A stretch of 64,000 nucleotides of DNA, taken from Dulcicalothrix desertica PCC 7102. GTDB taxonomy: Bacteria > Cyanobacteriota > Cyanobacteriia > Cyanobacteriales > Nostocaceae. Made by a program: the position numbers and the translations under genes. Position 1 is the first letter of the stretch. Each line of letters begins with the position of its first letter. The stretch is from assembly GCF_003991905.1 (NCBI RefSeq), contig NZ_RSCL01000012.1, positions 1 through 64,000 on the forward strand. The letters are read 5' to 3'. The notes beneath the pieces are model-generated. The model did no database searches. It saw only the letters and a list, made by a program, of their open reading frames with translations, and had not been told where the DNA came from. This document shows positions 1 through 64,000 of this stretch, one piece after another.

Positions 1-401
1 CTGTCGATACAGCGAGAAACATTTGTAAAATCCTTTGCTATCGTACTTGGCGACAAACTAGGACGCTTGAAGTCGGTGTATTTTTCCCATAACTCAACTA
101 AAGATGGACTAGTTTCAATCTTAGGTTTATTTATTGGGGTAAAAATTGGGGTAACGGTGCTGTGTAAGGATTCTGGCTTATATTTTGCTAAGGTTGGGTC
201 AAAATGACCTGAGAGAATATCAAGTTCGATTTGCCTAGCTCTCATTTCTACGACTTTACGGTTTGTTGGTATATCGGTAAAACCAGTCGATATATAGTGA
301 CGTTTGCCCGCGTAACTAAAAACAAGTTGCAAGCAACCGTTTGAATTTTTAATTTGGACAGTTCCCTTACAAGCCTTACCCTGAGCCACTTTTGCTTTCA
401 T
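1..401 (-). CDS. Tyrosine recombinase (integrase), N-terminal part
   Basis: Reading leftward from an ATG at 401, an open frame of about 133 codons runs off the window edge. The first ~70 residues (MKAKVAQGKACKGTVQIK...) look like the small arm-type DNA-binding domain of cyanobacterial phage-like integrases. They are followed by a Pro/Thr-rich linker and the start of a core-binding (SAM-like) domain around 'LVELWEKYTDFKRPSLSPST'. The catalytic R...HxxR...Y part lies outside the window, so activity cannot be judged. The gene starts about 200 bases from a tRNA-Phe 3' fragment, the usual arrangement for an element that integrates into a tRNA gene. The family call is fairly firm; the target is inferred from the neighbouring fragment. 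Confidence 0.8.
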   Translation of the reverse strand, partial: MKAKVAQGKACKGTVQIKNSNGCLQLVFSYAGKRHYISTGFTDIPTNRKVVEMRARQIELDILSGHFDPTLAKYKPESLHSTVTPIFTPINKPKIETSPSLVELWEKYTDFKRPSLSPSTIAKDFTNVSRCID

Positions 402-551
402 TTCACAACTCCTATTTTTACTGCTTAATGGTAGGCGCCCCCCTTTACCCCAAATTTACCCCAGAAAAATGGCCAACTATGGCCAACAATATCCAACGTC
501 GGGTAAATTTATCCATCTTTACACCACTTGAAATGGCTGAAATGGAGTTTT

Positions 552-592
552 TGAGAAAAACAAAACCCCCACAAACGAGTGTTTGCAGGGGT
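552..592 (-). terminator. Rho-independent terminator downstream of the tRNA fragment
   Basis: On the minus strand a stem (CCCC and GTTTG-type arms, with a small internal asymmetry) around the loop ACTC is followed by TTTTGTTTTT. It lies just 3' of the tRNA-Phe fragment and is best read as the tRNA transcript's original terminator, carried along with the attachment site. Confidence 0.6.
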
Positions 593-603
593 TCTGAGAG
601 TTA

Positions 604-649
604 TGCCAGGAACGAGACTTGAACTCGTGACACGAGGATTTTCAGTCCG
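604..649 (-). other. tRNA-Phe(GAA) 3' fragment, probable att core
   Basis: On the minus strand the sequence folds as the 3' part of a tRNA. It has an anticodon loop CTGAAAA (GAA, Phe), a five-base variable region, a T arm ACGAG-TTCAAGT-CTCGT, the acceptor strand TCCTGGC and discriminator A. The 5' half (a GCCAGGA acceptor strand and D arm) is absent to the right, so this is not a working gene. Such fragments are the identity blocks left by or carried on tRNA-targeting elements. The adjacent integrase supports an att role. Confidence 0.8.
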
Positions 650-913
650 AAAAGATTCCTTTATTCACAAGGCTTTCAGACTACTAAAACACGTTTACAC
701 CATTTTTACACCATTTATTTTGGCGCCAAATAAAAGGCTATCAAAAGCTCTATTTCCTGCCAGCAAAAGATTGTGTCTTAGCCACGCCAACCCTTATTAT
801 TGAACTCAAAATTCCTAGCCAAAGTTCAAGTAAATATAAATACCATTGTATTTTTTGTACTGACAGTATCAAACTATAAATTTTGCCTCGTCTTTCAAAT
901 TGCACCATAGTTC
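650..913. other. No gene seen
   Basis: About 260 bases with only short, compositionally poor frames on both strands. It holds one TGGCGCCA palindrome and twice the phrase TTTACACCATTT. No promoter, RNA or remnant was recognised. Confidence 0.4.
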
Positions 914-1036
914 CTCTTTCTATCCCAATTAGTCGGCGCCTCAAAGGTCAGGATAGATTCATGTAATCTAACTCCACAAAACTTTTATTTTCTCAAGCAC
1001 TAATAATTTTATAATCTTTGTTAATCTCTAGAAAAA
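914..1036. repeat. Dispersed repeat, copy A (partner at 43813-43935)
   Basis: About 120 bases starting 'CTATCCCAATTAGTNGGCGCC' and ending 'TAATCTNTAGA' match 43813-43935 with scattered differences, by eye near 75-80% identity. In both places the repeat leads into a broken gene, so it may be an old promoter region copied with a decayed gene. Confidence 0.6.
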
Positions 1037-1426
1037 CCCCAAAATTTCCCGTTGGGTATTTGAGAGAATATCAACCCAAGGTCAAGATTAAAAAAACTGC
1101 GATGGGAGAACCCAACGAATTTAAAGTTTTTCAGGATGGTGGCGCCTTTATTGCTAAACTTCGAGGTGATTTGGGACAAGCTTCGTTACTTACAAAGCAA
1201 GCTTTCGACTTAGAGCAAGAAGCTGCCGCATTAATTGCTCATCAATTAGATGCAGAACCAACTCGCTCGGTTTTACATCTCCTGCGCCGCCACCCTGGCA
1301 ATAGATTGTGGAGAATTAAAAGCCGCAGAGTGTTTAATTACAACAGCTTTATGTGGAAACCCCCCTAAAGAAATTGCCGAGGAATTGAAAGAGTTATTTA
1401 TCAAAATTAGGTTGGCACCAAATTGA
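1018..1426 (+). pseudogene. Frameshifted hypothetical gene
   Basis: A frame from a TTG at 1018 carries protein-like sequence (EFKVFQDGGAFIAKLRGDLG ... AALIAHQLDAEPTRSVLHLL). It then loses sense after a GC-rich stretch near 1288-1300. From there another frame continues plausibly as LAIDCGELKAAECLITTAL ... EIAEELKELFIKIRLAPN and stops at 1424-1426. The two halves read as one ~135-residue protein broken by a one-base indel. No family was recognised. The weak TTG start and the frame break make decay more likely than a working gene. Confidence 0.5.
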
Positions 1427-1461
1427 AATTTGTGTGCCAATGGCGCACAAAATCTGCCTTT

Positions 1462-1512
1462 ATTCGGTTTTCCTGAATAAATAGTAGTGAAAACCGAATA
1501 ACTGATGTATTG
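1462..1512. repeat. Hairpin repeat, copy 1, downstream of the SWIM gene
   Basis: Perfect 11-base arms ATTCGGTTTTC and GAAAACCGAAT (1462-1472, 1489-1499) enclose a 16-base loop. About 48 bases including this hairpin recur at 3571-3620 on the other side of the SWIM gene. It could terminate the leftward SWIM transcript, but no T tract follows, so a mobile repeat is equally possible. Confidence 0.6.
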
Positions 1513-1552
1513 CGCGTTTATTTAACTATGGCGCCATCAAGTTAAAATTTCT

Positions 1553-3325
1553 TTATGGTTTATTTAGTTCATTAAATAAGTCCATCAATTTACGTTTACG
1601 CCCGTGAGTGTATTCTAGAGAAGCACGATAATTAGACCACTCAGCTTGTTGTCCCAGTTGTAAATAACCAGCTTTAACTTTCTTCAACCATTTAACTGCG
1701 TCCTCATAGCGGTCTGCTTTGCCCCGATTCATAATTTCTTCTGCCCGTATGACAGCATTATTAATTACCCAGTCAGGACGATGGGGAAGTGCTGCCTGCA
1801 TAACTCGGTGTACTGATTCTGAACGATAGTAAGTGTCTTTTTTTACTGTTTTAATCGCATCATCTATTAAACCTTCATGGAGAAAAATATCAACTTTTGC
1901 TTCTTTAGCTAACCAATTTTCAGATTCTCGAAGTATTTCGAGTAAATCTTGTTTTACTTCTTCCCAAATCTCTCCTGCCAAGTTTTCTACTTTTGTGTAA
2001 TCTCGAAACGATGGTCTTTCTTCAAATGCAATAATACCAGCGTTTAATGCAATTGATGTATGATTTAACTCTTGTGCTAAATCGCTCGTCCAAGCAGCAA
2101 AGTCATAAATATTTTTCCCAGGTAGGTTTAATCCTGCTTGAGCTATTTCTAATGTTTCAGATAAATATCCTTCTTCTCGCAATATTTTGGCAAGGGCAAA
2201 GGCTGTTTCTACTGTGTCCATATGGGTTTGAGCAGCAGACATAACTTCATCAATTCTTCCCAAAGCCGCTAGCTGCGTTAAGTATTGCTGAGTCATTCCT
2301 TCAGATAATGCTAAGTTTAAATATTCTGTATATCGATTTTGACGTTCGAGATATTCTAAACGTATTAAAGCTAAATCGTTCGCAAAATCTGGTCGAGTAT
2401 CTGCCCAAAGTTGTGTAGAAGTATCACCTTTCATTACTTGTTGCAGTGGCTCGTAATTCCAGCCTTGACGTAATGCTTCTAAACTCATGGAAAAATCTAT
2501 ATCAATTTCATCCTGCCATGATTCGAGCATTATTTGCAAATCAGCCACTTCTGATACAGGTATCTCTGCACACAAAATTGCTTCTGTCCACGCGCGATTA
2601 AGAGGTTCTGCAATCGAATAGCAATCACCACCATAATTGGTTAACTCATCCCACTCCTGAGCGTAAGTTGATGTAATGGCTTCGAGGATAGTAATAGCAT
2701 TATTTCCATCGCCATTTTCTGCAAATTCCCGTGCTTCTTCGACTACCGCTAATAATTCTTCGGTAAAAGGGTCATCTTCACTGCCGTACTCTAATTCTCG
2801 CAATCCATCCCGTAAAATCCTTTTTACCTGACTACGAATAGGTGCCACATCAATTTTAGTACGACGTTTGGGTGATGGAGATTTTGTAGGGTCAGGTGGT
2901 AAATTGATTGAGCTAACAAATAGCTCCACATCATCTATAGCTTCTGGGTTTTTCTCTACTAATTTTTGAACCAAACTTTGAGTTTGTAAGTGGTCGAGAT
3001 TATTTAACAACTGTTGTAATGTAGGACGTTCTTCAATTTCTGCTTCTGAACGTACACAGGTTAATAATGTTGCAACGATATGTTTGCACCAACCATCGTA
3101 ATCATAAGCACAGCTACAGCAAACAGAAGTAATTCCACCTGCGTCAAAATTTATACTGACCTGATATGGTTTAATTTCGCTACCTTCGACTGCCGCTTGA
3201 ATTTGGTTGCCTCGTTTTTTCAGGTCAATAACTGCTCGGTGTCTAGAGTATTCTTCACCACGGCTATATGATGAAGCGTTGGAGTTATGGCGGATTATTG
3301 CTTCTGATATAGGTAGAATCGACAT
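1553..3325 (-). CDS. SWIM zinc-finger protein
   Basis: This 590-residue protein has an N-terminal SWIM motif, CxCx7CxH (C70, C72, C80, H82), a zinc-binding fold that contacts DNA or protein. It is followed by a long helical region with TPR-like repeats (for example 'ALAKILREEGYLSETLEIA'). This domain order is common in bacterial SWIM proteins of unknown role, so it is probably a cytoplasmic nucleic-acid or protein scaffold; no enzyme motif was found. The ATG at 3325 starts the conserved-looking MSILPISEAIIRHNS. The gene stands alone and is flanked by direct copies of a 48-base repeat, which suggests it was moved as a unit. Confidence 0.8.
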   Translation of the reverse strand: MSILPISEAIIRHNSNASSYSRGEEYSRHRAVIDLKKRGNQIQAAVEGSEIKPYQVSINFDAGGITSVCCSCAYDYDGWCKHIVATLLTCVRSEAEIEERPTLQQLLNNLDHLQTQSLVQKLVEKNPEAIDDVELFVSSINLPPDPTKSPSPKRRTKIDVAPIRSQVKRILRDGLRELEYGSEDDPFTEELLAVVEEAREFAENGDGNNAITILEAITSTYAQEWDELTNYGGDCYSIAEPLNRAWTEAILCAEIPVSEVADLQIMLESWQDEIDIDFSMSLEALRQGWNYEPLQQVMKGDTSTQLWADTRPDFANDLALIRLEYLERQNRYTEYLNLALSEGMTQQYLTQLAALGRIDEVMSAAQTHMDTVETAFALAKILREEGYLSETLEIAQAGLNLPGKNIYDFAAWTSDLAQELNHTSIALNAGIIAFEERPSFRDYTKVENLAGEIWEEVKQDLLEILRESENWLAKEAKVDIFLHEGLIDDAIKTVKKDTYYRSESVHRVMQAALPHRPDWVINNAVIRAEEIMNRGKADRYEDAVKWLKKVKAGYLQLGQQAEWSNYRASLEYTHGRKRKLMDLFNELNKP

Positions 3326-3899
3326 AGCACCCTAAAATTTTATTTTTTAGTCTATGCTTAAATGAGGCTTCTTTTGCGTGATTACTAAAAATCTTTACTT
3401 TTAATGTCCACGCAAGTCTAGTTGATTAGTACTATTGATTTTACCTAAAGGTTATTAAAGACAGCGCGCGTAACTACTCTAAAAAATGATAAATAGCTAA
3501 TATAATATCCTTGTATAGTACAATTTAACTAACAAGCGAGAGAAATGTGTTGATTTGAAATAAATACATAATTCGGTTACCTTGAATAAAAAGTAGTGAA
3601 AACAGAACTACTAAGATGTCTTATCATATTTCATTTTTGTATTTCAAATGTGCGTTCCTTCAATTGTGAGAGCAATTCTTTATAATATGTTTAGTTCTTT
3701 AAAGAAAGTTAAATAATTTACTCATGGTAGCATTATTTACTGTGAAATAAGTAAAATGACGCAAGAACATTTTTCATTCATCGGTGCCTGCTAATAAAAT
3801 CAATCAACTTCAGGGAAACGTGTCATTAGTTTTTCTTGATAAATTTGTCTCGAAAATAATATATAACTACTACACTACACACTTACTGAGAAAGAATAT
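3326..3899. other. Intergenic region between divergent genes, with repeat copy 2
   Basis: About 570 AT-rich bases between the SWIM gene and the 136-residue gene. They hold the second copy of the 48-base repeat at 3571-3620 (ATTCGGTTAC... with a decayed right arm), which may supply promoters for both genes. No convincing open frame or RNA gene was seen. Confidence 0.45.
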
Positions 3900-4310
3900 A
3901 TGGGCACTGAACAGACAACTTTAGCAGCAAGCGCAGCTGAAATTACCAAATCAATGTTGCCAGATTTAGAGCAACTATCAAAGTGCGCCGAAGAACCAGT
4001 AGCTGTTGTGTTCGCTGACAGCTTACTGCGAAAAATGCGTTCTCTACATGATGCACATATGTATGACCCTTACACAGAAGCTGTAATGGCACTACATGAT
4101 GCACTTGCTCATCAAAATCGTTGGATTAATTACACTAGTAATCAGTATGAAGGTGCTTACAAGCTATTTTCAGCACTAGTTAATAAAAATACAATCACTA
4201 ATGCGGATGTTGAAAACACAATTATATCTTTAGAAAATATAGGTTTTAATACATTACCTTTTGGTACTATACTTGACGATGATAGTTACGAAGATTCGGA
4301 GGAGGTGTAA
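3900..4310 (+). CDS. Hypothetical protein upstream of the PIN gene (antitoxin-position)
   Basis: 136 residues, acidic at the C terminus (DDDSYEDSEEV), mostly helical, with no recognised domain. It ends 6 bases before the PIN-domain gene, so the two should be co-transcribed. That position and the acidic tail fit a partner or antitoxin of the PIN protein, which is inference from context only. The ATG at 3900 follows a weak GAGAAAG ribosome site. The last ~30 codons and the start of the next gene are duplicated as a remnant at 5251-5409, so the pair was once partly tandemly duplicated. Confidence 0.65.
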   Translation: MGTEQTTLAASAAEITKSMLPDLEQLSKCAEEPVAVVFADSLLRKMRSLHDAHMYDPYTEAVMALHDALAHQNRWINYTSNQYEGAYKLFSALVNKNTITNADVENTIISLENIGFNTLPFGTILDDDSYEDSEEV

Positions 4311-4316
4311 CAAAAT

Positions 4317-5114
4317 ATGTCAGAGGCGCCGATTCAAGGATATTTTCTAGATACCTCTGTAATGCGTTCACTGTTACTTTCTACACAAGTATATCAGCAG
4401 TACTTAGAGTTTCAGCTTACTGACAAAAAAATTTACATATCCAACTATGTACAGATGGAAATCATACGTAGTTATCTTGTAAATATCATATCTTTTTATT
4501 TTGTCTTGAATCTAGATGCCATCAATACCATAGGAGATGCCTTTGCATTGTGGAGTAATAAATTTAAGGGAAGTGAGTTAAAAGCTATTTTACAAGTGAT
4601 TCCGCAATTGTTCAATGACCGTCAATTAAATTTTTCTAATCCGAAAGATAAAGAGAAAGCTTTATCACTTCTAACAATTTATATAAGGCGTTTTAATTTA
4701 CTCATTAGAACAAAATTTAATAATACGAATGATTCAACTTCGTGTGCGCGTGCCCTTGTACCGCTAAATGTTGATTTTAATAATCCGGAACCAGGCTTCA
4801 AGAGGTTTCTTTTAGAGTTTCGGGATACAAAAACTTGTCGAAGTAAGTGTCAAATTGACCAGTTTATTTTAGTACAGTATCGTAACGACATAGAGCAATT
4901 GGGTGCCATTGCTTTTAGTTGTGATGACAAAGTTATTGCTAGTGGTAGTACTGATAATACAATCCAACTTTGGGATGTCGCAACAGGAGAATGCTTTAAA
5001 ACTCTATGTGATCGTCCTTATGAAAACTTGAATATTACTGGCATTAAAGGCTTAACAGATGCCGAAATTGCCACCCTTAAAGTGTTAGGTGCAGTGGAAG
5101 ATGGGGGAATATAA
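4317..5114 (+). CDS. PIN-like protein fused to a WD40 C-terminal tail
   Basis: 265 residues. The start, GYFLDTSVMRSLLL, carries the Asp of a PIN-type RNase fold, and the first ~195 residues look like a PIN protein of the VapC superfamily type. From about residue 198 the sequence changes to a WD40 blade, IAFSCDDKVIASGSTDNTIQ followed by LWDVATGECFKTL. It then has the tail NITGIKGLTDAEIATLKVLG that normally ends cyanobacterial NB-ARC/WD40 proteins. A single blade cannot form a propeller, so this looks like a recombination chimera in which an unrelated gene end supplied a new C terminus. Whether the nuclease still works is unknown. Confidence 0.65.
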   Translation: MSEAPIQGYFLDTSVMRSLLLSTQVYQQYLEFQLTDKKIYISNYVQMEIIRSYLVNIISFYFVLNLDAINTIGDAFALWSNKFKGSELKAILQVIPQLFNDRQLNFSNPKDKEKALSLLTIYIRRFNLLIRTKFNNTNDSTSCARALVPLNVDFNNPEPGFKRFLLEFRDTKTCRSKCQIDQFILVQYRNDIEQLGAIAFSCDDKVIASGSTDNTIQLWDVATGECFKTLCDRPYENLNITGIKGLTDAEIATLKVLGAVEDGGI

Positions 5115-5250
5115 TATTAAAAATAAATGGTAGCGTGCGTAAACGCTTGAGAAATAATATATACTTATACTAACATAGGGTCTTACTAGCACTCAAGAAC
5201 TAAAAGAGTTAGGGAATGAAGAAACTTGGAATTTTTCTAGTTTGCTTCTA

Positions 5251-5409
5251 GCGTAGATATTGAAAACGCAATTATATCTCTAGAGAATATAGGTTTTAAT
5301 ACATTACCTTTTGGTACTATACTTAAGGGTGATAGTAATGAACATTTGGAAGAGGTGTAACAAAATATGTCAGAGGCACCGATTAAAGGATACTTTTTAG
5401 ACACCTCGG
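5251..5409 (+). pseudogene. Remnant copy of the 136-residue gene end and PIN gene start
   Basis: This stretch repeats 4202-4360: the end of the upstream gene (ENIGFNTLPFGTIL...), the spacer AGAGGTGTAACAAAATATG and about 20 codons of the PIN gene (MSEAPIKGYFLDTS). It then breaks off abruptly. It shows a partial tandem duplication whose second copy was deleted. A third scrap of the same PIN start lies at 43940-43988. Confidence 0.75.
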
Positions 5410-5491
5410 ATCATGGGGTCACTATTGAGAATTTTATATTTGTGCCGCAAGGATAAGTGCAGAGTTCCGTGAAGTCAAATATTATATTTTT

Positions 5492-8221
5492 ATGGATTGC
5501 CTGATAAGTATAATTAGAAAAACTAATGGATTGGTGGCTCTGGTTAGTCGAGTTTTACGCCATCTCGATCCAGTAAATGACGCTCGCGCAACGCTGGGTA
5601 TAGATTCAAATTTGGGCTTATATGAGATTATTGAATCTCCCTTGGAATTATTAACTTCATCTTTGTTTCCTCAAAAAGATGCATTAATTGCTTCGTGGAA
5701 TTATCTTAGCTGTGTTGATGAGTTAAACGCAGACACCCTTTTTCATATTTTGGTAGTTGTAATTAACACAATATGGGAACCTTTAGAATCGGAATTTACG
5801 TTGCCTAATTTATCACCAGAAAATATTACCAAGCAAGTAATCAAACCAACAGCAGCAAACCCTAGAGCCTATAAGGGAACTAAATATAAACCACCAAAAC
5901 CCAAGGTTATCTCCCAATTGGATTTGAGATTATATTTGTGTGAGCGCAAGTACCAAAACCAGCTACTCTTAAGATTAGGTAAATATTGGATGGATGCTTT
6001 GGTGCAGCTTGAGAAAGCTGGTTATAACGTTAGTTCTCTGTCATCAAAAATTTCATCTATAACGACGGGAACAAGAAATTTTGACCCATACTATGGATTT
6101 AACCACAATCTTTACATTCCCGGAGAGTATCCGGCTTTACCAATTATTTTTCAACGATATTTATGGTTTTCTTTAAAAGGCTTACTTTGGGCAGTTGTAA
6201 CAGATTATTTATCAGTTTATTGGCAATTTGAATTAGATGAAAACTTTGAGCATAAACAGCAATTTTTATTCGCATTTAGTCGATTGCTAAGTCTTCAGAA
6301 TAATCACTATACATGGGAATGGTGTCAAATTATTGTCCAGCAACCTGAATCTCTTCGTCTGATTTTTACTACTGTTGTTATTGAAACTCAAATTTATTCT
6401 CTCAATCTCACGGATTTATTAATTTCTGGAATAGAGCGATTTCATCAAATTGTTGGTGAAACTGATTATGCCTACAAGCTTTATTGTTTCTTTTTAGCCG
6501 TAAAAAATGGAATTTCTATCGATTATATTTTAGCAGGTTTTAAGTTGTCTGCCTTGTACCCATACGATTATGAACAATTTGTATATATTGATGGAGATTG
6601 CTATTTTTCCGATATAGTTGTTGATAAATTAATCCAAATTGGCAATTATATAGGTTTTTCTAACTGGGAATTCTACAGTATTTGGGGAAAATTTGGAGAG
6701 TTAGATGGTTTAATTAATATTATTCTGGATATTAATTGGCAGGACTACGAAAAAGATGTTGCCGCAAAATATTTAAATTTTTATTTATATATAATTGATT
6801 TTTGTGACAAAACCGAGGCAGAGATTTGCGAACAAAAAAATAAATGGAAATTTATTCAACGACAAATCAATTTAATTGAAACTTTATTACGAGGAACGGC
6901 GCCAGAGTATCAAACGAAAGTTATTGAAGATTTGAGACAATATTATTGGTATTGGGATAAAATTGAGGAACTAAATTTATATATTCCCTTCGCACACTTA
7001 ATTATTAAACGCTTGGCTCAATCACCTTTTGCAACAGATACTAATGGTGACGTAGCTTGGATAATTGCCCATATTGTTAATTATTTAAAGCCTCAAGAAT
7101 GTCAAACCTTTATCAATGCACCCGATGCAAGCTTTTTAAGCTTAGAACAAGCTTGTCGTTTAGAAAATGATGCTCGGTTAATCCCTAAAGGAATTGCAGC
7201 CATTAGTAAACAGTTGAGTACTTTTACTATCCAATGTTTTATTGATTTTCCCAATAAATTATTCAAGCTAGGGAAATTATTGGGAAGTTTTAGCAAACCA
7301 GTTGCTTTGAGTGTGGTAAAAATATTCAGTCAGCATCCCATCATGACTAAAAATATTGCTCTCTTACCACTACAAGAAGCTTGTGATTTTATTGACAGTC
7401 AATGTAATGACCAATTTAGCAATCCCATCCCCCGTAAAATCCGCGATTATCTTCGGGGGAAAATTTCCTTGAAAGAAGGGCAAATAAATCGAGCATGGGG
7501 ATTAATCAAGAAAAATATCCAACTGACCCAACTGGATATCTTAGAAAATACTATTCTCCAGGCATTAAAACGGGAATTTGATGTCAATCCACAACAAGAG
7601 GATATCAAACATGCTCTGGCTATGCTAGGTTCAATTGATGATAATTTTCGTCCTTTTCGTAAATTCTTAAAGGCTTACTGGGAAAATAACGACTCAAATT
7701 ATCTACTCAACCACCCTCTCAGTCAATCTTGGTTGAAAGAACATCCCGCAATCGCAACTAAAATAGATATTTGGATGCAGGGAATCGCTTGCAGTTACTT
7801 AGTTGAAGAATTCGGCACCATTGAAATTAAATTAGAGACACAACCACTAGAAGTCTTAAAAATGGGTACTTTTGTGGGTAGTTGTTTGGGACTCGGTGGA
7901 ATATGTTCCTATTCCGCAGTTGCTGTTCTTCTCAATATCAATAAACAGGTACTCTACGCTCGAAATCAAAAAGGTACAATTATTGCACGTCAACTTATTG
8001 CTATTTCGGAAGCGCAAGAATTAGTTTGTTTTTCTATTTATCCCCATAATATTCATACCCATATCAAAAGTATATTTTATGAATATAATATTATGTTTGC
8101 AGATGCCCTTGGTCTAACACTTTATCAAGATTCTCCAGATAAAAATAATACTTACGAAATCGTAAATATTATTTCTCAATCCTGGTGGGATGATGATGCC
8201 TGGGATTTTAACTTATCGTAA
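5492..8221 (+). CDS. Large hypothetical protein (909 residues)
   Basis: No known family was recognised with confidence. The first ~740 residues are rich in Tyr, Trp, Phe, Leu and Ile and look like an alpha-helical scaffold. It is unlikely to be a membrane protein, because the hydrophobic stretches are broken by charges. The last ~130 residues form a distinct domain containing LKMGTFVGSCLGLGG, VLLNINKQVLYARNQKGTII and ARQLIAISEAQEL. That pattern (Cys in a Gly-rich turn, then beta strands) may be a small catalytic or ligand-binding domain. The ATG at 5492 follows a stop in frame. It is the only long intact gene of this stretch; function is open. Confidence 0.7.
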   Translation: MDCLISIIRKTNGLVALVSRVLRHLDPVNDARATLGIDSNLGLYEIIESPLELLTSSLFPQKDALIASWNYLSCVDELNADTLFHILVVVINTIWEPLESEFTLPNLSPENITKQVIKPTAANPRAYKGTKYKPPKPKVISQLDLRLYLCERKYQNQLLLRLGKYWMDALVQLEKAGYNVSSLSSKISSITTGTRNFDPYYGFNHNLYIPGEYPALPIIFQRYLWFSLKGLLWAVVTDYLSVYWQFELDENFEHKQQFLFAFSRLLSLQNNHYTWEWCQIIVQQPESLRLIFTTVVIETQIYSLNLTDLLISGIERFHQIVGETDYAYKLYCFFLAVKNGISIDYILAGFKLSALYPYDYEQFVYIDGDCYFSDIVVDKLIQIGNYIGFSNWEFYSIWGKFGELDGLINIILDINWQDYEKDVAAKYLNFYLYIIDFCDKTEAEICEQKNKWKFIQRQINLIETLLRGTAPEYQTKVIEDLRQYYWYWDKIEELNLYIPFAHLIIKRLAQSPFATDTNGDVAWIIAHIVNYLKPQECQTFINAPDASFLSLEQACRLENDARLIPKGIAAISKQLSTFTIQCFIDFPNKLFKLGKLLGSFSKPVALSVVKIFSQHPIMTKNIALLPLQEACDFIDSQCNDQFSNPIPRKIRDYLRGKISLKEGQINRAWGLIKKNIQLTQLDILENTILQALKREFDVNPQQEDIKHALAMLGSIDDNFRPFRKFLKAYWENNDSNYLLNHPLSQSWLKEHPAIATKIDIWMQGIACSYLVEEFGTIEIKLETQPLEVLKMGTFVGSCLGLGGICSYSAVAVLLNINKQVLYARNQKGTIIARQLIAISEAQELVCFSIYPHNIHTHIKSIFYEYNIMFADALGLTLYQDSPDKNNTYEIVNIISQSWWDDDAWDFNLS

Positions 8222-8236
8222 ACTACTACCAATACC

Positions 8237-8416
8237 TCATATTCTTAAAGTTTTTTGCATCTTAACACAAGCCATTTCTTGCCCAGATGCAAGCCTCGGT
8301 GTTCCATATTCAATGACTTCAAAACCCTGCTTGCTGTAAAACGCTTCAGCATTAATTAAAGCATCTGCCTTTAAGTACAATAATCCCAGTAAGGCTGCTT
8401 CTTGTTCCTTCTTCAG
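8237..8416 (-). pseudogene. GNAT acetyltransferase C-terminal remnant
   Basis: Sixty codons on the minus strand read AALLGLLYLKADALINAEAF and then YSKQGFEVIEYGTPRLASGQ, the last helix and strand of a GNAT N-acetyltransferase. An in-frame TAG lies just upstream (8417-8419) and the acetyl-CoA-binding part is missing, so only the tail is left. Confidence 0.6.
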
Positions 8417-8495
8417 CTAAAATTTTGGCACCAGTTATGGGATGTAGAAACTTTAGAACAAATGACTGAGACGTTCTGCTTAAATTCTCAAAGCA

Positions 8496-9143
8496 TCAAG
8501 TTTTTAAGTGATTAGATGGTAATTCTCTATAGTTATGATTATCTACCTCTCGGAATTTGGGTAGATAATTATCTTGAGTGCAAGCATTTAAATACTGTTT
8601 TTTATTAACTTTTTGACCATTTAGAAAATATTGAGGAAATCCACGACGTAGAACATTTTTTTGATTCCATTCTCGATAAATCCCATGTTCTATACCATCT
8701 TTAAAATGCTGCTCTCTCCCAACAGTCTTATTATCGCCATTCCACCATCTCTCATAACCGTGACGCTTTCCATCTTTTAAATGCCTTTCTTCTGAAATAA
8801 CATTTTTTGCTGAATACCATAAATCAGTTCCCGTACCATGAAGCATCTCGTAGCTACCAATTAAATTACCATCATAATCATATTGTTTAATGATTCCATG
8901 CTCTTTGCCATCAATATAAAACCCTAATTCACACAAATTACCATTTTCATGCCAAGTCCGAAATAAACCGTGCATTTTTCCATTTTTTATACTATATTCC
9001 ATACATACTTGATTTTCATGCCAAGCACGATAGGCAATTTTTTCGCCATCAAGGTAGTAATGTGCTGATTCTTTTTCCCCGTTAATCGAGTATTTAATCA
9101 CTTCTTCAATCGCATCTAGAGGAATTAAATTTTCGCGACTCAA
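8496..9143 (-). CDS. YwqK-type MORN-repeat protein
   Basis: 215 residues built of about eight repeats with the pattern G-x-x-H-G-x-x-x-x-W/Y-x-x-x-G (for example NGKMHGLFRTWHENGNL and DGKRHGYERWWNGD). This is the MORN-variant repeat of the YwqK family. That family is often labelled an antitoxin, but its biochemical role is mostly unproven. No toxin gene lies next to it, so an antitoxin label is not supported here. The ATG at 9143 faces the FGE-like gene, and the two share a ~115-base divergent promoter region. Confidence 0.75.
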   Translation of the reverse strand: MSRENLIPLDAIEEVIKYSINGEKESAHYYLDGEKIAYRAWHENQVCMEYSIKNGKMHGLFRTWHENGNLCELGFYIDGKEHGIIKQYDYDGNLIGSYEMLHGTGTDLWYSAKNVISEERHLKDGKRHGYERWWNGDNKTVGREQHFKDGIEHGIYREWNQKNVLRRGFPQYFLNGQKVNKKQYLNACTQDNYLPKFREVDNHNYRELPSNHLKT

Positions 9144-9164
9144 GTTAAAAACTCCTGTAAAAAC

Positions 9165-9258
9165 TTGTATTACTTATATACTACATGAGAATCAAGCTTG
9201 CATTCTTCAATGCTATATAGTATATGTAGTATACGTAGTATCGGTTTAGGCTTTACCA
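9165..9258. promoter_or_regulatory. Divergent promoter with TAGTATA-type repeats
   Basis: Between the YwqK-like and FGE-like genes, ATACTACAT is mirrored 40 bases on by ATGTAGTAT. The latter sits in an iterated TAGTATATGTAGTATACGTA stretch. Repeated half-sites in a short divergent region suggest an operator; no regulator is assigned. Confidence 0.4.
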
Positions 9259-10149
9259 ATGTTAGCAGGACAATATGAACAAAGCTTCACTTGCGACAAC
9301 TGTGGCTATGGAACAAGGTTGCTCTACGAGTTGAGTGGGGTCTCCTCAGAAACGCACGGTTGGGGAGAAGCATGTTTTCAATGCGGTTCAAGATTTTTTA
9401 CTCAACTCCACGGAAATAGTGTGGGGTTACGGTTGGTAGAAATACCAGGTGATACTTTCACTATGGGGTCACCACCAAATGAAGCAGGTAGAACTAGTTG
9501 GGAAAGTCCTATTCATCAAGTGACTGTACCTTCCTTTTATATGGGTAAATATCAAGTTACACAAGCTCAATATGAAGCGATTATGGGAATTAATCCTTCA
9601 TATTTTAGAGATGCAAACCACCCCGTTGAGCAAGTATCTTGGTATTCTGCGGTGGAATTCTGTGAGCAATTGAGTCAAAAATCTGGGTTGGCTTACCGTT
9701 TGCCAAGTGAAGCGGAATGGGAATATGCTTGTCGCGCCCTTGCGACTACACCTTTCTATTTCGGAGAAACAATTATAACTGCAAAGGCGAATTACAGAGG
9801 AGAAGAGACGAGAGCATCTGCACTAAAAGGGGAATATCGCCAACAGACAACACCTGTAGGCAGTTTTCCTGCAAATGGATTCGGACTATACGATATGCAT
9901 GGGAATGTATGGGAATGGTGTGAAGATGTTTGGCATATTGATTATCAAGGCGCCCCAACAGATGGAAGTGCCTGGTTAAGCGGTGGAGATGATAAGAACC
10001 GGGTGCTGCGTGGTGGTTCTTGGTTTGACAAAGCAGAATTTTGTCGTTGTGCTAGCCGTGGATATAGTGACCCCGACCCCGAATTTCATGACTATGTGAT
10101 GGGTTTTAGGGTGGTTTTAGTTCTTGGCGAGGAATTCTATATATATTAA
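9259..10149 (+). CDS. Zinc-ribbon plus formylglycine-generating-enzyme-like (SUMF1) protein
   Basis: 296 residues. The N-terminal ~50 carry two CxxC pairs (C12/C15, C39/C42) that look like a zinc ribbon. Residues ~60-290 are an FGE-sulfatase domain: TMGSPPNEAGR, HQVTVPSFYMGKYQVTQAQY, RLPSEAEWEYACR, GLYDMHGNVWEWCEDVW, RVLRGGSWF. True formylglycine enzymes oxidise a sulfatase Cys, but most cyanobacterial proteins of this fold have other or unknown roles, and no sulfatase is near. The Cys near 'EFCRCASRGYS' are in the region where the active cysteines lie. The ribbon fusion suggests recruitment to a nucleic-acid or protein partner. Confidence 0.8.
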   Translation: MLAGQYEQSFTCDNCGYGTRLLYELSGVSSETHGWGEACFQCGSRFFTQLHGNSVGLRLVEIPGDTFTMGSPPNEAGRTSWESPIHQVTVPSFYMGKYQVTQAQYEAIMGINPSYFRDANHPVEQVSWYSAVEFCEQLSQKSGLAYRLPSEAEWEYACRALATTPFYFGETIITAKANYRGEETRASALKGEYRQQTTPVGSFPANGFGLYDMHGNVWEWCEDVWHIDYQGAPTDGSAWLSGGDDKNRVLRGGSWFDKAEFCRCASRGYSDPDPEFHDYVMGFRVVLVLGEEFYIY

Positions 10150-10271
10150 GAAAGGCTTCGCTACGCCGTTTTATTTTTTAAAAAAATCTAAAACCTACGC
10201 AGTATTGAAAGTTATTGTATAAGCTCAGTAAAGAAATGAAAATCAATATAAATACATTTTTACTATGTAAC

Positions 10272-10565
10272 TCAACGATTACATCGTGTTTGTTTCTGGC
10301 TAGATGGAAGCGATGCTAGGTAGTTTTCTATTGCTTTTATATGTCCTTGAGGATTTTCATCGTGATTTTGTATCCAATCTAATACTAGAGAAATGTTATA
10401 TCTGACAACTCTACAATTAATTTCAACCCAATGAATGCCTTTTTCAAGTTTTCCTGCAAGTCGATATTTTTTGAGAGTTTCGGCGGAGAGACCAGTTAAC
10501 TCGCTCGCGGTTTGCTTGTTTACAAATGCATAGTGCTGTGATTTTACATCTGGTGATTTTTTCAT
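10272..10565 (-). CDS. Small helix-turn-helix protein, excisionase-like
   Basis: 97 residues with a MerR/Xis-type winged-helix start: NKQTASELTGLSAETLKKYR, then LAGKLEKGIHWVEINCRVVR. Such small proteins on integrative elements commonly act as excisionase (directing the integrase) or as plasmid regulators. The integrase lies 10 kb away, so a recombination-direction role is only inferred. Its stop is followed leftward by a ~120-base gap to the FGE-like gene. No operon partner; the ParB-like gene begins 210 bases upstream. Confidence 0.65.
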   Translation of the reverse strand: MKKSPDVKSQHYAFVNKQTASELTGLSAETLKKYRLAGKLEKGIHWVEINCRVVRYNISLVLDWIQNHDENPQGHIKAIENYLASLPSSQKQTRCNR

Positions 10566-10774
10566 TTTTGAAGAAACTCCTCAAAGTTAAGTTTTCTTGA
10601 TGTATGTTGCTTTGTTGGCAATACTCATTCTCTTTTGCGGCGCCATTAGGTGAGAGAGTGGGAGAAAGAGCGAAACAAATAGGGCTTCAGGATGTTGATT
10701 TGAGAAACGCGCGCTTCCTTACTCCTTCACTCTCTTAGTGACACCACCTAATTTGACTATCGTTCGTGAATGTT

Positions 10775-12157
10775 TTAGCTCGAAGCACAAGGCAATAATT
10801 TGTATTCTTGTTCCAAAATAGTTAGTAGATACTCCTGTCTTGGTGTAAATTTCGATGGGTCACGTACTTTTGAGAGAGCTTCGAGTATTGCCATGTAGGT
10901 AGGTTCATAATCTTCATGAACTTTTTGAAATAATTTTAGAATGCGGTCGCAGTTCTCGGCAGCTTTTTGTTCGCAAACTCCGTAAATTGTTTCTAAATTT
11001 TCGGGTTTGACTGTTGGAAACTCCTCTTTCCAGGTTTTGATACCACAACTGTGAGGGTTGACTTGAACAATAATGCACCAGGCGCCTCCAAATGCTTTTA
11101 ATTCAGGGTCGCCTTTAGAGATGATTTGACATACTTCGCCCTTGTGATGTGGATTTGGTACGCGCTGTTTGTTTTTAATTTGGTCAACGATGTCTGATTT
11201 GTTGAGTTTGTTATCGAGCATTTTTTGTACATGTTCCTTTTCCTGAGTAGATGCAGCAGAGGCAAGTTCAAGAACATCTTTCTTGGGAAATTTATCGGCG
11301 CGAGTGAGAATTGAGTGTTTAACAGGCTCTCCAAACGTCAAAGCTAGAGTATCAACAGCTTGCGTGTATTTTGCATCGTTGCGAATAGTGCGTTCGCCAA
11401 CTTTGTATTTTTCGGCAAGTGCCTTGGCAGTGTCTATTGCTATTGGATTATCGCCGTCAGGCAAGTCTTGAGAGGAGTCTTCTTCTGCCGAACGGCAAGA
11501 GTTGCCGTTCGGTAGATTCTGCTTTAAATTATCCTCACGATTTCCTTTTAAACTTAGGTAACGTTTACCTCTGAGATAAGAAGCAGTCTCAGGTGTCATG
11601 TTACGGCGCCCTAGCTGATTATTTGCAATCCAACAAATAGCAGCGTCTCTTGAGGCAAGCTCAACTTCAGCTATATTGTAAGGAATTTGCAATTTTTGAC
11701 ATAATTGATAGCGATTGTGACCATCAAGCAAAATTCCCTTACCTTTCCATACCATCAAAGGGCTAAGGCATCCAGATTCTTTTAATTGCGCCTCTAATAA
11801 AAATTTCTCCTCATCAGATAAAGGAGGAATTAGATTTTGAAACTCAGGGTCAATATTGAGAATTGGCTGAGAGTCATGTAATTCACTAGTACCATTAGGT
11901 ACTTGCTCTAACTCTTGCAACTTAGACTCGGCACCTACCAAAGTTAAGCAACTAACCGGAACCTGAGTTATGTGAGATTTATAAGCTTGGTTGTTTGGTT
12001 CATCAAGCAAAACGGATACTTCGGCGCCGTTAATTTCTTTGATTTCACCGTAGGCATAGGCAAGGTACTTCGGGTGATTATCAAGAGACTGTGGCTGAAT
12101 TTGAACGCGCGAACCCACGTGAAAATTGCTTTTATCGGGTCTGAAAGCTAAATTCAT
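10775..12157 (-). CDS. ParB-like domain protein
   Basis: 460 residues. Residues ~1-75 resemble a small SH3/KOW-like barrel (FHVGSRVQIQPQSL). Residues ~110-200 are a ParB/Srx-type N-terminal domain with GILLDGHNRYQLCQKLQIPY and AICWIANNQLGRRNMTPETA. Next comes a helix-turn-helix-like part (AKALAEKYKVGERTIRNDA), then a charged C-terminal region. Proteins of this kind on cyanobacterial plasmids act in partition, copy control or transcription; a CTP-dependent clamp role cannot be judged. No parA lies beside it; the ParM/ParA cassette is 50 kb away. The coding sequence contains a perfect inverted repeat at 11488-11512. Confidence 0.7.
   Translation of the reverse strand: MNLAFRPDKSNFHVGSRVQIQPQSLDNHPKYLAYAYGEIKEINGAEVSVLLDEPNNQAYKSHITQVPVSCLTLVGAESKLQELEQVPNGTSELHDSQPILNIDPEFQNLIPPLSDEEKFLLEAQLKESGCLSPLMVWKGKGILLDGHNRYQLCQKLQIPYNIAEVELASRDAAICWIANNQLGRRNMTPETASYLRGKRYLSLKGNREDNLKQNLPNGNSCRSAEEDSSQDLPDGDNPIAIDTAKALAEKYKVGERTIRNDAKYTQAVDTLALTFGEPVKHSILTRADKFPKKDVLELASAASTQEKEHVQKMLDNKLNKSDIVDQIKNKQRVPNPHHKGEVCQIISKGDPELKAFGGAWCIIVQVNPHSCGIKTWKEEFPTVKPENLETIYGVCEQKAAENCDRILKLFQKVHEDYEPTYMAILEALSKVRDPSKFTPRQEYLLTILEQEYKLLPCASS
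11488..11512. repeat. Palindrome CGAACGGCAA-N3-TTGCCGTTCG, copy 1
   Basis: Perfect arms CCGAACGGCAA / TTGCCGTTCGG with a GAG spacer, inside the ParB-like coding sequence (encoding ..NLPNGNSCRS..). The same 10-base arms with a TTT spacer recur at 34178-34204. Confidence 0.8.
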
Positions 12158-12296
12158 ATTCGCTGTTGTAATAACTAGAATTAACCAAGTGGGTACAAAG
12201 AAATTTATTTAAAACTTTGTACCCAACTTTCCGATTCGGAATTTTTGATAGCTCCTATGGAGTTACCAAAATAAGACTGCGACTGCACCTGTGTTG

Positions 12297-12473
12297 CTAT
12301 GCCAAGTTTCTATGAGTGTTAACTGCAACGCATGACAGTAAACAGTTTCTGGGTTTAGACGAATATGGATCTGACGAAACTTTTAGTAAGGCACCAGTAA
12401 AATCTTTATCTATCCACTCTGTATGTGTTAGCGGGTAAAACAGAGGTGTTTTGTTCTTTTTAGCCTGAGTCAT
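12297..12473 (-). CDS. Possible small protein (58 residues)
   Basis: A 59-codon frame from an ATG at 12473 reads MTQAKKNKTPLFYPLTHTEW and then IDKDFTGALLKVSSDPYS, and stops at 12297. The first half looks protein-like and may be the start of a longer plasmid gene. The second half is less convincing. No family recognised. It lies between the ParB-like gene and the 129-residue gene, on the same strand. The rest of 12158-12536 shows no other feature. Confidence 0.35.
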   Translation of the reverse strand: MTQAKKNKTPLFYPLTHTEWIDKDFTGALLKVSSDPYSSKPRNCLLSCVAVNTHRNLA

Positions 12474-12536
12474 GGGAATACTCCAGTAAATTTTGCTCTA
12501 ATCAATTGGTGTAGTGGTAATTGATGCACAAATTCT

Positions 12537-12926
12537 TCAACGGTTATTTTTTGCTTCTTCCTCCAATAAATGCTTAGTTAGAAATTCTTGACCCAAGAGA
12601 GTTCTAATATTGCCTCTACCAGATTCATTCAGGTCTCGGAAGTAATCAATAACAGTTGGCAGGTAAACCATGTCAGCGACACAGCAGTTTGGCATTCTAG
12701 CTGTTATTGGACTTATCCCTAACCTTTTTAAAAAATCTTTAGCTGTCTTGGGTTGCTTCCTGACAGTGATTGCCATTTGACGAACTGTAACCGTAGTCTT
12801 CCCATCCGGAAGCTTGTAAGCGGTAACTCGAAAAGACTTAGACTGAAGTTTAAATCGTTCAGTGACAATTAATGTAGTGGATTTTTGAGTTTGATTATTT
12901 GTTGGTTGATTTGTGTTGGTAGTCAT
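12537..12926 (-). CDS. Hypothetical protein, plasmid-type
   Basis: 129 residues with an Asn/Thr/Gln-rich start. It continues with TVRQMAITVRKQPKTAKDFL and KRLGISPITARMPNCCVADM, which looks like a helix-turn-helix-like domain (a motif of the sort seen in cyanobacterial plasmid proteins), then a helical tail. A DNA-binding regulatory role is likely but not demonstrated. Translated leftward with the ParB-like gene downstream; spacing argues for a separate transcript. Confidence 0.6.
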   Translation of the reverse strand: MTTNTNQPTNNQTQKSTTLIVTERFKLQSKSFRVTAYKLPDGKTTVTVRQMAITVRKQPKTAKDFLKRLGISPITARMPNCCVADMVYLPTVIDYFRDLNESGRGNIRTLLGQEFLTKHLLEEEAKNNR

Positions 12927-13726
12927 TTTCGATTACTATTGAATCAGATTTCAATTAACTACAAATGGAATTTCGCGTCCCGACTGTAATCAAGAACAAT
13001 CAAGAACAGATAGTTGCACCAAGTAAGTTATACAAATGTAGTTGCTGGTAGATTGCATTTTGGTCGAGGTTTTAGCAGTCATGTAGCTTGATTCAAGCTG
13101 TTTGATACGCACATCGGGTTTCAAAGTTAGATTTGCAGTCAATTCAATACAAAACCTAACTTAAAAAGCACGAGTATTTTTTCGGTACACCCTTGACTGC
13201 TTTGTTTAGTTTTAACACAGTATCGCAGTTATTTTATTCTGATTCTACTTATCAAAAGTCTAATATGGCAGCACTTTTGGCAGATAGCACAAGAAGAGCG
13301 AATGCTATGGCCAAAAAAGTCCAATGTTCATGTTTATACAATCTCTGCAATTTACATAATTTTTAAAACGGGTGCAAATAGCTAATTTTTACAGACAATA
13401 AAATGGTTGCAGTCTGGCAAGTTATAGACTGCTATGCCCTGAGAGCTAGATGCTATCAATATTATTTGAGGTATGACGAAAACATAGAAAACTTATAAAA
13501 AAGTCTTATTTTAATGTTGATGATAATGTAAAGATTTATTAAAATTGGAAAAAAAGTGATTTATAAGTCAATAGTTGTTCAGTAATTATACAGAATTCAT
13601 AGTAAATTACTGATGTAAGTGATAAGTAAATTTTTGTATTTACTACCAAGCTAATATAATGATACTTGCTGCTTATATATTTAGATTTGTTAAGTATTAA
13701 AATTGATTGGGTTATTTGCTAGCTGC
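12927..13726. other. 800-base non-coding stretch
   Basis: No convincing gene on either strand. It holds a short tandem TCAAGAACAA/TCAAGAACAG (about 12990-13010) and an AGCTTGATTCAAGCT near-palindrome at about 13088. It then becomes very AT-rich toward 13700. An origin or centromere would fit such DNA beside a ParB-like gene, but no iteron array was found. Confidence 0.4.
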
Positions 13727-15526
13727 TTACCAGGGAGATTTATCAAAAGTTGGAGAAGTTAACTCTATTTCCTCAGATTCTGATGTGTTGGGTTTATCTC
13801 CTAACGATTCGACATTTAACAACTCTTGAGCAATTTGTTTTCTCAAATCGATAGCTTCGTCCAAATGCTGCTGTTCTATCAGAGTCGAGCGCGCGGTTAG
13901 TCGCGGGTAAAGTTGTTCATCCCAAAGTTTTTCGCTATTCGATATTCGATAAACATCTAATTGGGGAATGGGGATAGTAAGCGGGTAAGGAATAGAACCT
14001 TCCCCAGAAGATGTGTAACCAGGATTTGTAATTACGCATTTACCTTGAGGGAAGCGCATAATCTCATCTGCTGTAATAATGGGCATTGTTTGCAGGCTGT
14101 CCGACCAAGTTGTGGTGTGACCATCTTTGGAGTTACTTATTGATTTGTTTTTAACGATAAATTCCTTGTTGCCAAAGGACTGAGAAAACTTCTCGGCAGT
14201 TGAGTAGTTGGCTGGGTTATACAAAATTTTGGTGCTGCAAGCGCTGGTAATAGCCGCAGAACCGTTTTCTCCGTAAGCAGAAGCGAGTTGTTCAAGAGAC
14301 TGAACACCTAAAACAAAACAGGCGCCGTTACTTCTATACTCGTTAATCCATTGAGGCAAAGCTTTCAAGTACAAAGAGGGTAACTCATCAATGAAAATTC
14401 CAATTGGGTCAAAGCGGGGAGTGGATAAATTACTGACAATTGTCATGTGTAGCGCTGCGGCTAACAATGGTCCAACTACATCTCGTCTGGGGTCGTCTAA
14501 TTTGAAAATTAGTATCTGGCGCCCTGATAGTTTGGTGGGAATTGTACTTTTACCAATAAAGGAGGGGAGTAAAGAGCGTTGAATAAAGCTTGAAAATATT
14601 CCTACTGTTGTTGTGTCAATACTCGCTATAGTTTTCTCACTGTCTCTAGCTTTGAGGTACTGTTGGAACGAAGCTGCAACCCAGCGCGAAACTTTACCTG
14701 CTTGTACCGATGCATGTAGCTTGTTGATAAAATCATCAATTGACTGGATACAGTAAACGGTAGCTAAATCAGGACAGTCACTACCTTTTGCAAGTTGAAT
14801 AAGTGCCTTTGCCAATAAGTCAGCAGCCTTGGAGAAAAATTCGTCACCTTTACCACTACCACCTGCATTTGCATTAATTACTTGGGCAATTTGTGCTGCT
14901 GTTACTGCATCTTCTTGATTCTCCATGAAATCAAGTGGGTTGATTACTTCACTGTATGGTTCCCCAGGTGCGAATATCCGCACATCATAACCGTAACATG
15001 CAGCTAACGGCGCCAGTAGTTTCATTTGGTCGCCCTTTTTGTCATAAACAATTAGTGGAAATCCTTGCACCATAGAGCTTTCTACCATACGGTCGATTGT
15101 ACCAAAAGTTTTACCAGAACCTGGGGCGCCTAATACAAGAGTGGAACGTTCAGCATGAGGGATCCAAACCGTGGGTGAGGCGCCAAGAAATGTTTGAAAT
15201 ACGGCGCCTGCATCTCTAAATTTTCCTTTGAACCAATAGCGGGGGGAACCACACCAAAAGCAGACTTTATTGTGTTTGCGCGCTCGAATTTGTTTAAGCG
15301 CGAGACTTGTTGCCGCTAGTTTTTCAGCAGTTCCTACCACTCGTCCCGTGGAAATCTTACCCTTTTTACTACCAGCGACTTGGGTTAGTAAAATCAAGAA
15401 GATTAAAGTTCCGAGCATTGTCAACCCTTCTGGGTTCGCAAAGGTTTTAAATAACTCAACAAAATCAATACCAGAGTGATAGCCATTTTTAGCAGGCTGT
15501 TCAATTACGGTTTTTGGAGTTTGCAT
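13727..15526 (-). CDS. Type IV coupling protein (VirD4/TraG-like)
   Basis: 599 residues from the ATG at 15526, whose A-T overlaps the TGA of the gene before it; a GTG three bases upstream is the alternative. It has an N-terminal hydrophobic segment (TMLGTLIFLILLTQVAG), Walker A GAPGSGKT at ~133-140, IVYDKKGDQMKLL, and a Walker B-like IGIFIDELPSLYL followed by FVLGVQSLEQL, the hallmarks of the TraG/VirD4 coupling ATPase. That ATPase passes the relaxase-DNA complex to the mating channel at the inner membrane. It is the last gene of the leftward tra cluster. A CFWCGS motif near residue 90 is an unusual extra. Confidence 0.9.
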   Translation of the reverse strand: MQTPKTVIEQPAKNGYHSGIDFVELFKTFANPEGLTMLGTLIFLILLTQVAGSKKGKISTGRVVGTAEKLAATSLALKQIRARKHNKVCFWCGSPRYWFKGKFRDAGAVFQTFLGASPTVWIPHAERSTLVLGAPGSGKTFGTIDRMVESSMVQGFPLIVYDKKGDQMKLLAPLAACYGYDVRIFAPGEPYSEVINPLDFMENQEDAVTAAQIAQVINANAGGSGKGDEFFSKAADLLAKALIQLAKGSDCPDLATVYCIQSIDDFINKLHASVQAGKVSRWVAASFQQYLKARDSEKTIASIDTTTVGIFSSFIQRSLLPSFIGKSTIPTKLSGRQILIFKLDDPRRDVVGPLLAAALHMTIVSNLSTPRFDPIGIFIDELPSLYLKALPQWINEYRSNGACFVLGVQSLEQLASAYGENGSAAITSACSTKILYNPANYSTAEKFSQSFGNKEFIVKNKSISNSKDGHTTTWSDSLQTMPIITADEIMRFPQGKCVITNPGYTSSGEGSIPYPLTIPIPQLDVYRISNSEKLWDEQLYPRLTARSTLIEQQHLDEAIDLRKQIAQELLNVESLGDKPNTSESEEIELTSPTFDKSPW

Positions 15527-16122
15527 CACTTTGTATTTGTGGAGGTAGGTAACTTAAGGAAAGAATTCTCAACAGCTTGATAATAACCGCCTTCATCACA
15601 ATAAGTAATTTTTTGTAAGGTGCGATTATCATTAAGTTGCTGTATATCTAAACAAGGTATATTTGAAGTACTGCCGAAATTATTTGGTTTGATGCTGATT
15701 AAGTTTTCTCCAGGCGCTTTCTTAGGTTGCAGATAAAGATTTATCACACGAGTAAACTTATTTTTACCTTTATTTATATAACCTGTATACAAACATCCTA
15801 ATCTTCCACACAAACGAGAATCATTATAGTTAAAAAGATACAAACGGTTATCTTGATCTTTTAGCCCAACTTCGCTAACTTGAATTGAAGTCCTTGCAGT
15901 CGAAGATAATGATGTGTTATCAGCTATTGCTAACCGCATTAAGGAAGCAGGTACTTTCTCGGTATTACTCCAGCGAATTTTAACTCCATTCGCGTTAGTA
16001 TTACTACATCCATTCAGAAATAAAACGCTGATAAGCAGAAAAAGCCCTAAACTCAAATGAAAGTAGCGCACTAACCGGACAATTTTATCATCAGGCATAG
16101 GTAAATCCACAATAATTAACAT
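15526..16122 (-). CDS. Lipoprotein of the conjugation cluster
   Basis: 198 residues with an N-terminal hydrophobic stretch and a lipobox LFLNGC (Cys39), so it should be exported and lipid-anchored. No family recognised. Its start overlaps the end of the 603-residue secreted protein and its stop overlaps the coupling-protein start, so translation is coupled. In other secretion systems a small lipoprotein (VirB7 or TraV) anchors the outer-membrane core, and this gene could fill that place; it is larger than VirB7. A start at the inner Met9 is also possible. Confidence 0.7.
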   Translation of the reverse strand: MLIIVDLPMPDDKIVRLVRYFHLSLGLFLLISVLFLNGCSNTNANGVKIRWSNTEKVPASLMRLAIADNTSLSSTARTSIQVSEVGLKDQDNRLYLFNYNDSRLCGRLGCLYTGYINKGKNKFTRVINLYLQPKKAPGENLISIKPNNFGSTSNIPCLDIQQLNDNRTLQKITYCDEGGYYQAVENSFLKLPTSTNTK

Positions 16123-17927
16123 CCTTGATAATTTTGGTTGTACTTACTCAAAACATCTTCACCATAATTTTTAATAGAAAGCCGACCAAAAACATCTTTG
16201 GCATCACTATCGACTATCGAAGAATCTCCACCAAAATACTTTTGAGCCACTCGCTCAACTAAACGGGCGCCGGAAAAAGGCTTTTTGGTTACTGGGTCAA
16301 TTTCTTGAGATGTGCTATTAATTTTATCGGCAATACTATTTTGAAAAGCATCTTCTTGTGCTAGAGGAGGGAAGAACTGAAATACCTCAGCATCATTTGG
16401 TCGATATCCTTGAGAAAGCTTGGCTAAGAAATCTTGACCACCATTAGCTTTCTGAATTTGTTCTTGAGTGTACTTATCGTAGCTGAGAAACTTATATTTA
16501 CCCAAAGACACGCCGCAATTGCTTTCATCATCAGTACAAGCATAGGCGCCAACATCATTATAATTACCGTTGTTTTCAGTATCAGCAATCGATTTAGCAA
16601 GCGCCATTAAGTTTGCTGTTTGGGAACCTTGATTTAACTCACAATTAGGTTGAGTGCTATTGTTTACAGGTACTGTATTAGTTTTGCTGGCATTAGTTGA
16701 TACTTCACTACTGTTTGGTTTAGGAGTGTAAGTATTTTGAGAGAGTTCCGAGCCAAGAGTACCAATAAAGATTGGAGCGTTGAGCTTATATGTTAGGAAT
16801 GGAACTGGGCCCATAAAATAGGGAGTGGCGCCACAAATATTTTTGAAGCGAAAGAATAAAGCAGTGTCAACTGTATCGGTTTTTTCGTCTGGTTCCATTA
16901 CTACTACCTTAAAAGCACTGCCAAAAGGTAATCTTCCTGTCGGCTCTTTTCCTCCATTGACTCCTTCTAAACAACCCCAACCTCCTTCAACTTGCTGATA
17001 CTTACCACTTATCCACGAACGTCCTTCAAATTCGCGCCCTTTTCTGCGTCCTAAATTTTCCAAGTCGTCAAGTTCAATGTATGGACACTCTTGGTCAGAA
17101 CAAGGAACTGAAAAACCTGCTACATCCGAACCGGATATTGTTCTCTGGCGGCGTTTTTCTGCTTTGCCCCAGATAAAATCTATCCTGGCAAAGGTGTTAC
17201 CTAACTCGGATAAGGGGATAGGAAACTCAGTTAAGGGCAAGGCGCCGAGTCCAGGTACTTTATAAATTAGAGTGTTTTGCCAACCTGAAAAATTCGATAG
17301 CTGTACTGCATCAACATTGGGAATATCTTCTACGGTGTAAGACGATAAATCAGTTTGGTTAAGCTTAAGTTCTGCCAACGTTTGATTTTGAGCCAAAAGG
17401 TTGGAGAGTGGGGTGTCTATATTAGTTTGAGGCGCCTGAGTTTTTAGTAATGCGGCAATTGGTTTTATTTGTGCAGCATTAGCTTGCCCCAAATTTGGTA
17501 CAATATCTGCCAAGTTTTGGAGAGTTTGTTGTCCTAAAAGTGGGAAGCTTATTAAAGGAACTGTCTTTAAGTTTAGATTACTAACAGTTTTTGTAATGCT
17601 ATCTAAACTTAGTAGGCTTGGTTGTAACGCATCTTCAATATCGCTCAAGCTTAGATATTTATCTGGTGTATCCCCAGCTTCCCACTTTCGCTCTTTACCA
17701 TCAATATTAATTGAAGCTCCTTTTTGAATTGGAGGCATTGTCGCGAAGGATATTCTTTGCCAGTCGGGTAGTGATAACTGGGCGCCTGTGCTACTAGCAG
17801 TTAAGCGAGTGGGTAGGTTTGGTTGATTCTGCGCTATCGATGGCGGTGCCAAGTAGAAACTAAACCAACTAAATATAACTACACAAAGAGATAAACATGT
17901 AACGGCTAAAAATCGACCAATTTTCAT
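16116..17927 (-). CDS. Secreted protein with a lysozyme-like C terminus
   Basis: 603 residues with a clear signal peptide (MKIGRFLAVTCLSLCVVIFS...APPSIAQ). The middle (~40-420) is a conserved-looking extracytoplasmic region with several Cys but no recognised domain. After a Ser/Thr/Asn-rich linker (~430) the last ~170 residues begin LMALAKSIADTENNGNYNDV and continue with NCGVSLGKYKFLSYD. This resembles small muramidase-type domains, with a candidate catalytic Glu in ADTENNG. A VirB1-like role, opening peptidoglycan for the mating channel, is an inference from fold likeness and operon position. Confidence 0.65.
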   Translation of the reverse strand: MKIGRFLAVTCLSLCVVIFSWFSFYLAPPSIAQNQPNLPTRLTASSTGAQLSLPDWQRISFATMPPIQKGASINIDGKERKWEAGDTPDKYLSLSDIEDALQPSLLSLDSITKTVSNLNLKTVPLISFPLLGQQTLQNLADIVPNLGQANAAQIKPIAALLKTQAPQTNIDTPLSNLLAQNQTLAELKLNQTDLSSYTVEDIPNVDAVQLSNFSGWQNTLIYKVPGLGALPLTEFPIPLSELGNTFARIDFIWGKAEKRRQRTISGSDVAGFSVPCSDQECPYIELDDLENLGRRKGREFEGRSWISGKYQQVEGGWGCLEGVNGGKEPTGRLPFGSAFKVVVMEPDEKTDTVDTALFFRFKNICGATPYFMGPVPFLTYKLNAPIFIGTLGSELSQNTYTPKPNSSEVSTNASKTNTVPVNNSTQPNCELNQGSQTANLMALAKSIADTENNGNYNDVGAYACTDDESNCGVSLGKYKFLSYDKYTQEQIQKANGGQDFLAKLSQGYRPNDAEVFQFFPPLAQEDAFQNSIADKINSTSQEIDPVTKKPFSGARLVERVAQKYFGGDSSIVDSDAKDVFGRLSIKNYGEDVLSKYNQNYQGC

Positions 17928-18242
17928 AAATCAATCTTGAGAGTGATTTCACGCTTAATTGTCGTTTACTTGCTACTCACCATTACTGCTCCATAGAGGT
18001 AAACTCATCTATCACAATAGTGATATTTTGTATTTTGCTGTGATTGGATGCCTCATTTAAATTATTTAATAGCTAACAGTGTAAATTTGATAAAATTTAA
18101 TACTTTAATATACTCAGGAATTCAAAAAAGCTAACTTAAATTAAACTATTATTTATAATTTTGTAAATTTAATCAAAATGAAAACAAGTGGAATTTTAAA
18201 TAGTGTATAATTATTAAAACTTCATCTAACAGCAGAAAGTGC
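17928..18242. other. AT-rich intergenic region between divergent genes
   Basis: Very AT-rich 315 bases between the secreted tra protein and the Rpn-type gene. It probably holds both promoters; TATAAT-like boxes abound and none can be singled out. No gene seen. Confidence 0.35.
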
Positions 18243-19049
18243 ATGACTGCCGACCCTCTTTTTTACGAGATTTTCAAAGAAATACCCGAATTATTCTTTG
18301 AATTAATTGGTCAACCAGGGAAAGACCCAAGCATTTACGAATTTAGCGCTCCTGAAATTAAACAGAGAGGTTTTCGTTTAGATGGGTTGCTTTCAATTCC
18401 CAAAGATAACGTAAATGAACCAATTTACTTTATCGAAGCCCAATCTTATAAAGACGATAACTTCTACAATCAGTTTGCCGCAAAAGCCATTCTTTATCTG
18501 ACACAATATCAACCGCCTAATAACGTATGGTATGCTGTTGTCATATATAATACAAAAAGCAATGAAGGTCATTTTCCTGGCTATTTAAGTTTTTTCCAAC
18601 CACATTTACGTTGCTTTTATCTGGATGAACTTGCCAAAAATGCAAATCAATCGCTATCTGTGGGAATAATGCGTTTAATTGTGGAGAGCAAAAGCGAAGA
18701 GAAGACAGGAGAACAAGCTCGTCAGTTAATGGTTCAAGCACAACGAGAGCTAACCAATACCACTTTGAAGGAAAAGGTTTTAGAATTTATTAAAGTAGTG
18801 GTAATTGATAAACTAGCTAACTTAACACGGGAGGAACTTGAAGCTATGTTAAATTTGGAGTCTATAAAAAATAGTAGAGTTTACCAGGAAGCGAAACTTG
18901 AAGGTGTAACAGAAGGTGTAATAGAAGGTGTAATGCAAACCAAGTTAGAGATGATTCCTATCTTATCAGGTTTGGGATTAACCGTTGAGCAGATTGCTGA
19001 ACAGTTGAAGCTTGATGTAGAGATTGTTAGAAATAATACTCAACAGTAA
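18243..19049 (+). CDS. Rpn/DUF2887-type nuclease-like protein
   Basis: 268 residues starting MTADPLFYEIFKEIPELFFE, with the PD-(D/E)XK-type core RLDGLLSIPKDN ... IYFIEAQSYKDDNFYNQFAA. It ends in a helical tail with tandem 'EGVTEGVIEGVMQTK'. This is the family of recombination-promoting nucleases or inactivated-transposase-like proteins (YhgA/Rpn, DUF2887), very common in cyanobacteria. Some Rpn proteins cut DNA and raise recombination, but for this group it is unproven. It is the first of a rightward cargo block inside the leftward tra cluster. Confidence 0.85.
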   Translation: MTADPLFYEIFKEIPELFFELIGQPGKDPSIYEFSAPEIKQRGFRLDGLLSIPKDNVNEPIYFIEAQSYKDDNFYNQFAAKAILYLTQYQPPNNVWYAVVIYNTKSNEGHFPGYLSFFQPHLRCFYLDELAKNANQSLSVGIMRLIVESKSEEKTGEQARQLMVQAQRELTNTTLKEKVLEFIKVVVIDKLANLTREELEAMLNLESIKNSRVYQEAKLEGVTEGVIEGVMQTKLEMIPILSGLGLTVEQIAEQLKLDVEIVRNNTQQ

Positions 19050-19323
19050 AACCTACTTAGACAACTGCTCGTTAGAGGGGACTTAAGTATAAGGCGCCTA
19101 TAAACAGCTTACTCTTAATCCCCTTTTCGATTGCTCTGCTGCAATACTATCTAACTAGGATGGATTGCACAAAACAAATCCACTCTTCAATACTTAAAGC
19201 TGTAATTGCCTGGGGGTGCAGAAACATCCATGTGCGTGAAAGCTTGTGTAGTCAAGGTTTGTGAGCTATATACTTCAACTATAGCTCTATAATAAAACCA
19301 GTATTACTGAGGTAAAACCAATA

Positions 19324-19579
19324 ATGTCTATTACGCTCGCACTTCCACCGAAAATTGAGATGCTGCTGCGACAGCGTGCTTCCTGTACCGGACAAGACAT
19401 TTCGCAAATGATGCTCTTCGTTCTAACTTTGGGACAAAGGAAAGGATTCACAAGATTTTTTTGAGGCATTGAAGGGAATACAACGTGGGCTTGATGATTT
19501 TGAGCAAGGACAATTTTCGAGTTTAGAGGACTTCATTGCCGAACAAAACCAAAAATATGGATTGTCCCTTGAAGCATGA
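19324..19579 (+). pseudogene. Decayed type II antitoxin
   Basis: Starts MSITLALPPKIEMLLRQRAS, a ribbon-helix-helix-like cyanobacterial antitoxin. It loses frame near 19410-19450 and resumes in another frame as DSQDFFEALKGIQRGLDDFE and QGQFSSLEDFIAEQNQKYGL, ending in an ATGA overlap with the toxin start at 19576. At least one indel has destroyed it. Confidence 0.75.
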
Positions 19580-19918
19580 CGTACCACATTGATGTTTCCA
19601 GCATTGCGCGCTTCCGATGCGGATGCTGCATTCTTAACTATATCTCAATTTACCACAGCCGAGCGCGCCCAAGTCTGGTATCAAGGGCTAATTAAAGCAA
19701 TCGCCTCTTTGAAAGAAATGCCTCGGTGCTGTCCAATTGCTCGTGAGGATACCAACTTTCACGCCAAGAAATTCGCCAACTTCTTTACGGGAAAGGGAAG
19801 CAAGCCTACCGCATCCTTTTTACAGTTATTGAAGACCAGCCCCCGAACCACAGTAAGAATTCTATATATTCGTCATGGGGCACAGAAAACAGTTGGTGAG
19901 CCGGAAGTAGAGAATTGA
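19576..19918 (+). pseudogene. Decayed ParE/RelE-family toxin
   Basis: Starts MTYHIDVSSIARF, shifts frame, continues DADAAFLTISQFTTAERAQV then WYQGLIKAIASLKEMPRCCP. It shifts again through EIRQLLYGKGKQAYRILFTV and finally returns as TTVRILYIRHGAQ. Read across at least three frame changes this is a complete ParE/RelE-fold toxin, so the gene is dead. Its antitoxin is also broken, consistent with joint decay. Confidence 0.8.
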
Positions 19919-20175
19919 TTATATTGAGATTCCATCCACAATATATTCCTCAAGATACGCAGGAAAACGAGTTGTGCAAGGTTAATAAAAATACCATTTT
20001 AAGTAAAAATATTTACAACTTCTCTGTACATTACTAATTCTGGGTAACTGTAGCATTGCTCAATCATCCAGCTACTTTGTACTAATTGACCCGGAACTAA
20101 AAAATTTTATTAGTAATTGGAACAAATTACTAATTACATGTAATATGATACATAAATCCGTGCATTGGTGTAAGT

Positions 20176-20751
20176 ATGGCGCCTAAAAAATCTACCTCTA
20201 CCCAAACGATATATCAGTTAAAAATTACACTCAAATACACAAAACCTCCAATTTGGAGAAGAGTTTTAGTAAAAAATAATACAACACTTGGGCAATTACA
20301 CCGTACTGTTCAGGAGGCAATGGGTTGGGATGATTACCACTTACACTCTTGGAACATAGGTGGTATGGAATATGGTATACCACATGAAGATTATGATTCG
20401 GATATGGGCGACGAGAAAAATGTAAAACTCAGTAAGTTGATTGGCAGTAGTGAAAAAATTAAGTTTTATTACACTTATGACTTTGGCGACTCTTGGGAAC
20501 ATGAAATTTTAGTTGAAAAAATATTACCATCGGCGCCTGATACTCGCTATCCGGTATGTGTGACCGGTAAACGAGCTTGCCCTCCTGAAGACTGTGGTGG
20601 CGCCTGGGGATATGCGGAATTATTATCTACACTTAATGACCCAGAAAATGCAGAATATGAAGAAAGAATGGAATGGTTAGAAGGTGAGTTTGACCCTGAG
20701 AAGTTTGATTTAAAAGAAATAAATTCCAAGTTACAGTGCGTTTATCAATAA
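20176..20751 (+). CDS. pRiA4b ORF-3-like (IS1096 passenger TnpR-like) protein
   Basis: 191 residues spanning the whole pRiA4b ORF-3 domain: IYQLKITLKYTKPPIWRRVL, LHRTVQEAMGWDDYHLHSW, FYYTYDFGDSWEHEI, ACPPEDCGGAWGYAEL. The family is widespread on plasmids and transposons, and its function is unknown. The ATG lies within a GGCGCC (ATGGCGCC). A 37-base gap precedes the 166-residue gene, so the two probably share a transcript. Length is typical of the family. Confidence 0.9.
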   Translation: MAPKKSTSTQTIYQLKITLKYTKPPIWRRVLVKNNTTLGQLHRTVQEAMGWDDYHLHSWNIGGMEYGIPHEDYDSDMGDEKNVKLSKLIGSSEKIKFYYTYDFGDSWEHEILVEKILPSAPDTRYPVCVTGKRACPPEDCGGAWGYAELLSTLNDPENAEYEERMEWLEGEFDPEKFDLKEINSKLQCVYQ

Positions 20752-20788
20752 GCACGAATATTAAATTTAACAAAAAAAAGGAAATTAT

Positions 20789-21289
20789 ATGGCAGGTAAA
20801 TCAAAAGGGTTTAAAGAATTACTAATGCAAGAAAAAGCATCACAGGATAAACAAAGAATGATGCAAAAGATGAAGAAAGAAATAGAATCAGAGGACGATA
20901 AGACATTAGTACTGATAGAACCAGAAGGATATGAAAAAATGTCCGATATAATGGTGAAATTTCTAGAACCATACACAGTGAAATTGCGTAGTCCTCAAGA
21001 ATATGAGAAACTACTCGTTATAGGAATGCTAGCTTGGAACGCATCATTAATGACACCGGAGCAACGGAAAGAAATGATAAATGATGCCGTTTCACAGACT
21101 ATTGGCTACGCTGGAATAGAAAGCCAAAGAGAGATGAAAGAAATAGTAAATGAATTAATAGAGAGAAAAGAAAAGTATTTCTCTAATATCAAAAGATTTA
21201 TTACAAGCTATAAACTAAAAAATAAAGGCAGAGATTTTAATTTATCGATAGTTTCTAGTTTAATGGAAGGCGAGGATAAAAATAAGTAA
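20789..21289 (+). CDS. Hypothetical helical protein following the pRiA4b ORF-3 gene
   Basis: 166 residues, Lys/Glu-rich and mostly helical, with a coiled-coil-like start (ELLMQEKASQDKQRMMQKMK). No domain recognised and no signal peptide or membrane segment. An AAAAAAAGGAAATTATATG region gives it a fair ribosome site (AAGGAAA). Co-transcription with the upstream gene is likely. It ends the rightward cargo block, converging on the Ycf46-like gene with 40 bases between. Confidence 0.65.
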   Translation: MAGKSKGFKELLMQEKASQDKQRMMQKMKKEIESEDDKTLVLIEPEGYEKMSDIMVKFLEPYTVKLRSPQEYEKLLVIGMLAWNASLMTPEQRKEMINDAVSQTIGYAGIESQREMKEIVNELIERKEKYFSNIKRFITSYKLKNKGRDFNLSIVSSLMEGEDKNK

Positions 21290-21330
21290 ATCATAACGGC
21301 GCCATTTTTAGCATAAATGTTTATTGGAAT

Positions 21331-22902
21331 TTAACTCCCAAACAAAATTTCTGGTTGTTTAGCCCAACGACTCGTATCGGGTGATGCTGCTGGACGCGCG
21401 TAAGCAGCTTTGTTACGAATCTCAATAATTTTGTCTTCTTCGCGAATCATACTGGGAGTAAAATTGTACCGCTGCTCCAGAAAATCTTGTATAGTTACCT
21501 TGAGAGGTTGTTTCTCCAGTTCTCCATTAAGAAATTGTTTTGAATGTCGATAAAATGCTTCTTCTGCTGTCTTCCTTACAAGCAAAGCAATTTCAGCCGG
21601 AGTCAGAAGTTTAGTTTCGTTTAACAGGCGCCACCAATCTTTATCATTAAAATCCAACCCAGGAAAATATTTAGCCAAGTGCAATTTAAAAATTTCATAC
21701 CTGGCGCCAGTGTGGGGAAGGTCTACGAAAATAATCTCATCAAAACGGCGTATTAACTCAGGAGGTAGAAATTCTAATCTGTTAACTGTTGCCATTACCA
21801 GTACTTGAGAACTTCGCTCTTGCATCCAAGTTAAAAGCTTTCCTGCTAACTGACGGGATACACCACCATCGCTATCTGAGTCAAACCCAGCAAATCCTTT
21901 GTCAAAGTCATCGAAGTAGAGAACTAAACCATACTCACCGCTGGCATCACAGAATTGTAAAAATTCACGTAAATTCTTTCTCGACTCATAAGCTGTTGCA
22001 CCACGCAAACCTGCCCAGTCAGCCGCGACCATCGGTACACCCATTTTAGAAGCTGCCAGTTTTGCACTTAGAGATTTTCCTGTTCCTGGTGGTCCCCAAA
22101 GAATCATTCCCTTGGGAAATCGAAGATTATAATGCTTTGCTTCGGGTTGGAGAAGGGCAGTCGCACGCTCTAAAATTTCTTCTAATAAATCTAAACCACC
22201 AGCTTCTGGCACGTCTGGTTCGTTAATAAATTCTATACCTTGACCTTTGAGCTTACCTTTTTTGTAAACTAATACTGCATTTGTTAGTTCTTCGAGGGTA
22301 TGAGCAAACCCTAAAGACCGAGCTAGCAGCACTTCTAGCTCCCCCATTGGTATCCCTAAACAGGTACGAATTAAAGCTTCAAACTTTGCATCTAACTCGA
22401 ATCGTGTTTCTATAAGCTTTTTGATTGCTTGCCGAAGTTCTGTAATACTTGGGAGTGTGTAACTGATTGTTGGAAGTAGCGGCGCCATATATGGAGAAAA
22501 TTCAGCATAACTTTCCATACAAACTATAAATTGCTGATTATTATTCGCTCTCAGGCTGTAAATTAAGTTACTTAACACCGCTGTTGTTTGTTGTGAAGAT
22601 TTACCCGTAGCATCTACCTGTGAAATTACACCTTCAAAAGCAAATACTCCAGGCGCGTCATCATGTTCTAGTAGCCAAACTAAACCTGATGTACATTCGG
22701 CATTAGTAGGTATAAGTCGCGTTAATTCCACTACTTGCTGCAAACGAGTATATCCTTGATTCCAAAAATATAAAGGTAAATTGCGACTCTGAGCGATTTC
22801 ATAGAGAAACTCCAGCACTTTCATCCGTTCGGTGAGTGGTGCTTCTATAGCAATAGCTGTTTGCCCCTGGTCAAATAGCAGTGGTAAATCTTTGAATTTC
22901 AT
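21331..22902 (-). CDS. Ycf46-like AAA+ ATPase
   Basis: 523 residues from the ATG at 22902, preceded by GGAAA; a TTG 12 bases upstream is the alternative. The first ~250 residues are an ATPase-like domain without a clear P loop. The second half is a full AAA+ module: Walker A GPPGTGKS (~265), Walker B VLYFDDFDKGFAG, sensor MATVNRLEFLPPELIRRFD with arginine finger. This matches the Ycf46 architecture of cyanobacteria and plastids, whose function is poorly known. Two bases separate it from the preceding tra gene, so it belongs to the conjugation operon. A VirB11-type ATPase was not seen, so this protein could supply motor or remodelling work; that is inference. Confidence 0.85.
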   Translation of the reverse strand: MKFKDLPLLFDQGQTAIAIEAPLTERMKVLEFLYEIAQSRNLPLYFWNQGYTRLQQVVELTRLIPTNAECTSGLVWLLEHDDAPGVFAFEGVISQVDATGKSSQQTTAVLSNLIYSLRANNNQQFIVCMESYAEFSPYMAPLLPTISYTLPSITELRQAIKKLIETRFELDAKFEALIRTCLGIPMGELEVLLARSLGFAHTLEELTNAVLVYKKGKLKGQGIEFINEPDVPEAGGLDLLEEILERATALLQPEAKHYNLRFPKGMILWGPPGTGKSLSAKLAASKMGVPMVAADWAGLRGATAYESRKNLREFLQFCDASGEYGLVLYFDDFDKGFAGFDSDSDGGVSRQLAGKLLTWMQERSSQVLVMATVNRLEFLPPELIRRFDEIIFVDLPHTGARYEIFKLHLAKYFPGLDFNDKDWWRLLNETKLLTPAEIALLVRKTAEEAFYRHSKQFLNGELEKQPLKVTIQDFLEQRYNFTPSMIREEDKIIEIRNKAAYARPAASPDTSRWAKQPEILFGS

Positions 22903-22904
22903 GA

Positions 22905-23795
22905 CTATTTCCAATAATTAGGTAAATAAGTTTTGCGATAATCAGCGCACGCCCATTTTTTCGCTTGTTTGGTAGTCCACATTGGGTCAGTTGGTAAATC
23001 GGGTATTTTTTGCAACTTTGTAAGATAAGTGCAGTCACCTGCTACTTGTGCCAAAACAGAAGCTATTACCTTGCAGCATCGAAGCGGATATTTAACAGCT
23101 TGCTTCTCACTGAAACGAATTACTATCCAGTTCCCATTGGTGAAAAATGCATTTCTGGTATCGTCTTTTCCTTGGTCGGTACAGTGATGAGGCGCCAAAG
23201 TATTTCCAACATAGGGTTCATCAATTTCAATATCTATGCTTAAACCGCTGCTATGCAACAACACAAAATCCGCAGAATAAGGATAAGAAAATTCTGGATT
23301 TTGGAATGCTACACCTTGAATTACCGAAGGGAATATACGGTTAATAACCTGATAAAACGATTGTTCGGAAACACCCGCAGTCGCATCACTCTGACCAGTT
23401 GGTTGTAAAACTTTACCTGAGAGCAACTGACTAAGTTCAATTTCGTTTCGTTTTTTGTTTATTACGGTAGTTGGTTGGCAGTGAGAAATGTTCTTTACTA
23501 CTGCTGGTTTGGGGTAATTAGGAGACATAACACAAATCACACCTAAACTAATTGACAACCAAACAAGTGCAACTAACCATAGCGGAGATAAAAGCCTGAA
23601 AGATAAAGGGATGAGAAAACCAACCAGTAAAAACAATACTTGAATATATATAGATGAGGGAGATTTTGAAGTTAAGGGTATTGTTTGCGATAAATTTAGT
23701 ATTGAGTGAGAACTTTTAACGTTGTATGTATTATTTTTGACTATAAATTTAAGTATTAAAGAAGGGTAAATTACTACGGGATAACATTTACTCAC
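22905..23795 (-). CDS. Membrane protein with nuclease-like domain, tra operon
   Basis: 296 residues from a GTG at 23795 that overlaps the stop of the preceding gene by 8 bases. Two adjacent membrane segments (~50-90, VLFLLVGFLIPLSF and LVALVWLSISLGVICV) precede a cytoplasmic domain. That domain includes YSADFVLLHSSGLSIDIEID, then PHHCTDQGKDDTRNAFFTNG and NWIVIRFSE. The D...ExD pattern followed by a basic helix and W-x-V-x-R-F resembles Vsr/DUF559-type PD-(D/E)XK nucleases. A nuclease in a mating operon is unexpected; it may instead be a structural relic. Function unknown. Confidence 0.6.
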   Translation of the reverse strand: MSKCYPVVIYPSLILKFIVKNNTYNVKSSHSILNLSQTIPLTSKSPSSIYIQVLFLLVGFLIPLSFRLLSPLWLVALVWLSISLGVICVMSPNYPKPAVVKNISHCQPTTVINKKRNEIELSQLLSGKVLQPTGQSDATAGVSEQSFYQVINRIFPSVIQGVAFQNPEFSYPYSADFVLLHSSGLSIDIEIDEPYVGNTLAPHHCTDQGKDDTRNAFFTNGNWIVIRFSEKQAVKYPLRCCKVIASVLAQVAGDCTYLTKLQKIPDLPTDPMWTTKQAKKWACADYRKTYLPNYWK

Positions 23796-24534
23796 TTGTT
23801 GGCATGGGATATGAATTAGGTTTCGGCGCCGGGTTTTTGATGTTGTCTTCGATTCCCAATAATCCTATTTCTGTGAGGACTGGTAAAGGAAGATTGACTT
23901 TTTGTGCAATTTCAACCAAAGTTTGGGAAGATGTATTTCGAGCTATTGCTAAAAATTCTCTGACTTTAAATACTATTGGGTCGCGCGTCGGAGCATAGCC
24001 AAGTCGTACCGCAGCAACCAAACCACGTTCGATGTCGCTAAGTGTGGCTCGACGAAATGAACCAACTTCCAAGGTTTGCCTTTGCTGCTCAACTCCAGAT
24101 ACTGCTGCTATATCTATAGTGCTGTACTTAGGTAAATTTTCTCCAGCTTGAAGGTTGAAGGTATATAACCGCGCGTTACCATTGGCTGTTTTTGTTTTGA
24201 CGAATAAGTTAGTAACGCTTGCTGTCGTTAAGTTAGGAAATTGTAATGGCTTGATGCGGCGTAAAAATATAGTTGTTGCTCGACCAGTTTCTAATGGTGT
24301 GTCTGTGGCATAAGTAAAGCGGCTGGGGTCTGCCAGAAAAATTTGGGTAATCTGTTCATTAACACTAGAGAAATCGATCGCAGTTGCTCTACCTGTCCAA
24401 ACTTGAAGATTTATTGCTTTTTCGGTAACGCTTTGACTCGGACTAATTGTTGAGGCGCCTGGTTGTTGTGCATCTACAGAAAAAGAAACTGTAATTAAGC
24501 TAAATGTAATAACGCAAAAAATTCCTGTCTTCAT
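23788..24534 (-). CDS. VirB9/TraK-like secreted protein
   Basis: 248 residues from the ATG at 24534 (a TTG 15 bases upstream overlaps the preceding stop but lacks a ribosome site). A signal peptide (MKTGIFCVITFSLITVSFSVDAQ) is followed by a beta-rich domain: LQVWTGRATAIDFSSVNEQI, IFLADPSRF, ATTIFLRRIKPLQF, NLFVKTKTANGNARLYTFNL. That pattern, a gating of 'DPSR' then 'L..T..G...Y.F', is typical of VirB9/TraK outer-membrane core subunits. It sits directly after the VirB10-like gene, as expected for a core-complex partner. The family call rests on pattern and context. Confidence 0.65.
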   Translation of the reverse strand: MKTGIFCVITFSLITVSFSVDAQQPGASTISPSQSVTEKAINLQVWTGRATAIDFSSVNEQITQIFLADPSRFTYATDTPLETGRATTIFLRRIKPLQFPNLTTASVTNLFVKTKTANGNARLYTFNLQAGENLPKYSTIDIAAVSGVEQQRQTLEVGSFRRATLSDIERGLVAAVRLGYAPTRDPIVFKVREFLAIARNTSSQTLVEIAQKVNLPLPVLTEIGLLGIEDNIKNPAPKPNSYPMPTSE

Positions 24535-24545
24535 TGCTTTATGTC

Positions 24546-26144
24546 TCAACGTGAAATTTCAAAGAAACTATTGAAAAATATCGAAACTTTTGTTCCCGCA
24601 GGTACAATCGCGACGTTAGGACGATTCTCTAGTTCGTTAGAAGTTTTATCCGCGCGCTTGCTCAAGCGTTCCTGCATTGGTTTGAAAAATCCTTCTACCG
24701 CTGCTGCCAAAACATCCGGTTTACGGGCGCCAGTTATTATAGTTTGACTGCTAAACCCACCATTATTAACAGTGGTAGAAGATTGAGTTTGGTTTTGGTT
24801 AAAAACTTCACCTGCACGACTCGCAGCACCGAGTAAGCCAATCAAAATATCTTGTTGTGCATATGAGGCGCCTCTATCCTCGATTGATTGTGCAATCAGA
24901 GGTTTATTGTCTTCGCCTCGGATTAAAATCGCATCCTTGGGAATAGCTTGTTGTTTAACTTGACCGTAACTATCAGTATAAACAATTGCAATAACGCTTT
25001 GTTGAACCAGCTTGTTAGCCTTAGATACTGAATCCACTTCTGTAATTAAAATTGCTCCTCTTGGAATTGCGACACGGTTATCAGTTGATAAAACATCTTG
25101 CTGTAATCGCACTGCAAACCGACCTTGATTTTTATTTTCAGGCGCCCAAATCATTGGAACTAACACAGAGCCTTGTGCTGTTGTACCAATTTGAACTTGC
25201 ATAGGTTGTGTAATAGATTCATTAGCAGTTAAAGTCAAGTTTTGATTGCCCGTAAGAGGAGTGCGATTTACAATTCCCCATTCTCCTGGTGTTTGAGTTG
25301 TTTGCTGAGTGTTGGTAGTAGGCTCTTTTGAGTCACTAACATAAACAACAGGAATTGTTGCTTGTTTAGTAGTTGCATCTGACACAATTTCTTTAGTGGT
25401 ATTTACTTGACTAACGTTGGTGGCAATAGGATTTTGGGGTAAAGCTTGTGCTGACTCAGCAGGTTGACTTGCTTCTATCGTTCCATTTGCTACGGTTTGT
25501 TGTCCTAAAGTCGCAAGTTCTTTCCATCGCTCGAATGGGTCGATTGGTTTTGGTTTTGTTTGTGTTGAAGTAGCAATAATTTTGGGTTGTATTGTTTTTG
25601 GCTGTGGTAAGGGCGTTGGTACTGATACTCGTTCTCTAATAATTCTAGGTGGTGGAGGGTTGATAGTACTAGCTCGTAAAACTGGTGATGGTCTTCTAAC
25701 AGTTGTGGAAGTAGAGGATTTAGGAGTAATTGGTTTTTGCTGCGGCGCCTTTTCTACACGGCTAGCTTGATTGAGCAATGCTAGTTCTGCTTTCAAACGC
25801 GCGGCTTCATCACTAGAACCTTCTGCAAAAACAGATGGTGTAGGTTTTGGAGTGACTATATGTTTTGCAATTTGTTTGGGTGCGAAAAATATTGACCATG
25901 CCATCCAACCAAAACCCATTACACCACCTACCAACAAAGCTACTATGGCGCCTCTCACAAGCGGGTTTTCGCTGCTATCTAGGGCTTCTGCTAGTTCTCC
26001 ATCACGTTGGATTAAATACTCAGTGTCAATTAAAGCAACTTGTTCAGGGTTATATCCAGATATTTCTAATTCTTCCTCTGCTGTTAATTCTTCTTCTAAC
26101 AATTGGTTGTCAGAATTTTCTTGTAAGCTTTCTTGATGATTCAT
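24546..26144 (-). CDS. VirB10/TrbI-like core-channel protein
   Basis: 532 residues: an acidic cytoplasmic N terminus, one membrane span at ~65-85 (RGAIVALLVGGVMGFGWMAW), and a long Pro/Thr/Gln-rich periplasmic linker (~100-310). Then comes the C-terminal VirB10 beta-barrel domain (RLQQDVLSTDNRVAIPRGAI, SYGQVKQQAIPKDAIL, AIVPAGTKVSIFF). This is the classic layout of the protein that bridges inner and outer membranes in type IV secretion. It lies between the VirB8-like and VirB9-like genes, spaced 9 and 11 bases from them. Confidence 0.85.
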   Translation of the reverse strand: MNHQESLQENSDNQLLEEELTAEEELEISGYNPEQVALIDTEYLIQRDGELAEALDSSENPLVRGAIVALLVGGVMGFGWMAWSIFFAPKQIAKHIVTPKPTPSVFAEGSSDEAARLKAELALLNQASRVEKAPQQKPITPKSSTSTTVRRPSPVLRASTINPPPPRIIRERVSVPTPLPQPKTIQPKIIATSTQTKPKPIDPFERWKELATLGQQTVANGTIEASQPAESAQALPQNPIATNVSQVNTTKEIVSDATTKQATIPVVYVSDSKEPTTNTQQTTQTPGEWGIVNRTPLTGNQNLTLTANESITQPMQVQIGTTAQGSVLVPMIWAPENKNQGRFAVRLQQDVLSTDNRVAIPRGAILITEVDSVSKANKLVQQSVIAIVYTDSYGQVKQQAIPKDAILIRGEDNKPLIAQSIEDRGASYAQQDILIGLLGAASRAGEVFNQNQTQSSTTVNNGGFSSQTIITGARKPDVLAAAVEGFFKPMQERLSKRADKTSNELENRPNVAIVPAGTKVSIFFNSFFEISR

Positions 26145-26153
26145 AAAATATTT

Positions 26154-26888
26154 TTATTTATTGGGTGTAAATTCAGTAATTTTGGTAATTTCTAAACCTG
26201 CGCTTCTAATTGCATACAGTTGTTGTTCAAGAGTTGAAGCATTGGCAGCAAGTGGGGAGGGAATGTCTACTGCTTGCAGGGTAAAAGTGCGGTTAATTGG
26301 AATTTCTTCATCTGCACCGCCGGAAAGATTTACGATGACGCGCGTTGCGACCATATCAACTTCCCACTCACCAGTTTTAATTTGTCTCGGCGCCGAAAGG
26401 TAGGAAATAATAATCTTAGAGCGGACTTGACCAGCAAATACGCGCGTTGGTGTAATATCAGCCAAAGCTTGTAACGCAGCTTGACGAAACCCATCTTTTC
26501 CCGCTTGAATTAAAAACGAACCAAAGTAAGCGTTAGTAGTAATACGCTTACCCTTACCAACATCTCGTCCTTTATCTAGTTCTTTAGTTCCAGGGATAAT
26601 ACCGTCCCAGTTAAAAGTTAACTCAGCCCATTGTCTAACAGTATTTTTGATAACTTCCGGTTGACGGTATAAATAATCTTGCTCAGACATTACCAAAGCA
26701 TGACCATTTACTAACTGGACGAAAGTAGTTTTTCGTGCAGCTAGTTGATTGACCCTGAAACTCAGAAATAACACAAAGAAAAAGCTTAATAAACTAAAAA
26801 CAGTCAGCCCAATAAAACATAGGGGTAAGATATCTTTAGAATCAAGTAATATTGATGGTCGCTTAACTCGTTGTAAAGATTTCAACAT
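26154..26888 (-). CDS. VirB8/TraE-like inner-membrane protein
   Basis: 244 residues from the ATG at 26888 (a GTG at 26897 is the alternative; neither has a clear ribosome site). One N-terminal membrane span (~20-45, LCFIGLTVFSLLSFFFVLFL) is followed by a periplasmic domain with RQWAELTFNWDGIIPG and EVDMVATRVIVNL. This shape and its place between VirB6-like and VirB10-like genes fit VirB8/TraE, the assembly factor of the inner-membrane platform. Sequence likeness is weak, so context carries much of the call. Confidence 0.65.
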   Translation of the reverse strand: MLKSLQRVKRPSILLDSKDILPLCFIGLTVFSLLSFFFVLFLSFRVNQLAARKTTFVQLVNGHALVMSEQDYLYRQPEVIKNTVRQWAELTFNWDGIIPGTKELDKGRDVGKGKRITTNAYFGSFLIQAGKDGFRQAALQALADITPTRVFAGQVRSKIIISYLSAPRQIKTGEWEVDMVATRVIVNLSGGADEEIPINRTFTLQAVDIPSPLAANASTLEQQLYAIRSAGLEITKITEFTPNK

Positions 26889-26905
26889 AAAAAACACAAT
26901 ACTAA

Positions 26906-27994
26906 CTAAATTTTTCCAACTAATCCTGTTGTGACAGCAACTACACCATCAAAAGCTGCATTGACTAAAGCAGGGACTCTACTGTTAATACCTGTATAAA
27001 GCGCAACTCCTCCACCGCCTGCAATTAGTAATGCCAAAGCTGGAGCAAAGATACTTATAAACGTTAAAAACGCTAAGTCAGAAGCACTTTGGGCGCCAGC
27101 AGCGACAATTACCGTTGCAGCCAAACCGACTACAATGTTGTAACCAAGTTGTACGCCGAACAGAGCAATAAAACCACTAGCCCAAGCCCATATTGGTTTT
27201 GAGCCAAGTGGCAATAAACTTAGTCCCAAAGCGATAGGCGCAAAAGTTGCAGTCATAATTAATGCAGCTTCTAAAATGTTGACAAAAGCCCACTGAAGTG
27301 CATAGAGAAAGGTAATTAAAATTAGAGAAATTGAAGCACTAAAAACGGCGCCTGGATTTTGTACAAAATTGGTTAACTCCGCAACGGCTTTGCGCGCTTC
27401 TTCTAATGGCCCGTTATTTTGTTTTTCTGCCGACGCAAGAATTTGCTCGACTACTGGTCTTTTTTCTTGGAGACAATCTGTAAGAGGTTTACCTGTTTTA
27501 CCCTGACACTCAGCATAAACAGTAGATATTTGAGTTTTGACGCTTTGAGTCAGGGTAACGTTGGATATTGCACTTTTGAAAGTTGTATCAGCTAATTGAA
27601 TGTTAAGAACGCCAACAACTTGCTGATGACCAATATTCCGTATTAGGAGAACAGATTGAGAAAGTAAATAGCCATTATTGCCCAAGAATAAAGCAATAAC
27701 TAGAGGATAAATAAGTGATGCTGCTAATTCTGACCACAAAAACCGCTTTTCTTGATAATCAGAAGCCATTTTAACGGCAAGGAGAATGATACTTAAAGCC
27801 GCAAGGGTAGTGCCAAGATTACATAATCCTGCCCATAAGGCGCCAGATGGGTTAATTGCATCTCCCCATGCCTTATTCCACGATTCAACTGTTTGCTTGC
27901 TTAGTTCGATACTACTTGTTACCAAAGTAATACCTACTGCTGCATCGGCAGAATTATCAGGTGTAGATTGAGCAATTAAGGTGGGAAATAGCAT
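26906..27994 (-). CDS. VirB6/TrbL-like polytopic membrane protein
   Basis: 362 residues with about six membrane segments: GLCNLGTTLAALSIILLAVK, LAASLIYPLVIALFLG, ISLILITFLYALQWAFV, LIMTATFAPIALGLSLLPLG, GFIALFGVQLGYNIVVGL and a Gly-rich C-terminal span. A soluble loop with two Cys lies at ~155-190. The mid-protein loop between membrane clusters matches VirB6/TrbL subunits that line the inner-membrane channel. It ends 17 bases before the VirB8-like gene. The ATG at 27994 follows GGGAG, though spacing to the preceding gene is ~50 bases. Confidence 0.75.
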   Translation of the reverse strand: MLFPTLIAQSTPDNSADAAVGITLVTSSIELSKQTVESWNKAWGDAINPSGALWAGLCNLGTTLAALSIILLAVKMASDYQEKRFLWSELAASLIYPLVIALFLGNNGYLLSQSVLLIRNIGHQQVVGVLNIQLADTTFKSAISNVTLTQSVKTQISTVYAECQGKTGKPLTDCLQEKRPVVEQILASAEKQNNGPLEEARKAVAELTNFVQNPGAVFSASISLILITFLYALQWAFVNILEAALIMTATFAPIALGLSLLPLGSKPIWAWASGFIALFGVQLGYNIVVGLAATVIVAAGAQSASDLAFLTFISIFAPALALLIAGGGGVALYTGINSRVPALVNAAFDGVVAVTTGLVGKI

Positions 27995-28004
27995 GGGAGA
28001 TTAA

Positions 28005-28040
28005 GAGTTTTACCACAGAGACGCAGAGTACGCAGAGAGA
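28005..28040. repeat. Cyanobacterial CCACAGAGACGCAGAG repeat
   Basis: ACCACAGAGACGCAGAGTACGC between the VirB6- and VirB5-position genes. The same phrase, reversed, is at about 29005-29035. Such scraps are common in cyanobacterial intergenic DNA. Confidence 0.7.
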
Positions 28041-28045
28041 ATGTT

Positions 28046-28870
28046 TTAATTAGATGAATTGCCAAGCACGGTGCCTCCTGGCATTACTAACAACGCTCCT
28101 TGGGATATGGCGCAGTTACCACTTGCAATCACACTTTGGCGTTCTCTAGTATTTGCAGCGTTAAGTTCTTGTGCTGTTTGAGCATTTAAAGTTAGCCCAA
28201 GCGCTCGGTCTTGTCGCGCTTGCGATGCTTCCTGTAACTGCAAGTTGGCAATAGTAGCGTTGTTTTTTAGCTGTCGAGAGATATTTTGTAGAATGTGTTG
28301 TGAGGTATCTGTATTTTGGGAGTCATCTGACATTTGACCAGATTCAAGTTCAGAGTTAGCACTTTGCTCAAGTGTTTCTTTTGATTTATTTTGAGCAGTT
28401 TTAGAAAGAGTCTTAAATTGTGCAACGTCAATTGCTCCTATTCTTTCGCTCTGCTTGGCTAAATCTTCACGTATTGCGTATGAGTTGGGTAGATTATTTT
28501 CAAGTTTATTGTTATTTTGTCCATCTTCGGGCAAGGCGCCTGTCATTATTTCTCCAACGACTTGACCCAAATCAGGCACTTGGACTGAACCAATTGCATT
28601 TTTGACGAGTTGTGTGATACCACCGAAAAAATCACCTCGAAGAAAAGAATGTACATCATTGATAAATCCTTGAATTTGGTTTGATGAGTTTTTGTCGAAC
28701 GATGCTTCTTCAGTTTGTGTAATGTTACGGTTCTCCGTTGTATCTACAGTTGCTGCGGTGGCTGAGTTGATAAGTGTAAAGCTCAAACTGAAAATAGCTA
28801 TGCCAATTACAGAAACGCTTTTAATTCTACGTATAAGTAAACGTTTCTTTTTTATTGTTTTTGTGTACAT
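28046..28870 (-). CDS. Secreted protein in VirB5 position
   Basis: 274 residues from the ATG at 28870, which has AAGGA seven bases upstream; the ATG at 28885 lacks one. A long N-terminal basic stretch and signal peptide end in NSATAA. The mature part is Gln/Asn-rich and helical, with FLRGDFFGGITQLVKNAIG and LQLQEASQARQDRALGLTLN. Exported, helical, Gln-rich proteins just before VirB6 are usually VirB5/TrbJ-type minor pilus subunits. No signature motif was seen, so this is a positional call. Confidence 0.6.
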   Translation of the reverse strand: MYTKTIKKKRLLIRRIKSVSVIGIAIFSLSFTLINSATAATVDTTENRNITQTEEASFDKNSSNQIQGFINDVHSFLRGDFFGGITQLVKNAIGSVQVPDLGQVVGEIMTGALPEDGQNNNKLENNLPNSYAIREDLAKQSERIGAIDVAQFKTLSKTAQNKSKETLEQSANSELESGQMSDDSQNTDTSQHILQNISRQLKNNATIANLQLQEASQARQDRALGLTLNAQTAQELNAANTRERQSVIASGNCAISQGALLVMPGGTVLGNSSN

Positions 28871-28889
28871 AATAAATTCCTTCATTGAT

Positions 28890-29125
28890 ATGGCGCCTTT
28901 GTAACAATCTAATTAAGTTTGGTAAATTCTCTCTTCCTACTCCTTCCTTTGTGTCCTACCCTGCGGGAAATCCTCCGGATTACGTGACGAGCGTGGTTTA
29001 TCCCTCCTAACTCTGTGTTCTCTGCGTCTCTGTGGTAATAATCAATGATATGAATTAGTAGCTTTATGAAACGAACCACAAAGAACACAAAGGGCACAAA
29101 GGAAGAGGGAAGAGGGAAGAGGGAA
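28890..29125. repeat. Repeat cluster between VirB5-position and VirB4 genes
   Basis: This gap holds CTCTGCGTCTCTGTGGT (inverse of the 28.0-kb repeat), AACCACAAAGAACACAAAGG, and three tandem copies of GAAGAGG(G) at about 29100-29125. No gene is credible here. Read leftward, the tra transcript must cross it. Confidence 0.7.
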
Positions 29126-29133
29126 TAGTTTTT

Positions 29134-31938
29134 TTAGACATCTACTAGTTGTTTGTTCTCCTTCAACGCTGTAACGTAAACTTTTGTAAAGGCTTGCAAT
29201 CCCTGAAGTTGACCTTTAAGAGTATTGGGGTAACGGGCTAAAATTGTGCGACGCGCGTGTCTTTCTTCCTGATTCGTCGCAACTGCTGCTAATGTCATTT
29301 CGCTAGGATAAAATCTACACGACCAAAAGCGTCCACCTTTTTCAATTAACCAGCACGAGTATAAGTCTGAGCGACGGGGAAAAAATGATTCAGATGCATT
29401 TGGGGCAATAATTTCGCTTGGGTAGGATAAATATTGTTGGAATGATGCAACGGCATTTGAGGTGATGCAACCTGTTAAGCGATAGGTTATGTTTTGCATA
29501 ATCATGGCAGCGGCTGCTGATTGGCAAATAGTATCGGGGTCTTGACTTGATAGAACAATACTTAAACCGTCTTTACGAGCCGTAGCGCAAAGTTCACCAA
29601 CCATTGCACTAAAACCATCTTTGCGAAATAGTACTGAAAGCTCGTCACCGATAAATAAGCTTTTAGGGTGGGACAGAGCAACTCGCAAACAAGCAGCTTT
29701 GGCTGCAACCGCCATTGTGTATGAATCTTGGTCGTTGCTTAATCCTGTCAAAGCATAAAATTTGACCATTGGCTCAGGGGAAAAGCTGCTTGGTTTACCG
29801 ATTGCTGCTCCCAAGGGACTTACTAATAGTGCTGCAATTTGGCTGGTTATTTGATTGATGGCTTGGTGGTCAATTGCTTCGGGTTTGAGAATATTCAACC
29901 GCGCTCCGGAGCAGAAGCGAGCAAAATCTTTCAATGTTGGTATTTCTTGCCATTGGCTAGATTTCCAACCTTGATTAAATGCTAAATTGTAACGCTCGAT
30001 AATGTCTGAGTCACTTAAAAACACATCGAGCGCTTGCATCAAAATCGCATCTACTCTCTGTGCTAGGTGAGGAGCATTAAGGCGCCCCATAACTATCACA
30101 CTCAAAGCATTACGTATAAACGAACGCCAAGATTTCATCCGTGAAGCTCGTTCTTCGCTATCAAACCTCCTTAAGTCTGGTGGTTCCATTAAGTTATTAG
30201 AAGCGCGCGATAAATCAAAATAAGCACCCGCATCTCCTAGTAACTCAATGGCTGTTTTAAAAGAACTCTCTCCATCTGCTGCGGGAATATCCATACCAAC
30301 TACTGGAATACCCTGCGATAAAGCATCGAGCATAAATCGCCATAGTAAAACTGATTTACCTGAACCTGTTTTACCCGTGACTAATGCGTGTTGGGTATGG
30401 GTAAATAAGTCTACACAAACAGGTTTACCACCTCGGTTTGTGAGAAATTCAACTCCTTTGGTATCAAGTTCTCTGGGAAGCGTTAGAGGTAATATACCCG
30501 CAACCGTTTCGCTCTCCAACACCAGGCGCCTCTCGCTCAAAATTGAACTTGAATGTAATATGCGGCGCCATGTAATAGGCAGAGTTTCCAACCAGATTTG
30601 GGAAGCAATGTTTCTCTCACGTACAACTAAAGCAGTGCCAAAGCTGTTACACAGTAAATCACATGCTAAATCTAAACTTTCTGCATTCTCACGGTAAACG
30701 AGAAAAACAACAGCACAGTTAAGAGGAACGGCGCCTTTATAAAGTTTCTTTTGTGCATCAAAACTTTCTTCTTGTTTGATTTCGGCGCCGACATCTCGAC
30801 CACTGCCTTTGAGCAATGCACGTTCTCTAGCAACTTTAGTTTGTTTTGCTTGGCGATGCAGGTTGTCTTCTGTGAGATAGCGGTTAGCTTTAGATATTTC
30901 TACAATTGCTTCGGTGTCGCGGATGTGACTTTCGCTCAAAACTTTCCACATCCACAATATTTGTTCCCTGATGCTTATCCAAGCTGTTACGGTATTCGCC
31001 ATTGTCAGGACACCGCAAACTTTATCTTTAACGTAGACGCGATTTGCAGATTGACGGTGTTCAGGACAAGTACTTCGCCCACGTTCTCCAGTAATTAAAA
31101 TTGTTGTGGCGTGTTTGCGAGAATTTTGTATTTCTGTGACTTTTACACCGCTATCTTTGTCTTCTGTTAAAACTAGTAGTTGGGGAATAGCTGGAGATGG
31201 GGATTTATTGAATCTGCCCCAAAGCCATGACCAAAGCTCAACATCACTTACTGGGCTAATTTCTAACCCTGCTTTTGTGTTGAATAGCATTTCCCACTGA
31301 ATAAAACCCTCAGTATACGCTTTCATCAACACACGACTAAGAAGTTGTTCCGCGCGCTGCGAGGTTCGACCTGTTACCCCATCTAAAAAGAATCTCCCTC
31401 CTTTTCCCAAGTTGTAAATAATTTTAGATAATGGGTCGGTTTTACGCTCTCCAAACTCATCCGCAGTCCAAGTACAAAATACCATAGAACGCCAAATCGA
31501 CCTGGCGCCAATGCTGGTTAGTTGCTGCACCCTAGCTTGTTCGTTCCGCATCAAAATTGTAGGTAATTTTAAACTGCAAGAATTAGCAAGTTGGTTCAAA
31601 TGTTCTTGACGTTCACAGTCATTCGAGTAACGACCTAAAAGGAAAGTGCATTTTTCGTTTGAGAGGATAGATTTCATTGCTTCAGAAATTCCAGAAGCAA
31701 CTGCTATAACTTCTTCAGGATAAAGCTGGTCGTGAGTCCCTTTTAAGTTAAAAGCGAAAACTACCTGAAACAATGTTTCATCTGAGATATCTCCTTTATT
31801 GAGCAGAAAGGCGCCAATACTACGGTTATCGCGCTCAATGCGAACCATACAGCAAAGGTCAAGTTCGTTCTCAAAAGGAAGATATGTCACTTTCCCGTGG
31901 GGTTCTACTGCATTAATTGGTGGAATTAGGGTTTTCAT
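29134..31938 (-). CDS. VirB4-like conjugation ATPase
   Basis: 934 residues. The C-terminal ATPase domain has Walker A VTGKTGSGKSVLLW (~519-526), VVGMDIPAADGES, a Walker B region SLFIGDELSVLFRKDG and DGLSIVLSSQDPDTI. The N-terminal half lacks motifs, as in VirB4/TraC/TrbE. The protein powers pilus building and substrate transfer at the inner membrane. Its ATGA start overlaps the stop of the VirB3-like gene, the usual VirB3-VirB4 pairing. Length is somewhat above the common ~800 residues. Confidence 0.88.
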   Translation of the reverse strand: MKTLIPPINAVEPHGKVTYLPFENELDLCCMVRIERDNRSIGAFLLNKGDISDETLFQVVFAFNLKGTHDQLYPEEVIAVASGISEAMKSILSNEKCTFLLGRYSNDCERQEHLNQLANSCSLKLPTILMRNEQARVQQLTSIGARSIWRSMVFCTWTADEFGERKTDPLSKIIYNLGKGGRFFLDGVTGRTSQRAEQLLSRVLMKAYTEGFIQWEMLFNTKAGLEISPVSDVELWSWLWGRFNKSPSPAIPQLLVLTEDKDSGVKVTEIQNSRKHATTILITGERGRSTCPEHRQSANRVYVKDKVCGVLTMANTVTAWISIREQILWMWKVLSESHIRDTEAIVEISKANRYLTEDNLHRQAKQTKVARERALLKGSGRDVGAEIKQEESFDAQKKLYKGAVPLNCAVVFLVYRENAESLDLACDLLCNSFGTALVVRERNIASQIWLETLPITWRRILHSSSILSERRLVLESETVAGILPLTLPRELDTKGVEFLTNRGGKPVCVDLFTHTQHALVTGKTGSGKSVLLWRFMLDALSQGIPVVGMDIPAADGESSFKTAIELLGDAGAYFDLSRASNNLMEPPDLRRFDSEERASRMKSWRSFIRNALSVIVMGRLNAPHLAQRVDAILMQALDVFLSDSDIIERYNLAFNQGWKSSQWQEIPTLKDFARFCSGARLNILKPEAIDHQAINQITSQIAALLVSPLGAAIGKPSSFSPEPMVKFYALTGLSNDQDSYTMAVAAKAACLRVALSHPKSLFIGDELSVLFRKDGFSAMVGELCATARKDGLSIVLSSQDPDTICQSAAAAMIMQNITYRLTGCITSNAVASFQQYLSYPSEIIAPNASESFFPRRSDLYSCWLIEKGGRFWSCRFYPSEMTLAAVATNQEERHARRTILARYPNTLKGQLQGLQAFTKVYVTALKENKQLVDV

Positions 31939-32288
31939 TGATAATTACTTTTATTCCTTTTTAATTGCTTTCGTTTGGTTACGTTTAGTAGTGGAGATAC
32001 ATATAAAGCGCCACCAGTTGCCCAATTACGTCCTTTTGGTTTGCGAAAGCGATTGATGAATTTATCCGGGTCTTTACCTGTGACAAACCACCAACTCAGA
32101 ATTAACCAGAAACTGATAGCTGCAACTTTAGGAATTCCCCAACCTAACAATCCATCAAAGATAAAGTAGGAAATTATAATAATCGCAAACCAAGGCAGTA
32201 TTTGATTTGCTGGCACTGGTCCAAATCCTGCTTGCTTACCTAAAATTTTATTAACTTTGACTACTTCTTTATCTGGGTCTTGTGACAT
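31935..32288 (-). CDS. VirB3/TraL-like small membrane protein
   Basis: 117 residues with two closely spaced membrane segments (ILPWFAIIIISYFIFDGLLG and VAAISFWLILSWWFVTG) and a basic C terminus. Size, topology and ATGA overlap with the VirB4 gene are those of VirB3-type subunits, which anchor VirB4 to the membrane. No sequence signature beyond that. Confidence 0.65.
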   Translation of the reverse strand: MSQDPDKEVVKVNKILGKQAGFGPVPANQILPWFAIIIISYFIFDGLLGWGIPKVAAISFWLILSWWFVTGKDPDKFINRFRKPKGRNWATGGALYVSPLLNVTKRKQLKRNKSNYQ

Positions 32289-32313
32289 AAGGTTTCTCTA
32301 ATCTCAAAATTCT

Positions 32314-33015
32314 TTAAGTTCCGGCGCCACCCGTTCCTCCAGTTCCTCCACCAGTACCATTGCCGATAAATAGAAACGTAATTACGTCAATAATTAGAAT
32401 GATGCCAATCGCTAAACCTGCTTGAGTGGCAATTGGGCGCCAGTCATTACCTTGTTGGGCTTGGTTATAAGCAAATAATGCTGCTACGCCAACTAAAAGT
32501 AGAAATACACCACGAATTGCGTTGAACACAAGTTTTATTGCCTGCGGGTCAATGGCGCCACCTGCACCACCTGTAGAACTTTGTTGGGCAATGTCAGTAA
32601 GGAATTGTTCTAAACCGCTTAGAAAAATTGCTTGTGCGGGCATTTCATATATTGATAGGGTGACAGCACACCCCATAATTACGCCTGCAACTTGCCAAAA
32701 GCGAATTTTTCTACCAACCAAGCGGTTCAAAAAAGGAGTGAAAACAACTACTTTTTGGAGGCAGTAGAATAATAAACCCAGCAGTAAAATAACCGTGATT
32801 AATAAAGGTTCTTTGATTGCTAGGTAAAATATTGTCAATCCTAAAGCTGCTGTTACTCCTATATCACTCCTTGCCCAGGCGCCTGTAATCATTAACAGGA
32901 AATTCGTAAAGGTATGCAGATATGGTTTAACTTTTCTGACGTAGAAGTGGTTATAATTTTCACGCATGATTAAGCCGCAGGTAATATTTTTGTGGGGCAA
33001 CGCATAGATAGTCAC
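32314..33015 (-). CDS. Membrane protein, VirB2/pilin-like C terminus
   Basis: 233 residues from a GTG at 33015 overlapping the preceding stop (ATGTGA); an internal ATG at 32967 is possible. Hydrophobic segments at ~50-90 are followed by IYEMPAQAIFLSG, a signal-cleavage-like site. The region after it has two membrane helices (LVFNAIRGVFLLLVGVAALF and AGLAIGIILIIDVITFLFIG), ending in a Gly/Thr tail. That two-helix end resembles VirB2/TrbC pilins, here attached to a longer membrane start. Its place ahead of VirB3 and VirB4 supports this. Confidence 0.6.
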   Translation of the reverse strand: MTIYALPHKNITCGLIMRENYNHFYVRKVKPYLHTFTNFLLMITGAWARSDIGVTAALGLTIFYLAIKEPLLITVILLLGLLFYCLQKVVVFTPFLNRLVGRKIRFWQVAGVIMGCAVTLSIYEMPAQAIFLSGLEQFLTDIAQQSSTGGAGGAIDPQAIKLVFNAIRGVFLLLVGVAALFAYNQAQQGNDWRPIATQAGLAIGIILIIDVITFLFIGNGTGGGTGGTGGAGT

Positions 33016-34031
33016 ATCGAATAGGAAAAACCCTCTCCAGTAATCGCAGTTACTGGAGAAAGCTCTTTTCGCGTGGGTAAGCTAACTTTGTTTAGGAAAC
33101 GAATTTGGTTTGCGCTAAAATCGCACTGCTCAACATGCCAACGGTCGTACTTAGCATCAATCAAGCTAGCAGCAAACAATTGTTGCATTTCTAGATTTTT
33201 GTTTTTCTCAAATCCTTTTAAAGATATAGGTTTTACAATTTCACCTGATGGTGATAGTATGGGTGGCTCAAACTCAAAGCGATATTGTTTACCTCCTTCA
33301 GGGTCTTTCCAAATTAACGGTTTTATAGTGGCGCCTGATTTTAGTTCTTCAAACTCGTGAGGTAATACTTGTTGAAACCGTTTAATTACAGCCAATCCAG
33401 CAGTATGAACATCTGGCTTATCTTCAGTCTGTAGAGTAGATGCAATCTGTACTCCAGCTTTGAGAGTTAAACCTGTCAACAATAAACCATCAATTTCATG
33501 GCGAGACGCTAATTGATGTGCAACACCCTTTAAGGCAGGATTTATCTGATTAAAGTTTGAGGATGGTGATTTGAGAGTTTCTTCAACTTCGGCATCTGGA
33601 GTAATGATGCGCTGACCTTCAACTTGTAGTGCAGGTGCAACAACTATTTCACTACTCGATTTTGCAGGAATTGAGAGATGCTGGCTTGGCTTGGATGTTG
33701 CCACATCAATCGTTGTCTCTTGTTTGTGCGGTATTATGTCACCGCTTCGTGTGTCTACATTAAGCTGCTGTTGCTTAAAAGGTACAGTCGGGGTAGTTTT
33801 ATTTGGTTCGCTTTTAAACGAAAAATTAAATCCAGCCAGTTGACTTTCTTCAAAGACTAAATTTATTTGAACCTCTCGACCTTGTTCTGAGCTAACTGCA
33901 CTTAAAGCAGACTGCACATCTTTAATGGAGCCTAATTCATGTTTATCCTCCAATACTTGGCTTACAACACCGGAAATATAATCTAAATCGTTAGGGTCAG
34001 TAATAGATGAGCGATTAACTGCCTCTGCCAT
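33012..34031 (-). CDS. Hypothetical protein heading the tra cluster
   Basis: 339 residues, soluble, no signal peptide or domain recognised. An N-terminal part has LEDKHELGSIKDVQSALSAV, the middle is Pro/Thr/Gln-rich and probably disordered (~80-160), and a C-terminal globular part contains PHEFEELKSGATIKPLIWKD. Translationally coupled to the pilin-like gene, so probably a conjugation accessory protein. First gene of the leftward cluster; its promoter should lie in 34032-34290. Confidence 0.6.
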   Translation of the reverse strand: MAEAVNRSSITDPNDLDYISGVVSQVLEDKHELGSIKDVQSALSAVSSEQGREVQINLVFEESQLAGFNFSFKSEPNKTTPTVPFKQQQLNVDTRSGDIIPHKQETTIDVATSKPSQHLSIPAKSSSEIVVAPALQVEGQRIITPDAEVEETLKSPSSNFNQINPALKGVAHQLASRHEIDGLLLTGLTLKAGVQIASTLQTEDKPDVHTAGLAVIKRFQQVLPHEFEELKSGATIKPLIWKDPEGGKQYRFEFEPPILSPSGEIVKPISLKGFEKNKNLEMQQLFAASLIDAKYDRWHVEQCDFSANQIRFLNKVSLPTRKELSPVTAITGEGFSYSM

Positions 34032-34177
34032 GAGGTTAAGCTATCAACTTGTTCTGTGCTTATTTTCCTCTAAATATTCTTGTTGGCACCTAGTCCACAA
34101 GACATGTAATTGTTTATCGCTATTGGCATAAATGGCAATGTCTGACTTGCTGCACGCGCAGATAATTAGCAGAAATT

Positions 34178-34204
34178 ATCGAACGGCAATTTTTGCCGTT
34201 CGAT
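34178..34204. repeat. Palindrome CGAACGGCAA-N3-TTGCCGTTCG, copy 2
   Basis: Perfect 12-base arms ATCGAACGGCAA / TTGCCGTTCGAT with a TTT spacer, about 150 bases upstream of the first tra gene. It shares its 10-base arms with the palindrome inside the ParB-like gene (11488-11512). No T tract follows on either side, so it is not an ordinary terminator. Confidence 0.8.
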
Positions 34205-34283
34205 GACTATGGGCTTTCTCACCACACTGTGTGGTCATTGAATAAAATACAAATGTACTGTCTAATTTTGCGTATTGTGAGCG

Positions 34284-34458
34284 ATTTATGAATCTGACTT
34301 TTCACGGTAAGTCCTCAAACCACGAAAACACGTGACTTTTTCCACAGGCTCATTCGCAATAGCTTTGAATTAATGAGAAAATCTAACGTAATAATCAGGG
34401 TTAAAGAAACGCTCAAAATGGCGTTTTCCACATAACGTGAAAAGTCAGATTTATGAAT
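34284..34458. mobile_element. Miniature inverted-repeat element with target duplication
   Basis: Terminal inverted repeats CTGACTTTTCACG (34294-34306) and CGTGAAAAGTCAG (34436-34448) bound 155 bases. They are flanked by the direct repeat ATTTATGAAT (34284-34293 and 34449-34458). It encodes nothing. The layout is that of a non-autonomous transposon and its target duplication. Confidence 0.7.
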
Positions 34459-34595
34459 GAAGTTGCTAGATGTTATTAAAACCCTCTTACTATGAAGTGC
34501 TATTTTATACGATAAATCTAGTAAAAATTTGGTGAGTATACTAAATTAATTATTAGACGCGAAAATCTGTATAATCAAAATAGTATTACAGGTCT

Positions 34596-35705
34596 ATGAT
34601 ACAAGAAAAAATTAATCAACTAACTTTACAGCAAGAAGCTTTGATTCTACAGTATTGCGATAAGTGGAGGAAAGTTGCATTCTCAACAGATAGAATTGAT
34701 AGACAAAAAGCAATAGAGGCAATTAATCAAGCTTACAAATTTCTAGGTTTATCTAACCCAGAAATAGTTTTTACTGATAATTATAATAATACTAATAAAG
34801 TTTGGTTGAGTTTGATAGAAAAGCATTATCCTGGTGTTGATGAAATCATGCATAACATGCCTTATAGGTTATGGAGTGAGCTAATAGGCAAATTACATTA
34901 CAAAATTCGTGACTGTTTTTCAAGTTATTATATTTACGATAATTTATGGCGTAAGCTTTCAATTGTAGATATAATTGCAAATTTATCTCAAGACTTATAT
35001 AGTTGGAATTCTAAAATTTCTATTTCTAATGACGCTACCTATTGTAATTTTGTAGACTTTTGTGTTTCTGTATTTGATTTAAATATCTCTGATTATATGG
35101 TGCAATGGCATATCTTTCAAAAGGTTGTCAAAAATTGTGGTTATTTCATTCCGGAAGAACGCTTTGTAATCTTTTGCGACCGCCCCATCAAATTGAGCTT
35201 TGATAATGACAATCTTCTTCACGCAGAAGGAGAGCCAGCAATAGAATTTGCTGATGAGAGTGGTATTTATGTTCATCACGGCGTAGCGTTACCGCAAAAG
35301 TATGGAAAACATCACTCATTAAAATGGCAATCTCAATGGATTTTAGAAGAGAAAAATGCAGAACTACGTCGCTTCTTGATTCAAATAATTGGCTACTCCC
35401 GCATTTTGTCAGATTTACAAGTTATCGAGTTAGATTCCTATAAAGAATACACTTTATTAAAAATTAATATTAAGCAAAATAATGGCGTTGATACTAATAA
35501 CATTGATGTTAATGATGAGGATATTGATTTTGATGTGGATGAAGTTGACGTTGATGATGAAATTATTTATTTGTTAAAAATGACTTGTCCAAGTACAGGA
35601 CACATCCATGTTTTGCGCGTACCCCCTGAGATGCAATCTGCGCGCGAAGCAATTGAGTGGATAAATTGGGGAATTAATCCAGAAGAATTTGCTGTCCAAA
35701 CATAA
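34596..35705 (+). CDS. DUF6745-type protein
   Basis: 369 residues starting INQLTLQQEALILQYCDKWR...IDRQKAIEAINQAYKFLG. The conserved C-terminal part has EGEPAIEFADESGIYVHHGV, LPQKYGKHHSLKWQSQWILE, IQIIGYSRIL and MTCPSTGHIHVLRVPPEMQS with REAIEWINWGINPEEFAVQT. This is the cyanobacterial DUF6745 family as I remember it, of unknown function and often encoded with other repeats. An Asp-rich insertion (NNIDVNDEDIDFDVDEVDVD, ~305-325) is unusual and looks disordered. It stands alone, convergent with the relaxase gene. Confidence 0.75.
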   Translation: MIQEKINQLTLQQEALILQYCDKWRKVAFSTDRIDRQKAIEAINQAYKFLGLSNPEIVFTDNYNNTNKVWLSLIEKHYPGVDEIMHNMPYRLWSELIGKLHYKIRDCFSSYYIYDNLWRKLSIVDIIANLSQDLYSWNSKISISNDATYCNFVDFCVSVFDLNISDYMVQWHIFQKVVKNCGYFIPEERFVIFCDRPIKLSFDNDNLLHAEGEPAIEFADESGIYVHHGVALPQKYGKHHSLKWQSQWILEEKNAELRRFLIQIIGYSRILSDLQVIELDSYKEYTLLKINIKQNNGVDTNNIDVNDEDIDFDVDEVDVDDEIIYLLKMTCPSTGHIHVLRVPPEMQSAREAIEWINWGINPEEFAVQT

Positions 35706-35721
35706 AAATTTACTAGATAAA

Positions 35722-36702
35722 TTATTCAAGCTCTACTCGATTCTCTTTTCCTCGTGGTTGAGGGATTGATTTTTGCTGTTTATCTAGCGTATTCAAGTAT
35801 AAATTGTAAGGATTGTTTTTAATTTTGCTAATCAAAGCGGCTATTGCTGTTTGATTATTATCTTGGTTATCGTTTTCAATACACGGCGCCAATGCCAGAA
35901 CATCACGCTTTAAGTTGAAGTCTATACCGCGCGCTACAAGTCCTTTTAAGGTACAAGCCCCACTATTCCTACCCAATTTTCGACCTTGAAATGCTACAGA
36001 GTCTACTGAGTAAGAAATTCCCTGTATTTCACCCTCTGTTGTAACTTTGATTTTTGTTTGTATACCTCTTGAAGCCAGCTTCTCTACAAATTTGGTCATT
36101 GTTATCCCTGGCTGAATGGTCGCATCGATTACATCCTGAATTTGCTCAACTGCGCTTTTACTTGCTGGCTTATCACGCAGTCCTGCTTCAAAATCTTGCC
36201 TCTCACGCATCATGCGTCTTTTTTGACCACATGAAGGCGCCGCGCGTTCTATCTCCCAAGAACATGGCACGGGCGTTAAGCCAAATTCGGATTCTAAATT
36301 TCTTAGGACTTTTTCTAGTCTCCGCTTATCCCACCAATCAGATACACATTCTCCATCTATATTTATGCGGCTTGCAGCAATATGTAGGTGAAAGTGGTCG
36401 CGGTCATCATGACTGGCTGCAAAATATAGGTTTTTGTCAAAGCCCATGCCCTTCATGGTACCTTTTACAATTTGCTCTAGCTTTTTAGGTTCGGGTTTTT
36501 CAGACGGTGCAAAGCTAATACTGATATGGCTAACAGGAGATTGTACTCTAGGGTTGAGACAGCAAGTTGCTGCAAGCTGTTTATAAAAATCTTGGGGAGT
36601 TTCTCCCACGAGGTTGGTACAAACAAGCTGTGCTTCTTCTTTTTCTAGAATGTACTTGGTAAGCCCTGCAAAGCCTTTACCTTTCTTAATTTTCCCAATC
36701 AT
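35722..36702 (-). CDS. MOBP-family relaxase
   Basis: 326 residues. It has an N-terminal relaxase fold with candidate catalytic Tyr17 (GLTKYIL) and the metal-binding motif HDDRDHFHLH (HxDx4HxH, H98, D100, H105, H107), the pattern of MOBP/VirD2-like relaxases. Residues ~180-270 (EQIQDVIDATIQPGITMTKF) are an accessory region that often contacts DNA. The enzyme nicks oriT and pilots the strand to the coupling protein. Its start overlaps the MobC-like gene by 17 bases. The tail after ~280 is short, with no helicase or primase. Confidence 0.88.
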   Translation of the reverse strand: MIGKIKKGKGFAGLTKYILEKEEAQLVCTNLVGETPQDFYKQLAATCCLNPRVQSPVSHISISFAPSEKPEPKKLEQIVKGTMKGMGFDKNLYFAASHDDRDHFHLHIAASRINIDGECVSDWWDKRRLEKVLRNLESEFGLTPVPCSWEIERAAPSCGQKRRMMRERQDFEAGLRDKPASKSAVEQIQDVIDATIQPGITMTKFVEKLASRGIQTKIKVTTEGEIQGISYSVDSVAFQGRKLGRNSGACTLKGLVARGIDFNLKRDVLALAPCIENDNQDNNQTAIAALISKIKNNPYNLYLNTLDKQQKSIPQPRGKENRVELE

Positions 36703-37069
36703 CGGTATTTTCTGCCTCGTTGTTGGCGCCGTCTGTTCCCAAAATTAATTGCGCTCGCAGTCTCGAAATCTCTGTTGCTAATTCTTGAAAAGGAATGGGG
36801 TTAATAGGTGGTGGCGTTAAACCTTGGTTAATGGCACTTTCTTGAGCTTGGGCAATTTGACTAATGCTTGTACTTATTTTTAACAACTCCCAACAACACT
36901 GCCAGTTAGCCTCCGGAATAGTTTTAATGCGGCATCCAGCCATAGAACGTCTGACTAACTCGGCTTTGCTAATGCCTACTTTATCGGCAAGAGCTTGCCA
37001 ATGCTCCAAAATTTCTTTCGTAAGCAGCATTTCAAACCGGACTATATATTGCTTAGGTTTGACTGGCAT
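36686..37069 (-). CDS. MobC-like relaxosome protein
   Basis: 127 residues. RFEMLLTKEILEHWQALADK and VGISKAELVRRSMAGCRI form a ribbon-helix-helix DNA-binding start, followed by helices (WELLKISTSISQIAQAQESA). This is the layout of MobC/TraJ-type accessory proteins that bind oriT and recruit the relaxase. It overlaps the relaxase gene and lies just beside the candidate oriT at 37090-37265. Confidence 0.8.
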   Translation of the reverse strand: MPVKPKQYIVRFEMLLTKEILEHWQALADKVGISKAELVRRSMAGCRIKTIPEANWQCCWELLKISTSISQIAQAQESAINQGLTPPPINPIPFQELATEISRLRAQLILGTDGANNEAENTDDWEN

Positions 37070-37090
37070 CTTAGTTGATAAATTAAATAT

Positions 37091-37265
37091 TTGACAAGCT
37101 TGGCAAGTTTTTGTGTATATTGTCTACTTCCAAAAGTAATGTGCCACGATATCGCTATAGACGTGGAACCTTAGCAGGTTTTGACAAGGGCAGACCACGT
37201 TTTATCCAAATGCTTAAACAAATTTATAAAATAAGGTGGACAGGAAAGCCCACCTTACTTTTTAT
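37091..37265 (+). ncRNA. Candidate small RNA or oriT region upstream of mobC
   Basis: A strong promoter, TTGACA (37091-37096) - 17 bases - TGTATA (37114-37119), faces rightward, away from mobC. A rho-independent terminator ends at about 37263. The ~140 bases between have no credible frame but contain CCACG (37144-37148), ACGTGG (37161-37166) and CCACGT (37195-37200). The middle arm can pair with either side, giving two exclusive hairpins. Such a unit beside relaxase genes may be a regulatory RNA, or the repeats may be oriT binding sites; both are possible. Confidence 0.5.
37232..37263 (+). terminator. Rho-independent terminator
   Basis: Perfect 8-base stem TAAGGTGG (37232-37239) / CCACCTTA (37250-37257), a 10-base loop, then CTTTTT. 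It closes the candidate small RNA unit. Confidence 0.75.
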
Positions 37266-37545
37266 CTACTAATCGCAGGTCTTCTTTACCGACCTGAATT
37301 TATTATCAATTTGTGCAGCCTATTTAAAGTAGATGATACAGATTTATTCGTGATTTGTGCCTGCTTGCCGTTGGAAGCTTCTGAAGTTGTGCTATAAGCA
37401 TTTAACAGCATAATGCACAGTAATAAAATCGCAATAGATTTTGTAATTTTGATAAACATAGGGCTGTTTGTTAAGTTGATAATTCCTATCAAACTGCACC
37501 TGTAATTGAGTATATATTTGAATAAATTGTAATTTAAATTGAGTT
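37266..37545. repeat. ~290-base duplicated block, copy 1 (partner 44387-44695)
   Basis: Starts at CTACTAATCGCAGGTC and runs past the small-peptide gene to TTGAGTTAA. It matches 44387-44695 at about 90% by eye. Confidence 0.8.
37286..37459 (-). CDS. Small exported peptide, copy 1
   Basis: 57 residues from the ATG at 37459 (a TTG at 37492 is less likely). MFIKITKSIAILLLCIMLLN is a signal-peptide core ending near STTSEA. The mature peptide is about 30 residues, SNGKQAQITNKSVSSTLNRL and HKLIINSGR, basic and Ser/Asn-rich. Unknown family. A near-identical gene lies at 44386-44583 within a ~290-base repeat, and a scrap of it is at 45083-45140. Conservation of the frame in both copies argues that it is translated. 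Confidence 0.6.
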   Translation of the reverse strand: MFIKITKSIAILLLCIMLLNAYSTTSEASNGKQAQITNKSVSSTLNRLHKLIINSGR

Positions 37546-37613
37546 AAGTTGAGATACATTTAAGAGAAATATTTTATTATTAGATGCTGTAGATGACGTG
37601 TTTATACAATGCA

Positions 37614-37644
37614 TGTAGAGACGTGATTAAATCGCGTCTCTACA
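37614..37644. repeat. TGTAGAGACG hairpin repeat
   Basis: TGTAGAGACG and CGTCTCTACA pair across a short AT loop. It is a common cyanobacterial dispersed hairpin and lies in a long non-coding gap (37493-38247). Confidence 0.7.
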
Positions 37645-37779
37645 AGATTGCGGGTATGATGCAACAAAATATTTGATTATAGTTTCAGGTTGAAGAAATT
37701 TTTGTAGTAATTGACTTTTAAAAATTTTGGAAGTACTGACGGTGTAACTCACAACTTAACATTTTTAGTGAGAACCAAA

Positions 37780-37956
37780 AATACGGATGTCACCACTGCT
37801 TGCTCCATATCAAAACACGGTGCCTTTGAGCAATTATGCTGCATACGTGCGGTAGGGTTTACGTAGTCAAATAATCAAGTTATTTGCTGGACAACTGGCG
37901 CCTCAAACCTATTTATTCCCTAGCCAATAACTATGTCAAAAGTGATACAAATTTAA
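37780..37956. repeat. Diverged ~180-base repeat, copy R1 (partner 60474-60652)
   Basis: Shared blocks include ATACGGAT, CTTGCTCCATAT, AAAACACGG.GCCTTTG, CAAGTTATTTGCTG, ACAA.AGGCGCC-like and GTCAA.AGTGATA. By eye ~75% identity. The other copy lies just upstream of the parM-like gene. The rest of this gap to 38247 has an ACACCCTTGAGGGTAGGGTGT hairpin near 38010 and no gene. Confidence 0.6.
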
Positions 37957-38247
37957 GAGAATATCATTCTTGTTATTCCTAGCCCACCTGCGTGGGATTT
38001 GTAAATATAGAGACACCCTTGAGGGTAGGGTGTTGATTATGTTATAATTTAGACATAAATAGCTCATTACAGTACTGTGTTTTGTCGTAAAGCTCAAAAC
38101 CCTGATTATACAAGCCTTTTACGCTGGCTCCAAGTGACACAAAAACTGTATGAACTTTTTTACAAGCCTTATATACAAAGTAAACACCCTACCTTGAGGG
38201 TGCCTAATTGGCGCCAATTGTTATCACCCAATATTTGCCGACATTCA

Positions 38248-39324
38248 TCACCGGTAATTAGCAGCTATTACTTGTTCGCTTTGCTGAATAAATTTATCAA
38301 CCTCAGAATGGTAAGGGAACAGACGTTTGACCAATTGAAATACCCGCAATGCTTGCGTGTATTTTCCTTGGTTATACAATTGCAGTCCCTCGCGATACTT
38401 TTGGTCAATTAATCCTTCTTCATTTGTAATACCCAGCGAAGTCAGAAACTCTTGTACAGTATTGCTGGTAAACAGGAAAACGTGATTATTGCTAAAACCG
38501 AAAGTAACTATACCAATAACTTCACCTTGCTCATTGAGTACAGGCCCACCTGAGTTACCAGGGGCAGCAGGTGCGGTAATCTGGATAACAGGCACATTAT
38601 CTTTGAGGGTTTTAATTGCAGATACTTCACCACTGGTAAAGGTTGCTTCTAAAAGTGATTTTTCATCAAATGCGGTTGATGTTTCAACTAACCCAGGATA
38701 TCCAACTGCTGTTACTTTATCCAAAAGCTGCACTTTCGATGAATCTGCAAGCTTTAGCACAGGAGCGTTACGAACATTAACCTTGATTATCGAAACATCC
38801 TTACCTTCATCAAAAGTGGCGCCTGACTTTAGAATTTGGAAAGGAAGCGATTCTCCATTTGGTAAATTTACTAAGTAAGTAGGTTTTGCTTCAATCCATT
38901 TTAACTGCTGCTCAACAGCATCTAAATCTTCACCATCACCTTCTAGCTTAACACCCAGTTCTGTTGCTAAGTATTGCTTGCATTGTTCTGTAGTGATATT
39001 TGTAACATGAGCATTAGTAACAATGTAGCCATTGGAGTTGACAAAAAAGCCTGAACCATGACCAAGCATTTTATCTAAATCATATATTTTGCCATTTTTG
39101 GGCAAGTATACTTTAGCCTTGCAGCCAATAACAACTCGAACCACAGATGATTTGGTGTTTTCAGCCAGCAAGTTGCCTGCTGACATTTTTTGTGATTGAG
39201 TGGAGTTTATTTGCAACTGCTGTACTCTTGGTACTTGAGAATTTGCAGGAGTAATAGGAACTAAAGTAGTGAGTAGAGCAGAGGAAAGAAGTAAAACTTG
39301 CAGTTTATTTGTTTGGGGCAGCAT
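38248..39324 (-). CDS. Trypsin-like serine protease (S1C-type), exported
   Basis: 358 residues. A signal peptide (LQVLLLSSALLTTLVPITPA) and a trypsin-fold protease with catalytic triad H106 (IVTNAHV), D176 (EGKDVSII) and S258 (APGNSGGP) are followed by a ~50-residue tail with one TPR-like unit (LQLYNQGKYTQALRVFQLV). There is no PDZ domain, unlike DegP/HhoA. It should act in the periplasm or outside the cell. It is followed by the AAA-WD40 gene upstream on the same strand, with a 160-base gap, so it might share its transcript. Confidence 0.9.
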   Translation of the reverse strand: MLPQTNKLQVLLLSSALLTTLVPITPANSQVPRVQQLQINSTQSQKMSAGNLLAENTKSSVVRVVIGCKAKVYLPKNGKIYDLDKMLGHGSGFFVNSNGYIVTNAHVTNITTEQCKQYLATELGVKLEGDGEDLDAVEQQLKWIEAKPTYLVNLPNGESLPFQILKSGATFDEGKDVSIIKVNVRNAPVLKLADSSKVQLLDKVTAVGYPGLVETSTAFDEKSLLEATFTSGEVSAIKTLKDNVPVIQITAPAAPGNSGGPVLNEQGEVIGIVTFGFSNNHVFLFTSNTVQEFLTSLGITNEEGLIDQKYREGLQLYNQGKYTQALRVFQLVKRLFPYHSEVDKFIQQSEQVIAANYR

Positions 39325-39483
39325 AGTATTGTCTTGTTTAACTCGATGATTTCATTAGACACTGCTGCTATTTGAGTTTGGTTTGGAGATATTTGTGTAG
39401 TTATTGACTTTTATTGTGTTGAAGTTTTAAAAATTGCATTGGCATTCTCCTTTAACCTTTCCTCTTCCCATTTTTTCCTTCCC

Positions 39484-42400
39484 TCATTGATTCGGACAAA
39501 TCTTTTGACGCAATTTATCGCGGTTAGCAAGATAATCTTTTAAATAGTTGCAGCCCCGCGCGAGTAAATCATCTAAATCTAAACTCCATAATTTGATGGT
39601 ATTGTCCGAACTAGCAGAAGCTAAGGTTTTGCCGTCGGGACTAAACACAACGCTGTTAACCCCTGCTTGATGCCCAATTAGGGAGGCAATTTCTTTTCCC
39701 GTAGCAACATTCCACAATTTGATAGTATTATCCGAACTAGCAGAAGCTAAGATTCTGCTGTCGGGACTAAAGACGACGCTGTAGACACTATTTTGATGCC
39801 CTATCAAGACAGCCATTTCTTTACGAGTGTTGATATTCCATAATTTGATAGTATTATCTGAAGTCGCAGAAGCTAAGGTTTTGCTGTCGGGACTAAACAC
39901 AACGCTCCTAACGTTACTTTGATGTCTAGCCAGGGAGGCAATTTCTTTTCCCGTAGCCACATTCCACAATTTAATGGTTCTGTCCCTACTTGCGGATGCT
40001 AAGGTTTTGCCGTCGGGACTAAACGCAACACTGTTTACCCAAGATTGATGCCCAGTTAGGGAGGCAATTTCTTTTCCCGTAGCCACATTCCACAATTTGA
40101 TGGTCTTGTCACCGCCAGCAGACGCTAAGGTTTTACCGTCGGGATTAAACACGACGCTAATAACCATATCTTGATGCCCAATCAGGGAGGCAATTTCTTT
40201 TCCTGTAGCCACATTCCATAATTTGATGGTCTTGTCACCACCAGCAGAAGCTAAAGTTTTGCCATCAGGACTAAACACTACACTGGTGACACTAGATTGA
40301 TGCCCAGTTAAGGAGATAATTTCTTTACCAGTGGCGAGATTCCACAATTTGATGGTCTTGTCACCACTAGCAGAAACTAAGATTTTACCGTCAGGACTAA
40401 ACACAACGTTAATAATCATATCTTGATGCCCAGTCAGGGAGGCAATTTCTTTTTCTGTGACGAGATTCCACAATTTGATAGTCTTGTCACTACTAGCAGA
40501 AGCTAAGGTTTTGCCATCAGGACTAAATACGACGCTGTTGACGCTATATTGATGCCCAGTCAGAGAGCCAATTTCTTTACGAGTGGCGAAATTCCACAAT
40601 TTGATGGTGTTATCATTACTGGCAGAAGCTAAGGTTTTGCCGTCGGGACTAAATACGACGCTGTTGACACTATCTTGATGCCCAGTTAGAAAGGCAGTCT
40701 CTTTACGAGTGGCGAGATCCCACAACTTAATAACCTTGTCCAAACTAGAAGAAGCTAAAGTTTTGCCGTCAGGACTAAACACAACGCTAATAATCATATC
40801 TTGATGCCCAGTCAGGGAGGCAATTTCTTTACGAGTGGCGAAATTCCACAATTTGATAGTCTTATCACCACTGGCAGAAGCTAAGGTTTTGCCATCGGGA
40901 CTAAATACGACGCTGTTGACGCTATCTTGATGCCCAACTAGGGAGGAAATTTCTTTTCCCGTAGCAACATTCCACAATTTGATAATCTTATCACCACTGG
41001 CAGAAGCTAAGGTTTTACCATCGGGACTAAATACGACGCTGTTGACGCTATCTTGATGTCCAGCTAGGGAGGCAATTTCTTTTCCCGTGGCAAGATTCCA
41101 CAATTTGATAGTCTTGTCACCACTAACAGAAGCTAAGGTTTTGCCGTCGGGACTAAACACGACGCTACTAATATAACTTTGATGTCCAGTTAGGGAGGTA
41201 ATTTCTTTTCCCATCCCCACATCCCACAATTTTATGGTATTGTCCGCACTAGCAGAAGCTAAAGTTTTGCCATCGGGACTAAACACGACGCTGCTGACCC
41301 TATCTTGATGTCCTTCTAACTGATTGCGTTCGCGGATGTTTAACAAGATTTCCTGTAAGGTAAATAATGGACTGTAAGCCGGGTAATCAGCCAAAGATTG
41401 TTTAGCTTTAACTAAACTTTTCAACTCCCTTCCAGCCCGTATTATTTCAACCAAATTCTTAATTTGCCCTCCTACATAGAACTGACGCAATGTTCTAATT
41501 CCCACTTGTTCTAATCGCGTAGCCGTCAGGGCATTTTTGAGTTCTTCTTCTGCATTTTTTCGCTGATTTTCGACAGCTTGTGCTAGTTTTTGTGCTTCTT
41601 GTTGCTGCTTTTGTGCTTCTTCTTTTTGTTTGAGAGCGATTTCTTTGTCTCTTAAAGCAATATTAAGGTCTTTCTTCGCTTGTTGTATCTGTTTTAGTGC
41701 TTCTTCTTGTCGTTGCTTTGCTACAGTTAATCCATTTTCAGCAATTTTGCGTGCGTTTTCTGCTTGTTGACGCTGTTGTAGAGCTAACTGCGCTTGCTGT
41801 TGTGCTTGTTGTCTGTCTCCCTGTGCTTGTTTCGCTGCTTCCTTTGCAGACTTCTCTTTTTCATTTGCTATGTTTAATTTTTGGTCTTTTTGCAGCAAAT
41901 CTTGCTCTTTATTTTTTACATCCTCAGTCGCTTTTTCTAAATTTTTGTTCGCCGTTTTATATTTATTTTCCTCTTCTTGAGCTTTTAGAGTTGCATTTTT
42001 TTCTTTGGCTTGTACTTCTACTAATGCAGCTTCAACTTTTTGTTTTTGGTCAGTAACAGATTGCAGTTCGTTATTTGCATTATTTAGTTTTGAATTAGCT
42101 AAACCTTGCTTTTTAAGAGCTTCATCTGCTGTTATCAATCCAGCTAAGGTGCCAATTATAGACAGCGCCAAAAAAACCAAAGCAACAATGCTAATACGAA
42201 CCTGTTTTTCTGTTTTTCCTTCTGCTTCCGTTAAACGCTGATTAGCTTTTCTCTCTTTCTCAAAAGCCTGATTTTGTCTTTCTTCTGCTTCTGCAACCTT
42301 GTAATTTAACTCTGCTTCTTGACTCGTAGATAAAAATCTATAATCAATATCACTCAAGCTTTTTCCACCAGCCCAAACACGAGCAACTTTTAAATCTTCT

Positions 42401-43611
42401 CCCCGCAACAAATAGGACTCATCCTGGTATCCACTATATTGCCAAGCCTTTAATTTCTCGGTATAGGGACGTAATTTACCTAATTCATTCTTAACCCAAT
42501 TAATATCAAAGACATTACCATAAATCTGGTTATAAACCTTTAATATCATCTGCTGTTCTACCACCAATCCCGTCAAGCGTAACCTCATCTGCTCTAAACT
42601 ACCATCAATAGCAATTTCGCTGTGATGTAAAATTTGCTGATATAAACCTAATAATGCTACGGAAATTCGCTCGTTAACTAATATCCTATCTCGAATAGTT
42701 TTTAAATGTTCTTCTTTATCTTGAGCTTCCCAATTATCAATAATCCCACTTTTTACTATCCCCTCTACTAAATTCGTAATTTGGAACCTCTCCCCTAACT
42801 CATCTCCGACGTGGAGAGGTTTGGAGAGAGTTTTTTTAAGGTTTAGCTTTAACAAATTACAAACCTTCTGTGTCAATAAAGGTTGTCCCCCAGTCCAAGC
42901 TAAAACCTCTTCCATCACAGCTTGCGGATTCTCTACCTTACCCTCAAACCCTTTGATTAAAGGCGCCACTTCATCTATTTTAAACCCATAAAGTTGAATC
43001 GCACTCCCAATATTAAACGGTGTTCTCTCTTCATCCTTAATTAAATCTGAAGGTGTTGCTACACCAAACAAGGCAAAAGTCAAGCGTTTATACTCAACTT
43101 TAAAAGAGCGTTTTTGATAGCAGCTTCTAATTAAAGCGAAAAAGTCATCGGCAGGAAAGTCTAAGCGAAGAATACTGTCAATTTCATCGAGAAAAATTAC
43201 TATATTTGTCTTAATATTTGGCAGTAATAACTCATCAAAAAGCTTGCCCAAACGTCGCACTGGAGAAATTTCTATAGATTTGTCCCACCATACACCCAAT
43301 TCTTCTTCTTCAACAAAATTCAACTCCGTTAATAGACTATCAACAATACTTCCATACCACTGTTCAAGGGTAATATCTTGACTACCCAACCCAGAAATAT
43401 CAATTACAGCACAAGCGAAACCATCAGCTTGTAGCTGTTTCATTGTCCGTACTAACAGACTCGTTTTACCCATCTGCCGGGAGTTAAAAACATAACATAG
43501 CTCTCCTGCCTTTAAGCTGTGGTAAAGGTCAGAATCCGCTTGCCGTGTTACATAGCTGGGTGCATCTTCTTCTAAACTGCCACCAACTTTATACTCGTAG
43601 TCTCCCGTCAT
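39484..43611 (-). CDS. AAA-like ATPase with coiled coil and 14 WD40 repeats
   Basis: 1375 residues: AAA-like domain (AAA_35 type) at ~1-350 with P-loop [12 protein letters not shown] and [13 protein letters not shown]; a winged/linker part; a membrane-like segment ~470-495 ([19 protein letters not shown]); a Gln/Lys-rich coiled coil ~500-720; and 14 WD40 repeats of 42 residues (~785-1365), almost identical ([20 protein letters not shown]). Fourteen blades suit two seven-bladed propellers. The family is a cyanobacterial STAND-like NTPase architecture. Its N-terminal half and upstream region are duplicated with the CHAT gene at 45155-49429. It probably senses an unknown signal; no catalytic effector domain is present. 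Confidence 0.85.
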
Positions 43612-43809
43612 AATTTTGTTTTGAATAAAGAAAAAACTACATCGATACCTATCTTGAGTTTAATTGTTGAAATATTGAGTTCTTATTGAGTTGTAATTTA
43701 CTTTACCAGATAAATACTTATCCTGTAAGCTAAATTTTGTAGTTTGTTTATCATTCAGCTATGCCGCGCGGAATCATAAGTAAACACAGAGTGCATCCCC
43801 CTACTTACT
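43612..43809 (+). pseudogene. Copied promoter region and start of a lost XRE-AAA gene
   Basis: Nearly the same as 49430-49640: ATTTTGTTTTGAATAAAGAA, the AT-rich spacer, then ATGCCGCGCGGAATC.. at 43761, which equals the start MPRGI of the XRE-AAA gene. An indel follows and the gene ends after ~20 codons. So the divergent XRE-AAA partner once existed next to the WD40 ATPase too and was lost. Confidence 0.8.
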
Positions 43810-43812
43810 CTT

Positions 43813-43988
43813 ACTATCCCAATTAGTAGGCGCCTCAATGCTCAAGATAGAACCATTTCACATAAATCTACAAAAATTTTATTTTTTCCAAGCATCAATA
43901 ATTTTATAATATTAGTTAATCTTTAGAGAAAATCATATGTAATAAAATATGTCAGAGGCGCCGATTCAAGGATACTTTCTAGATACCA
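43813..43988. repeat. Mosaic of dispersed repeats
   Basis: 43813-43935 is the partner of the repeat at 914-1036. Right after it, 43940-43988 holds the first ~13 codons of the PIN gene of 4317 (ATGTCAGAGGCGCCG...), then a scrap GTAATGAACATTTG found in the remnant at ~5340. Three accessory loci are stitched together here. The rest up to 44132 shows no gene. Confidence 0.7.
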
Positions 43989-44132
43989 ATCAAGTCGTAA
44001 TGAACATTTGAAACATAAATCAAGAATTTTGATGAGTAATTATTACCTTACCGAAATTTGGCACGAATTATAGCTATTGGCTTAAAATGAAGAGGCATTG
44101 CAAACCATTATACTATAGGAATTTAAGCACCA

Positions 44133-44378
44133 ATGAAAGCAATCAAAGTGATGGCAAGCATTGATGAACATGGACAACTGAGGTTAGATAGCCCAATAAT
44201 AACAGACAAGAACAGTCGCGTTGAAGTAATTGTCCTTATCCCAGAAGAAGTAGAAGCCTCGGAGGATGATACTCCTGATGAAGTAATTTTAGAGGATTTT
44301 CGTACTGCGTGGCATGAAGCTCGAACAGGACAAGCTATTCCTATTAATCAAGTTTGGGAAGGATTAGAAGATGTCTGA
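44133..44378 (+). CDS. RelN-family-like antitoxin
   Basis: 81 residues: an AbrB/RelN-like beta-rich start, MKAIKVMASIDEHGQLRLDS then PIITDKNSRVEVIVLIPEEV, and an acidic, helical end with FRTAWHEARTGQAIPINQVW. This is a frequent cyanobacterial antitoxin pattern. The expected toxin begins in the ATGTCTGA overlap at 44371 but is broken by a repeat after six codons. So an orphan antitoxin, possibly still able to act in trans. Confidence 0.75.
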   Translation: MKAIKVMASIDEHGQLRLDSPIITDKNSRVEVIVLIPEEVEASEDDTPDEVILEDFRTAWHEARTGQAIPINQVWEGLEDV

Positions 44379-44421
44379 GCAACCTTTATCTACTAATCGC
44401 AGGTCTTTTTTGCCGACCTGA
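44371..44421 (+). pseudogene. Toxin gene truncated by the duplicated block
   Basis: ATG overlapping the antitoxin stop gives MSEQPL, the usual start of the RelE-type partner. Then the ~290-base repeat (from 44387) takes over and a stop follows at 44419. Confidence 0.65.
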
Positions 44422-44583
44422 ATTTATTATCAATTTGTGTAGTCTATTTAAAATAGATGATACAGATTTATTCGTGATTTGTGCTTGCTTACCGTTAGAA
44501 GCTTCTGAAGTTGTGCTAAAAGCATTTAACAGCATAATACATAGTAAAAAAATCGCAATAGATTTTGTAATTTTGATAAACAT
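44386..44583 (-). CDS. Small exported peptide, copy 2
   Basis: 65 residues from the ATG at 44583 with the same signal peptide as copy 1 (MFIKITKSIAIFLLCIMLLN) and mature part. It is extended by ~8 residues (QKRPAISR), because the stop of copy 1 is changed to CAA. It lies inside the ~290-base repeat that cut the toxin gene. Function unknown. Confidence 0.55.
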   Translation of the reverse strand: MFIKITKSIAIFLLCIMLLNAFSTTSEASNGKQAQITNKSVSSILNRLHKLIINSGRQKRPAISR

Positions 44584-44695
44584 AGGGCTATTTGTTAGGT
44601 TGATAATTTCTATCAAACTGCACCTGCATTTGAGTATGTATTTGAGTAAATTGTAATTTTGATTGAGTTAATTTGAAATAAATTTAATAAAAATA
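44387..44695. repeat. ~290-base duplicated block, copy 2
   Basis: Partner of 37266-37545. Its left edge falls exactly inside the toxin start, so insertion or gene conversion of this block disrupted the toxin gene. Confidence 0.8.
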
Positions 44696-44886
44696 TCTAA
44701 ATTTACTAACGCTTTTGTTGCTATTTCTAACACATAGCAATTTTCCGAATCTAAAGCATCAATCCAAACTTGACGCAACCCAGGATAATTTAGTTCAAAA
44801 AGTGAATCAACAGTAGGTATTTTTACATAATCATCCTCATCTTGAAGTAACGTTATCAAGGCGCCAACTGCTCCCTCAGCACAGTT
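44668..44886 (-). pseudogene. HEAT-repeat protein fragment
   Basis: On the minus strand AVGALITLLQDEDDYVKIPT, VDSLFELNYPGLRQVWIDAL and SENCYVLEIATKALVNLD are two HEAT-like helical pairs, cut off at the 5' side by unrelated repeat DNA. An ~44980-45002 hairpin (AACAGGC-ATCCTT-GCCTGTT) lies just beyond. Confidence 0.5.
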
Positions 44887-45082
44887 GCTTACCAATCCTA
44901 AAAATTTGTGTAAGGGACTTACATATAAAAAACTCCAAACTTTTCTTCTGGAGTGGGCGTCCTCGTCCACCCAGGTTTTGAACAGGCATCCTTGCCTGTT
45001 CCACATTCCGGAAGAATTTAATTTTTATAAATTCCTAAGCTTAAAGTGAAGAAGTACTGCAAACTATTATACTATAAAGTAG

Positions 45083-45140
45083 GATACAGATTGATGTGTG
45101 ATTTGTGCTTGCTTGCCGTTAGAAGCTTCTGAAGTTGTGC
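45083..45140. repeat. Scrap of the small-peptide repeat, copy 3
   Basis: GATTTGTGCTTGCTTGCCGT and AGAAGCTTCTGAAGTTGTGCT match the middle of the two ~290-base blocks. It ends about 15 bases before the CHAT gene's stop. Confidence 0.75.
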
Positions 45141-45154
45141 TACTCTCTGTGCCC

Positions 45155-48100
45155 TTAGTTAGCTTCACCAATCAGCATAAATGCTCCCCAATTTCTAGGG
45201 TTAGGACGCTTTTTCATCGTGGTAAGAGTTGCTTGTCGCAACGCTTGAGCTTTATCATTTGTGTGTCGAAGATTTTTATAAAACTCTATCATCAAATAAG
45301 CAGTACTATCATCTGGTACAGCCCATATAGACGCGACAACGCTAGGAACTCCTGCAGTAAAAAAGGAGCGAGATAAACCAACAACACCATCACTTGTAAT
45401 TTTTCCACGACCTGTATCACAAGCGCTGAGAACAACTAACTCTGCTTTTAGATTCATATCAGCAATTTCGTTAGTTGTAAGCAAACCATCATCCTTTCCA
45501 GATGATGCAAGTACAATAGAACCATTTAGCCCTTGTTCGTAATCAAATAAACCATGAGTTGCTAAATGAATGATTCGCGATGATTGCATTTTTTCTACAA
45601 TAGCAACTTTTGTAGCATTTTTGCCCGTAATAGCTTTTGTGTTTAATAAAGAAGCAATTTCCACAGCTTCTTGTTCTGCACTAGGAAGTCGCGCCAACTG
45701 TTGGGGAGCATCGCCAATTTTTAGTCGTACTAATGGCATTGTAGGATTACCAACTACCAGGATATCCTTTGCTAATTTTGCTAATTTCCGCACTCTTTCT
45801 GCTTGTCGGCGAGTTAAATCGAGTGATTGAATAGAGGGAGATATACGAATTGTATGCTTTTCAACTAAAAATTTACCTGCATTATCTTTAAGAGTCAGGA
45901 AAGAAACTAGCCACAGTGACTGTTCGGGCATAAAGACAACATGAGCATTGGGATTAGTGGGTAATAAATCAGCGATTGGTTCAATTAATAATTTATGAAG
46001 TCTATTAAGTTGAGGTAGTTTGTTATTAACTGGATGAACCCTTAAACCCCTAGAATTTATAGAATTACGATAATCACCAATCAGGTCTGCTAAATCTGTA
46101 TTTTCTTTTTGCGATAAATGTTTCAGGTCAACTCGCCTAAAGTTGATTTTCCCTGTAGGCTGAATTACCCAAATTAAAAGTTCTGATTCCTGAGTCGTTA
46201 TTTTGCCTTTTACTTGAAAATCTCTCTTAGCAATTGAATATGTAACTAAAGTAGAATTTTGTTGTTTGGCAATTTCTTGAATTTTTTGAATACTCGGCGA
46301 AGGAGTAGCAGGAGCAGCGTAGGGATTATCTGATAATCGTCTTGCTAATAGCTCTACTAATATACGGGCGCGGCTTTGCTCGATAATTTCTAAAGCTGAA
46401 TCAAATTTATTTTGGGAAACTAAAACATCTCTATAAGTATGATATGTATTAATTTGAGTTTCCATAATTGACATTTGATTCGCATAGTTGTCAGAAAAAC
46501 CTCTACGCATAGATTCCCACACACTTATTGCTTCTTTTAAAGTTTTTTCTGCTTCTATAAAATTATTACTTTCCCAAAGCATTTTACCTAAAATAGTTTT
46601 GGCTTGACCTACTCCTAAAGAGCTATTTATTTCTTGTGAAATTCTCAAACTTTGTTCTAAACATTCAACTGCTTGGTTATGATCTGACAAAAAATTGTAG
46701 GTTATTCCTAAATTAATTAATGAATTTGCAACTCCAGGACGGTCTCCTATTATCTGCGAAATTTTGAGGCTGTCATCGTGATATTTTTTGGCTTTTGTGT
46801 ATTCTCCTAGAGAATTGTAAGCAACACCTATATATCCTAGTGTCTTTGCTTCTAGACCACGCTCTTGGATTTGTCGTGCTATTACTAAACCTCTCTGTAA
46901 ATACTCAATGGCTTTTAGATATTCTTTTAAATTAATATGAAGGCTACCTAAACTTATCAAAGATTTACTCTGAATTTTAGGCTCTTGAATATCATAAGCA
47001 ATTTTTAAGCTTTGCTGCAAATAATTTATTGCTTTCTGATTATCTCCAATAGCTAGATAAACATTACCCAAGCTAGCAATAGAATATCCTTCTAATTTAA
47101 TATCTTGATTTATTTGAGCAATTTTTAAGCTTTGTTGTAAATAATCTATTGCTTCACTATATTTACCTAAAGCAAGGTAAGCATCGCCAATATTGTTAAT
47201 AATATAACCTTCATTGTTTTTGTCATTATTTTCTCTTGCTAGCTTCAATAACAGGTTATAAGCTTCTAAAGCTTTAGCATAATCGCCAAGGAACATAAAT
47301 GTATCTGTAGATTTTTTTAAAGATGTTATTAACTCTGATTTTGCACTAGCAACTTGTTGTTCTGTTTGCTTCTGTTGAGCTTTAGTTTTCTTTAATTCAG
47401 CTATAACTCTTTGACCTTCTGCTTCAAGATGCTGTTTTTGCTTTTGCACATCTTCTTTTTGTTTAATAGCAAATTTAAGCTCTTTCTTCGCTTGTTGTAT
47501 CTGTTTTAATGCTTCCTCTTGCTTTTGCTTTGCTACAGTCCATCGCTCTTCAGCAATTTGGCGCCCCGTTTCAGCTTTTTGGCGTTCTTGTTGAGCTAAC
47601 AGCGCTTGTTGCTGTGCTTGTTGTCTGTCACCTTGTGCTGTAGCTACTGCTTCGTTTGCGGACTTTTCTTTTGCAATTGCAATTTTTAATTCTTGGTCTT
47701 TCTGCTGCAACTCCTGCTGTTTCTGCTTTAAATTTTCCGATGCTTTTTTAAGATTTGCGTCGGCAGTTTTTTCATTAGCTTGTGCTTTTGTTAATTCAGC
47801 CTCAGCTTTCTGCTTTTGGGAAGTAACAGATTGTAAGTCTTTTTTTGCCTCATCTCGCTGTAAGTATGCAAGACGCTGTTCTTCATTTGCTTTACTTGCT
47901 TCTCTAGTTGCTTTACTTGCTGTCATCAATGCAGCTAAGGCGCCGATTATAGATATTACTAAAACAAAAATACCAATGCGAATCTGTTTCTTTGTCTTCC
48001 CTGCTATATCCGTTAAACGCTGATTCGCTTTTGTGGCCTTGTGATTTAACTCTGCTTCCAAACTTGTAGATAAAAATCGATAATCATCATCGCTCAAACG

Positions 48101-49429
48101 TTTCTCCGAAGACCAAAGACGAGCTTTTTGTAAATCTTCTCCTTGTAGCAAACATGACTTGTCCTGATATTTACTGTCTATCCAAGCTTTTAAATTGTCA
48201 GCATAGGGACGTAATTTACCTAGTTCGCTCTCAACCCAGTTTAAATCAAAAACGTTCCCATAAATTTTGTTGTAAATCCTCAATTTAGCTTGGTTTTCTA
48301 CCACGACACCAGTTAAACGTAATCTCATTTGCTCTGGAGTACCATCAATAGTAATTTCGCTATGCTGTAAAATTTGCTGATATAAACCCAATAATGCTAC
48401 AGAAATTCGCTCGCTAACTAATATTCTATCTCGAATAGTTTTTAGATGTTCTTCTTTATCTTGAGCTTCCCAATTATCAATAATTCCGCTTCTTACTACT
48501 CGCTCTACTAACTGTGCAATTTGGAACCTCTCCCCTAACCCCTCTCCGCATCGGAGAGGGGAATTATGAATGTCTTCATTCCTTTGTTGTATAGTATTAG
48601 CGATAAGTTCAAAGCCTCTCTCCTCGTAGGAGAGAGGTTTGGAGAGAGGTTTTTTTAAAGTCACCTTTAACAAATTACAAACCTTCTGGGTCAATAAAGG
48701 TTGTCCCCCAGTCCAAGCTAAAACCTCTTGCATCAAAGCTTGCGGATTCTCCACCTTTCCCTCAAACCCTTTTGCCAAAGGCGCCACTTCACCCAGTTCA
48801 AACCCATACAGTTGAATCGCACTCCCAATATTAAACGGTGTTCTCTCTTCATCTTTAATTAAATCCGAGGGTGCCGCTACACCAAACAACGCAAAAGTTA
48901 ACCGCTTATATTCAGCTTTAAACGCGCGCTTTTGATAGCAGCTTCTAATTAAAGCAAAGAAGTCATCAGCAGGAAAGTCTAAGCGGAGAATACTATCAAT
49001 CTCATCGAGAAAAATTACTATATTTGTATTAATATTTGGCAGTAATAACTCATCAAAGAGTTTACCCAAACGTCGCACTGGAGAAATTTCGATAGATTTG
49101 TCCCACCATATACCCAATTCTTCTTCTTCAACAAAATTTAGTTCGGTTAATAAACTATCAACAATACTTCCGTACCACTGCTCAATGGTAATATCTTGAC
49201 TACCCAATCCAGAAATATCAATTACAGCACAAGCGAAACCATCAGCTTGTAACTGTTTCATTGTTCGTACTAACAGACTCGTTTTACCCATCTGCCGGGA
49301 GTTAAAAACATAACATAGCTCTCCTGCCTTTAATCCGTGGTAAAGGTCAGAATCCGCTTGCCGTGTCACATAGCTGGGTGCATTTTCTTCTAAACTGCCA
49401 CCAACTTTATACTCGTAGTCTCCCGTCAT
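45155..49429 (-). CDS. AAA-like ATPase with TPR repeats and CHAT caspase-like protease
   Basis: 1424 residues: AAA-like domain (~1-340) as in the WD40 paralogue, with [12 protein letters not shown] and [13 protein letters not shown]; membrane-like segment ~500-520 ([20 protein letters not shown]); Gln/Lys-rich coiled coil ~520-720; about seven TPR units ~725-1000; CHAT domain from ~1110 with catalytic pair H1292 ([13 protein letters not shown]) and C1337 ([11 protein letters not shown]). CHAT proteins are caspase-like proteases that in some defence systems kill the host on activation. An in-frame repeat insertion lies at ~residues 255-300. It shares a divergent promoter region with the XRE-AAA gene; a two-gene system is inferred. 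Confidence 0.9.
48530..48660. repeat. Palindromic repeat inserted in frame in the CHAT gene
   Basis: Perfect palindromes CCCCTCTCCG-CAT-CGGAGAGGGG (48539-48561) and CCTCTCTCCT-CGT-AGGAGAGAGG (48615-48637) lie in frame within the ATPase part. They encode [11 protein letters not shown]...[14 protein letters not shown]. The WD40 paralogue has a shorter, similar piece at the same place ([15 protein letters not shown]). Confidence 0.85.
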
Positions 49430-49589
49430 AATTTTGTTTTGAATAAAGAAAAAACTACATCGATACCTATCTTGAGTTTAATTGTTGAAATATTGAGTTC
49501 TTATTGAGTTGGTATTGAGTTGTTATTTACTTTACCAAATAAATACTTATCCTGTAAGCTAAGTTTTGTAGTTTACTTATCACTCAGCT
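49430..49589. promoter_or_regulatory. Divergent promoter region of CHAT and XRE-AAA genes
   Basis: 160 bases with TTGAGTTTAATTGTTGAAAT and TTATTGAGTTGGTATTGAG iterations; TTGAGTT occurs several times as a half-site-like repeat. The copy at 43612-43760 keeps it, so regulation of both effector genes is probably shared. Confidence 0.5.
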
Positions 49590-50948
49590 ATGCCACGTGG
49601 AATCCGAGTAAATACAGATTGCATTCCCCTTGTCAAGCAAAGGATGTTACAAAAAGGTTTTGCTCGTCAAGTCGATTTAGCTGAGAGAATAGGTCGTAGT
49701 CAATCTGTCATTAATTTTTTTCTCAATGGTCGGACTGTTGAATACCTCAATTTCTACGAACTTTGTGAGGTATTAGGTTTTGAAGTCCAAGATATTGCTG
49801 ATTTTGAAGCGCTGGCAAGTACCTATACGGACAAAGCACAAAAAGTAAATAATTCTTCCCCCCTTGCTACTCCTAACTCTCCACTTCCAAATTTCGACCT
49901 CGAATATCCAGAAGGGGAAGTGCCATTAGATTCTCTTTTTTATGTAGAACGTCCGCCCATTGAGCAGCGTTGTTATGCAGAAATCAAAAAACCTGGCGCC
50001 CTAATTCGTATCAAGGCGCCGCAACACATGGGTAAGTCTTCACTTCTCGCGCGGATTCTCCAAGAAGCCCAAAACCAAGGGAATAAAGTTGTTACCATAG
50101 ATTTTCAGCTAGCAGAGGAGGAATTATTCTGCGACTTAAATACATTTCTGCACTGGTTTTGCGATACTGTCACTGAAGCCGTAGCTCTCGATAATCGAGA
50201 ATTACTAGAAAAATTGTCCCAACAACTTGATAAGCATTGGGAAACTGGACAACGCTTTGGCTATATGAAGTCTTGTAAAAACTACTTTGAGCGCTATTTA
50301 TTCCCAGAAATCAACCAACCGTTGGTTTTAGGATTAGAAAAAGTTGATAGATTATTTGAATATCCCAAAATCTACAAAGATTTTTTTGGATTATTGCGCG
50401 CGGTTCACGAAGAAGCCAAACGTCGCGATATTTGGAAGCAATTAAGATTAGCACTCGCATATTCCACCGATGCCTATGTACCAGTTGATATTAATCAATC
50501 ACCATTTAATGTTGGTTTAGCATTGGAATTACCAGAATTTACCCACGAGCAAGTTAAAGATTTAGCCCAACGTCATCAACTCAATTGGAGTGATGCAGAA
50601 GTACTGGATTTGACAGGACTGGTGGGAGGACACCCTTTTTTAGTACGTTTAGCTCTGTATCAAATCGCTAACCGAGAGATAAGTTTAACTGACTTTTTGC
50701 AAACGGCGCCGACAGCAGCAGGTATTTATAGTAAGCATCTGCAACGGCAAGAATATATTTTGCAGCAACAGCCAGAATTAGGAAAAGCAATGCAACAGAT
50801 TGTTGCAAATGGTAATCCTGTAAATTTAACAACGGAAGTTAGATTTAAATTATATAGTCTAGGATTGGTTAAATTACGAAATGATGAAGTTACACCAAGA
50901 TGTGAGTTATACCGTCAATATTTTCGTAATTCTACAAAAGCCAATTAG
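49590..50948 (+). CDS. XRE-type HTH plus AAA-like ATPase
   Basis: 452 residues. An N-terminal helix-turn-helix (~8-60, RMLQKGFARQVDLAERIGRS then QSVINFFLNGRTVEYLNFYE) is followed by an acidic linker and an AAA-like domain: ALIRIKAPQHMGKSSLLARI with the P loop, LVLGLEKVDRLFEYPKIYKD as the Walker B-like strand, and DLTGLVGGHPFLVRLALYQI. It is the same ATPase class as the two large neighbours. A DNA-binding ATPase next to a CHAT or WD40 effector suggests a regulator or a co-sensor. The ATG is supported by the copy of the start at 43761. Confidence 0.8.
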   Translation: MPRGIRVNTDCIPLVKQRMLQKGFARQVDLAERIGRSQSVINFFLNGRTVEYLNFYELCEVLGFEVQDIADFEALASTYTDKAQKVNNSSPLATPNSPLPNFDLEYPEGEVPLDSLFYVERPPIEQRCYAEIKKPGALIRIKAPQHMGKSSLLARILQEAQNQGNKVVTIDFQLAEEELFCDLNTFLHWFCDTVTEAVALDNRELLEKLSQQLDKHWETGQRFGYMKSCKNYFERYLFPEINQPLVLGLEKVDRLFEYPKIYKDFFGLLRAVHEEAKRRDIWKQLRLALAYSTDAYVPVDINQSPFNVGLALELPEFTHEQVKDLAQRHQLNWSDAEVLDLTGLVGGHPFLVRLALYQIANREISLTDFLQTAPTAAGIYSKHLQRQEYILQQQPELGKAMQQIVANGNPVNLTTEVRFKLYSLGLVKLRNDEVTPRCELYRQYFRNSTKAN

Positions 50949-50949
50949 A

Positions 50950-51080
50950 GGTTGTTTGAAAAGTGTCTGTGAATGTCATGCTGAGGCACGAAGCATCCCA
51001 GTGTATAGTTTCAAACCCTAGATTCTACCCTCCGGGAAAACTCCGTTTACGTTCCGTAAAACTCCACTCAGAATGACAAT
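50950..51080. repeat. Dispersed repeat TGTCATGCTGAGG ... CAGAATGACA
   Basis: A short interspersed sequence with inverted ends (GTCATGCTGAG / CTCAGAATGAC). A common type in cyanobacterial genomes, immediately after the XRE-AAA stop. Confidence 0.55.
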
Positions 51081-51307
51081 TTATACCCTATCTGACTTTT
51101 TAAACATCCTCTTAGAGCGGTTTGTGTCATTAATTTTGGATAGTTGGCGCCGTCATTATCAGGGTGCATCTACAATATACGTATCCAATAATGCTGCTAA
51201 AAATAGTTTACTTCAGAAAAAGGTTAAAACCAGAAGCGATGTAGAAACATTCAAAACAGTCCCAGCTTCTTTAACCAAAAAAATTATAGAACAGGGTAAA
51301 TTACTTT

Positions 51308-51469
51308 ATGGACAAGGCAAAACGTACACTAGTGCAATTTTGGCTGAAAAAAGCACAACGTGATTTGGCAGCTGCACAAAAATTAGCTCAAGAACTACCA
51401 GATATCGCAATTTACCATTGTCATCGTACTTCCACAAAAGTCAATCAGGACTTACGCATGAAAACCTAG
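51308..51469 (+). pseudogene. HEPN-domain gene truncated by a miniature element
   Basis: MDKAKRTLVQFWLKKAQRDL then AAAQKLAQELPDIAIYHC is the first helix pair of a HEPN protein (often an RNase toxin or a nucleotidyltransferase partner). After ~38 codons the frame runs into the MITE at 51445-51549 and stops. No remaining HEPN catalytic motif (RxxxxH) is present. Confidence 0.65.
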
Positions 51470-51549
51470 AAACCTGGTTTCTTCGTTGATAGCATCTAAT
51501 AAAAATGACGATTTGTCGTAGAAACCAGGTTTCTTTGCGTAAGTCCTGA
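51445..51549. mobile_element. Miniature inverted-repeat element
   Basis: Perfect ends TCAGGACTTACGCA (51445-51458) and TGCGTAAGTCCTGA (51536-51549) with nested AGAAACCTGGTTTCT / AGAAACCAGGTTTCT, about 105 bases, no coding. It interrupts the HEPN gene. No clear target duplication was seen. Confidence 0.8.
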
Positions 51550-51636
51550 ATGTAACTAAATTAACTCAATCCTATCTCCAGCTTGTACTCAAATAGCAGC
51601 AGTGTTTGATGAAATTATCGAATTCAACAAACACCC

Positions 51637-52101
51637 ATGTTAAATAAAACACAGAAAACTAAACTATTCGGAGTACTGGCTGCTATTTCTGCGACCTGTT
51701 TCCTTACACCCACTCCAGTTCGTGCTGATAATAGCCAATATATTTATGAAGTTGGTGAACAGCTAGCAAAAGCAGCAATTGCTTCTGGTTTAGGCGGTTA
51801 TACTTTAACTCACGAACCTTCTATCGATTTACTCACTCACGGTCGTTCCGATTATATTACTGTAAATCTCCGCGCGGGCACATCATACGGCATAGTTGGA
51901 GTATGCGATAGAGATTGTCGAGATTTAGATATTGCACTTTATGATAGCCGTGGAAATCTCATTGCTTCTGATTTACAAAATGATGATATTCCAACCATAA
52001 GTATAAATCCTACCCGTAGCGGAACATATCGAGTTCGGGTAGATATGGCTAGTTGCAATACGAGTGCTTGTTACTACGGTATTGGTGTATTTGGTCAATA
52101 A
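51637..52101 (+). CDS. Secreted protein with PPC-like domain
   Basis: 154 residues. A signal peptide (KLFGVLAAISATCFLTPTPV, cut after RAD) precedes a beta-sandwich with four Cys (CDRDC and CNTSAC) and NPTRSGTYRVRVDM. This resembles the small bacterial pre-peptidase C-terminal (PPC) domain that is exported with or attached to proteases. Its partner is unknown; the trypsin-like gene is 12 kb away. It should be outside the cytoplasm. Confidence 0.7.
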   Translation: MLNKTQKTKLFGVLAAISATCFLTPTPVRADNSQYIYEVGEQLAKAAIASGLGGYTLTHEPSIDLLTHGRSDYITVNLRAGTSYGIVGVCDRDCRDLDIALYDSRGNLIASDLQNDDIPTISINPTRSGTYRVRVDMASCNTSACYYGIGVFGQ

Positions 52102-52174
52102 AGCCAAATTATTGTTGCCTATTTTGGGTGTAGCGGCACCGTTAACACGAACGCTACACCAACCTTGGTTTTAG

Positions 52175-52552
52175 TTATGCTTCTTGCAACTGTTGAGAAA
52201 CCTGAATTTCTGGTAGCGGTTCTAATGGGCTGGTAATAGGGGCGTATCGGCAGTAACAAATAACAATAGTTTCAAATTCAGCAACTGGTAAATCTGGAAC
52301 GTATTCTTCAACCCTGCTAACTTCCCAGTCCCCTACCCTGCTGTGAGTACTGGCGCCAGGAAATTTGGGGTCAACAAACTGCTCTATGCGATGATATTCT
52401 TTCAACCGATAACCTGGTTGAGGCAATGGACGTTTTGATGAGTCATAATGCTCTGCAAGAATGTCAGTACATGCCCCAGTATGGGCTAATATCATTTTTT
52501 TCCATTGTTCAGTCGATGCGTTTTCGGCTTTAAAGATAATATACTTACTCAT
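52175..52552 (-). CDS. Hypothetical protein
   Basis: 125 residues from MSKYIIFKAENASTEQW; other ATGs at 52558 and 52561 sit too near an AGGAG ribosome site, and this one has spacing of about ten bases. No domain recognised; no signal. It contains HTGACTDILAEHYD and VAEFETIVICYCRYAPI. Its start overlaps the stop of the 73-residue gene by eight bases, so the two form an operon. Confidence 0.6.
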   Translation of the reverse strand: MSKYIIFKAENASTEQWKKMILAHTGACTDILAEHYDSSKRPLPQPGYRLKEYHRIEQFVDPKFPGASTHSRVGDWEVSRVEEYVPDLPVAEFETIVICYCRYAPITSPLEPLPEIQVSQQLQEA

Positions 52553-52766
52553 CGTCATCATTCTCCTGAAAATAACTTGGGAATTCAGTTTTACCCTCAA
52601 AAACACAATCAAATTCCAGTATTCTGGTATCTGTTGGTTCTACCCGTAGTAACGTCCAATCATATCTAGATGCCATTTGACGACATAAGTTAGGATGGCT
52701 TACTGCATGTCGAGAAACATTTTCTCTTGGGTCATATCTACTACTTTCGTTGCGCCCTGCGGTCAT
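52545..52766 (-). CDS. Hypothetical protein, first gene of a pair
   Basis: 73 residues, Arg-rich start and acidic end (SYFQENDDDE). No domain recognised. Overlaps the downstream gene, so co-translation is likely. The gene and its partner could be a toxin-antitoxin-like pair by size, but nothing else supports that. Confidence 0.55.
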   Translation of the reverse strand: MTAGRNESSRYDPRENVSRHAVSHPNLCRQMASRYDWTLLRVEPTDTRILEFDCVFEGKTEFPSYFQENDDDE

Positions 52767-52800
52767 TATTTATACAAACCTATTTTTCAGTTGTACTCCT

Positions 52801-52968
52801 TTACGATGCTTGCTGACCTTGTTTGTTTTTATCCTCTGCAATTGCCCGTTTGACCAAAATCTTGACAAACTGAGGCAATGTTACAAAGTTCCTCTCTGCT
52901 AACCCCTGAAGATAACTGTATTCATCAGGGGTTAACCGAATTGACACTTGTGGGTTATTAGATGGCAT
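52801..52968 (-). CDS. Small ribbon-helix-helix protein
   Basis: 55 residues, MPSNNPQVSIRLTPDEYSYL, then QGLAERNFVTLPQFVKILVK and a polar tail. The beta strand followed by two helices is a typical CopG/Arc-type DNA-binding fold of plasmid repressors or antitoxins. The ATG at 52968 precedes a coherent frame to a TAA at 52801. It stands 34 bases upstream of the 73-residue gene and reads the same way, so it may be its regulator. Confidence 0.7.
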   Translation of the reverse strand: MPSNNPQVSIRLTPDEYSYLQGLAERNFVTLPQFVKILVKRAIAEDKNKQGQQAS

Positions 52969-53255
52969 TTATAGTAATTTGGCTACTACTCAATCATCTT
53001 AAACGCTCGTAGCAAAAAAGCGTATTTCTCAGCAAGTGTGACCAAGTGCTAGCACATGATAACACCATATCATCAGATAAACTGCACGCGATTGGCGAGT
53101 TACAAATTGTTATAAATTAACTTCAGGACTTATCCTAACTCACAAATAAATTTGGCACTAGCATTTGTACTATTTGTACTCCCAACTGCACTTAACCTTG
53201 TTCGTCCCGCATGATAAATTGAATTAATATAGCTTTTAGACTAGCAACGGCAGCA

Positions 53256-53558
53256 CTAGTAGTGCAGGAGTGCATTTCCTTCATTACGTTGATGTTGCTC
53301 AAAGTTCCGCTGCATCACCTTTTTATTTATCTGCATTACTGCTTGTGCATCACGCAATTCCATAACAACATTGTCAAGCACGGCGCCACGAGCTAAAAAC
53401 CTGTTAACATCGTTAGTTAATTCACGAACAGTTAAATTAGTTTCAAGTATTTCAGCTTGTGTTTGCTTGAGTTGTGTTTGTGCTTGAAGTTGCCTCTGTG
53501 CCAATTCAGTTAATATAGCGTAAATATCATTGTTGTCTTGATTGTTTGAGCTAGTCAT
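53256..53558 (-). CDS. Short coiled-coil protein, paralogue of 55809-56228
   Basis: 100 residues, Gln/Asn-rich. NNDIYAILTELAQRQLQAQT and ELTNDVNRFLARGAVLDNVV match EVYAILAELARKQLQTENNL and SLTNDVSRVLGRSAILDDVL of the other copy. Coiled coil, no enzyme motif. The two paralogues bracket the ImmA/IrrE-PIN cassette, on opposite strands. Role unknown. Confidence 0.65.
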   Translation of the reverse strand: MTSSNNQDNNDIYAILTELAQRQLQAQTQLKQTQAEILETNLTVRELTNDVNRFLARGAVLDNVVMELRDAQAVMQINKKVMQRNFEQHQRNEGNALLHY

Positions 53559-53727
53559 TCTATTTAAACTCCTTATATAAAAAGTGATTTTAGCAAAAGA
53601 GCGTGAATGTAATTGATTAAATATAGTACAATAGTATAAACGCTTTATTATTGGTTAATTGCCATGCAGGCGTTACAATTACAGTCGCGCTTTTTAAGTC
53701 CTGCAAGCGGGAGCAAGGAGGTGTTCC

Positions 53728-54756
53728 ATGATACTTTCTCAAACTCAAATAAAAATGGAAACACTGTATGAACGCTTAGAGGCAATTGGTCTTCCTGAGA
53801 AGTTTATTAGAGAACAAGCGCTTCCTAGTTGGTGGGATGAGGAATTTGAGGATACAGAAGGCGCCGTAATTGAAGCTGCTGCTTATATTTCACGTCGATT
53901 AAATCTTGATATTAATTCTTTATTAGAACCACAAGCAGCGCCTACTTTCAAGCGGTCGTGTATCGCGAGATTCAAAACAAAGCAAGGTGTTGTAGTTAAT
54001 GAGCTTTTGATTGCACACTGCATTGCCGCGCGTATTGCTGAAATGGCTGCTTACGCTTGTACTACGGAGTTTAACTTAGTATCTGATTCAGCTTCTATTG
54101 TACGTAATAAAATTTTATCAGACCGAGAATTTGTTGATTTGGAAGGATTGCTACATTTTTGTTGGAGTTGTGGGATTCCTGTTGTTCATTTCGATAGATA
54201 TCCTAAGTCTCAAGATAAATTTGATGGGATGGTGGCAAGTTTTGACCATCGTCCAGTTATTGTAATTAGTCTCAATCGATGTTCAAGGTCTTGGTTAGCG
54301 TTTATATTGGCACATGAGTTAGGGCATATTATCAAAGGTCATGCAAGTAACACTATATTTATAGACGAAAAGGTTTTGCTTGAGAATCCAGATATTGAAG
54401 AGGTAGAAGCGAATCAATTTGCTGTAGAGCTATTATTGGGTAAGCCTGATATTGGGTATAATTTTCCTGCTTATCTAACAGGGGAGGAAATGGCTGATTA
54501 TGCTCGCAGGATTTCTGTTAGGGATAGGGTTGACTCTGGGGCCATAGTGTTAAATAATGCATGGAATAAGGCTTTCCGGGTAGCAACCTCAAAAGAGGAG
54601 CGAATTATTTGGGCTACGGCGAATAAATCTCTCAAAATTCTTGAGGGTGATGCTGATGCTCCTTCATATATAAATATTTATGCTCAACAGTACCTAGATT
54701 TAGATAAACTGGATGTGGATAGTCAAGATTACCTAGAGTTAGCTATTATGGAGTAA
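53728..54756 (+). CDS. ImmA/IrrE-family metallopeptidase
   Basis: 342 residues, with zinc motif HELGH (H196, E197, H200 in AFILAHELGHIIKGH) and the third-ligand candidate in EEVEANQFAVELLLG, the ImmA/IrrE pattern. It is preceded by AAGGAGGTG, a strong ribosome site. The family cuts repressors or stress regulators, often as the partner of an XRE protein. No HTH is fused here; the XRE gene is downstream at 55573. It ends 3 bases before the PIN gene. The first ~130 residues are unrecognised. Confidence 0.85.
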   Translation: MILSQTQIKMETLYERLEAIGLPEKFIREQALPSWWDEEFEDTEGAVIEAAAYISRRLNLDINSLLEPQAAPTFKRSCIARFKTKQGVVVNELLIAHCIAARIAEMAAYACTTEFNLVSDSASIVRNKILSDREFVDLEGLLHFCWSCGIPVVHFDRYPKSQDKFDGMVASFDHRPVIVISLNRCSRSWLAFILAHELGHIIKGHASNTIFIDEKVLLENPDIEEVEANQFAVELLLGKPDIGYNFPAYLTGEEMADYARRISVRDRVDSGAIVLNNAWNKAFRVATSKEERIIWATANKSLKILEGDADAPSYINIYAQQYLDLDKLDVDSQDYLELAIME

Positions 54757-54759
54757 TGT

Positions 54760-55387
54760 TTGCGGCGAGTTTGTTTTTTGGATAATGATATTATCCTGAA
54801 GTTAGTTGCTTGTAATCTGTTCTCAGAGGCTTTACGCAGCCTAAATTTAGTTGAATCAGACTTACGAGTTTTATCCGATGCTAAGTATGTATTTCGGAAC
54901 AGTCGCCGGATATCCAGAAAGTATCCGTTAGAAGTCCGTGAAAACGCAATTTTAATTGTAGAAAGATGTCAAAATATACAACCTCAGCTAAGTGAAGAAC
55001 TTAGAAATTTACAAATTGAAGGTTTAGACAAGGCGTGAGATGATTCTAATTTCAGCAACAAAACAAGAAGAATCATTTTATTTAACTACAGGTGATAAAC
55101 GATGTATTACTGCCTTGGCTAATAGTACTGAACCCAGTTTGGTAGCAATTAGAGAGAGATTGGCTGGTAAGCTAGTTTGCTTGGAACAACTAATTTTAAA
55201 AATTATAAACGTTGAAGGTTTTGAAGTAACTTTAATTAAAGTTTTACCAGCAAGGGAATATGATAAGGCTTTAAAAGCTATTTTTGGTTCTGGGGAAAGG
55301 TGTACACAGGATAATGTCTTGATGGCATTAGGAGCTTATATACAAGATTTGAGAGATAACGCTCACGGACTACTTTCTGAGATTTAG
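54760..55387 (+). pseudogene. PIN-domain gene broken by a single frameshift
   Basis: First frame (from TTG 54760): RRVCFLDNDIILKLVACNLF ... LSEELRNLQIEGLDKA and stop. Second frame (from 55040): MILISATKQEESFYLTTGDKRC ... The join GACAAGGCGTGAGATG would read DKGEMI if one C were removed, and the result is one PIN protein with FLDNDIIL and the TGDKR motif. Probably a toxin-like RNase partner of the ImmA/IrrE gene. One indel (or a sequencing error, or programmed shifting) separates the halves; otherwise the gene looks well kept. Confidence 0.75.
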
Positions 55388-55397
55388 ACGTTTGGTA

Positions 55398-55440
55398 AGC
55401 GGCGCCGTGTTTTTAGGTGCTGGCGCCTGTCGCTTTTTAG
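55398..55440. repeat. GGCGCC hairpin repeat, copy 1 (partner 58490-58530)
   Basis: AAGCGGCGCC ... GGCGCCTGTCGCTT forms a stem around GTGTTTTTAGGTGCT and is followed by TTTTTAG. It may terminate the PIN transcript. A like hairpin is at 58493-58530. Confidence 0.65.
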
Positions 55441-55465
55441 TACAATACTGAGTATAGGTAAATGT

Positions 55466-55556
55466 CTACTCGACTATGCTATTACTCGATTATCAGAGTA
55501 TTTGATGTAAGCGGTATAATTAAATCATAAATGCTAATACTCGAATAGTCGAGTAG
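55466..55556. promoter_or_regulatory. Operator array of TACTCGA half-sites upstream of the XRE gene
   Basis: CTACTCGACTAT (55466-55477) is mirrored by ATAGTCGAGTAG (55545-55556). Between them are TTACTCGATTA and the compact palindrome TACTCGAATAGTCGAGTA (55538-55555). A TATAAT-like box (~55515) lies inside. The arrangement fits autoregulation by the XRE protein that starts at 55573. Confidence 0.7.
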
Positions 55557-55572
55557 TCTGCTATTATTTAAT

Positions 55573-55806
55573 ATGTCAAACCTATTGGATATGAATAAGG
55601 TAATGTTTTGTAAATTAAGACAATATATGGACGCGCAAGGGTTAAATATAGCTCAGTTATCTAGAGAGATAGGAGTTACCGAAAATGCTATACGCGGTTA
55701 TGTTAAAAATACTTTTAGTCGTGTTGATTGCCAAGTAGCAATTAAAATATGTGATTATTTTCAAGTAAATGTCGGTGAGATGTTTGTAATCAAGGAAAGT
55801 ATTTAA
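55573..55806 (+). CDS. XRE-family repressor
   Basis: 77 residues, an entire helix-turn-helix: KLRQYMDAQGLNIAQLSREI, GVTENAIRGYVKNTFSRVDC, CQVAIKICDYFQVNVGEMFV. A Cro/C1-type regulator. The operator array directly upstream suggests it controls itself. Together with the ImmA/IrrE protease it could form a repressor-protease switch, by analogy with ImmR/ImmA. Two bases separate it from the next gene. Confidence 0.8.
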   Translation: MSNLLDMNKVMFCKLRQYMDAQGLNIAQLSREIGVTENAIRGYVKNTFSRVDCQVAIKICDYFQVNVGEMFVIKESI

Positions 55807-55808
55807 CA

Positions 55809-56228
55809 ATGACTAACGCTAACAATGGTAACAGTAACAGTCAAGAAGTTTACGCTATTCTTGCCGAACTAGCTAGAAAACAATTACAAACAGAAAATAA
55901 TTTACAACGTACTCAAGAACAAATAGAGCGTACACAAATGCAAATAGACGCGACTACTCAACAGTTAAGCGCTACTCAATATGAAGTAGAATCTCTTACA
56001 AATGATGTTAGCCGTGTACTTGGTAGAAGCGCTATTTTAGATGATGTACTATTAGAAATGCGTGATACTAACCAAGCTATGCAAGCGAATTTTGAGCGTC
56101 ATTTACAGAATTTCGAGCGCCATATAGAAAATTATGAAGAGCATAAACGCACCACTAACGCAGCATTAAACAGCTTAGAAGCAATCAACCTTAGATTAAT
56201 TCAAATCATTACAGGCGACCAAAACTAA
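55809..56228 (+). CDS. Coiled-coil protein, paralogue of 53256-53558
   Basis: 139 residues with heptad repeats (ENNLQRTQEQIERTQMQIDA, MQANFERHLQNFERHIENYE). No membrane or catalytic feature. Same operon as the XRE gene. Similar proteins of ~140 residues are abundant in cyanobacteria; function unknown. Confidence 0.7.
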   Translation: MTNANNGNSNSQEVYAILAELARKQLQTENNLQRTQEQIERTQMQIDATTQQLSATQYEVESLTNDVSRVLGRSAILDDVLLEMRDTNQAMQANFERHLQNFERHIENYEEHKRTTNAALNSLEAINLRLIQIITGDQN

Positions 56229-56270
56229 ACTATCAACTTTTCAATCATGGCGCCTCTGTGTGAGTTAATA

Positions 56271-57155
56271 TCATTTTTTAATTAGTTCAAGGAACCGATG
56301 TAATATATTTGACGAGTTATGACGGCGCCAAACAGCAACCAATTCAACAGTCTCGGTTTTTCCTTGAATATTTCTATAAATAACCCCTTTGCGTTGAAGA
56401 TTTTGGGCATTTGCGGGAAGTAATGCAACTCCAACGCCACCTGCTACTAACCCTAAAATTGTTGTCATCAGCATGGCTTCTTGAGTAACTTTTGGGATAA
56501 ACCCAGCTTGGCTACAAAGGTAATACATCTTATCGGCTAAACTTGGAACAAGCTGGCGAATTGGCAGAACAAATTCTTCTTCTGCTAGCGCTTTTAGTGG
56601 TATTTCTGATAAAACTGCTAGTGGGTGAGTTTCAGGAAGAACAAGAATTAATGGTTCAACTAAAATTGTTGTAAAACTCAAGTCACTATAATCAACAATT
56701 TCGGGTGGTAGATGAAAAAAGCCAATATCGAGTAAATTAGAGCGCAACGCTTGTATTTGTAAATAAGTTGCAAGTTCACGCCAAACTAATTGAACTTCTC
56801 TCATGTGTGTACGTTGTAAGCGTAGGATGTCGGGTAACACACTATTGGCAATCGAGCTTGTAAACCCAACAGTCAAGCGACCTAGTTTACCTTGATGAAC
56901 CCGTTGTGCTAATTTTACGGCTTGTTCAGCTTGAGCTATGGCTAAACGGGCTTCTTCTAAAAATGTTTGCCCTGCGGATGTTAGTTCAAGAGGGCGCCTT
57001 CTACGGTCAACAAACATTTGTACGCCTAACTCTTCTTCTAAATCTTGAATCTGTTTGCTTAAAGGAGGTTGAGCCATATGCAAGCGTGTAGCGGCGCGGC
57101 TAAAGTTTAATTCTTCAGCAACAGCAATAAAATAACGCAGATGCCTTAGTTCCAT
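56271..57155 (-). CDS. LysR-type regulator
   Basis: 294 residues from the ATG at 57155 (a TTG at 57170 is the alternative). N-terminal winged helix MELRHLRYFIAVAEELNFSR, AATRLHMAQPPLSKQIQDLE; then a CbnR/BenM-like effector domain (LGRLTVGFTSSIANSVLPDI ... VALLPANAQ). Divergent from the aspartoacylase gene across 160 bases with a clear palindrome, so it probably regulates that gene and itself. The inducer is unknown; an N-acetyl amino acid is possible. Confidence 0.9.
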   Translation of the reverse strand: MELRHLRYFIAVAEELNFSRAATRLHMAQPPLSKQIQDLEEELGVQMFVDRRRRPLELTSAGQTFLEEARLAIAQAEQAVKLAQRVHQGKLGRLTVGFTSSIANSVLPDILRLQRTHMREVQLVWRELATYLQIQALRSNLLDIGFFHLPPEIVDYSDLSFTTILVEPLILVLPETHPLAVLSEIPLKALAEEEFVLPIRQLVPSLADKMYYLCSQAGFIPKVTQEAMLMTTILGLVAGGVGVALLPANAQNLQRKGVIYRNIQGKTETVELVAVWRRHNSSNILHRFLELIKK

Positions 57156-57168
57156 GTCAAGGTTAGTC

Positions 57169-57191
57169 AACTATACCTTTTAAGTATAGTT
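57169..57191. promoter_or_regulatory. Palindromic operator between lysR and the aspartoacylase gene
   Basis: AACTATAC-N7-GTATAGTT, perfect 8-base arms, 14 bases upstream of the lysR start. Includes the T-N11-A spacing favoured by LysR proteins, so it is a likely autoregulatory site. Confidence 0.65.
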
Positions 57192-57317
57192 GGTCGTTGA
57201 AATAAGTATTTTACATATAGTCATAGCTTATTTATATTTAAACTAACAAAGCAAAGTATTTACTTTCTATCCAGCTAAATAAACAATGAATATTTTGTAA
57301 AGGGAGAAATATCCTCT

Positions 57318-58214
57318 ATGACCGTAAACCCAATTCAGCAGGTTGCAATCGTTGGTGGTACGCATGGAAACGAATTTACAGGCGCCTATTTGGTGAAAAA
57401 GTTTGAACAATTCCCAAATTTAATTAAACGGTCGAGCTTTGAAACCTTGACTCTGTTAGCCAATCCCAAAGCATTTGCACTCGGACGACGATATATAGAT
57501 TGTGATTTGAATCGTTGTTTCAATAAAGAGAAGTTGAGTAATCCTAATCCAACTGCCTTAGAAGAAAATCTTGCTCAAGCTATTGAGAAAATATTGAGAC
57601 CAGAAGGAAACTCCAACGTTGATTTCATCATTGACTTACATAGCACAACTGCCAACATGGAGTTAACCATTATCCCAGTTGACAAAAGTCCGTTTAATAT
57701 GAGGCTAGCTGCGTATCTATGTTCTATAAATCCACTTGTACATGTTTATTCTTGGCAACAGACTGGACAAGAAAGTCCTTTTCTCAGGTCAATCTGTCAA
57801 CTCGGCTGCACAATTGAGGTTGGTTCAATTGCTCAAGGTGTTTTGAATGCAACGTTATTTGAGCAAACAGAAAAACTTATTTACACGATTCTTGATTATT
57901 TGGATGCTTATAACCAAGGTCAAACCAACGAAATTTCTTCAACATTGACACTCTATCAATGCGTGGAGATGATTGACTATCCAAAAAATCAGACGGGAGA
58001 GTTGCAAGCTATGATTCATCCGCAGCTTCAATTTAGAGATTATCAACCCCTCAATCATGGCGCCCCGATGTTTTTAACTTTTGATGGACAAACTATTACC
58101 TACTCAGGGAAAGCAACTGTTTATCCTGTTTTCATCAATGAAGCAGCTTACTACGAAAAAGGAATTGCAATGTGTTTAACCGAAAAACAGCTTCACGGTC
58201 TCGGCGCCGCTTAA
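57318..58214 (+). CDS. Aspartoacylase (AspA/AstE family)
   Basis: 298 residues. The zinc motif [16 protein letters not shown] (H16, E19) and the later ligand in [11 protein letters not shown], plus DCDLNRCF, match aspartoacylase. That enzyme hydrolyses N-acetyl-L-aspartate to acetate and aspartate. [14 protein letters not shown] and the C-terminal beta domain are also typical. The ATG at 57318 follows AAGGGAGAAAT. Length is as expected (~300). It is followed by a fragment of a membrane transporter, perhaps once its uptake system. Substrate choice between N-acetylaspartate and related compounds cannot be settled. Confidence 0.9.
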
Positions 58215-58256
58215 TTCAACAGCTAACTAACTAAAAATTCATACTAGTACTAATAT

Positions 58257-58412
58257 ATGCTTTCGACCTTTGCACCGTTGATGATTATTATGATTGCCAT
58301 AATCTTTATGTTCAAACGTATTGATGTGCGATTAAGTTTAGGATTATGTACAGCAGGTTTATTTTTTATTGCAGGCAAGTTGCCTCAGTTGTTCATCACT
58401 AAAATTACTTAA
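58257..58412 (+). pseudogene. N-terminal fragment of a membrane transporter
   Basis: 51 codons, MLSTFAPLMIIMIAIIFMFK then RIDVRLSLGLCTAGLFFIAG, two membrane segments with the look of a DASS/DUF401-type permease start. It stops after KLPQLFITKIT. The full gene would be several hundred residues. Probably truncated; a genuine 51-residue membrane protein cannot be excluded. Confidence 0.5.
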
Positions 58413-58439
58413 GATACTGTATAGCAGCAGCTAACATCA

Positions 58440-58530
58440 TTGGTGCCTCATATCCTGCGAATTTTCTCAGATGCAAAGTATGTATTTCAGATAATCGGCA
58501 CCGTGTTTTAAATGCAGGTGCCTGTCGATT
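58440..58530. pseudogene. Scrap of a PIN gene joined to the hairpin repeat
   Basis: Bases ~58455-58492 resemble the middle of the PIN gene at ~54860-54905 (GATGCNAAGTATGTATTTC, encoding SDAKYVF). They run directly into the hairpin AATCGGCACC...GGTGCCTGTCGATT, the partner of 55398-55440. So a second ImmA/PIN-type locus seems to have been largely deleted here. The remaining gap to 58675 shows no gene. Confidence 0.5.
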
Positions 58531-58675
58531 AACATGAATCATGTAACTAATATTACACTTATAAGTATTTTTATTAGTCCATTTAAATCCACTTATCTAC
58601 TCTACTTTGTAACTGGTACAATTCTTAAGCATGGCGATAGTGTTACTTAACCAGTTAAAAAAGTGATTTTTATTT

Positions 58676-59263
58676 ATGGATAAACTTAGGCATTGTGTAG
58701 ACCAATTTGGGAAGATAGGCGAAGTGTATTTTGATAAGGCAGTTTTTTTAGGAACAATGTGCTTGTTCCCGAATTTCTGTCAAGAACCAAGTACATACGA
58801 AGTTATTCGTAATTTTGTAGATAACCTGAATAGCCAATATCAATCTTGGGATAGTGGACTAGGTGATTTAAAAGTATTTGCAAAACGTAGGGGATATCGT
58901 AGTTTTGATAAAGGCTATATTCGCACCCGTGATGTTGTCAATTTGTGCGAGTTTGGTAAATCTCTTTATCCAGAGGTAGGAAATATACTAGATACAGATT
59001 ATTGGGATGAATTAGCTATTTATCGTCGAGCAGAATGCCTTAGTCAAGATGCATTTGAAAAATGGATAAATTCTTATTTGAGGAATAAGTTAAATTTTGA
59101 CGCTTTCTTTGATACAATCATACAAAGATTATTTCCTAATTCTAATCATCAAATTACTTTTTACTCTCTTGTTGATGATGGTAACTCAAATACAGCCTTT
59201 GCACCATATATTTTAATCGGAGATAGTTGTATTTTAACTATTGCTCAACGATGGGTACTATAA
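58676..59263 (+). CDS. Hypothetical protein
   Basis: 195 residues, no domain or motif recognised; a mixed helical/beta protein with no signal or membrane segment. It has WDSGLGDLKVFAKRRGYRSF and DTDYWDELAIYRRAECLSQD. No neighbour in operon range. A GTGATTTTTATTTATGG precedes the start with no clear ribosome site. Confidence 0.6.
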   Translation: MDKLRHCVDQFGKIGEVYFDKAVFLGTMCLFPNFCQEPSTYEVIRNFVDNLNSQYQSWDSGLGDLKVFAKRRGYRSFDKGYIRTRDVVNLCEFGKSLYPEVGNILDTDYWDELAIYRRAECLSQDAFEKWINSYLRNKLNFDAFFDTIIQRLFPNSNHQITFYSLVDDGNSNTAFAPYILIGDSCILTIAQRWVL

Positions 59264-59328
59264 AGTCAATGTAAGTAGTTATGGCTACTTACATCAAAAT
59301 ATTTGACTGGATACTCTGCCTAATGAGA

Positions 59329-59778
59329 CTAAATAGGGTCGTAATAGGAATATACTACATTTTGTTTACTTATATGTTCATAAAGAATATTAAGTCCTCG
59401 ACTCTCAAAAACGCAAGATTTACCATTTACTTTCTTTAAACCAATAGCCATCTCACCAAAAAGAGTGGGCTTTTTCTTTTGAAATGCTTCTTCGAGTAGA
59501 AGAAGAGCTTGATTTTGTGTTTTTTCAGAAACAAATCTACTCCATGTTTTTCGCCAAAATGCTTCAGGACGATATTGAGCGCGTACCAAAATCTCTTTAC
59601 ACTGTTTTCTAGGATAGTTATGTTTTTGCCTTGTGTGGCGTAAAAAGAATTCTGCTGATGTAGGAGATGTTTTCTTGAACTTAACAACTTGATACTCCCA
59701 ACTTGACCCTCCTGCACTCACTGCATCAGAAGTTAAAAGCCAAAGTAAGCATATTAGCGTTGAAATAAACTTTTTCAT
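59329..59778 (-). CDS. Exported hypothetical protein
   Basis: 149 residues with a signal peptide (MKKFISTLICLLWLLTSDAV, cut after SAG). The mature part is basic and Lys-rich with SPTSAEFFLRHTRQKHNYPR. A pair of Cys (KQC, KSC) may form a disulfide. Unknown function; no clear partner. Confidence 0.65.
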   Translation of the reverse strand: MKKFISTLICLLWLLTSDAVSAGGSSWEYQVVKFKKTSPTSAEFFLRHTRQKHNYPRKQCKEILVRAQYRPEAFWRKTWSRFVSEKTQNQALLLLEEAFQKKKPTLFGEMAIGLKKVNGKSCVFESRGLNILYEHISKQNVVYSYYDPI

Positions 59779-59822
59779 AAAAATTTAGACGTGCCTAATC
59801 AAAAATAGAACTACACTTTTGT

Positions 59823-60353
59823 TTAGTAACCAATACTTTGATACCAAATACTTCCATCAGACATAATGGTGTTACTAAAAATAGCCTTACTAATGTTATA
59901 AAAGCCTTCAATATCTAGCAAATCGGCATTAGTAAAGTTAGCACCATCAAAAAAAGAGTGGTTTACAAAGGCGCCCCTGAGAATAGCGTTGCTGAAATTA
60001 GAGCTATTAAAATCGCATTGGTACATTTCGGCTTTGCTCAAGTTTGCATTAATAAAGGAAGTATTGTTGAAGTTGGCTTGACCACCTCTAGCTCCACTTA
60101 AATTAGCACCGTCAAGGATAGCTTCATTCATTTCAGTCCCTTCCATGTATGCTCCTTTGAGATTAGCCTTGCTGAGATTGGTGTTGTCTAGATTAGTACC
60201 CTCTAAAATAGCTCCTTCTAAATTAACTCCGCTCAAGTTGGCTCCGCTTAAATCCATATAAGTAAAATCTAAACCAACTTCAATGAAGTTAAGGGTTCCA
60301 GCAAAGCTTCTTTCTCCTTTCTCGTACCTTTCCAAAAATTCTTCAACTTTCAT
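59823..60353 (-). CDS. Pentapeptide-repeat protein
   Basis: 176 residues. A short leader (MKVEEFLERYEKGERSFAGT) is followed by about 22 A(D/N)LXX units (DLSGANLSGVNLEGAILEGT), which fold as a right-handed quadrilateral beta helix. Cyanobacteria have many; functions are mostly unknown, and a few mimic DNA to inhibit gyrase. The leader and size suit a soluble cytoplasmic protein. Confidence 0.9.
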   Translation of the reverse strand: MKVEEFLERYEKGERSFAGTLNFIEVGLDFTYMDLSGANLSGVNLEGAILEGTNLDNTNLSKANLKGAYMEGTEMNEAILDGANLSGARGGQANFNNTSFINANLSKAEMYQCDFNSSNFSNAILRGAFVNHSFFDGANFTNADLLDIEGFYNISKAIFSNTIMSDGSIWYQSIGY

Positions 60354-60473
60354 AATTTACCTGTCACATCAACACATACAAAGATAAGCTACAAAATCTC
60401 TGGTCTATCCTACAAAGGCTAATTCCATTAATTGGGTCTAGTTGAGTTCTGCTACCATTATTCTACGCAGAGA

Positions 60474-60652
60474 TAAATACGGATATTACCATTGCTTGCT
60501 CCATATAAAAACACGGCGCCTTTGGGCAAGTATACCAAGACGCACAGTAGGGTAATGGTAGTTAAATCATCAAGTTATTTGCTGCACAACAGGCGCCTTA
60601 CCCATACCAATTCACTCTTCAATGATTACGTCAATAGTGATATTAATTTAAA
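60474..60652. repeat. Diverged ~180-base repeat, copy R2 (partner 37780-37956)
   Basis: Copy R2 lies upstream of the parM-like gene and includes two GGCGCC sites, ATTACCATTGCTTGCTCCAT and CAAGTTATTTGCTGCACAAC. See the partner. The rest of 60354-60723 holds no gene. Confidence 0.6.
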
Positions 60653-60661
60653 TCACTATTG
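60632..60661. promoter_or_regulatory. Inverted repeat upstream of the parM-like gene
   Basis: CAATAGTGAT (60632-60641) and ATCACTATTG (60652-60661), perfect 10-base arms across an AT spacer, about 60 bases before the parM-like start. A likely operator or centromere-type site for the segregation operon. Confidence 0.65.
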
Positions 60662-60723
60662 ATATATTTCTTTTCGGTTCCGACTTGATAACTTGAGGTA
60701 GATGCCGAAAATACAAATAGCTT

Positions 60724-61860
60724 ATGGGCAGACTCAATAAAAATGCTTTTCCCGAAATTACATTAACACTCGATTTTGGTGGAAGCGGAACTAAAGGGAT
60801 TGTACAGGTAACAGGCGCCAAGCCAACTGCATTTTGGATGGAAGCTGCTGTAATTGAAGCCAGTCGCACTTCTTTGACTTTCCAAACTCGTAATTTGGGT
60901 AATGCTTATCCAGAAAACACAGCTTGGGTAGGAGTGGGTGAAGATTATCGAGCAGTTGGGTACTTAGCTAAAAGCGTATATAGTGCAACGCAAGGACTCA
61001 GACCGCGAAAATATGAACTGGCACTATATAAGACGCTGGCTGCTGTGTGGATGATAAAGCAAAAATTTAAGTTATCTGATACGCTGCAAATTTCACTGGC
61101 TTTATTACTGCCACCAGGAGAGTTTGAAGATTCAGCGTTACTCAAACCAATGCTCAAGGATGCTTTAGCCTATTTTGATACGCCGACTGGAACTTTGAAT
61201 TGCAAGTTAGTTGGTTACGAATGCTTTCCCGAAGGTGGTGGTATTTATGCGATGTACTGCAAAAATATCGGCGAAGCAATCAGACGTAAAGTTGTTGCAA
61301 TAGTTATGTTAGGCTATCGCAATGCCTCGGTACTAATATCTCGGCGCGGAATTTTAAACCGGGGTAAAAGCGTGAACTTGGGCATGGCGAAGATGGTTGA
61401 TTTAGTTATGGAGCGTACTTCCGGACTTGAAGAAGAACGGTTAATCGAAGCAATTATTGCTGCTGGTAGGGAACCAAAGCTAGGTCACTTTAAATATATT
61501 TGTGGTAACAACGTTCGAGAGCAGGAAATTGAAAAAACTGTTGCTGCGGTTTATTCTTCTAGGGATGAGTATGCGACTGCCCTTACTGCCTGGTTGAAAG
61601 AGGTTTTACCATCCAAAAACGAATTAGACGAGGTAATAATCTGTGGGGGTACTGCCGATTACCTGCGCCAAGAACTAGATGCAGTGTTTCCAGCAACATC
61701 AGTAATGTGGCATGGTGGTGTGAAAGTTCCAGCAAGCCTTGACGAACAATGGTTGGGAAATCGTCTTGCTGACGTGTGGGCGTTGTCTGTATATCACGGT
61801 TTAAAAGTCAAGACAGGTGTTAGAGGAGTGGGAGATAAGGGGAGCGAGGAACAGAAATAA
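60724..61860 (+). CDS. ParM/StbA-like actin
   Basis: 378 residues, an actin-type ATPase: phosphate-binding loop LTLDFGGSGTKGIVQV at the start, CKNIGEAIRRKVVAIVMLGY, and late VIICGGTADYLRQEL as the adenosine motif. ParM filaments push plasmid copies apart. The start is the ATG at 60724, 63 bases after the inverted repeat. It shares one base with the next gene's start (TAATG), so they are coupled. It heads an operon of at least four genes that continues past the window end. Confidence 0.8.
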   Translation: MGRLNKNAFPEITLTLDFGGSGTKGIVQVTGAKPTAFWMEAAVIEASRTSLTFQTRNLGNAYPENTAWVGVGEDYRAVGYLAKSVYSATQGLRPRKYELALYKTLAAVWMIKQKFKLSDTLQISLALLLPPGEFEDSALLKPMLKDALAYFDTPTGTLNCKLVGYECFPEGGGIYAMYCKNIGEAIRRKVVAIVMLGYRNASVLISRRGILNRGKSVNLGMAKMVDLVMERTSGLEEERLIEAIIAAGREPKLGHFKYICGNNVREQEIEKTVAAVYSSRDEYATALTAWLKEVLPSKNELDEVIICGGTADYLRQELDAVFPATSVMWHGGVKVPASLDEQWLGNRLADVWALSVYHGLKVKTGVRGVGDKGSEEQK

Positions 61861-62288
61861 TGAGTAAAAAGAAAGATTTTACATGGCGCCATCAACCGCC
61901 GCTCCATTCAGATAAAGCAAAGATGTTCGCTTACATACAAAATCGAGATTTGCACCCAAGCCAAGATACGACTGCGATGATAAATGCTGCTTTGACTGCG
62001 TACTATATGCCTATAGCGCTTCTATGTGAAGGTAATCACTCAAAGGAATATTTGGAATTGCTACTTCTAGATTCTGCAAACGCCTTTGCCAGTCAACTTA
62101 GTTATTTATGTGCTGCACTTAATGTTGATAGCTGGCGCATTGGTAGAGTTTTATGTAAGGTATTTCCCATTTCCAGAGAAGGCGCCCAAGTTTTTGATGA
62201 AAATAGTACAGCCCAAGAGGAGTTCAATAATTTTGAGCTTACTGAGTGGAATTTGGCAGGTATTACGACAGATAGCGAGACGTTTTAA
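61860..62288 (+). CDS. ParR-position hypothetical protein
   Basis: 142 residues, start TAATG overlap with the parM stop. Basic start (MSKKKDFTWRHQPPLHSDKA) then helices (QDTTAMINAALTAYYMPIAL). No recognisable ribbon-helix-helix, but a small basic gene right after parM is normally the DNA-binding adaptor ParR. Inferred from position. Confidence 0.6.
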   Translation: MSKKKDFTWRHQPPLHSDKAKMFAYIQNRDLHPSQDTTAMINAALTAYYMPIALLCEGNHSKEYLELLLLDSANAFASQLSYLCAALNVDSWRIGRVLCKVFPISREGAQVFDENSTAQEEFNNFELTEWNLAGITTDSETF

Positions 62289-62305
62289 TTGGAGACAAAT
62301 TAAAT

Positions 62306-63046
62306 ATGGCGAGAATTCATTTAATCGATGGTGAGAAAGGAGGAGTAGGGAAGTCACTGTTCGCGCGCGTCATGGTGCAGTACGCTATCGACAAAAAATT
62401 AGAACATTCTTTGGTAGATGCTGATATGACGAACCAGGATGTGAAGCGATTTTACCCCACTGCTGTTGATGCTGAGTTTAGCGAAGCCTTAAATAAAGGA
62501 AACAAAGCCGACATAATTTTTGAATTAGCCCGGAACAAACCAGTTATCGTCAACCTTCCTGCCAACGTATTCCCCCTTGTTCAAAACTGGATAAAAAAGG
62601 GACGGTTATTAGAAGTCGCCGATAAATACGGTGTAGATGTTTGCAAGTGGTTTGTTTGTGACGGGGGTTTTGAATCTATCGACTTGTTTTACCAATCGAT
62701 GAATTTATACAAGGACACAATGCTGCATGTTTTCGTCAGAAACCACGGGAAGACCGATGATTGGAGCTTTTTAGACGGTGATGCAGCCTATAAGGGATTG
62801 AAAAATAAGTACAAAAATACACTGCAAATAATAGACTTTCCCTTACTTTACCCAGGAGACAGATACTTTATCGACTCAAAGAAGTTTCGGTTCGATGCAC
62901 CCGACATTGAGAAAACCATGCCGATAATGTCACAGCAAAGACTATCTACTTTTTTGGAAGACTCCGAGCGCGCGATTGAAAATACCCATTTGTGGGCAAA
63001 AGACAAACAGCCCAAGAAAAAAGATGCAATCAAACAGCATTCCTAA
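62306..63046 (+). CDS. ParA-like ATPase (deviant Walker)
   Basis: 246 residues with deviant P loop GEKGGVGKSLFARVM (KGGVGKS, residues 11-17), a conserved ADMTNQDV and a C-terminal helical part. This is the MinD/ParA superfamily; on plasmids it usually partitions DNA or positions the mobilisation machinery. A Walker B Asp lies in VVNLPAN..CDGGFES only loosely, so the enzyme class is uncertain. It lies in one operon with the actin; ParA and ParM together in a single operon are unusual. Confidence 0.75.
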   Translation: MARIHLIDGEKGGVGKSLFARVMVQYAIDKKLEHSLVDADMTNQDVKRFYPTAVDAEFSEALNKGNKADIIFELARNKPVIVNLPANVFPLVQNWIKKGRLLEVADKYGVDVCKWFVCDGGFESIDLFYQSMNLYKDTMLHVFVRNHGKTDDWSFLDGDAAYKGLKNKYKNTLQIIDFPLLYPGDRYFIDSKKFRFDAPDIEKTMPIMSQQRLSTFLEDSERAIENTHLWAKDKQPKKKDAIKQHS

Positions 63047-63060
63047 CTAGGAGGCGCCTG

Positions 63061-63972
63061 ATGAATTACGATTTTCATACTTTGTATTCTAGTGATACGG
63101 CTTTTAACTGCGATGTTGTTTCCGAAAGTAAACATGAATACATGGGGCGATTATATATCCTTGCCGCAGAAGAGCCAAAACTATTAAATCTTGGGATTGA
63201 GAAAGAATGGTTTCTCAGCCATTCTCAAGGACAGTTCTTAGTTTGCGGTCATATAAATACTGATGGGCAATGGTCTTTATCGTCTTATAAAAGTTTAGAA
63301 CCGAGTTTACGGTACACAACTCAAAGTGAGATATTTGACCGTGTATTCAGTACTGACTATGTAAAAGAAGTTCTACAATTGCGTAGCGAACTAGGTATGG
63401 AATTACAACAGCCAATTTTACTTAACAACGGCGCCAATGACTCAAATGATGAATCTTCGGATGCTACAGTAACAAAAGTTTACACCAATTTCTCAAACAA
63501 CGAGAATATAAGCATTGACAAATTGGATATTTTGAGAGACTTACTACTGCGTTTGTCTCCTCTTGAATTGAAAGAATTTGAAGAATCTGGCTTACATACA
63601 CAAGAGTCAGCAGTAACTATTGTTACCTTGCCCCAGGAATCTGTGTTAATAGAAGAAATGCAAAAAGTTGAGTTATCAGAAATTCAAGATGCCTTAATTG
63701 AGAAAGTATTAGAAGATTACCAGCAACACAACACAAGCGAGTTTATATTAACTGATGAAGCAACAGTGACGATTCACGTTGAAGAAGATTACTTTGTATT
63801 GCTCTCAACAGAAGATGGACATACTATTCTCAGTGCCACAATGGAAGGGGAAGTCCTCGACAAATTAAAGGAAGTTGATGCACGACAATTTATGTTCATG
63901 TTGCAACAACAAGAGGCGCCTGTTGAGTTAAACACTCAAAACCCCGCTGTTGACCAGCTTACAATGGATTAA
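63061..63972 (+). CDS. Hypothetical protein, segregation operon
   Basis: 303 residues from the ATG at 63061, with AGGAGG exactly upstream; an earlier ATG in the same frame (62992) would overlap the preceding gene. Acidic, mostly helical, no domain recognised; SRGQFLVCGHINTDGQWSLS-like start then long acidic helices (LEDYQQHNTSEFILTDEATV). Two bases before the next gene, so it is part of the operon. Could be a chaperone-like or partner protein. Confidence 0.65.
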   Translation: MNYDFHTLYSSDTAFNCDVVSESKHEYMGRLYILAAEEPKLLNLGIEKEWFLSHSQGQFLVCGHINTDGQWSLSSYKSLEPSLRYTTQSEIFDRVFSTDYVKEVLQLRSELGMELQQPILLNNGANDSNDESSDATVTKVYTNFSNNENISIDKLDILRDLLLRLSPLELKEFEESGLHTQESAVTIVTLPQESVLIEEMQKVELSEIQDALIEKVLEDYQQHNTSEFILTDEATVTIHVEEDYFVLLSTEDGHTILSATMEGEVLDKLKEVDARQFMFMLQQQEAPVELNTQNPAVDQLTMD

Positions 63973-63974
63973 TT

Positions 63975-64000
63975 ATGGTGCATACCTTACGGCAAGCCAA
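63975..64000 (+). CDS. Start of a further gene, cut by the window edge
   Basis: ATG two bases after the stop of the preceding gene, MVHTLRQA then window end. Too short to identify; it would be the fifth gene of the segregation operon. Confidence 0.4.

Follow-up and report, generated by a model that had tools for sequence, protein, structure and literature searches.

Alternate HIPs were defined as a class by Elhai (2015, PMC4390886), who described GGCGCC in this role, together with GRCGYC methyltransferases, in Calothrix PCC 7103 and D253. In that work alternate HIPs were treated as an epiphenomenon and supposed not to persist, methylation-biased mismatch repair was proposed, and it was suggested that a second copy of the GRCGYC methyltransferase may have been critical (PMC4390886). 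The central claim, GGCGCC as the HIP of Calothrix, had already appeared in print in 2015, where it concerned a single sequenced strain; what is new here is the genus-wide swap, the shared and apparently orphan methyltransferase, the presence of DpnII with the absence of a DmtC-like enzyme, the retention of individual sites and the pattern of their losses. The classical word HIP1 (GCGATCGC), which goes with the orphan methyltransferases DmtA/DmtC, resembles GGCGCC in being a GC-rich palindrome that recurs roughly once every kb both inside and outside coding DNA, and both appear tied to an orphan m5C methyltransferase, but the word and the methyltransferase are different. The DNA uptake sequences of Pasteurellaceae and Neisseriaceae are, like GGCGCC, short words iterated genome-wide; they are not known to be perfect GC palindromes or to go with a methyltransferase as GGCGCC does.

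GGCGCC in the window

The window, that is the whole stretch of 64,000 bases that was analysed (38.1% GC), holds 95 GGCGCC by exact count, the first starting at 434 and the last lying at 63,915-63,920. Their start positions, and the single ORF start that carries the word, are as follows:

434, 722, 935, 1141, 1530, 4325, 6898, 9949, 10639, 11081, 11605, 12023, 14321, 14518, 15009, 15125, 15179, 15203, 16266, 16545, 16827, 17241, 17431, 17781; no strand (palindrome); GGCGCC sites 1-24
19093, 20178, 20532, 20599, 21298, 21627, 21703, 22481, 23191, 23825, 24454, 24726, 24867, 25141, 25744, 25947, 26389, 27092, 27347, 27839, 28535, 28892, 30081, 30525; no strand; GGCGCC sites 25-48
30564, 30730, 30784, 31504, 31810, 32323, 32436, 32554, 32878, 33330, 35885, 36236, 36725, 37897, 38210, 38818, 42962, 43829, 43957, 44860, 47560, 47939, 48780, 49995; no strand; GGCGCC sites 49-72
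50015, 50705, 51146, 52352, 53382, 53860, 55401, 55422, 56249, 56324, 56993, 57381, 58059, 58203, 59970, 60515, 60592, 60814, 61885, 62181, 63053, 63430, 63915; no strand; GGCGCC sites 73-95
20176..20183; plus strand; ATGGCGCC, the lone ORF start with GGCGCC among 44 examined (ORF-start scan)

Dinucleotide shuffling gives a mean of 4.5 and a maximum of 10 sites (200 shuffles), close to the figure of about 4 that an earlier note on this DNA had expected, against more than 90 that it had counted by eye; base composition alone gives 3.1, and a maximum-order Markov model, which already includes the word's own parts, 54.8. HIP1, which had not been noticed in the window, has a count of 0 there; the iterated word is not HIP1. 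The earlier note was also correct that coding and non-coding DNA are alike, since the density is 1.50 per kb within ORFs (74 sites) and 1.44 per kb elsewhere (21 sites). Spacing is near random (mean 675, sd 734), and the commonest reading of the sites in ORFs is Gly-Ala (43 of 74). The claim that the word is often in frame with start codons did not hold: when 44 ORFs of at least 120 amino acids were examined (48 listed, less four nested antisense ones, with starts assigned mechanically), only one had a site in its first 12 bases, while ATGGCGCC as such occurs 14 times in the window, both strands counted. The control word CCGCGG occurs once in the window; it is a poor control for the source genome, because that genome has Eco29kI-type systems, whose site is CCGCGG, and these are expected to deplete it. 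The expectations used here therefore come from shuffles and Markov models. Scans of the window for transfer RNAs and Rfam families returned no matches.

Distribution of the word swap

The excess extends to the whole source genome (G000, 11.42 Mb), where GGCGCC, far from approaching expectation, occurs 19,393 times, about 1.70 per kb (1,698 per Mb), and in a 224-kb sample no other of the 4,096 hexamers reaches its observed/expected ratio under a first-order Markov model (373 vs 18.2). Nor is GCGATCGC enriched elsewhere in this genome, with 58 copies against 62 of the reversed control word. With a GC-rich palindrome in the range of about 1,000-2,000 per Mb and HIP1 nearly absent, the source genome agrees with the alternate-HIP class in these two respects; for the third mark of the class, a methyltransferase able to methylate the word, it has a candidate in the enzyme A1 described below. 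It resembles PCC 7103 and D253 in word, genus, density and loss of HIP1, and likewise in a strongly depleted GATC, a GATC restriction enzyme, a putative GRCGYC methyltransferase and the loss of the CGATCG methyltransferase; its identity to PCC 7103 is 95% at the nucleotide level over 35 sampled genes.

All seven Calothrix genus genomes carry GGCGCC at 1,150-1,711 per Mb, one per about 580-870 bases, whereas none of the remaining 210 family genomes exceeds 111 per Mb, and samples of three other genera of similar GC show 0-1 per 80 kb. GCGATCGC is present at 31-163 copies per genome in the seven, 0.6-4.0 times the control word, and is far commoner in nearly all of the other 210, thousands of copies being found in nearly every member of the family. 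Remnants of HIP1 exceed the control word in G063 (147 vs 37) and PCC 7103 (163 vs 58). The replacement of HIP1 by GGCGCC, as the earlier note had put it, thus extends from the source genome to every genus genome searched, and the 210 family genomes outside the genus lack it; it is not sporadic, and the alternate HIP therefore persists within the clade.

We also drew and counted 388 genomes of the taxonomic class in a survey for a second, independent GGCGCC expansion. The highest counts elsewhere in this taxonomic class coincide with high control-word counts, and these genomes were therefore taken as GC-rich (ten genomes besides G194 were sampled as DNA, most of the high-count genomes lying outside this sample). 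The best lead for a second expansion is G435, with a 3.6-fold excess in 61 kb of 55% GC DNA. G561 has 3,074 GGCGCC vs 165 of the control word, and its DNA sample, only 14 kb of small contigs, gave 2 vs 2.6 expected.

Methyltransferases and the GATC system

A HindV-type m5C methyltransferase, A1, is encoded in all seven genus genomes, at the same locus in six, where it neighbours a RuBisCO-like gene and a gene that appears S-layer-like by eye:

G000:C4:441733-442671; minus strand; A1 gene

A1 is single-copy in G000 and in G063, and so one copy suffices, in contrast to the second copy that Elhai considered. A1 can be assigned to the HindV-type GRCGYC restriction-modification systems by adjacency in relatives, where RE_HindVP adjoins the A1 homologue in five of the seven loci inspected outside the genus (of 19 found), and by one plasmid homologue, among the 30 matches listed, that is 55% identical and annotated 'modification methylase HindV'. 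From these partners and this one annotation we infer a specificity of GRCGYC, which includes GGCGCC; for the nine methyltransferases submitted, the m5C superfamily was the one NCBIfam assignment to pass the cut-off. Those systems have HindVP, whereas a search for its gene (PF09519, RE_HindVP) found none in the seven genus genomes or in 14 control genomes; by hmmscan the model matches the relatives' genes strongly, up to 2e-154. A1 is therefore an apparent orphan in the genus, its restriction partner not having been found. A1 homologues occur in 55 of the 210 relatives (five of them fragments), and the median GGCGCC is 1.07 per Mb with a homologue vs 5.0 per Mb without (p 0.0009); since the control CCGCGG differs as much in the same comparison (4.7 vs 9.6 per Mb, p 0.0006), this depletion is not specific and was rejected as a test of A1 specificity. 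A second m5C methyltransferase, B, is also found in all seven genomes; it clusters with genes from at least three of ten outgroup genomes, for which part of the outgroup genes was fetched, and is thus not specific to the swap.

All seven genomes also encode DpnII (PF04556; 308 amino acids without stops), adjoined in each by an ORF of 344-347 amino acids, similar by eye, that Pfam identifies as MethyltransfD12 in G000, the genome scanned. GATC stands at 0.06-0.29 of its base-composition expectation in samples of the seven. A DpnII gene, an adjoining D12 methyltransferase and few GATC sites together characterise a DpnII-type GATC restriction-modification system. A DmtC-like enzyme, in contrast, is matched in none of the seven but in 202 of the 210 relatives (E up to 1e-60).

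We consider it fairly probable that GGCGCC is an alternate HIP of Calothrix which arose from the gain of DpnII, the loss of DmtC, an orphan HindV-type methyltransferase and a restoring force. The ancestor of the genus would have acquired the DpnII-type GATC restriction system, lost DmtC, a methyltransferase of the CGATCG type, and kept a HindV-type (GRCGYC) methyltransferase whose restriction partner had disappeared. With the purge of GATC words GCGATCGC would have gone too, and GGCGCC would then have risen to become the abundant methylated GC palindrome. The orphan enzyme probably 5-methylates the inner cytosine of the word (GG-C-GCC), in which case C to T changes at this base would be the main route by which sites decay, while a restoring force, either the methylation-biased mismatch repair of Elhai or selection on the sites, would remove or reverse losses over longer times. 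Against this explanation counts the fact that the same gene contents do not always give the same outcome. DpnII is present in 12 of the 210 other family genomes and a DmtC-like match is absent in eight, and such genomes outside the genus still hold HIP1 at 329-969 per Mb; G083, G096 and G097 combine DpnII with no DmtC-like match and have kept HIP1, and G096 has in addition a HindV-type homologue, yet shows no GGCGCC enrichment.

Retention and loss of individual sites

We compared sites across 112 genes. Where amino acids are unchanged, GGCGCC is kept at 144 of 175 sites at 13% divergence (61.8 expected, 2.3x) and at 69 of 99 at 19% (19.7 expected, 3.5x), while the highest observed/expected ratio among control words was 1.61 (141 words) and 1.68 (29 words), respectively. 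These control sets exclude words sharing GGCG, GCGC or CGCC with GGCGCC because they overlap with its sites; in an earlier run that kept overlapping words (20 and 17), the highest ratios were 2.00 and 2.85 vs 2.59 and 4.24 for GGCGCC. On the G062 branch 3 of 45 GGCGCC sites have changed vs 115 of 423 GC-rich controls, and on the G063 branch 17 of 59 vs 316 of 624. This conservation shows that the sites are actively maintained. The earlier note's expectation that the word marks a methyltransferase or a selection is thereby supported, a methyltransferase of a suitable type, with GRCGYC as its probable specificity, being present in all seven genomes.

Losses amount to 73 events, 16 of them of several bases, and the 57 single-base events include 25 C3T and 16 G4A. 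In frame 0, where both are fourfold positions, C3T affected 23 of 84 sites vs 2 of 84 for C6T. C3T is not significantly more frequent than at other NNC|G sites (23/84 vs 86/448, p 0.10), and the argument for a hot spot therefore rests on C6 being far below background. Transitions at the central CpG make up most of the losses, a pattern that a methylated inner cytosine would give. The losses also rarely become clade-wide: GGCGCC was lost in part vs all of the ingroup 26 to 2 times, compared with 831 to 827 for controls with at least four G/C, and with unchanged amino acids the counts are 16 to 0 and 535 to 502. The branch test was repeated without the amino-acid condition with two clade-wide losses already known, and the conclusion was unchanged.

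Retention so far above that of control words, recent losses that seldom reach the whole ingroup, as with slightly deleterious changes, and a uniform density across coding and non-coding DNA would be expected if GGCGCC had a function of its own, in replication, recombination, nucleoid organisation or as a DNA uptake signal, and were kept by purifying selection, its methylation being incidental. We regard this as possible, if rather less than probable, given that losses cluster at the central CpG and not across all positions, and that the word is wholly different between genera of one family, a change which, as Elhai argued, a protein-binding signal would not easily allow (PMC4390886).

Apparent gains at the tips were seen at 4 of 5 GGTGCC (vs 0 of 27 for GGTGCD to GGCGCD) and 2 of 4 GGCACC; they were set aside, since the same pattern can result when G062 and one ingroup genome lose a site in parallel. 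Recent losses affect 6 of 41 sites in PCC 7103 and 3 of 37 in FI2-JRJ7, and with gains few and possibly due to parallel losses, recent decay in these two strains is an alternative to transient loss. Few gains and excess losses would suit a passive relic, a word that rose once through some unspecified mutational process and has drifted since, but the low rates of change on the G062 and G063 branches speak against it and the retention at both divergences refutes it as the sole explanation, and we hold it to be unlikely. Also unlikely, to our mind slightly more so, is very-short-patch repair, in which a Vsr-like endonuclease would correct T:G in GGTGCC to C:G and so make or keep GGCGCC. The C3T/G4A losses and a methylated inner cytosine would provide the right substrate, but GGTGCC, at 1.25-2.07 of expectation in the genus, shows no depletion, and PF03852 was matched in none of the seven genus genomes and in 1 of 217 in the family, compared with 5 of 14 control genomes, E. 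coli included, which mostly refutes a Vsr-family enzyme, although a T:G-specific nicking enzyme from outside that family is possible. An origin of the abundance in usual codon preferences, in GC bias or in the avoidance of other words under restriction would fit Gly-Ala as the commonest in-frame reading, but is refuted by the equal density outside ORFs, the excess over the first-order Markov model and the near absence of the word in three genera of similar GC.

Meaning for HIP function

The function of HIP1 has been a question since the 1990s, and a clade with an exchanged word among relatives that keep HIP1 is a natural experiment, since the exchange separates the view that the HIP1 sequence matters from the view that a methylated GC palindrome matters. 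The sharing of GGCGCC by all seven genus genomes and the retention of single sites over 19% divergence contradict the published view of alternate HIPs as non-persisting. It is conceivable, and we propose it tentatively as a little short of an even case, that HIP is a transferable function and not one sequence, with each GGCGCC site preserved by a force that reverses losses through deamination. If this is true, the alternate HIP would be a lasting replacement in function and not the epiphenomenon of 2015, and what HIPs have in common would be a methylated GC near every base of the genome, from which mismatch repair, for instance, could tell the strands apart.

GGCGCC and HIP1 in the window, the genome and the family

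An exact count gave 95 GGCGCC sites in the window and none of the usual cyanobacterial highly iterated palindrome HIP1 (GCGATCGC), while 200 dinucleotide shuffles gave a mean of 4.5 GGCGCC and a maximum of 10. This bears out the enrichment that an earlier note had reported, as well as its statement that coding and non-coding DNA are affected alike, with 1.50 sites per kb within ORFs and 1.44 elsewhere. The spacing between sites is near-random. The same note had the word often in-frame with start codons, which the counts do not support: among 44 ORFs with a minimum length of 120 aa and mechanically assigned starts, we found it at a single start. Genome-wide counts agreed with the window: the whole genome (G000; 11.42 Mb, 109 contigs) contains 19,393 GGCGCC, and 58 HIP1 against 62 copies of the reversed control word. 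A 224-kb sample of it ranked GGCGCC first among all hexamers by observed/expected ratio (373 vs 18.2, first-order Markov model); GATC (50) and GGCC (43) were strongly depleted, to 0.06 and 0.14 of base-composition expectation.

Positions 21331-37069 of the window, a mostly minus-strand gene run with a GGCGCC density at least that of its surroundings, look like a conjugation module and include:

24546-26144, within the mostly minus-strand run: TrbI-like protein, just below the Pfam cut-off
29134-31938, within the mostly minus-strand run: FtsK/SpoIIIE-like ATPase

At 39484-49429, a 1,375-aa WD40 protein adjoins a 1,424-aa AAA_35-TPR-CHAT protein.

When GGCGCC was counted in 217 genomes of the family, all seven Calothrix genomes had 7,475-20,380 copies, or 1,150-1,711 per Mb (genome sizes were rounded). 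By their contig names, the six besides G000 are PCC 7103 (G060), PCC 7716 (G065), HK-06 (G061), NIES-4105 (G062) and the metagenome-assembled genomes G063 (C42_A2020_038) and G064. None of the remaining 210 exceeded 111 per Mb, and in the highest of them, G084, the control word outnumbers even GGCGCC. HIP1 shows the reverse distribution, with 31-163 copies per Calothrix genome (0.6-4.0 times the control word, highest in the metagenome-assembled genome G063 and in PCC 7103) and far higher counts in nearly all 210 others, the lowest being G182 (30), G194 (535) and G191 (574). Sampled genes of G000 and PCC 7103 are 95% identical, and the genus as a whole spans about 19% nucleotide divergence.

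That GGCGCC is a highly iterated palindrome of Calothrix is already known, since Elhai 2015 (PMC4390886) reports it as an alternate HIP in PCC 7103 and in Calothrix D253, for which 19 kb were known. Alongside GGCGCC it describes two methyltransferases for GRCGYC, one for CGATCG that is broken, and a restriction gene for GATC. No other paper in the literature searched pairs GGCGCC with Calothrix.

Three genomes deserve separate mention. G063 differs more from G000 than any other Calothrix genome does. Its GGCGCC density is the lowest of the genus (1,150 per Mb) and its HIP1 remnant the largest (22.6 per Mb), CGATCG is not depleted (14 vs 14.1 expected in 98 kb), and the genome may be like a transitional state. 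G194, a 10.7-Mb genome of the same family, has little HIP1 (50 per Mb) though a DmtC-like gene is present, and GATC and GGCC are strongly depleted in 32 kb; it is possibly losing HIP1. G435 (same order, 3.8 Mb) has 9,489 GGCGCC, with a 3.6-fold excess and no HIP1 excess in a 61-kb sample of 55% GC, a possible independent, weak case of enrichment.

Retention and loss of GGCGCC sites

Three syntenic blocks supplied 112 orthologous genes for alignment, 38,043 codon columns in all; only G000, PCC 7103 and NIES-4105 are represented in the third block. Retention was measured given unchanged amino acids, with codon retention elsewhere as the expectation. NIES-4105 retains 144 of 175 G000 sites vs 61.8 expected (O/E 2.33), and G063 69 of 99 vs 19.7 (O/E 3.51). 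The control hexamers, which overlap one another, averaged 1.10 in both genomes, with maxima of 1.61 among 141 words in NIES-4105 and 1.68 among 29 in G063. The excess was small (1.17-1.22) in PCC 7103, PCC 7716 and a second metagenome-assembled genome, where control words reached 1.30.

With NIES-4105 as outgroup, 160 ancestral sites underwent 73 loss events, 57 of them single-base, and the central CpG was hit in 41 of these 57 (C3T 25, G4A 16); clear gains were few. Bases 3 and 6 are both fourfold degenerate when the word is read as Gly-Ala; in that frame, C3T occurred at 23 of 84 sites and C6T at 2 of 84 (p 4e-6). The former is similar to other NNC|G (86/448, p 0.10), the latter far below other third-position C without a following G (111/688, p 2e-4). 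Equal protection of the two bases would imply a several-fold higher mutation rate at base 3 than at base 6, as expected of 5-methylcytosine.

The age of the losses was examined with a branch order taken from identities rather than from a tree, and with small counts. Sites present in both NIES-4105 and G063 were unchanged in the ingroup in 42 cases, lost in part of it in 26 and in all of it in 2, compared with 831 partial to 827 complete losses for controls with at least four G/C (p 3e-6). Under a stricter filter (amino acids unchanged, at least four ingroup genomes) the numbers were 35, 16 and 0, with controls at 535 to 502; 0 of 16 has a probability of 0.0002 at the lower bootstrap bound. On recent single tips, pooled, GGCGCC was lost at least as fast as controls (12/183 vs 46/1,319), most often in PCC 7103 (6/41; 1 to 3 in the remaining four genomes). 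Compared with controls, loss was far slower on the long branches of NIES-4105 (3/45 vs 115/423; 0/35 under the stricter filter) and G063 (17/59 vs 316/624; 5/40), and thus losses seem short-lived. A possible alternative is a recent relaxation in PCC 7103 and FI2-JRJ7.

Methyltransferase and restriction genes

A search for m5C methyltransferases (PF00145), followed by clustering, yielded two clusters found in all seven Calothrix genomes. One of them, B, occurs in other genera too. The other contains A1, which has homologues in 55 of the 210 other genomes, five of them fragments; a plasmid homologue (55% identity) is annotated as modification methylase HindV. HindV recognizes GRCGYC. We inspected the neighbours of 7 of 19 A1-homologous loci outside the genus: a HindVP restriction gene (PF09519) adjoins the homologue at five, L118 has a D12 methyltransferase directly downstream, and the neighbouring gene at L125 matches no family. 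Because the search for HindVP gave no match in the seven Calothrix genomes (nor in any of the control genomes), A1 looks like an orphan methyltransferase. It lies near a RuBisCO-like gene in G000 (by Pfam) and in five of the six others (by eye), and near an S-layer-like gene (by eye) in G000 and five of six; in HK-06, contig ends carry pieces of this RuBisCO-side copy, and a complete 83% copy is present at another place.

Five of the seven genomes carry another A-type gene of about 60% identity, some of these copies lying on plasmids and that of HK-06 being only a fragment; this second copy was not found in G000 or G063. Since these two keep GGCGCC, the second copy is unnecessary for keeping it, whereas Elhai (PMC4390886) considered a second copy possibly critical.

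A DmtC-like (CGATCG-type) methyltransferase was found in 202 of the 210 non-Calothrix genomes, a few matches containing stops, and in none of the seven Calothrix genomes (E up to 1e-60). That the enzyme of the HIP1-rich relatives is DmtC is suggested by its near-universality among them, not by a reference sequence. All seven Calothrix genomes encode a DpnII-family GATC enzyme of 308 aa, with a similar ORF upstream that is a D12 adenine methyltransferase in G000; 12 of the 210 others carry this enzyme. HIP1 is kept, at 329-969 per Mb, in all 12 and in all eight genomes without a DmtC-like match. Both states occur together in G083, G096 and G097; G096 additionally has an A homologue, yet only 3 GGCGCC. 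The genes associated with the swap are not sufficient for it; outside the genus, either the change is recent or a further ingredient is lacking.

Other restriction-modification genes of G000 include a TdeIII-like gene on contig C77 and two methyltransferases with an Eco29kI-like GIY-YIG neighbour ORF:

L041 3146-4983, on contig C62: restriction family by Pfam
L042 3885-5744, on contig C4: restriction family putative

The Eco29kI site is CCGCGG, which occurs once in the 11.4 Mb. GGCC stands at 0.10-0.18 of expectation in samples of all seven Calothrix genomes and is nearly absent from a sample of a further genome, G001 (1 vs 143 expected).

Proposed replacement of HIP1 in the Calothrix ancestor

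Most likely, the ancestor of the genus exchanged HIP1 for a different methylated GC palindrome. A GATC restriction system would have entered this ancestor and DmtC would have been lost, HIP1 then giving way to GGCGCC, which the orphan HindV-type enzyme would methylate and a restoring force would keep in place. Selection on HIP1 is reportedly the subject of a later analysis by Xu, Lawrence and Durand in 2018. Both purifying selection and Elhai's methyl-GC-directed mismatch repair fit as the restoring force, unlike the classical Vsr route: Vsr was found in none of the seven Calothrix genomes, though 5 of 14 control genomes were positive in the same search. Elhai (PMC4390886) regards alternate HIPs as sporadic and persistence as limited to HIP1, and the genus-wide occurrence of GGCGCC over about 19% nucleotide divergence contradicts that view.
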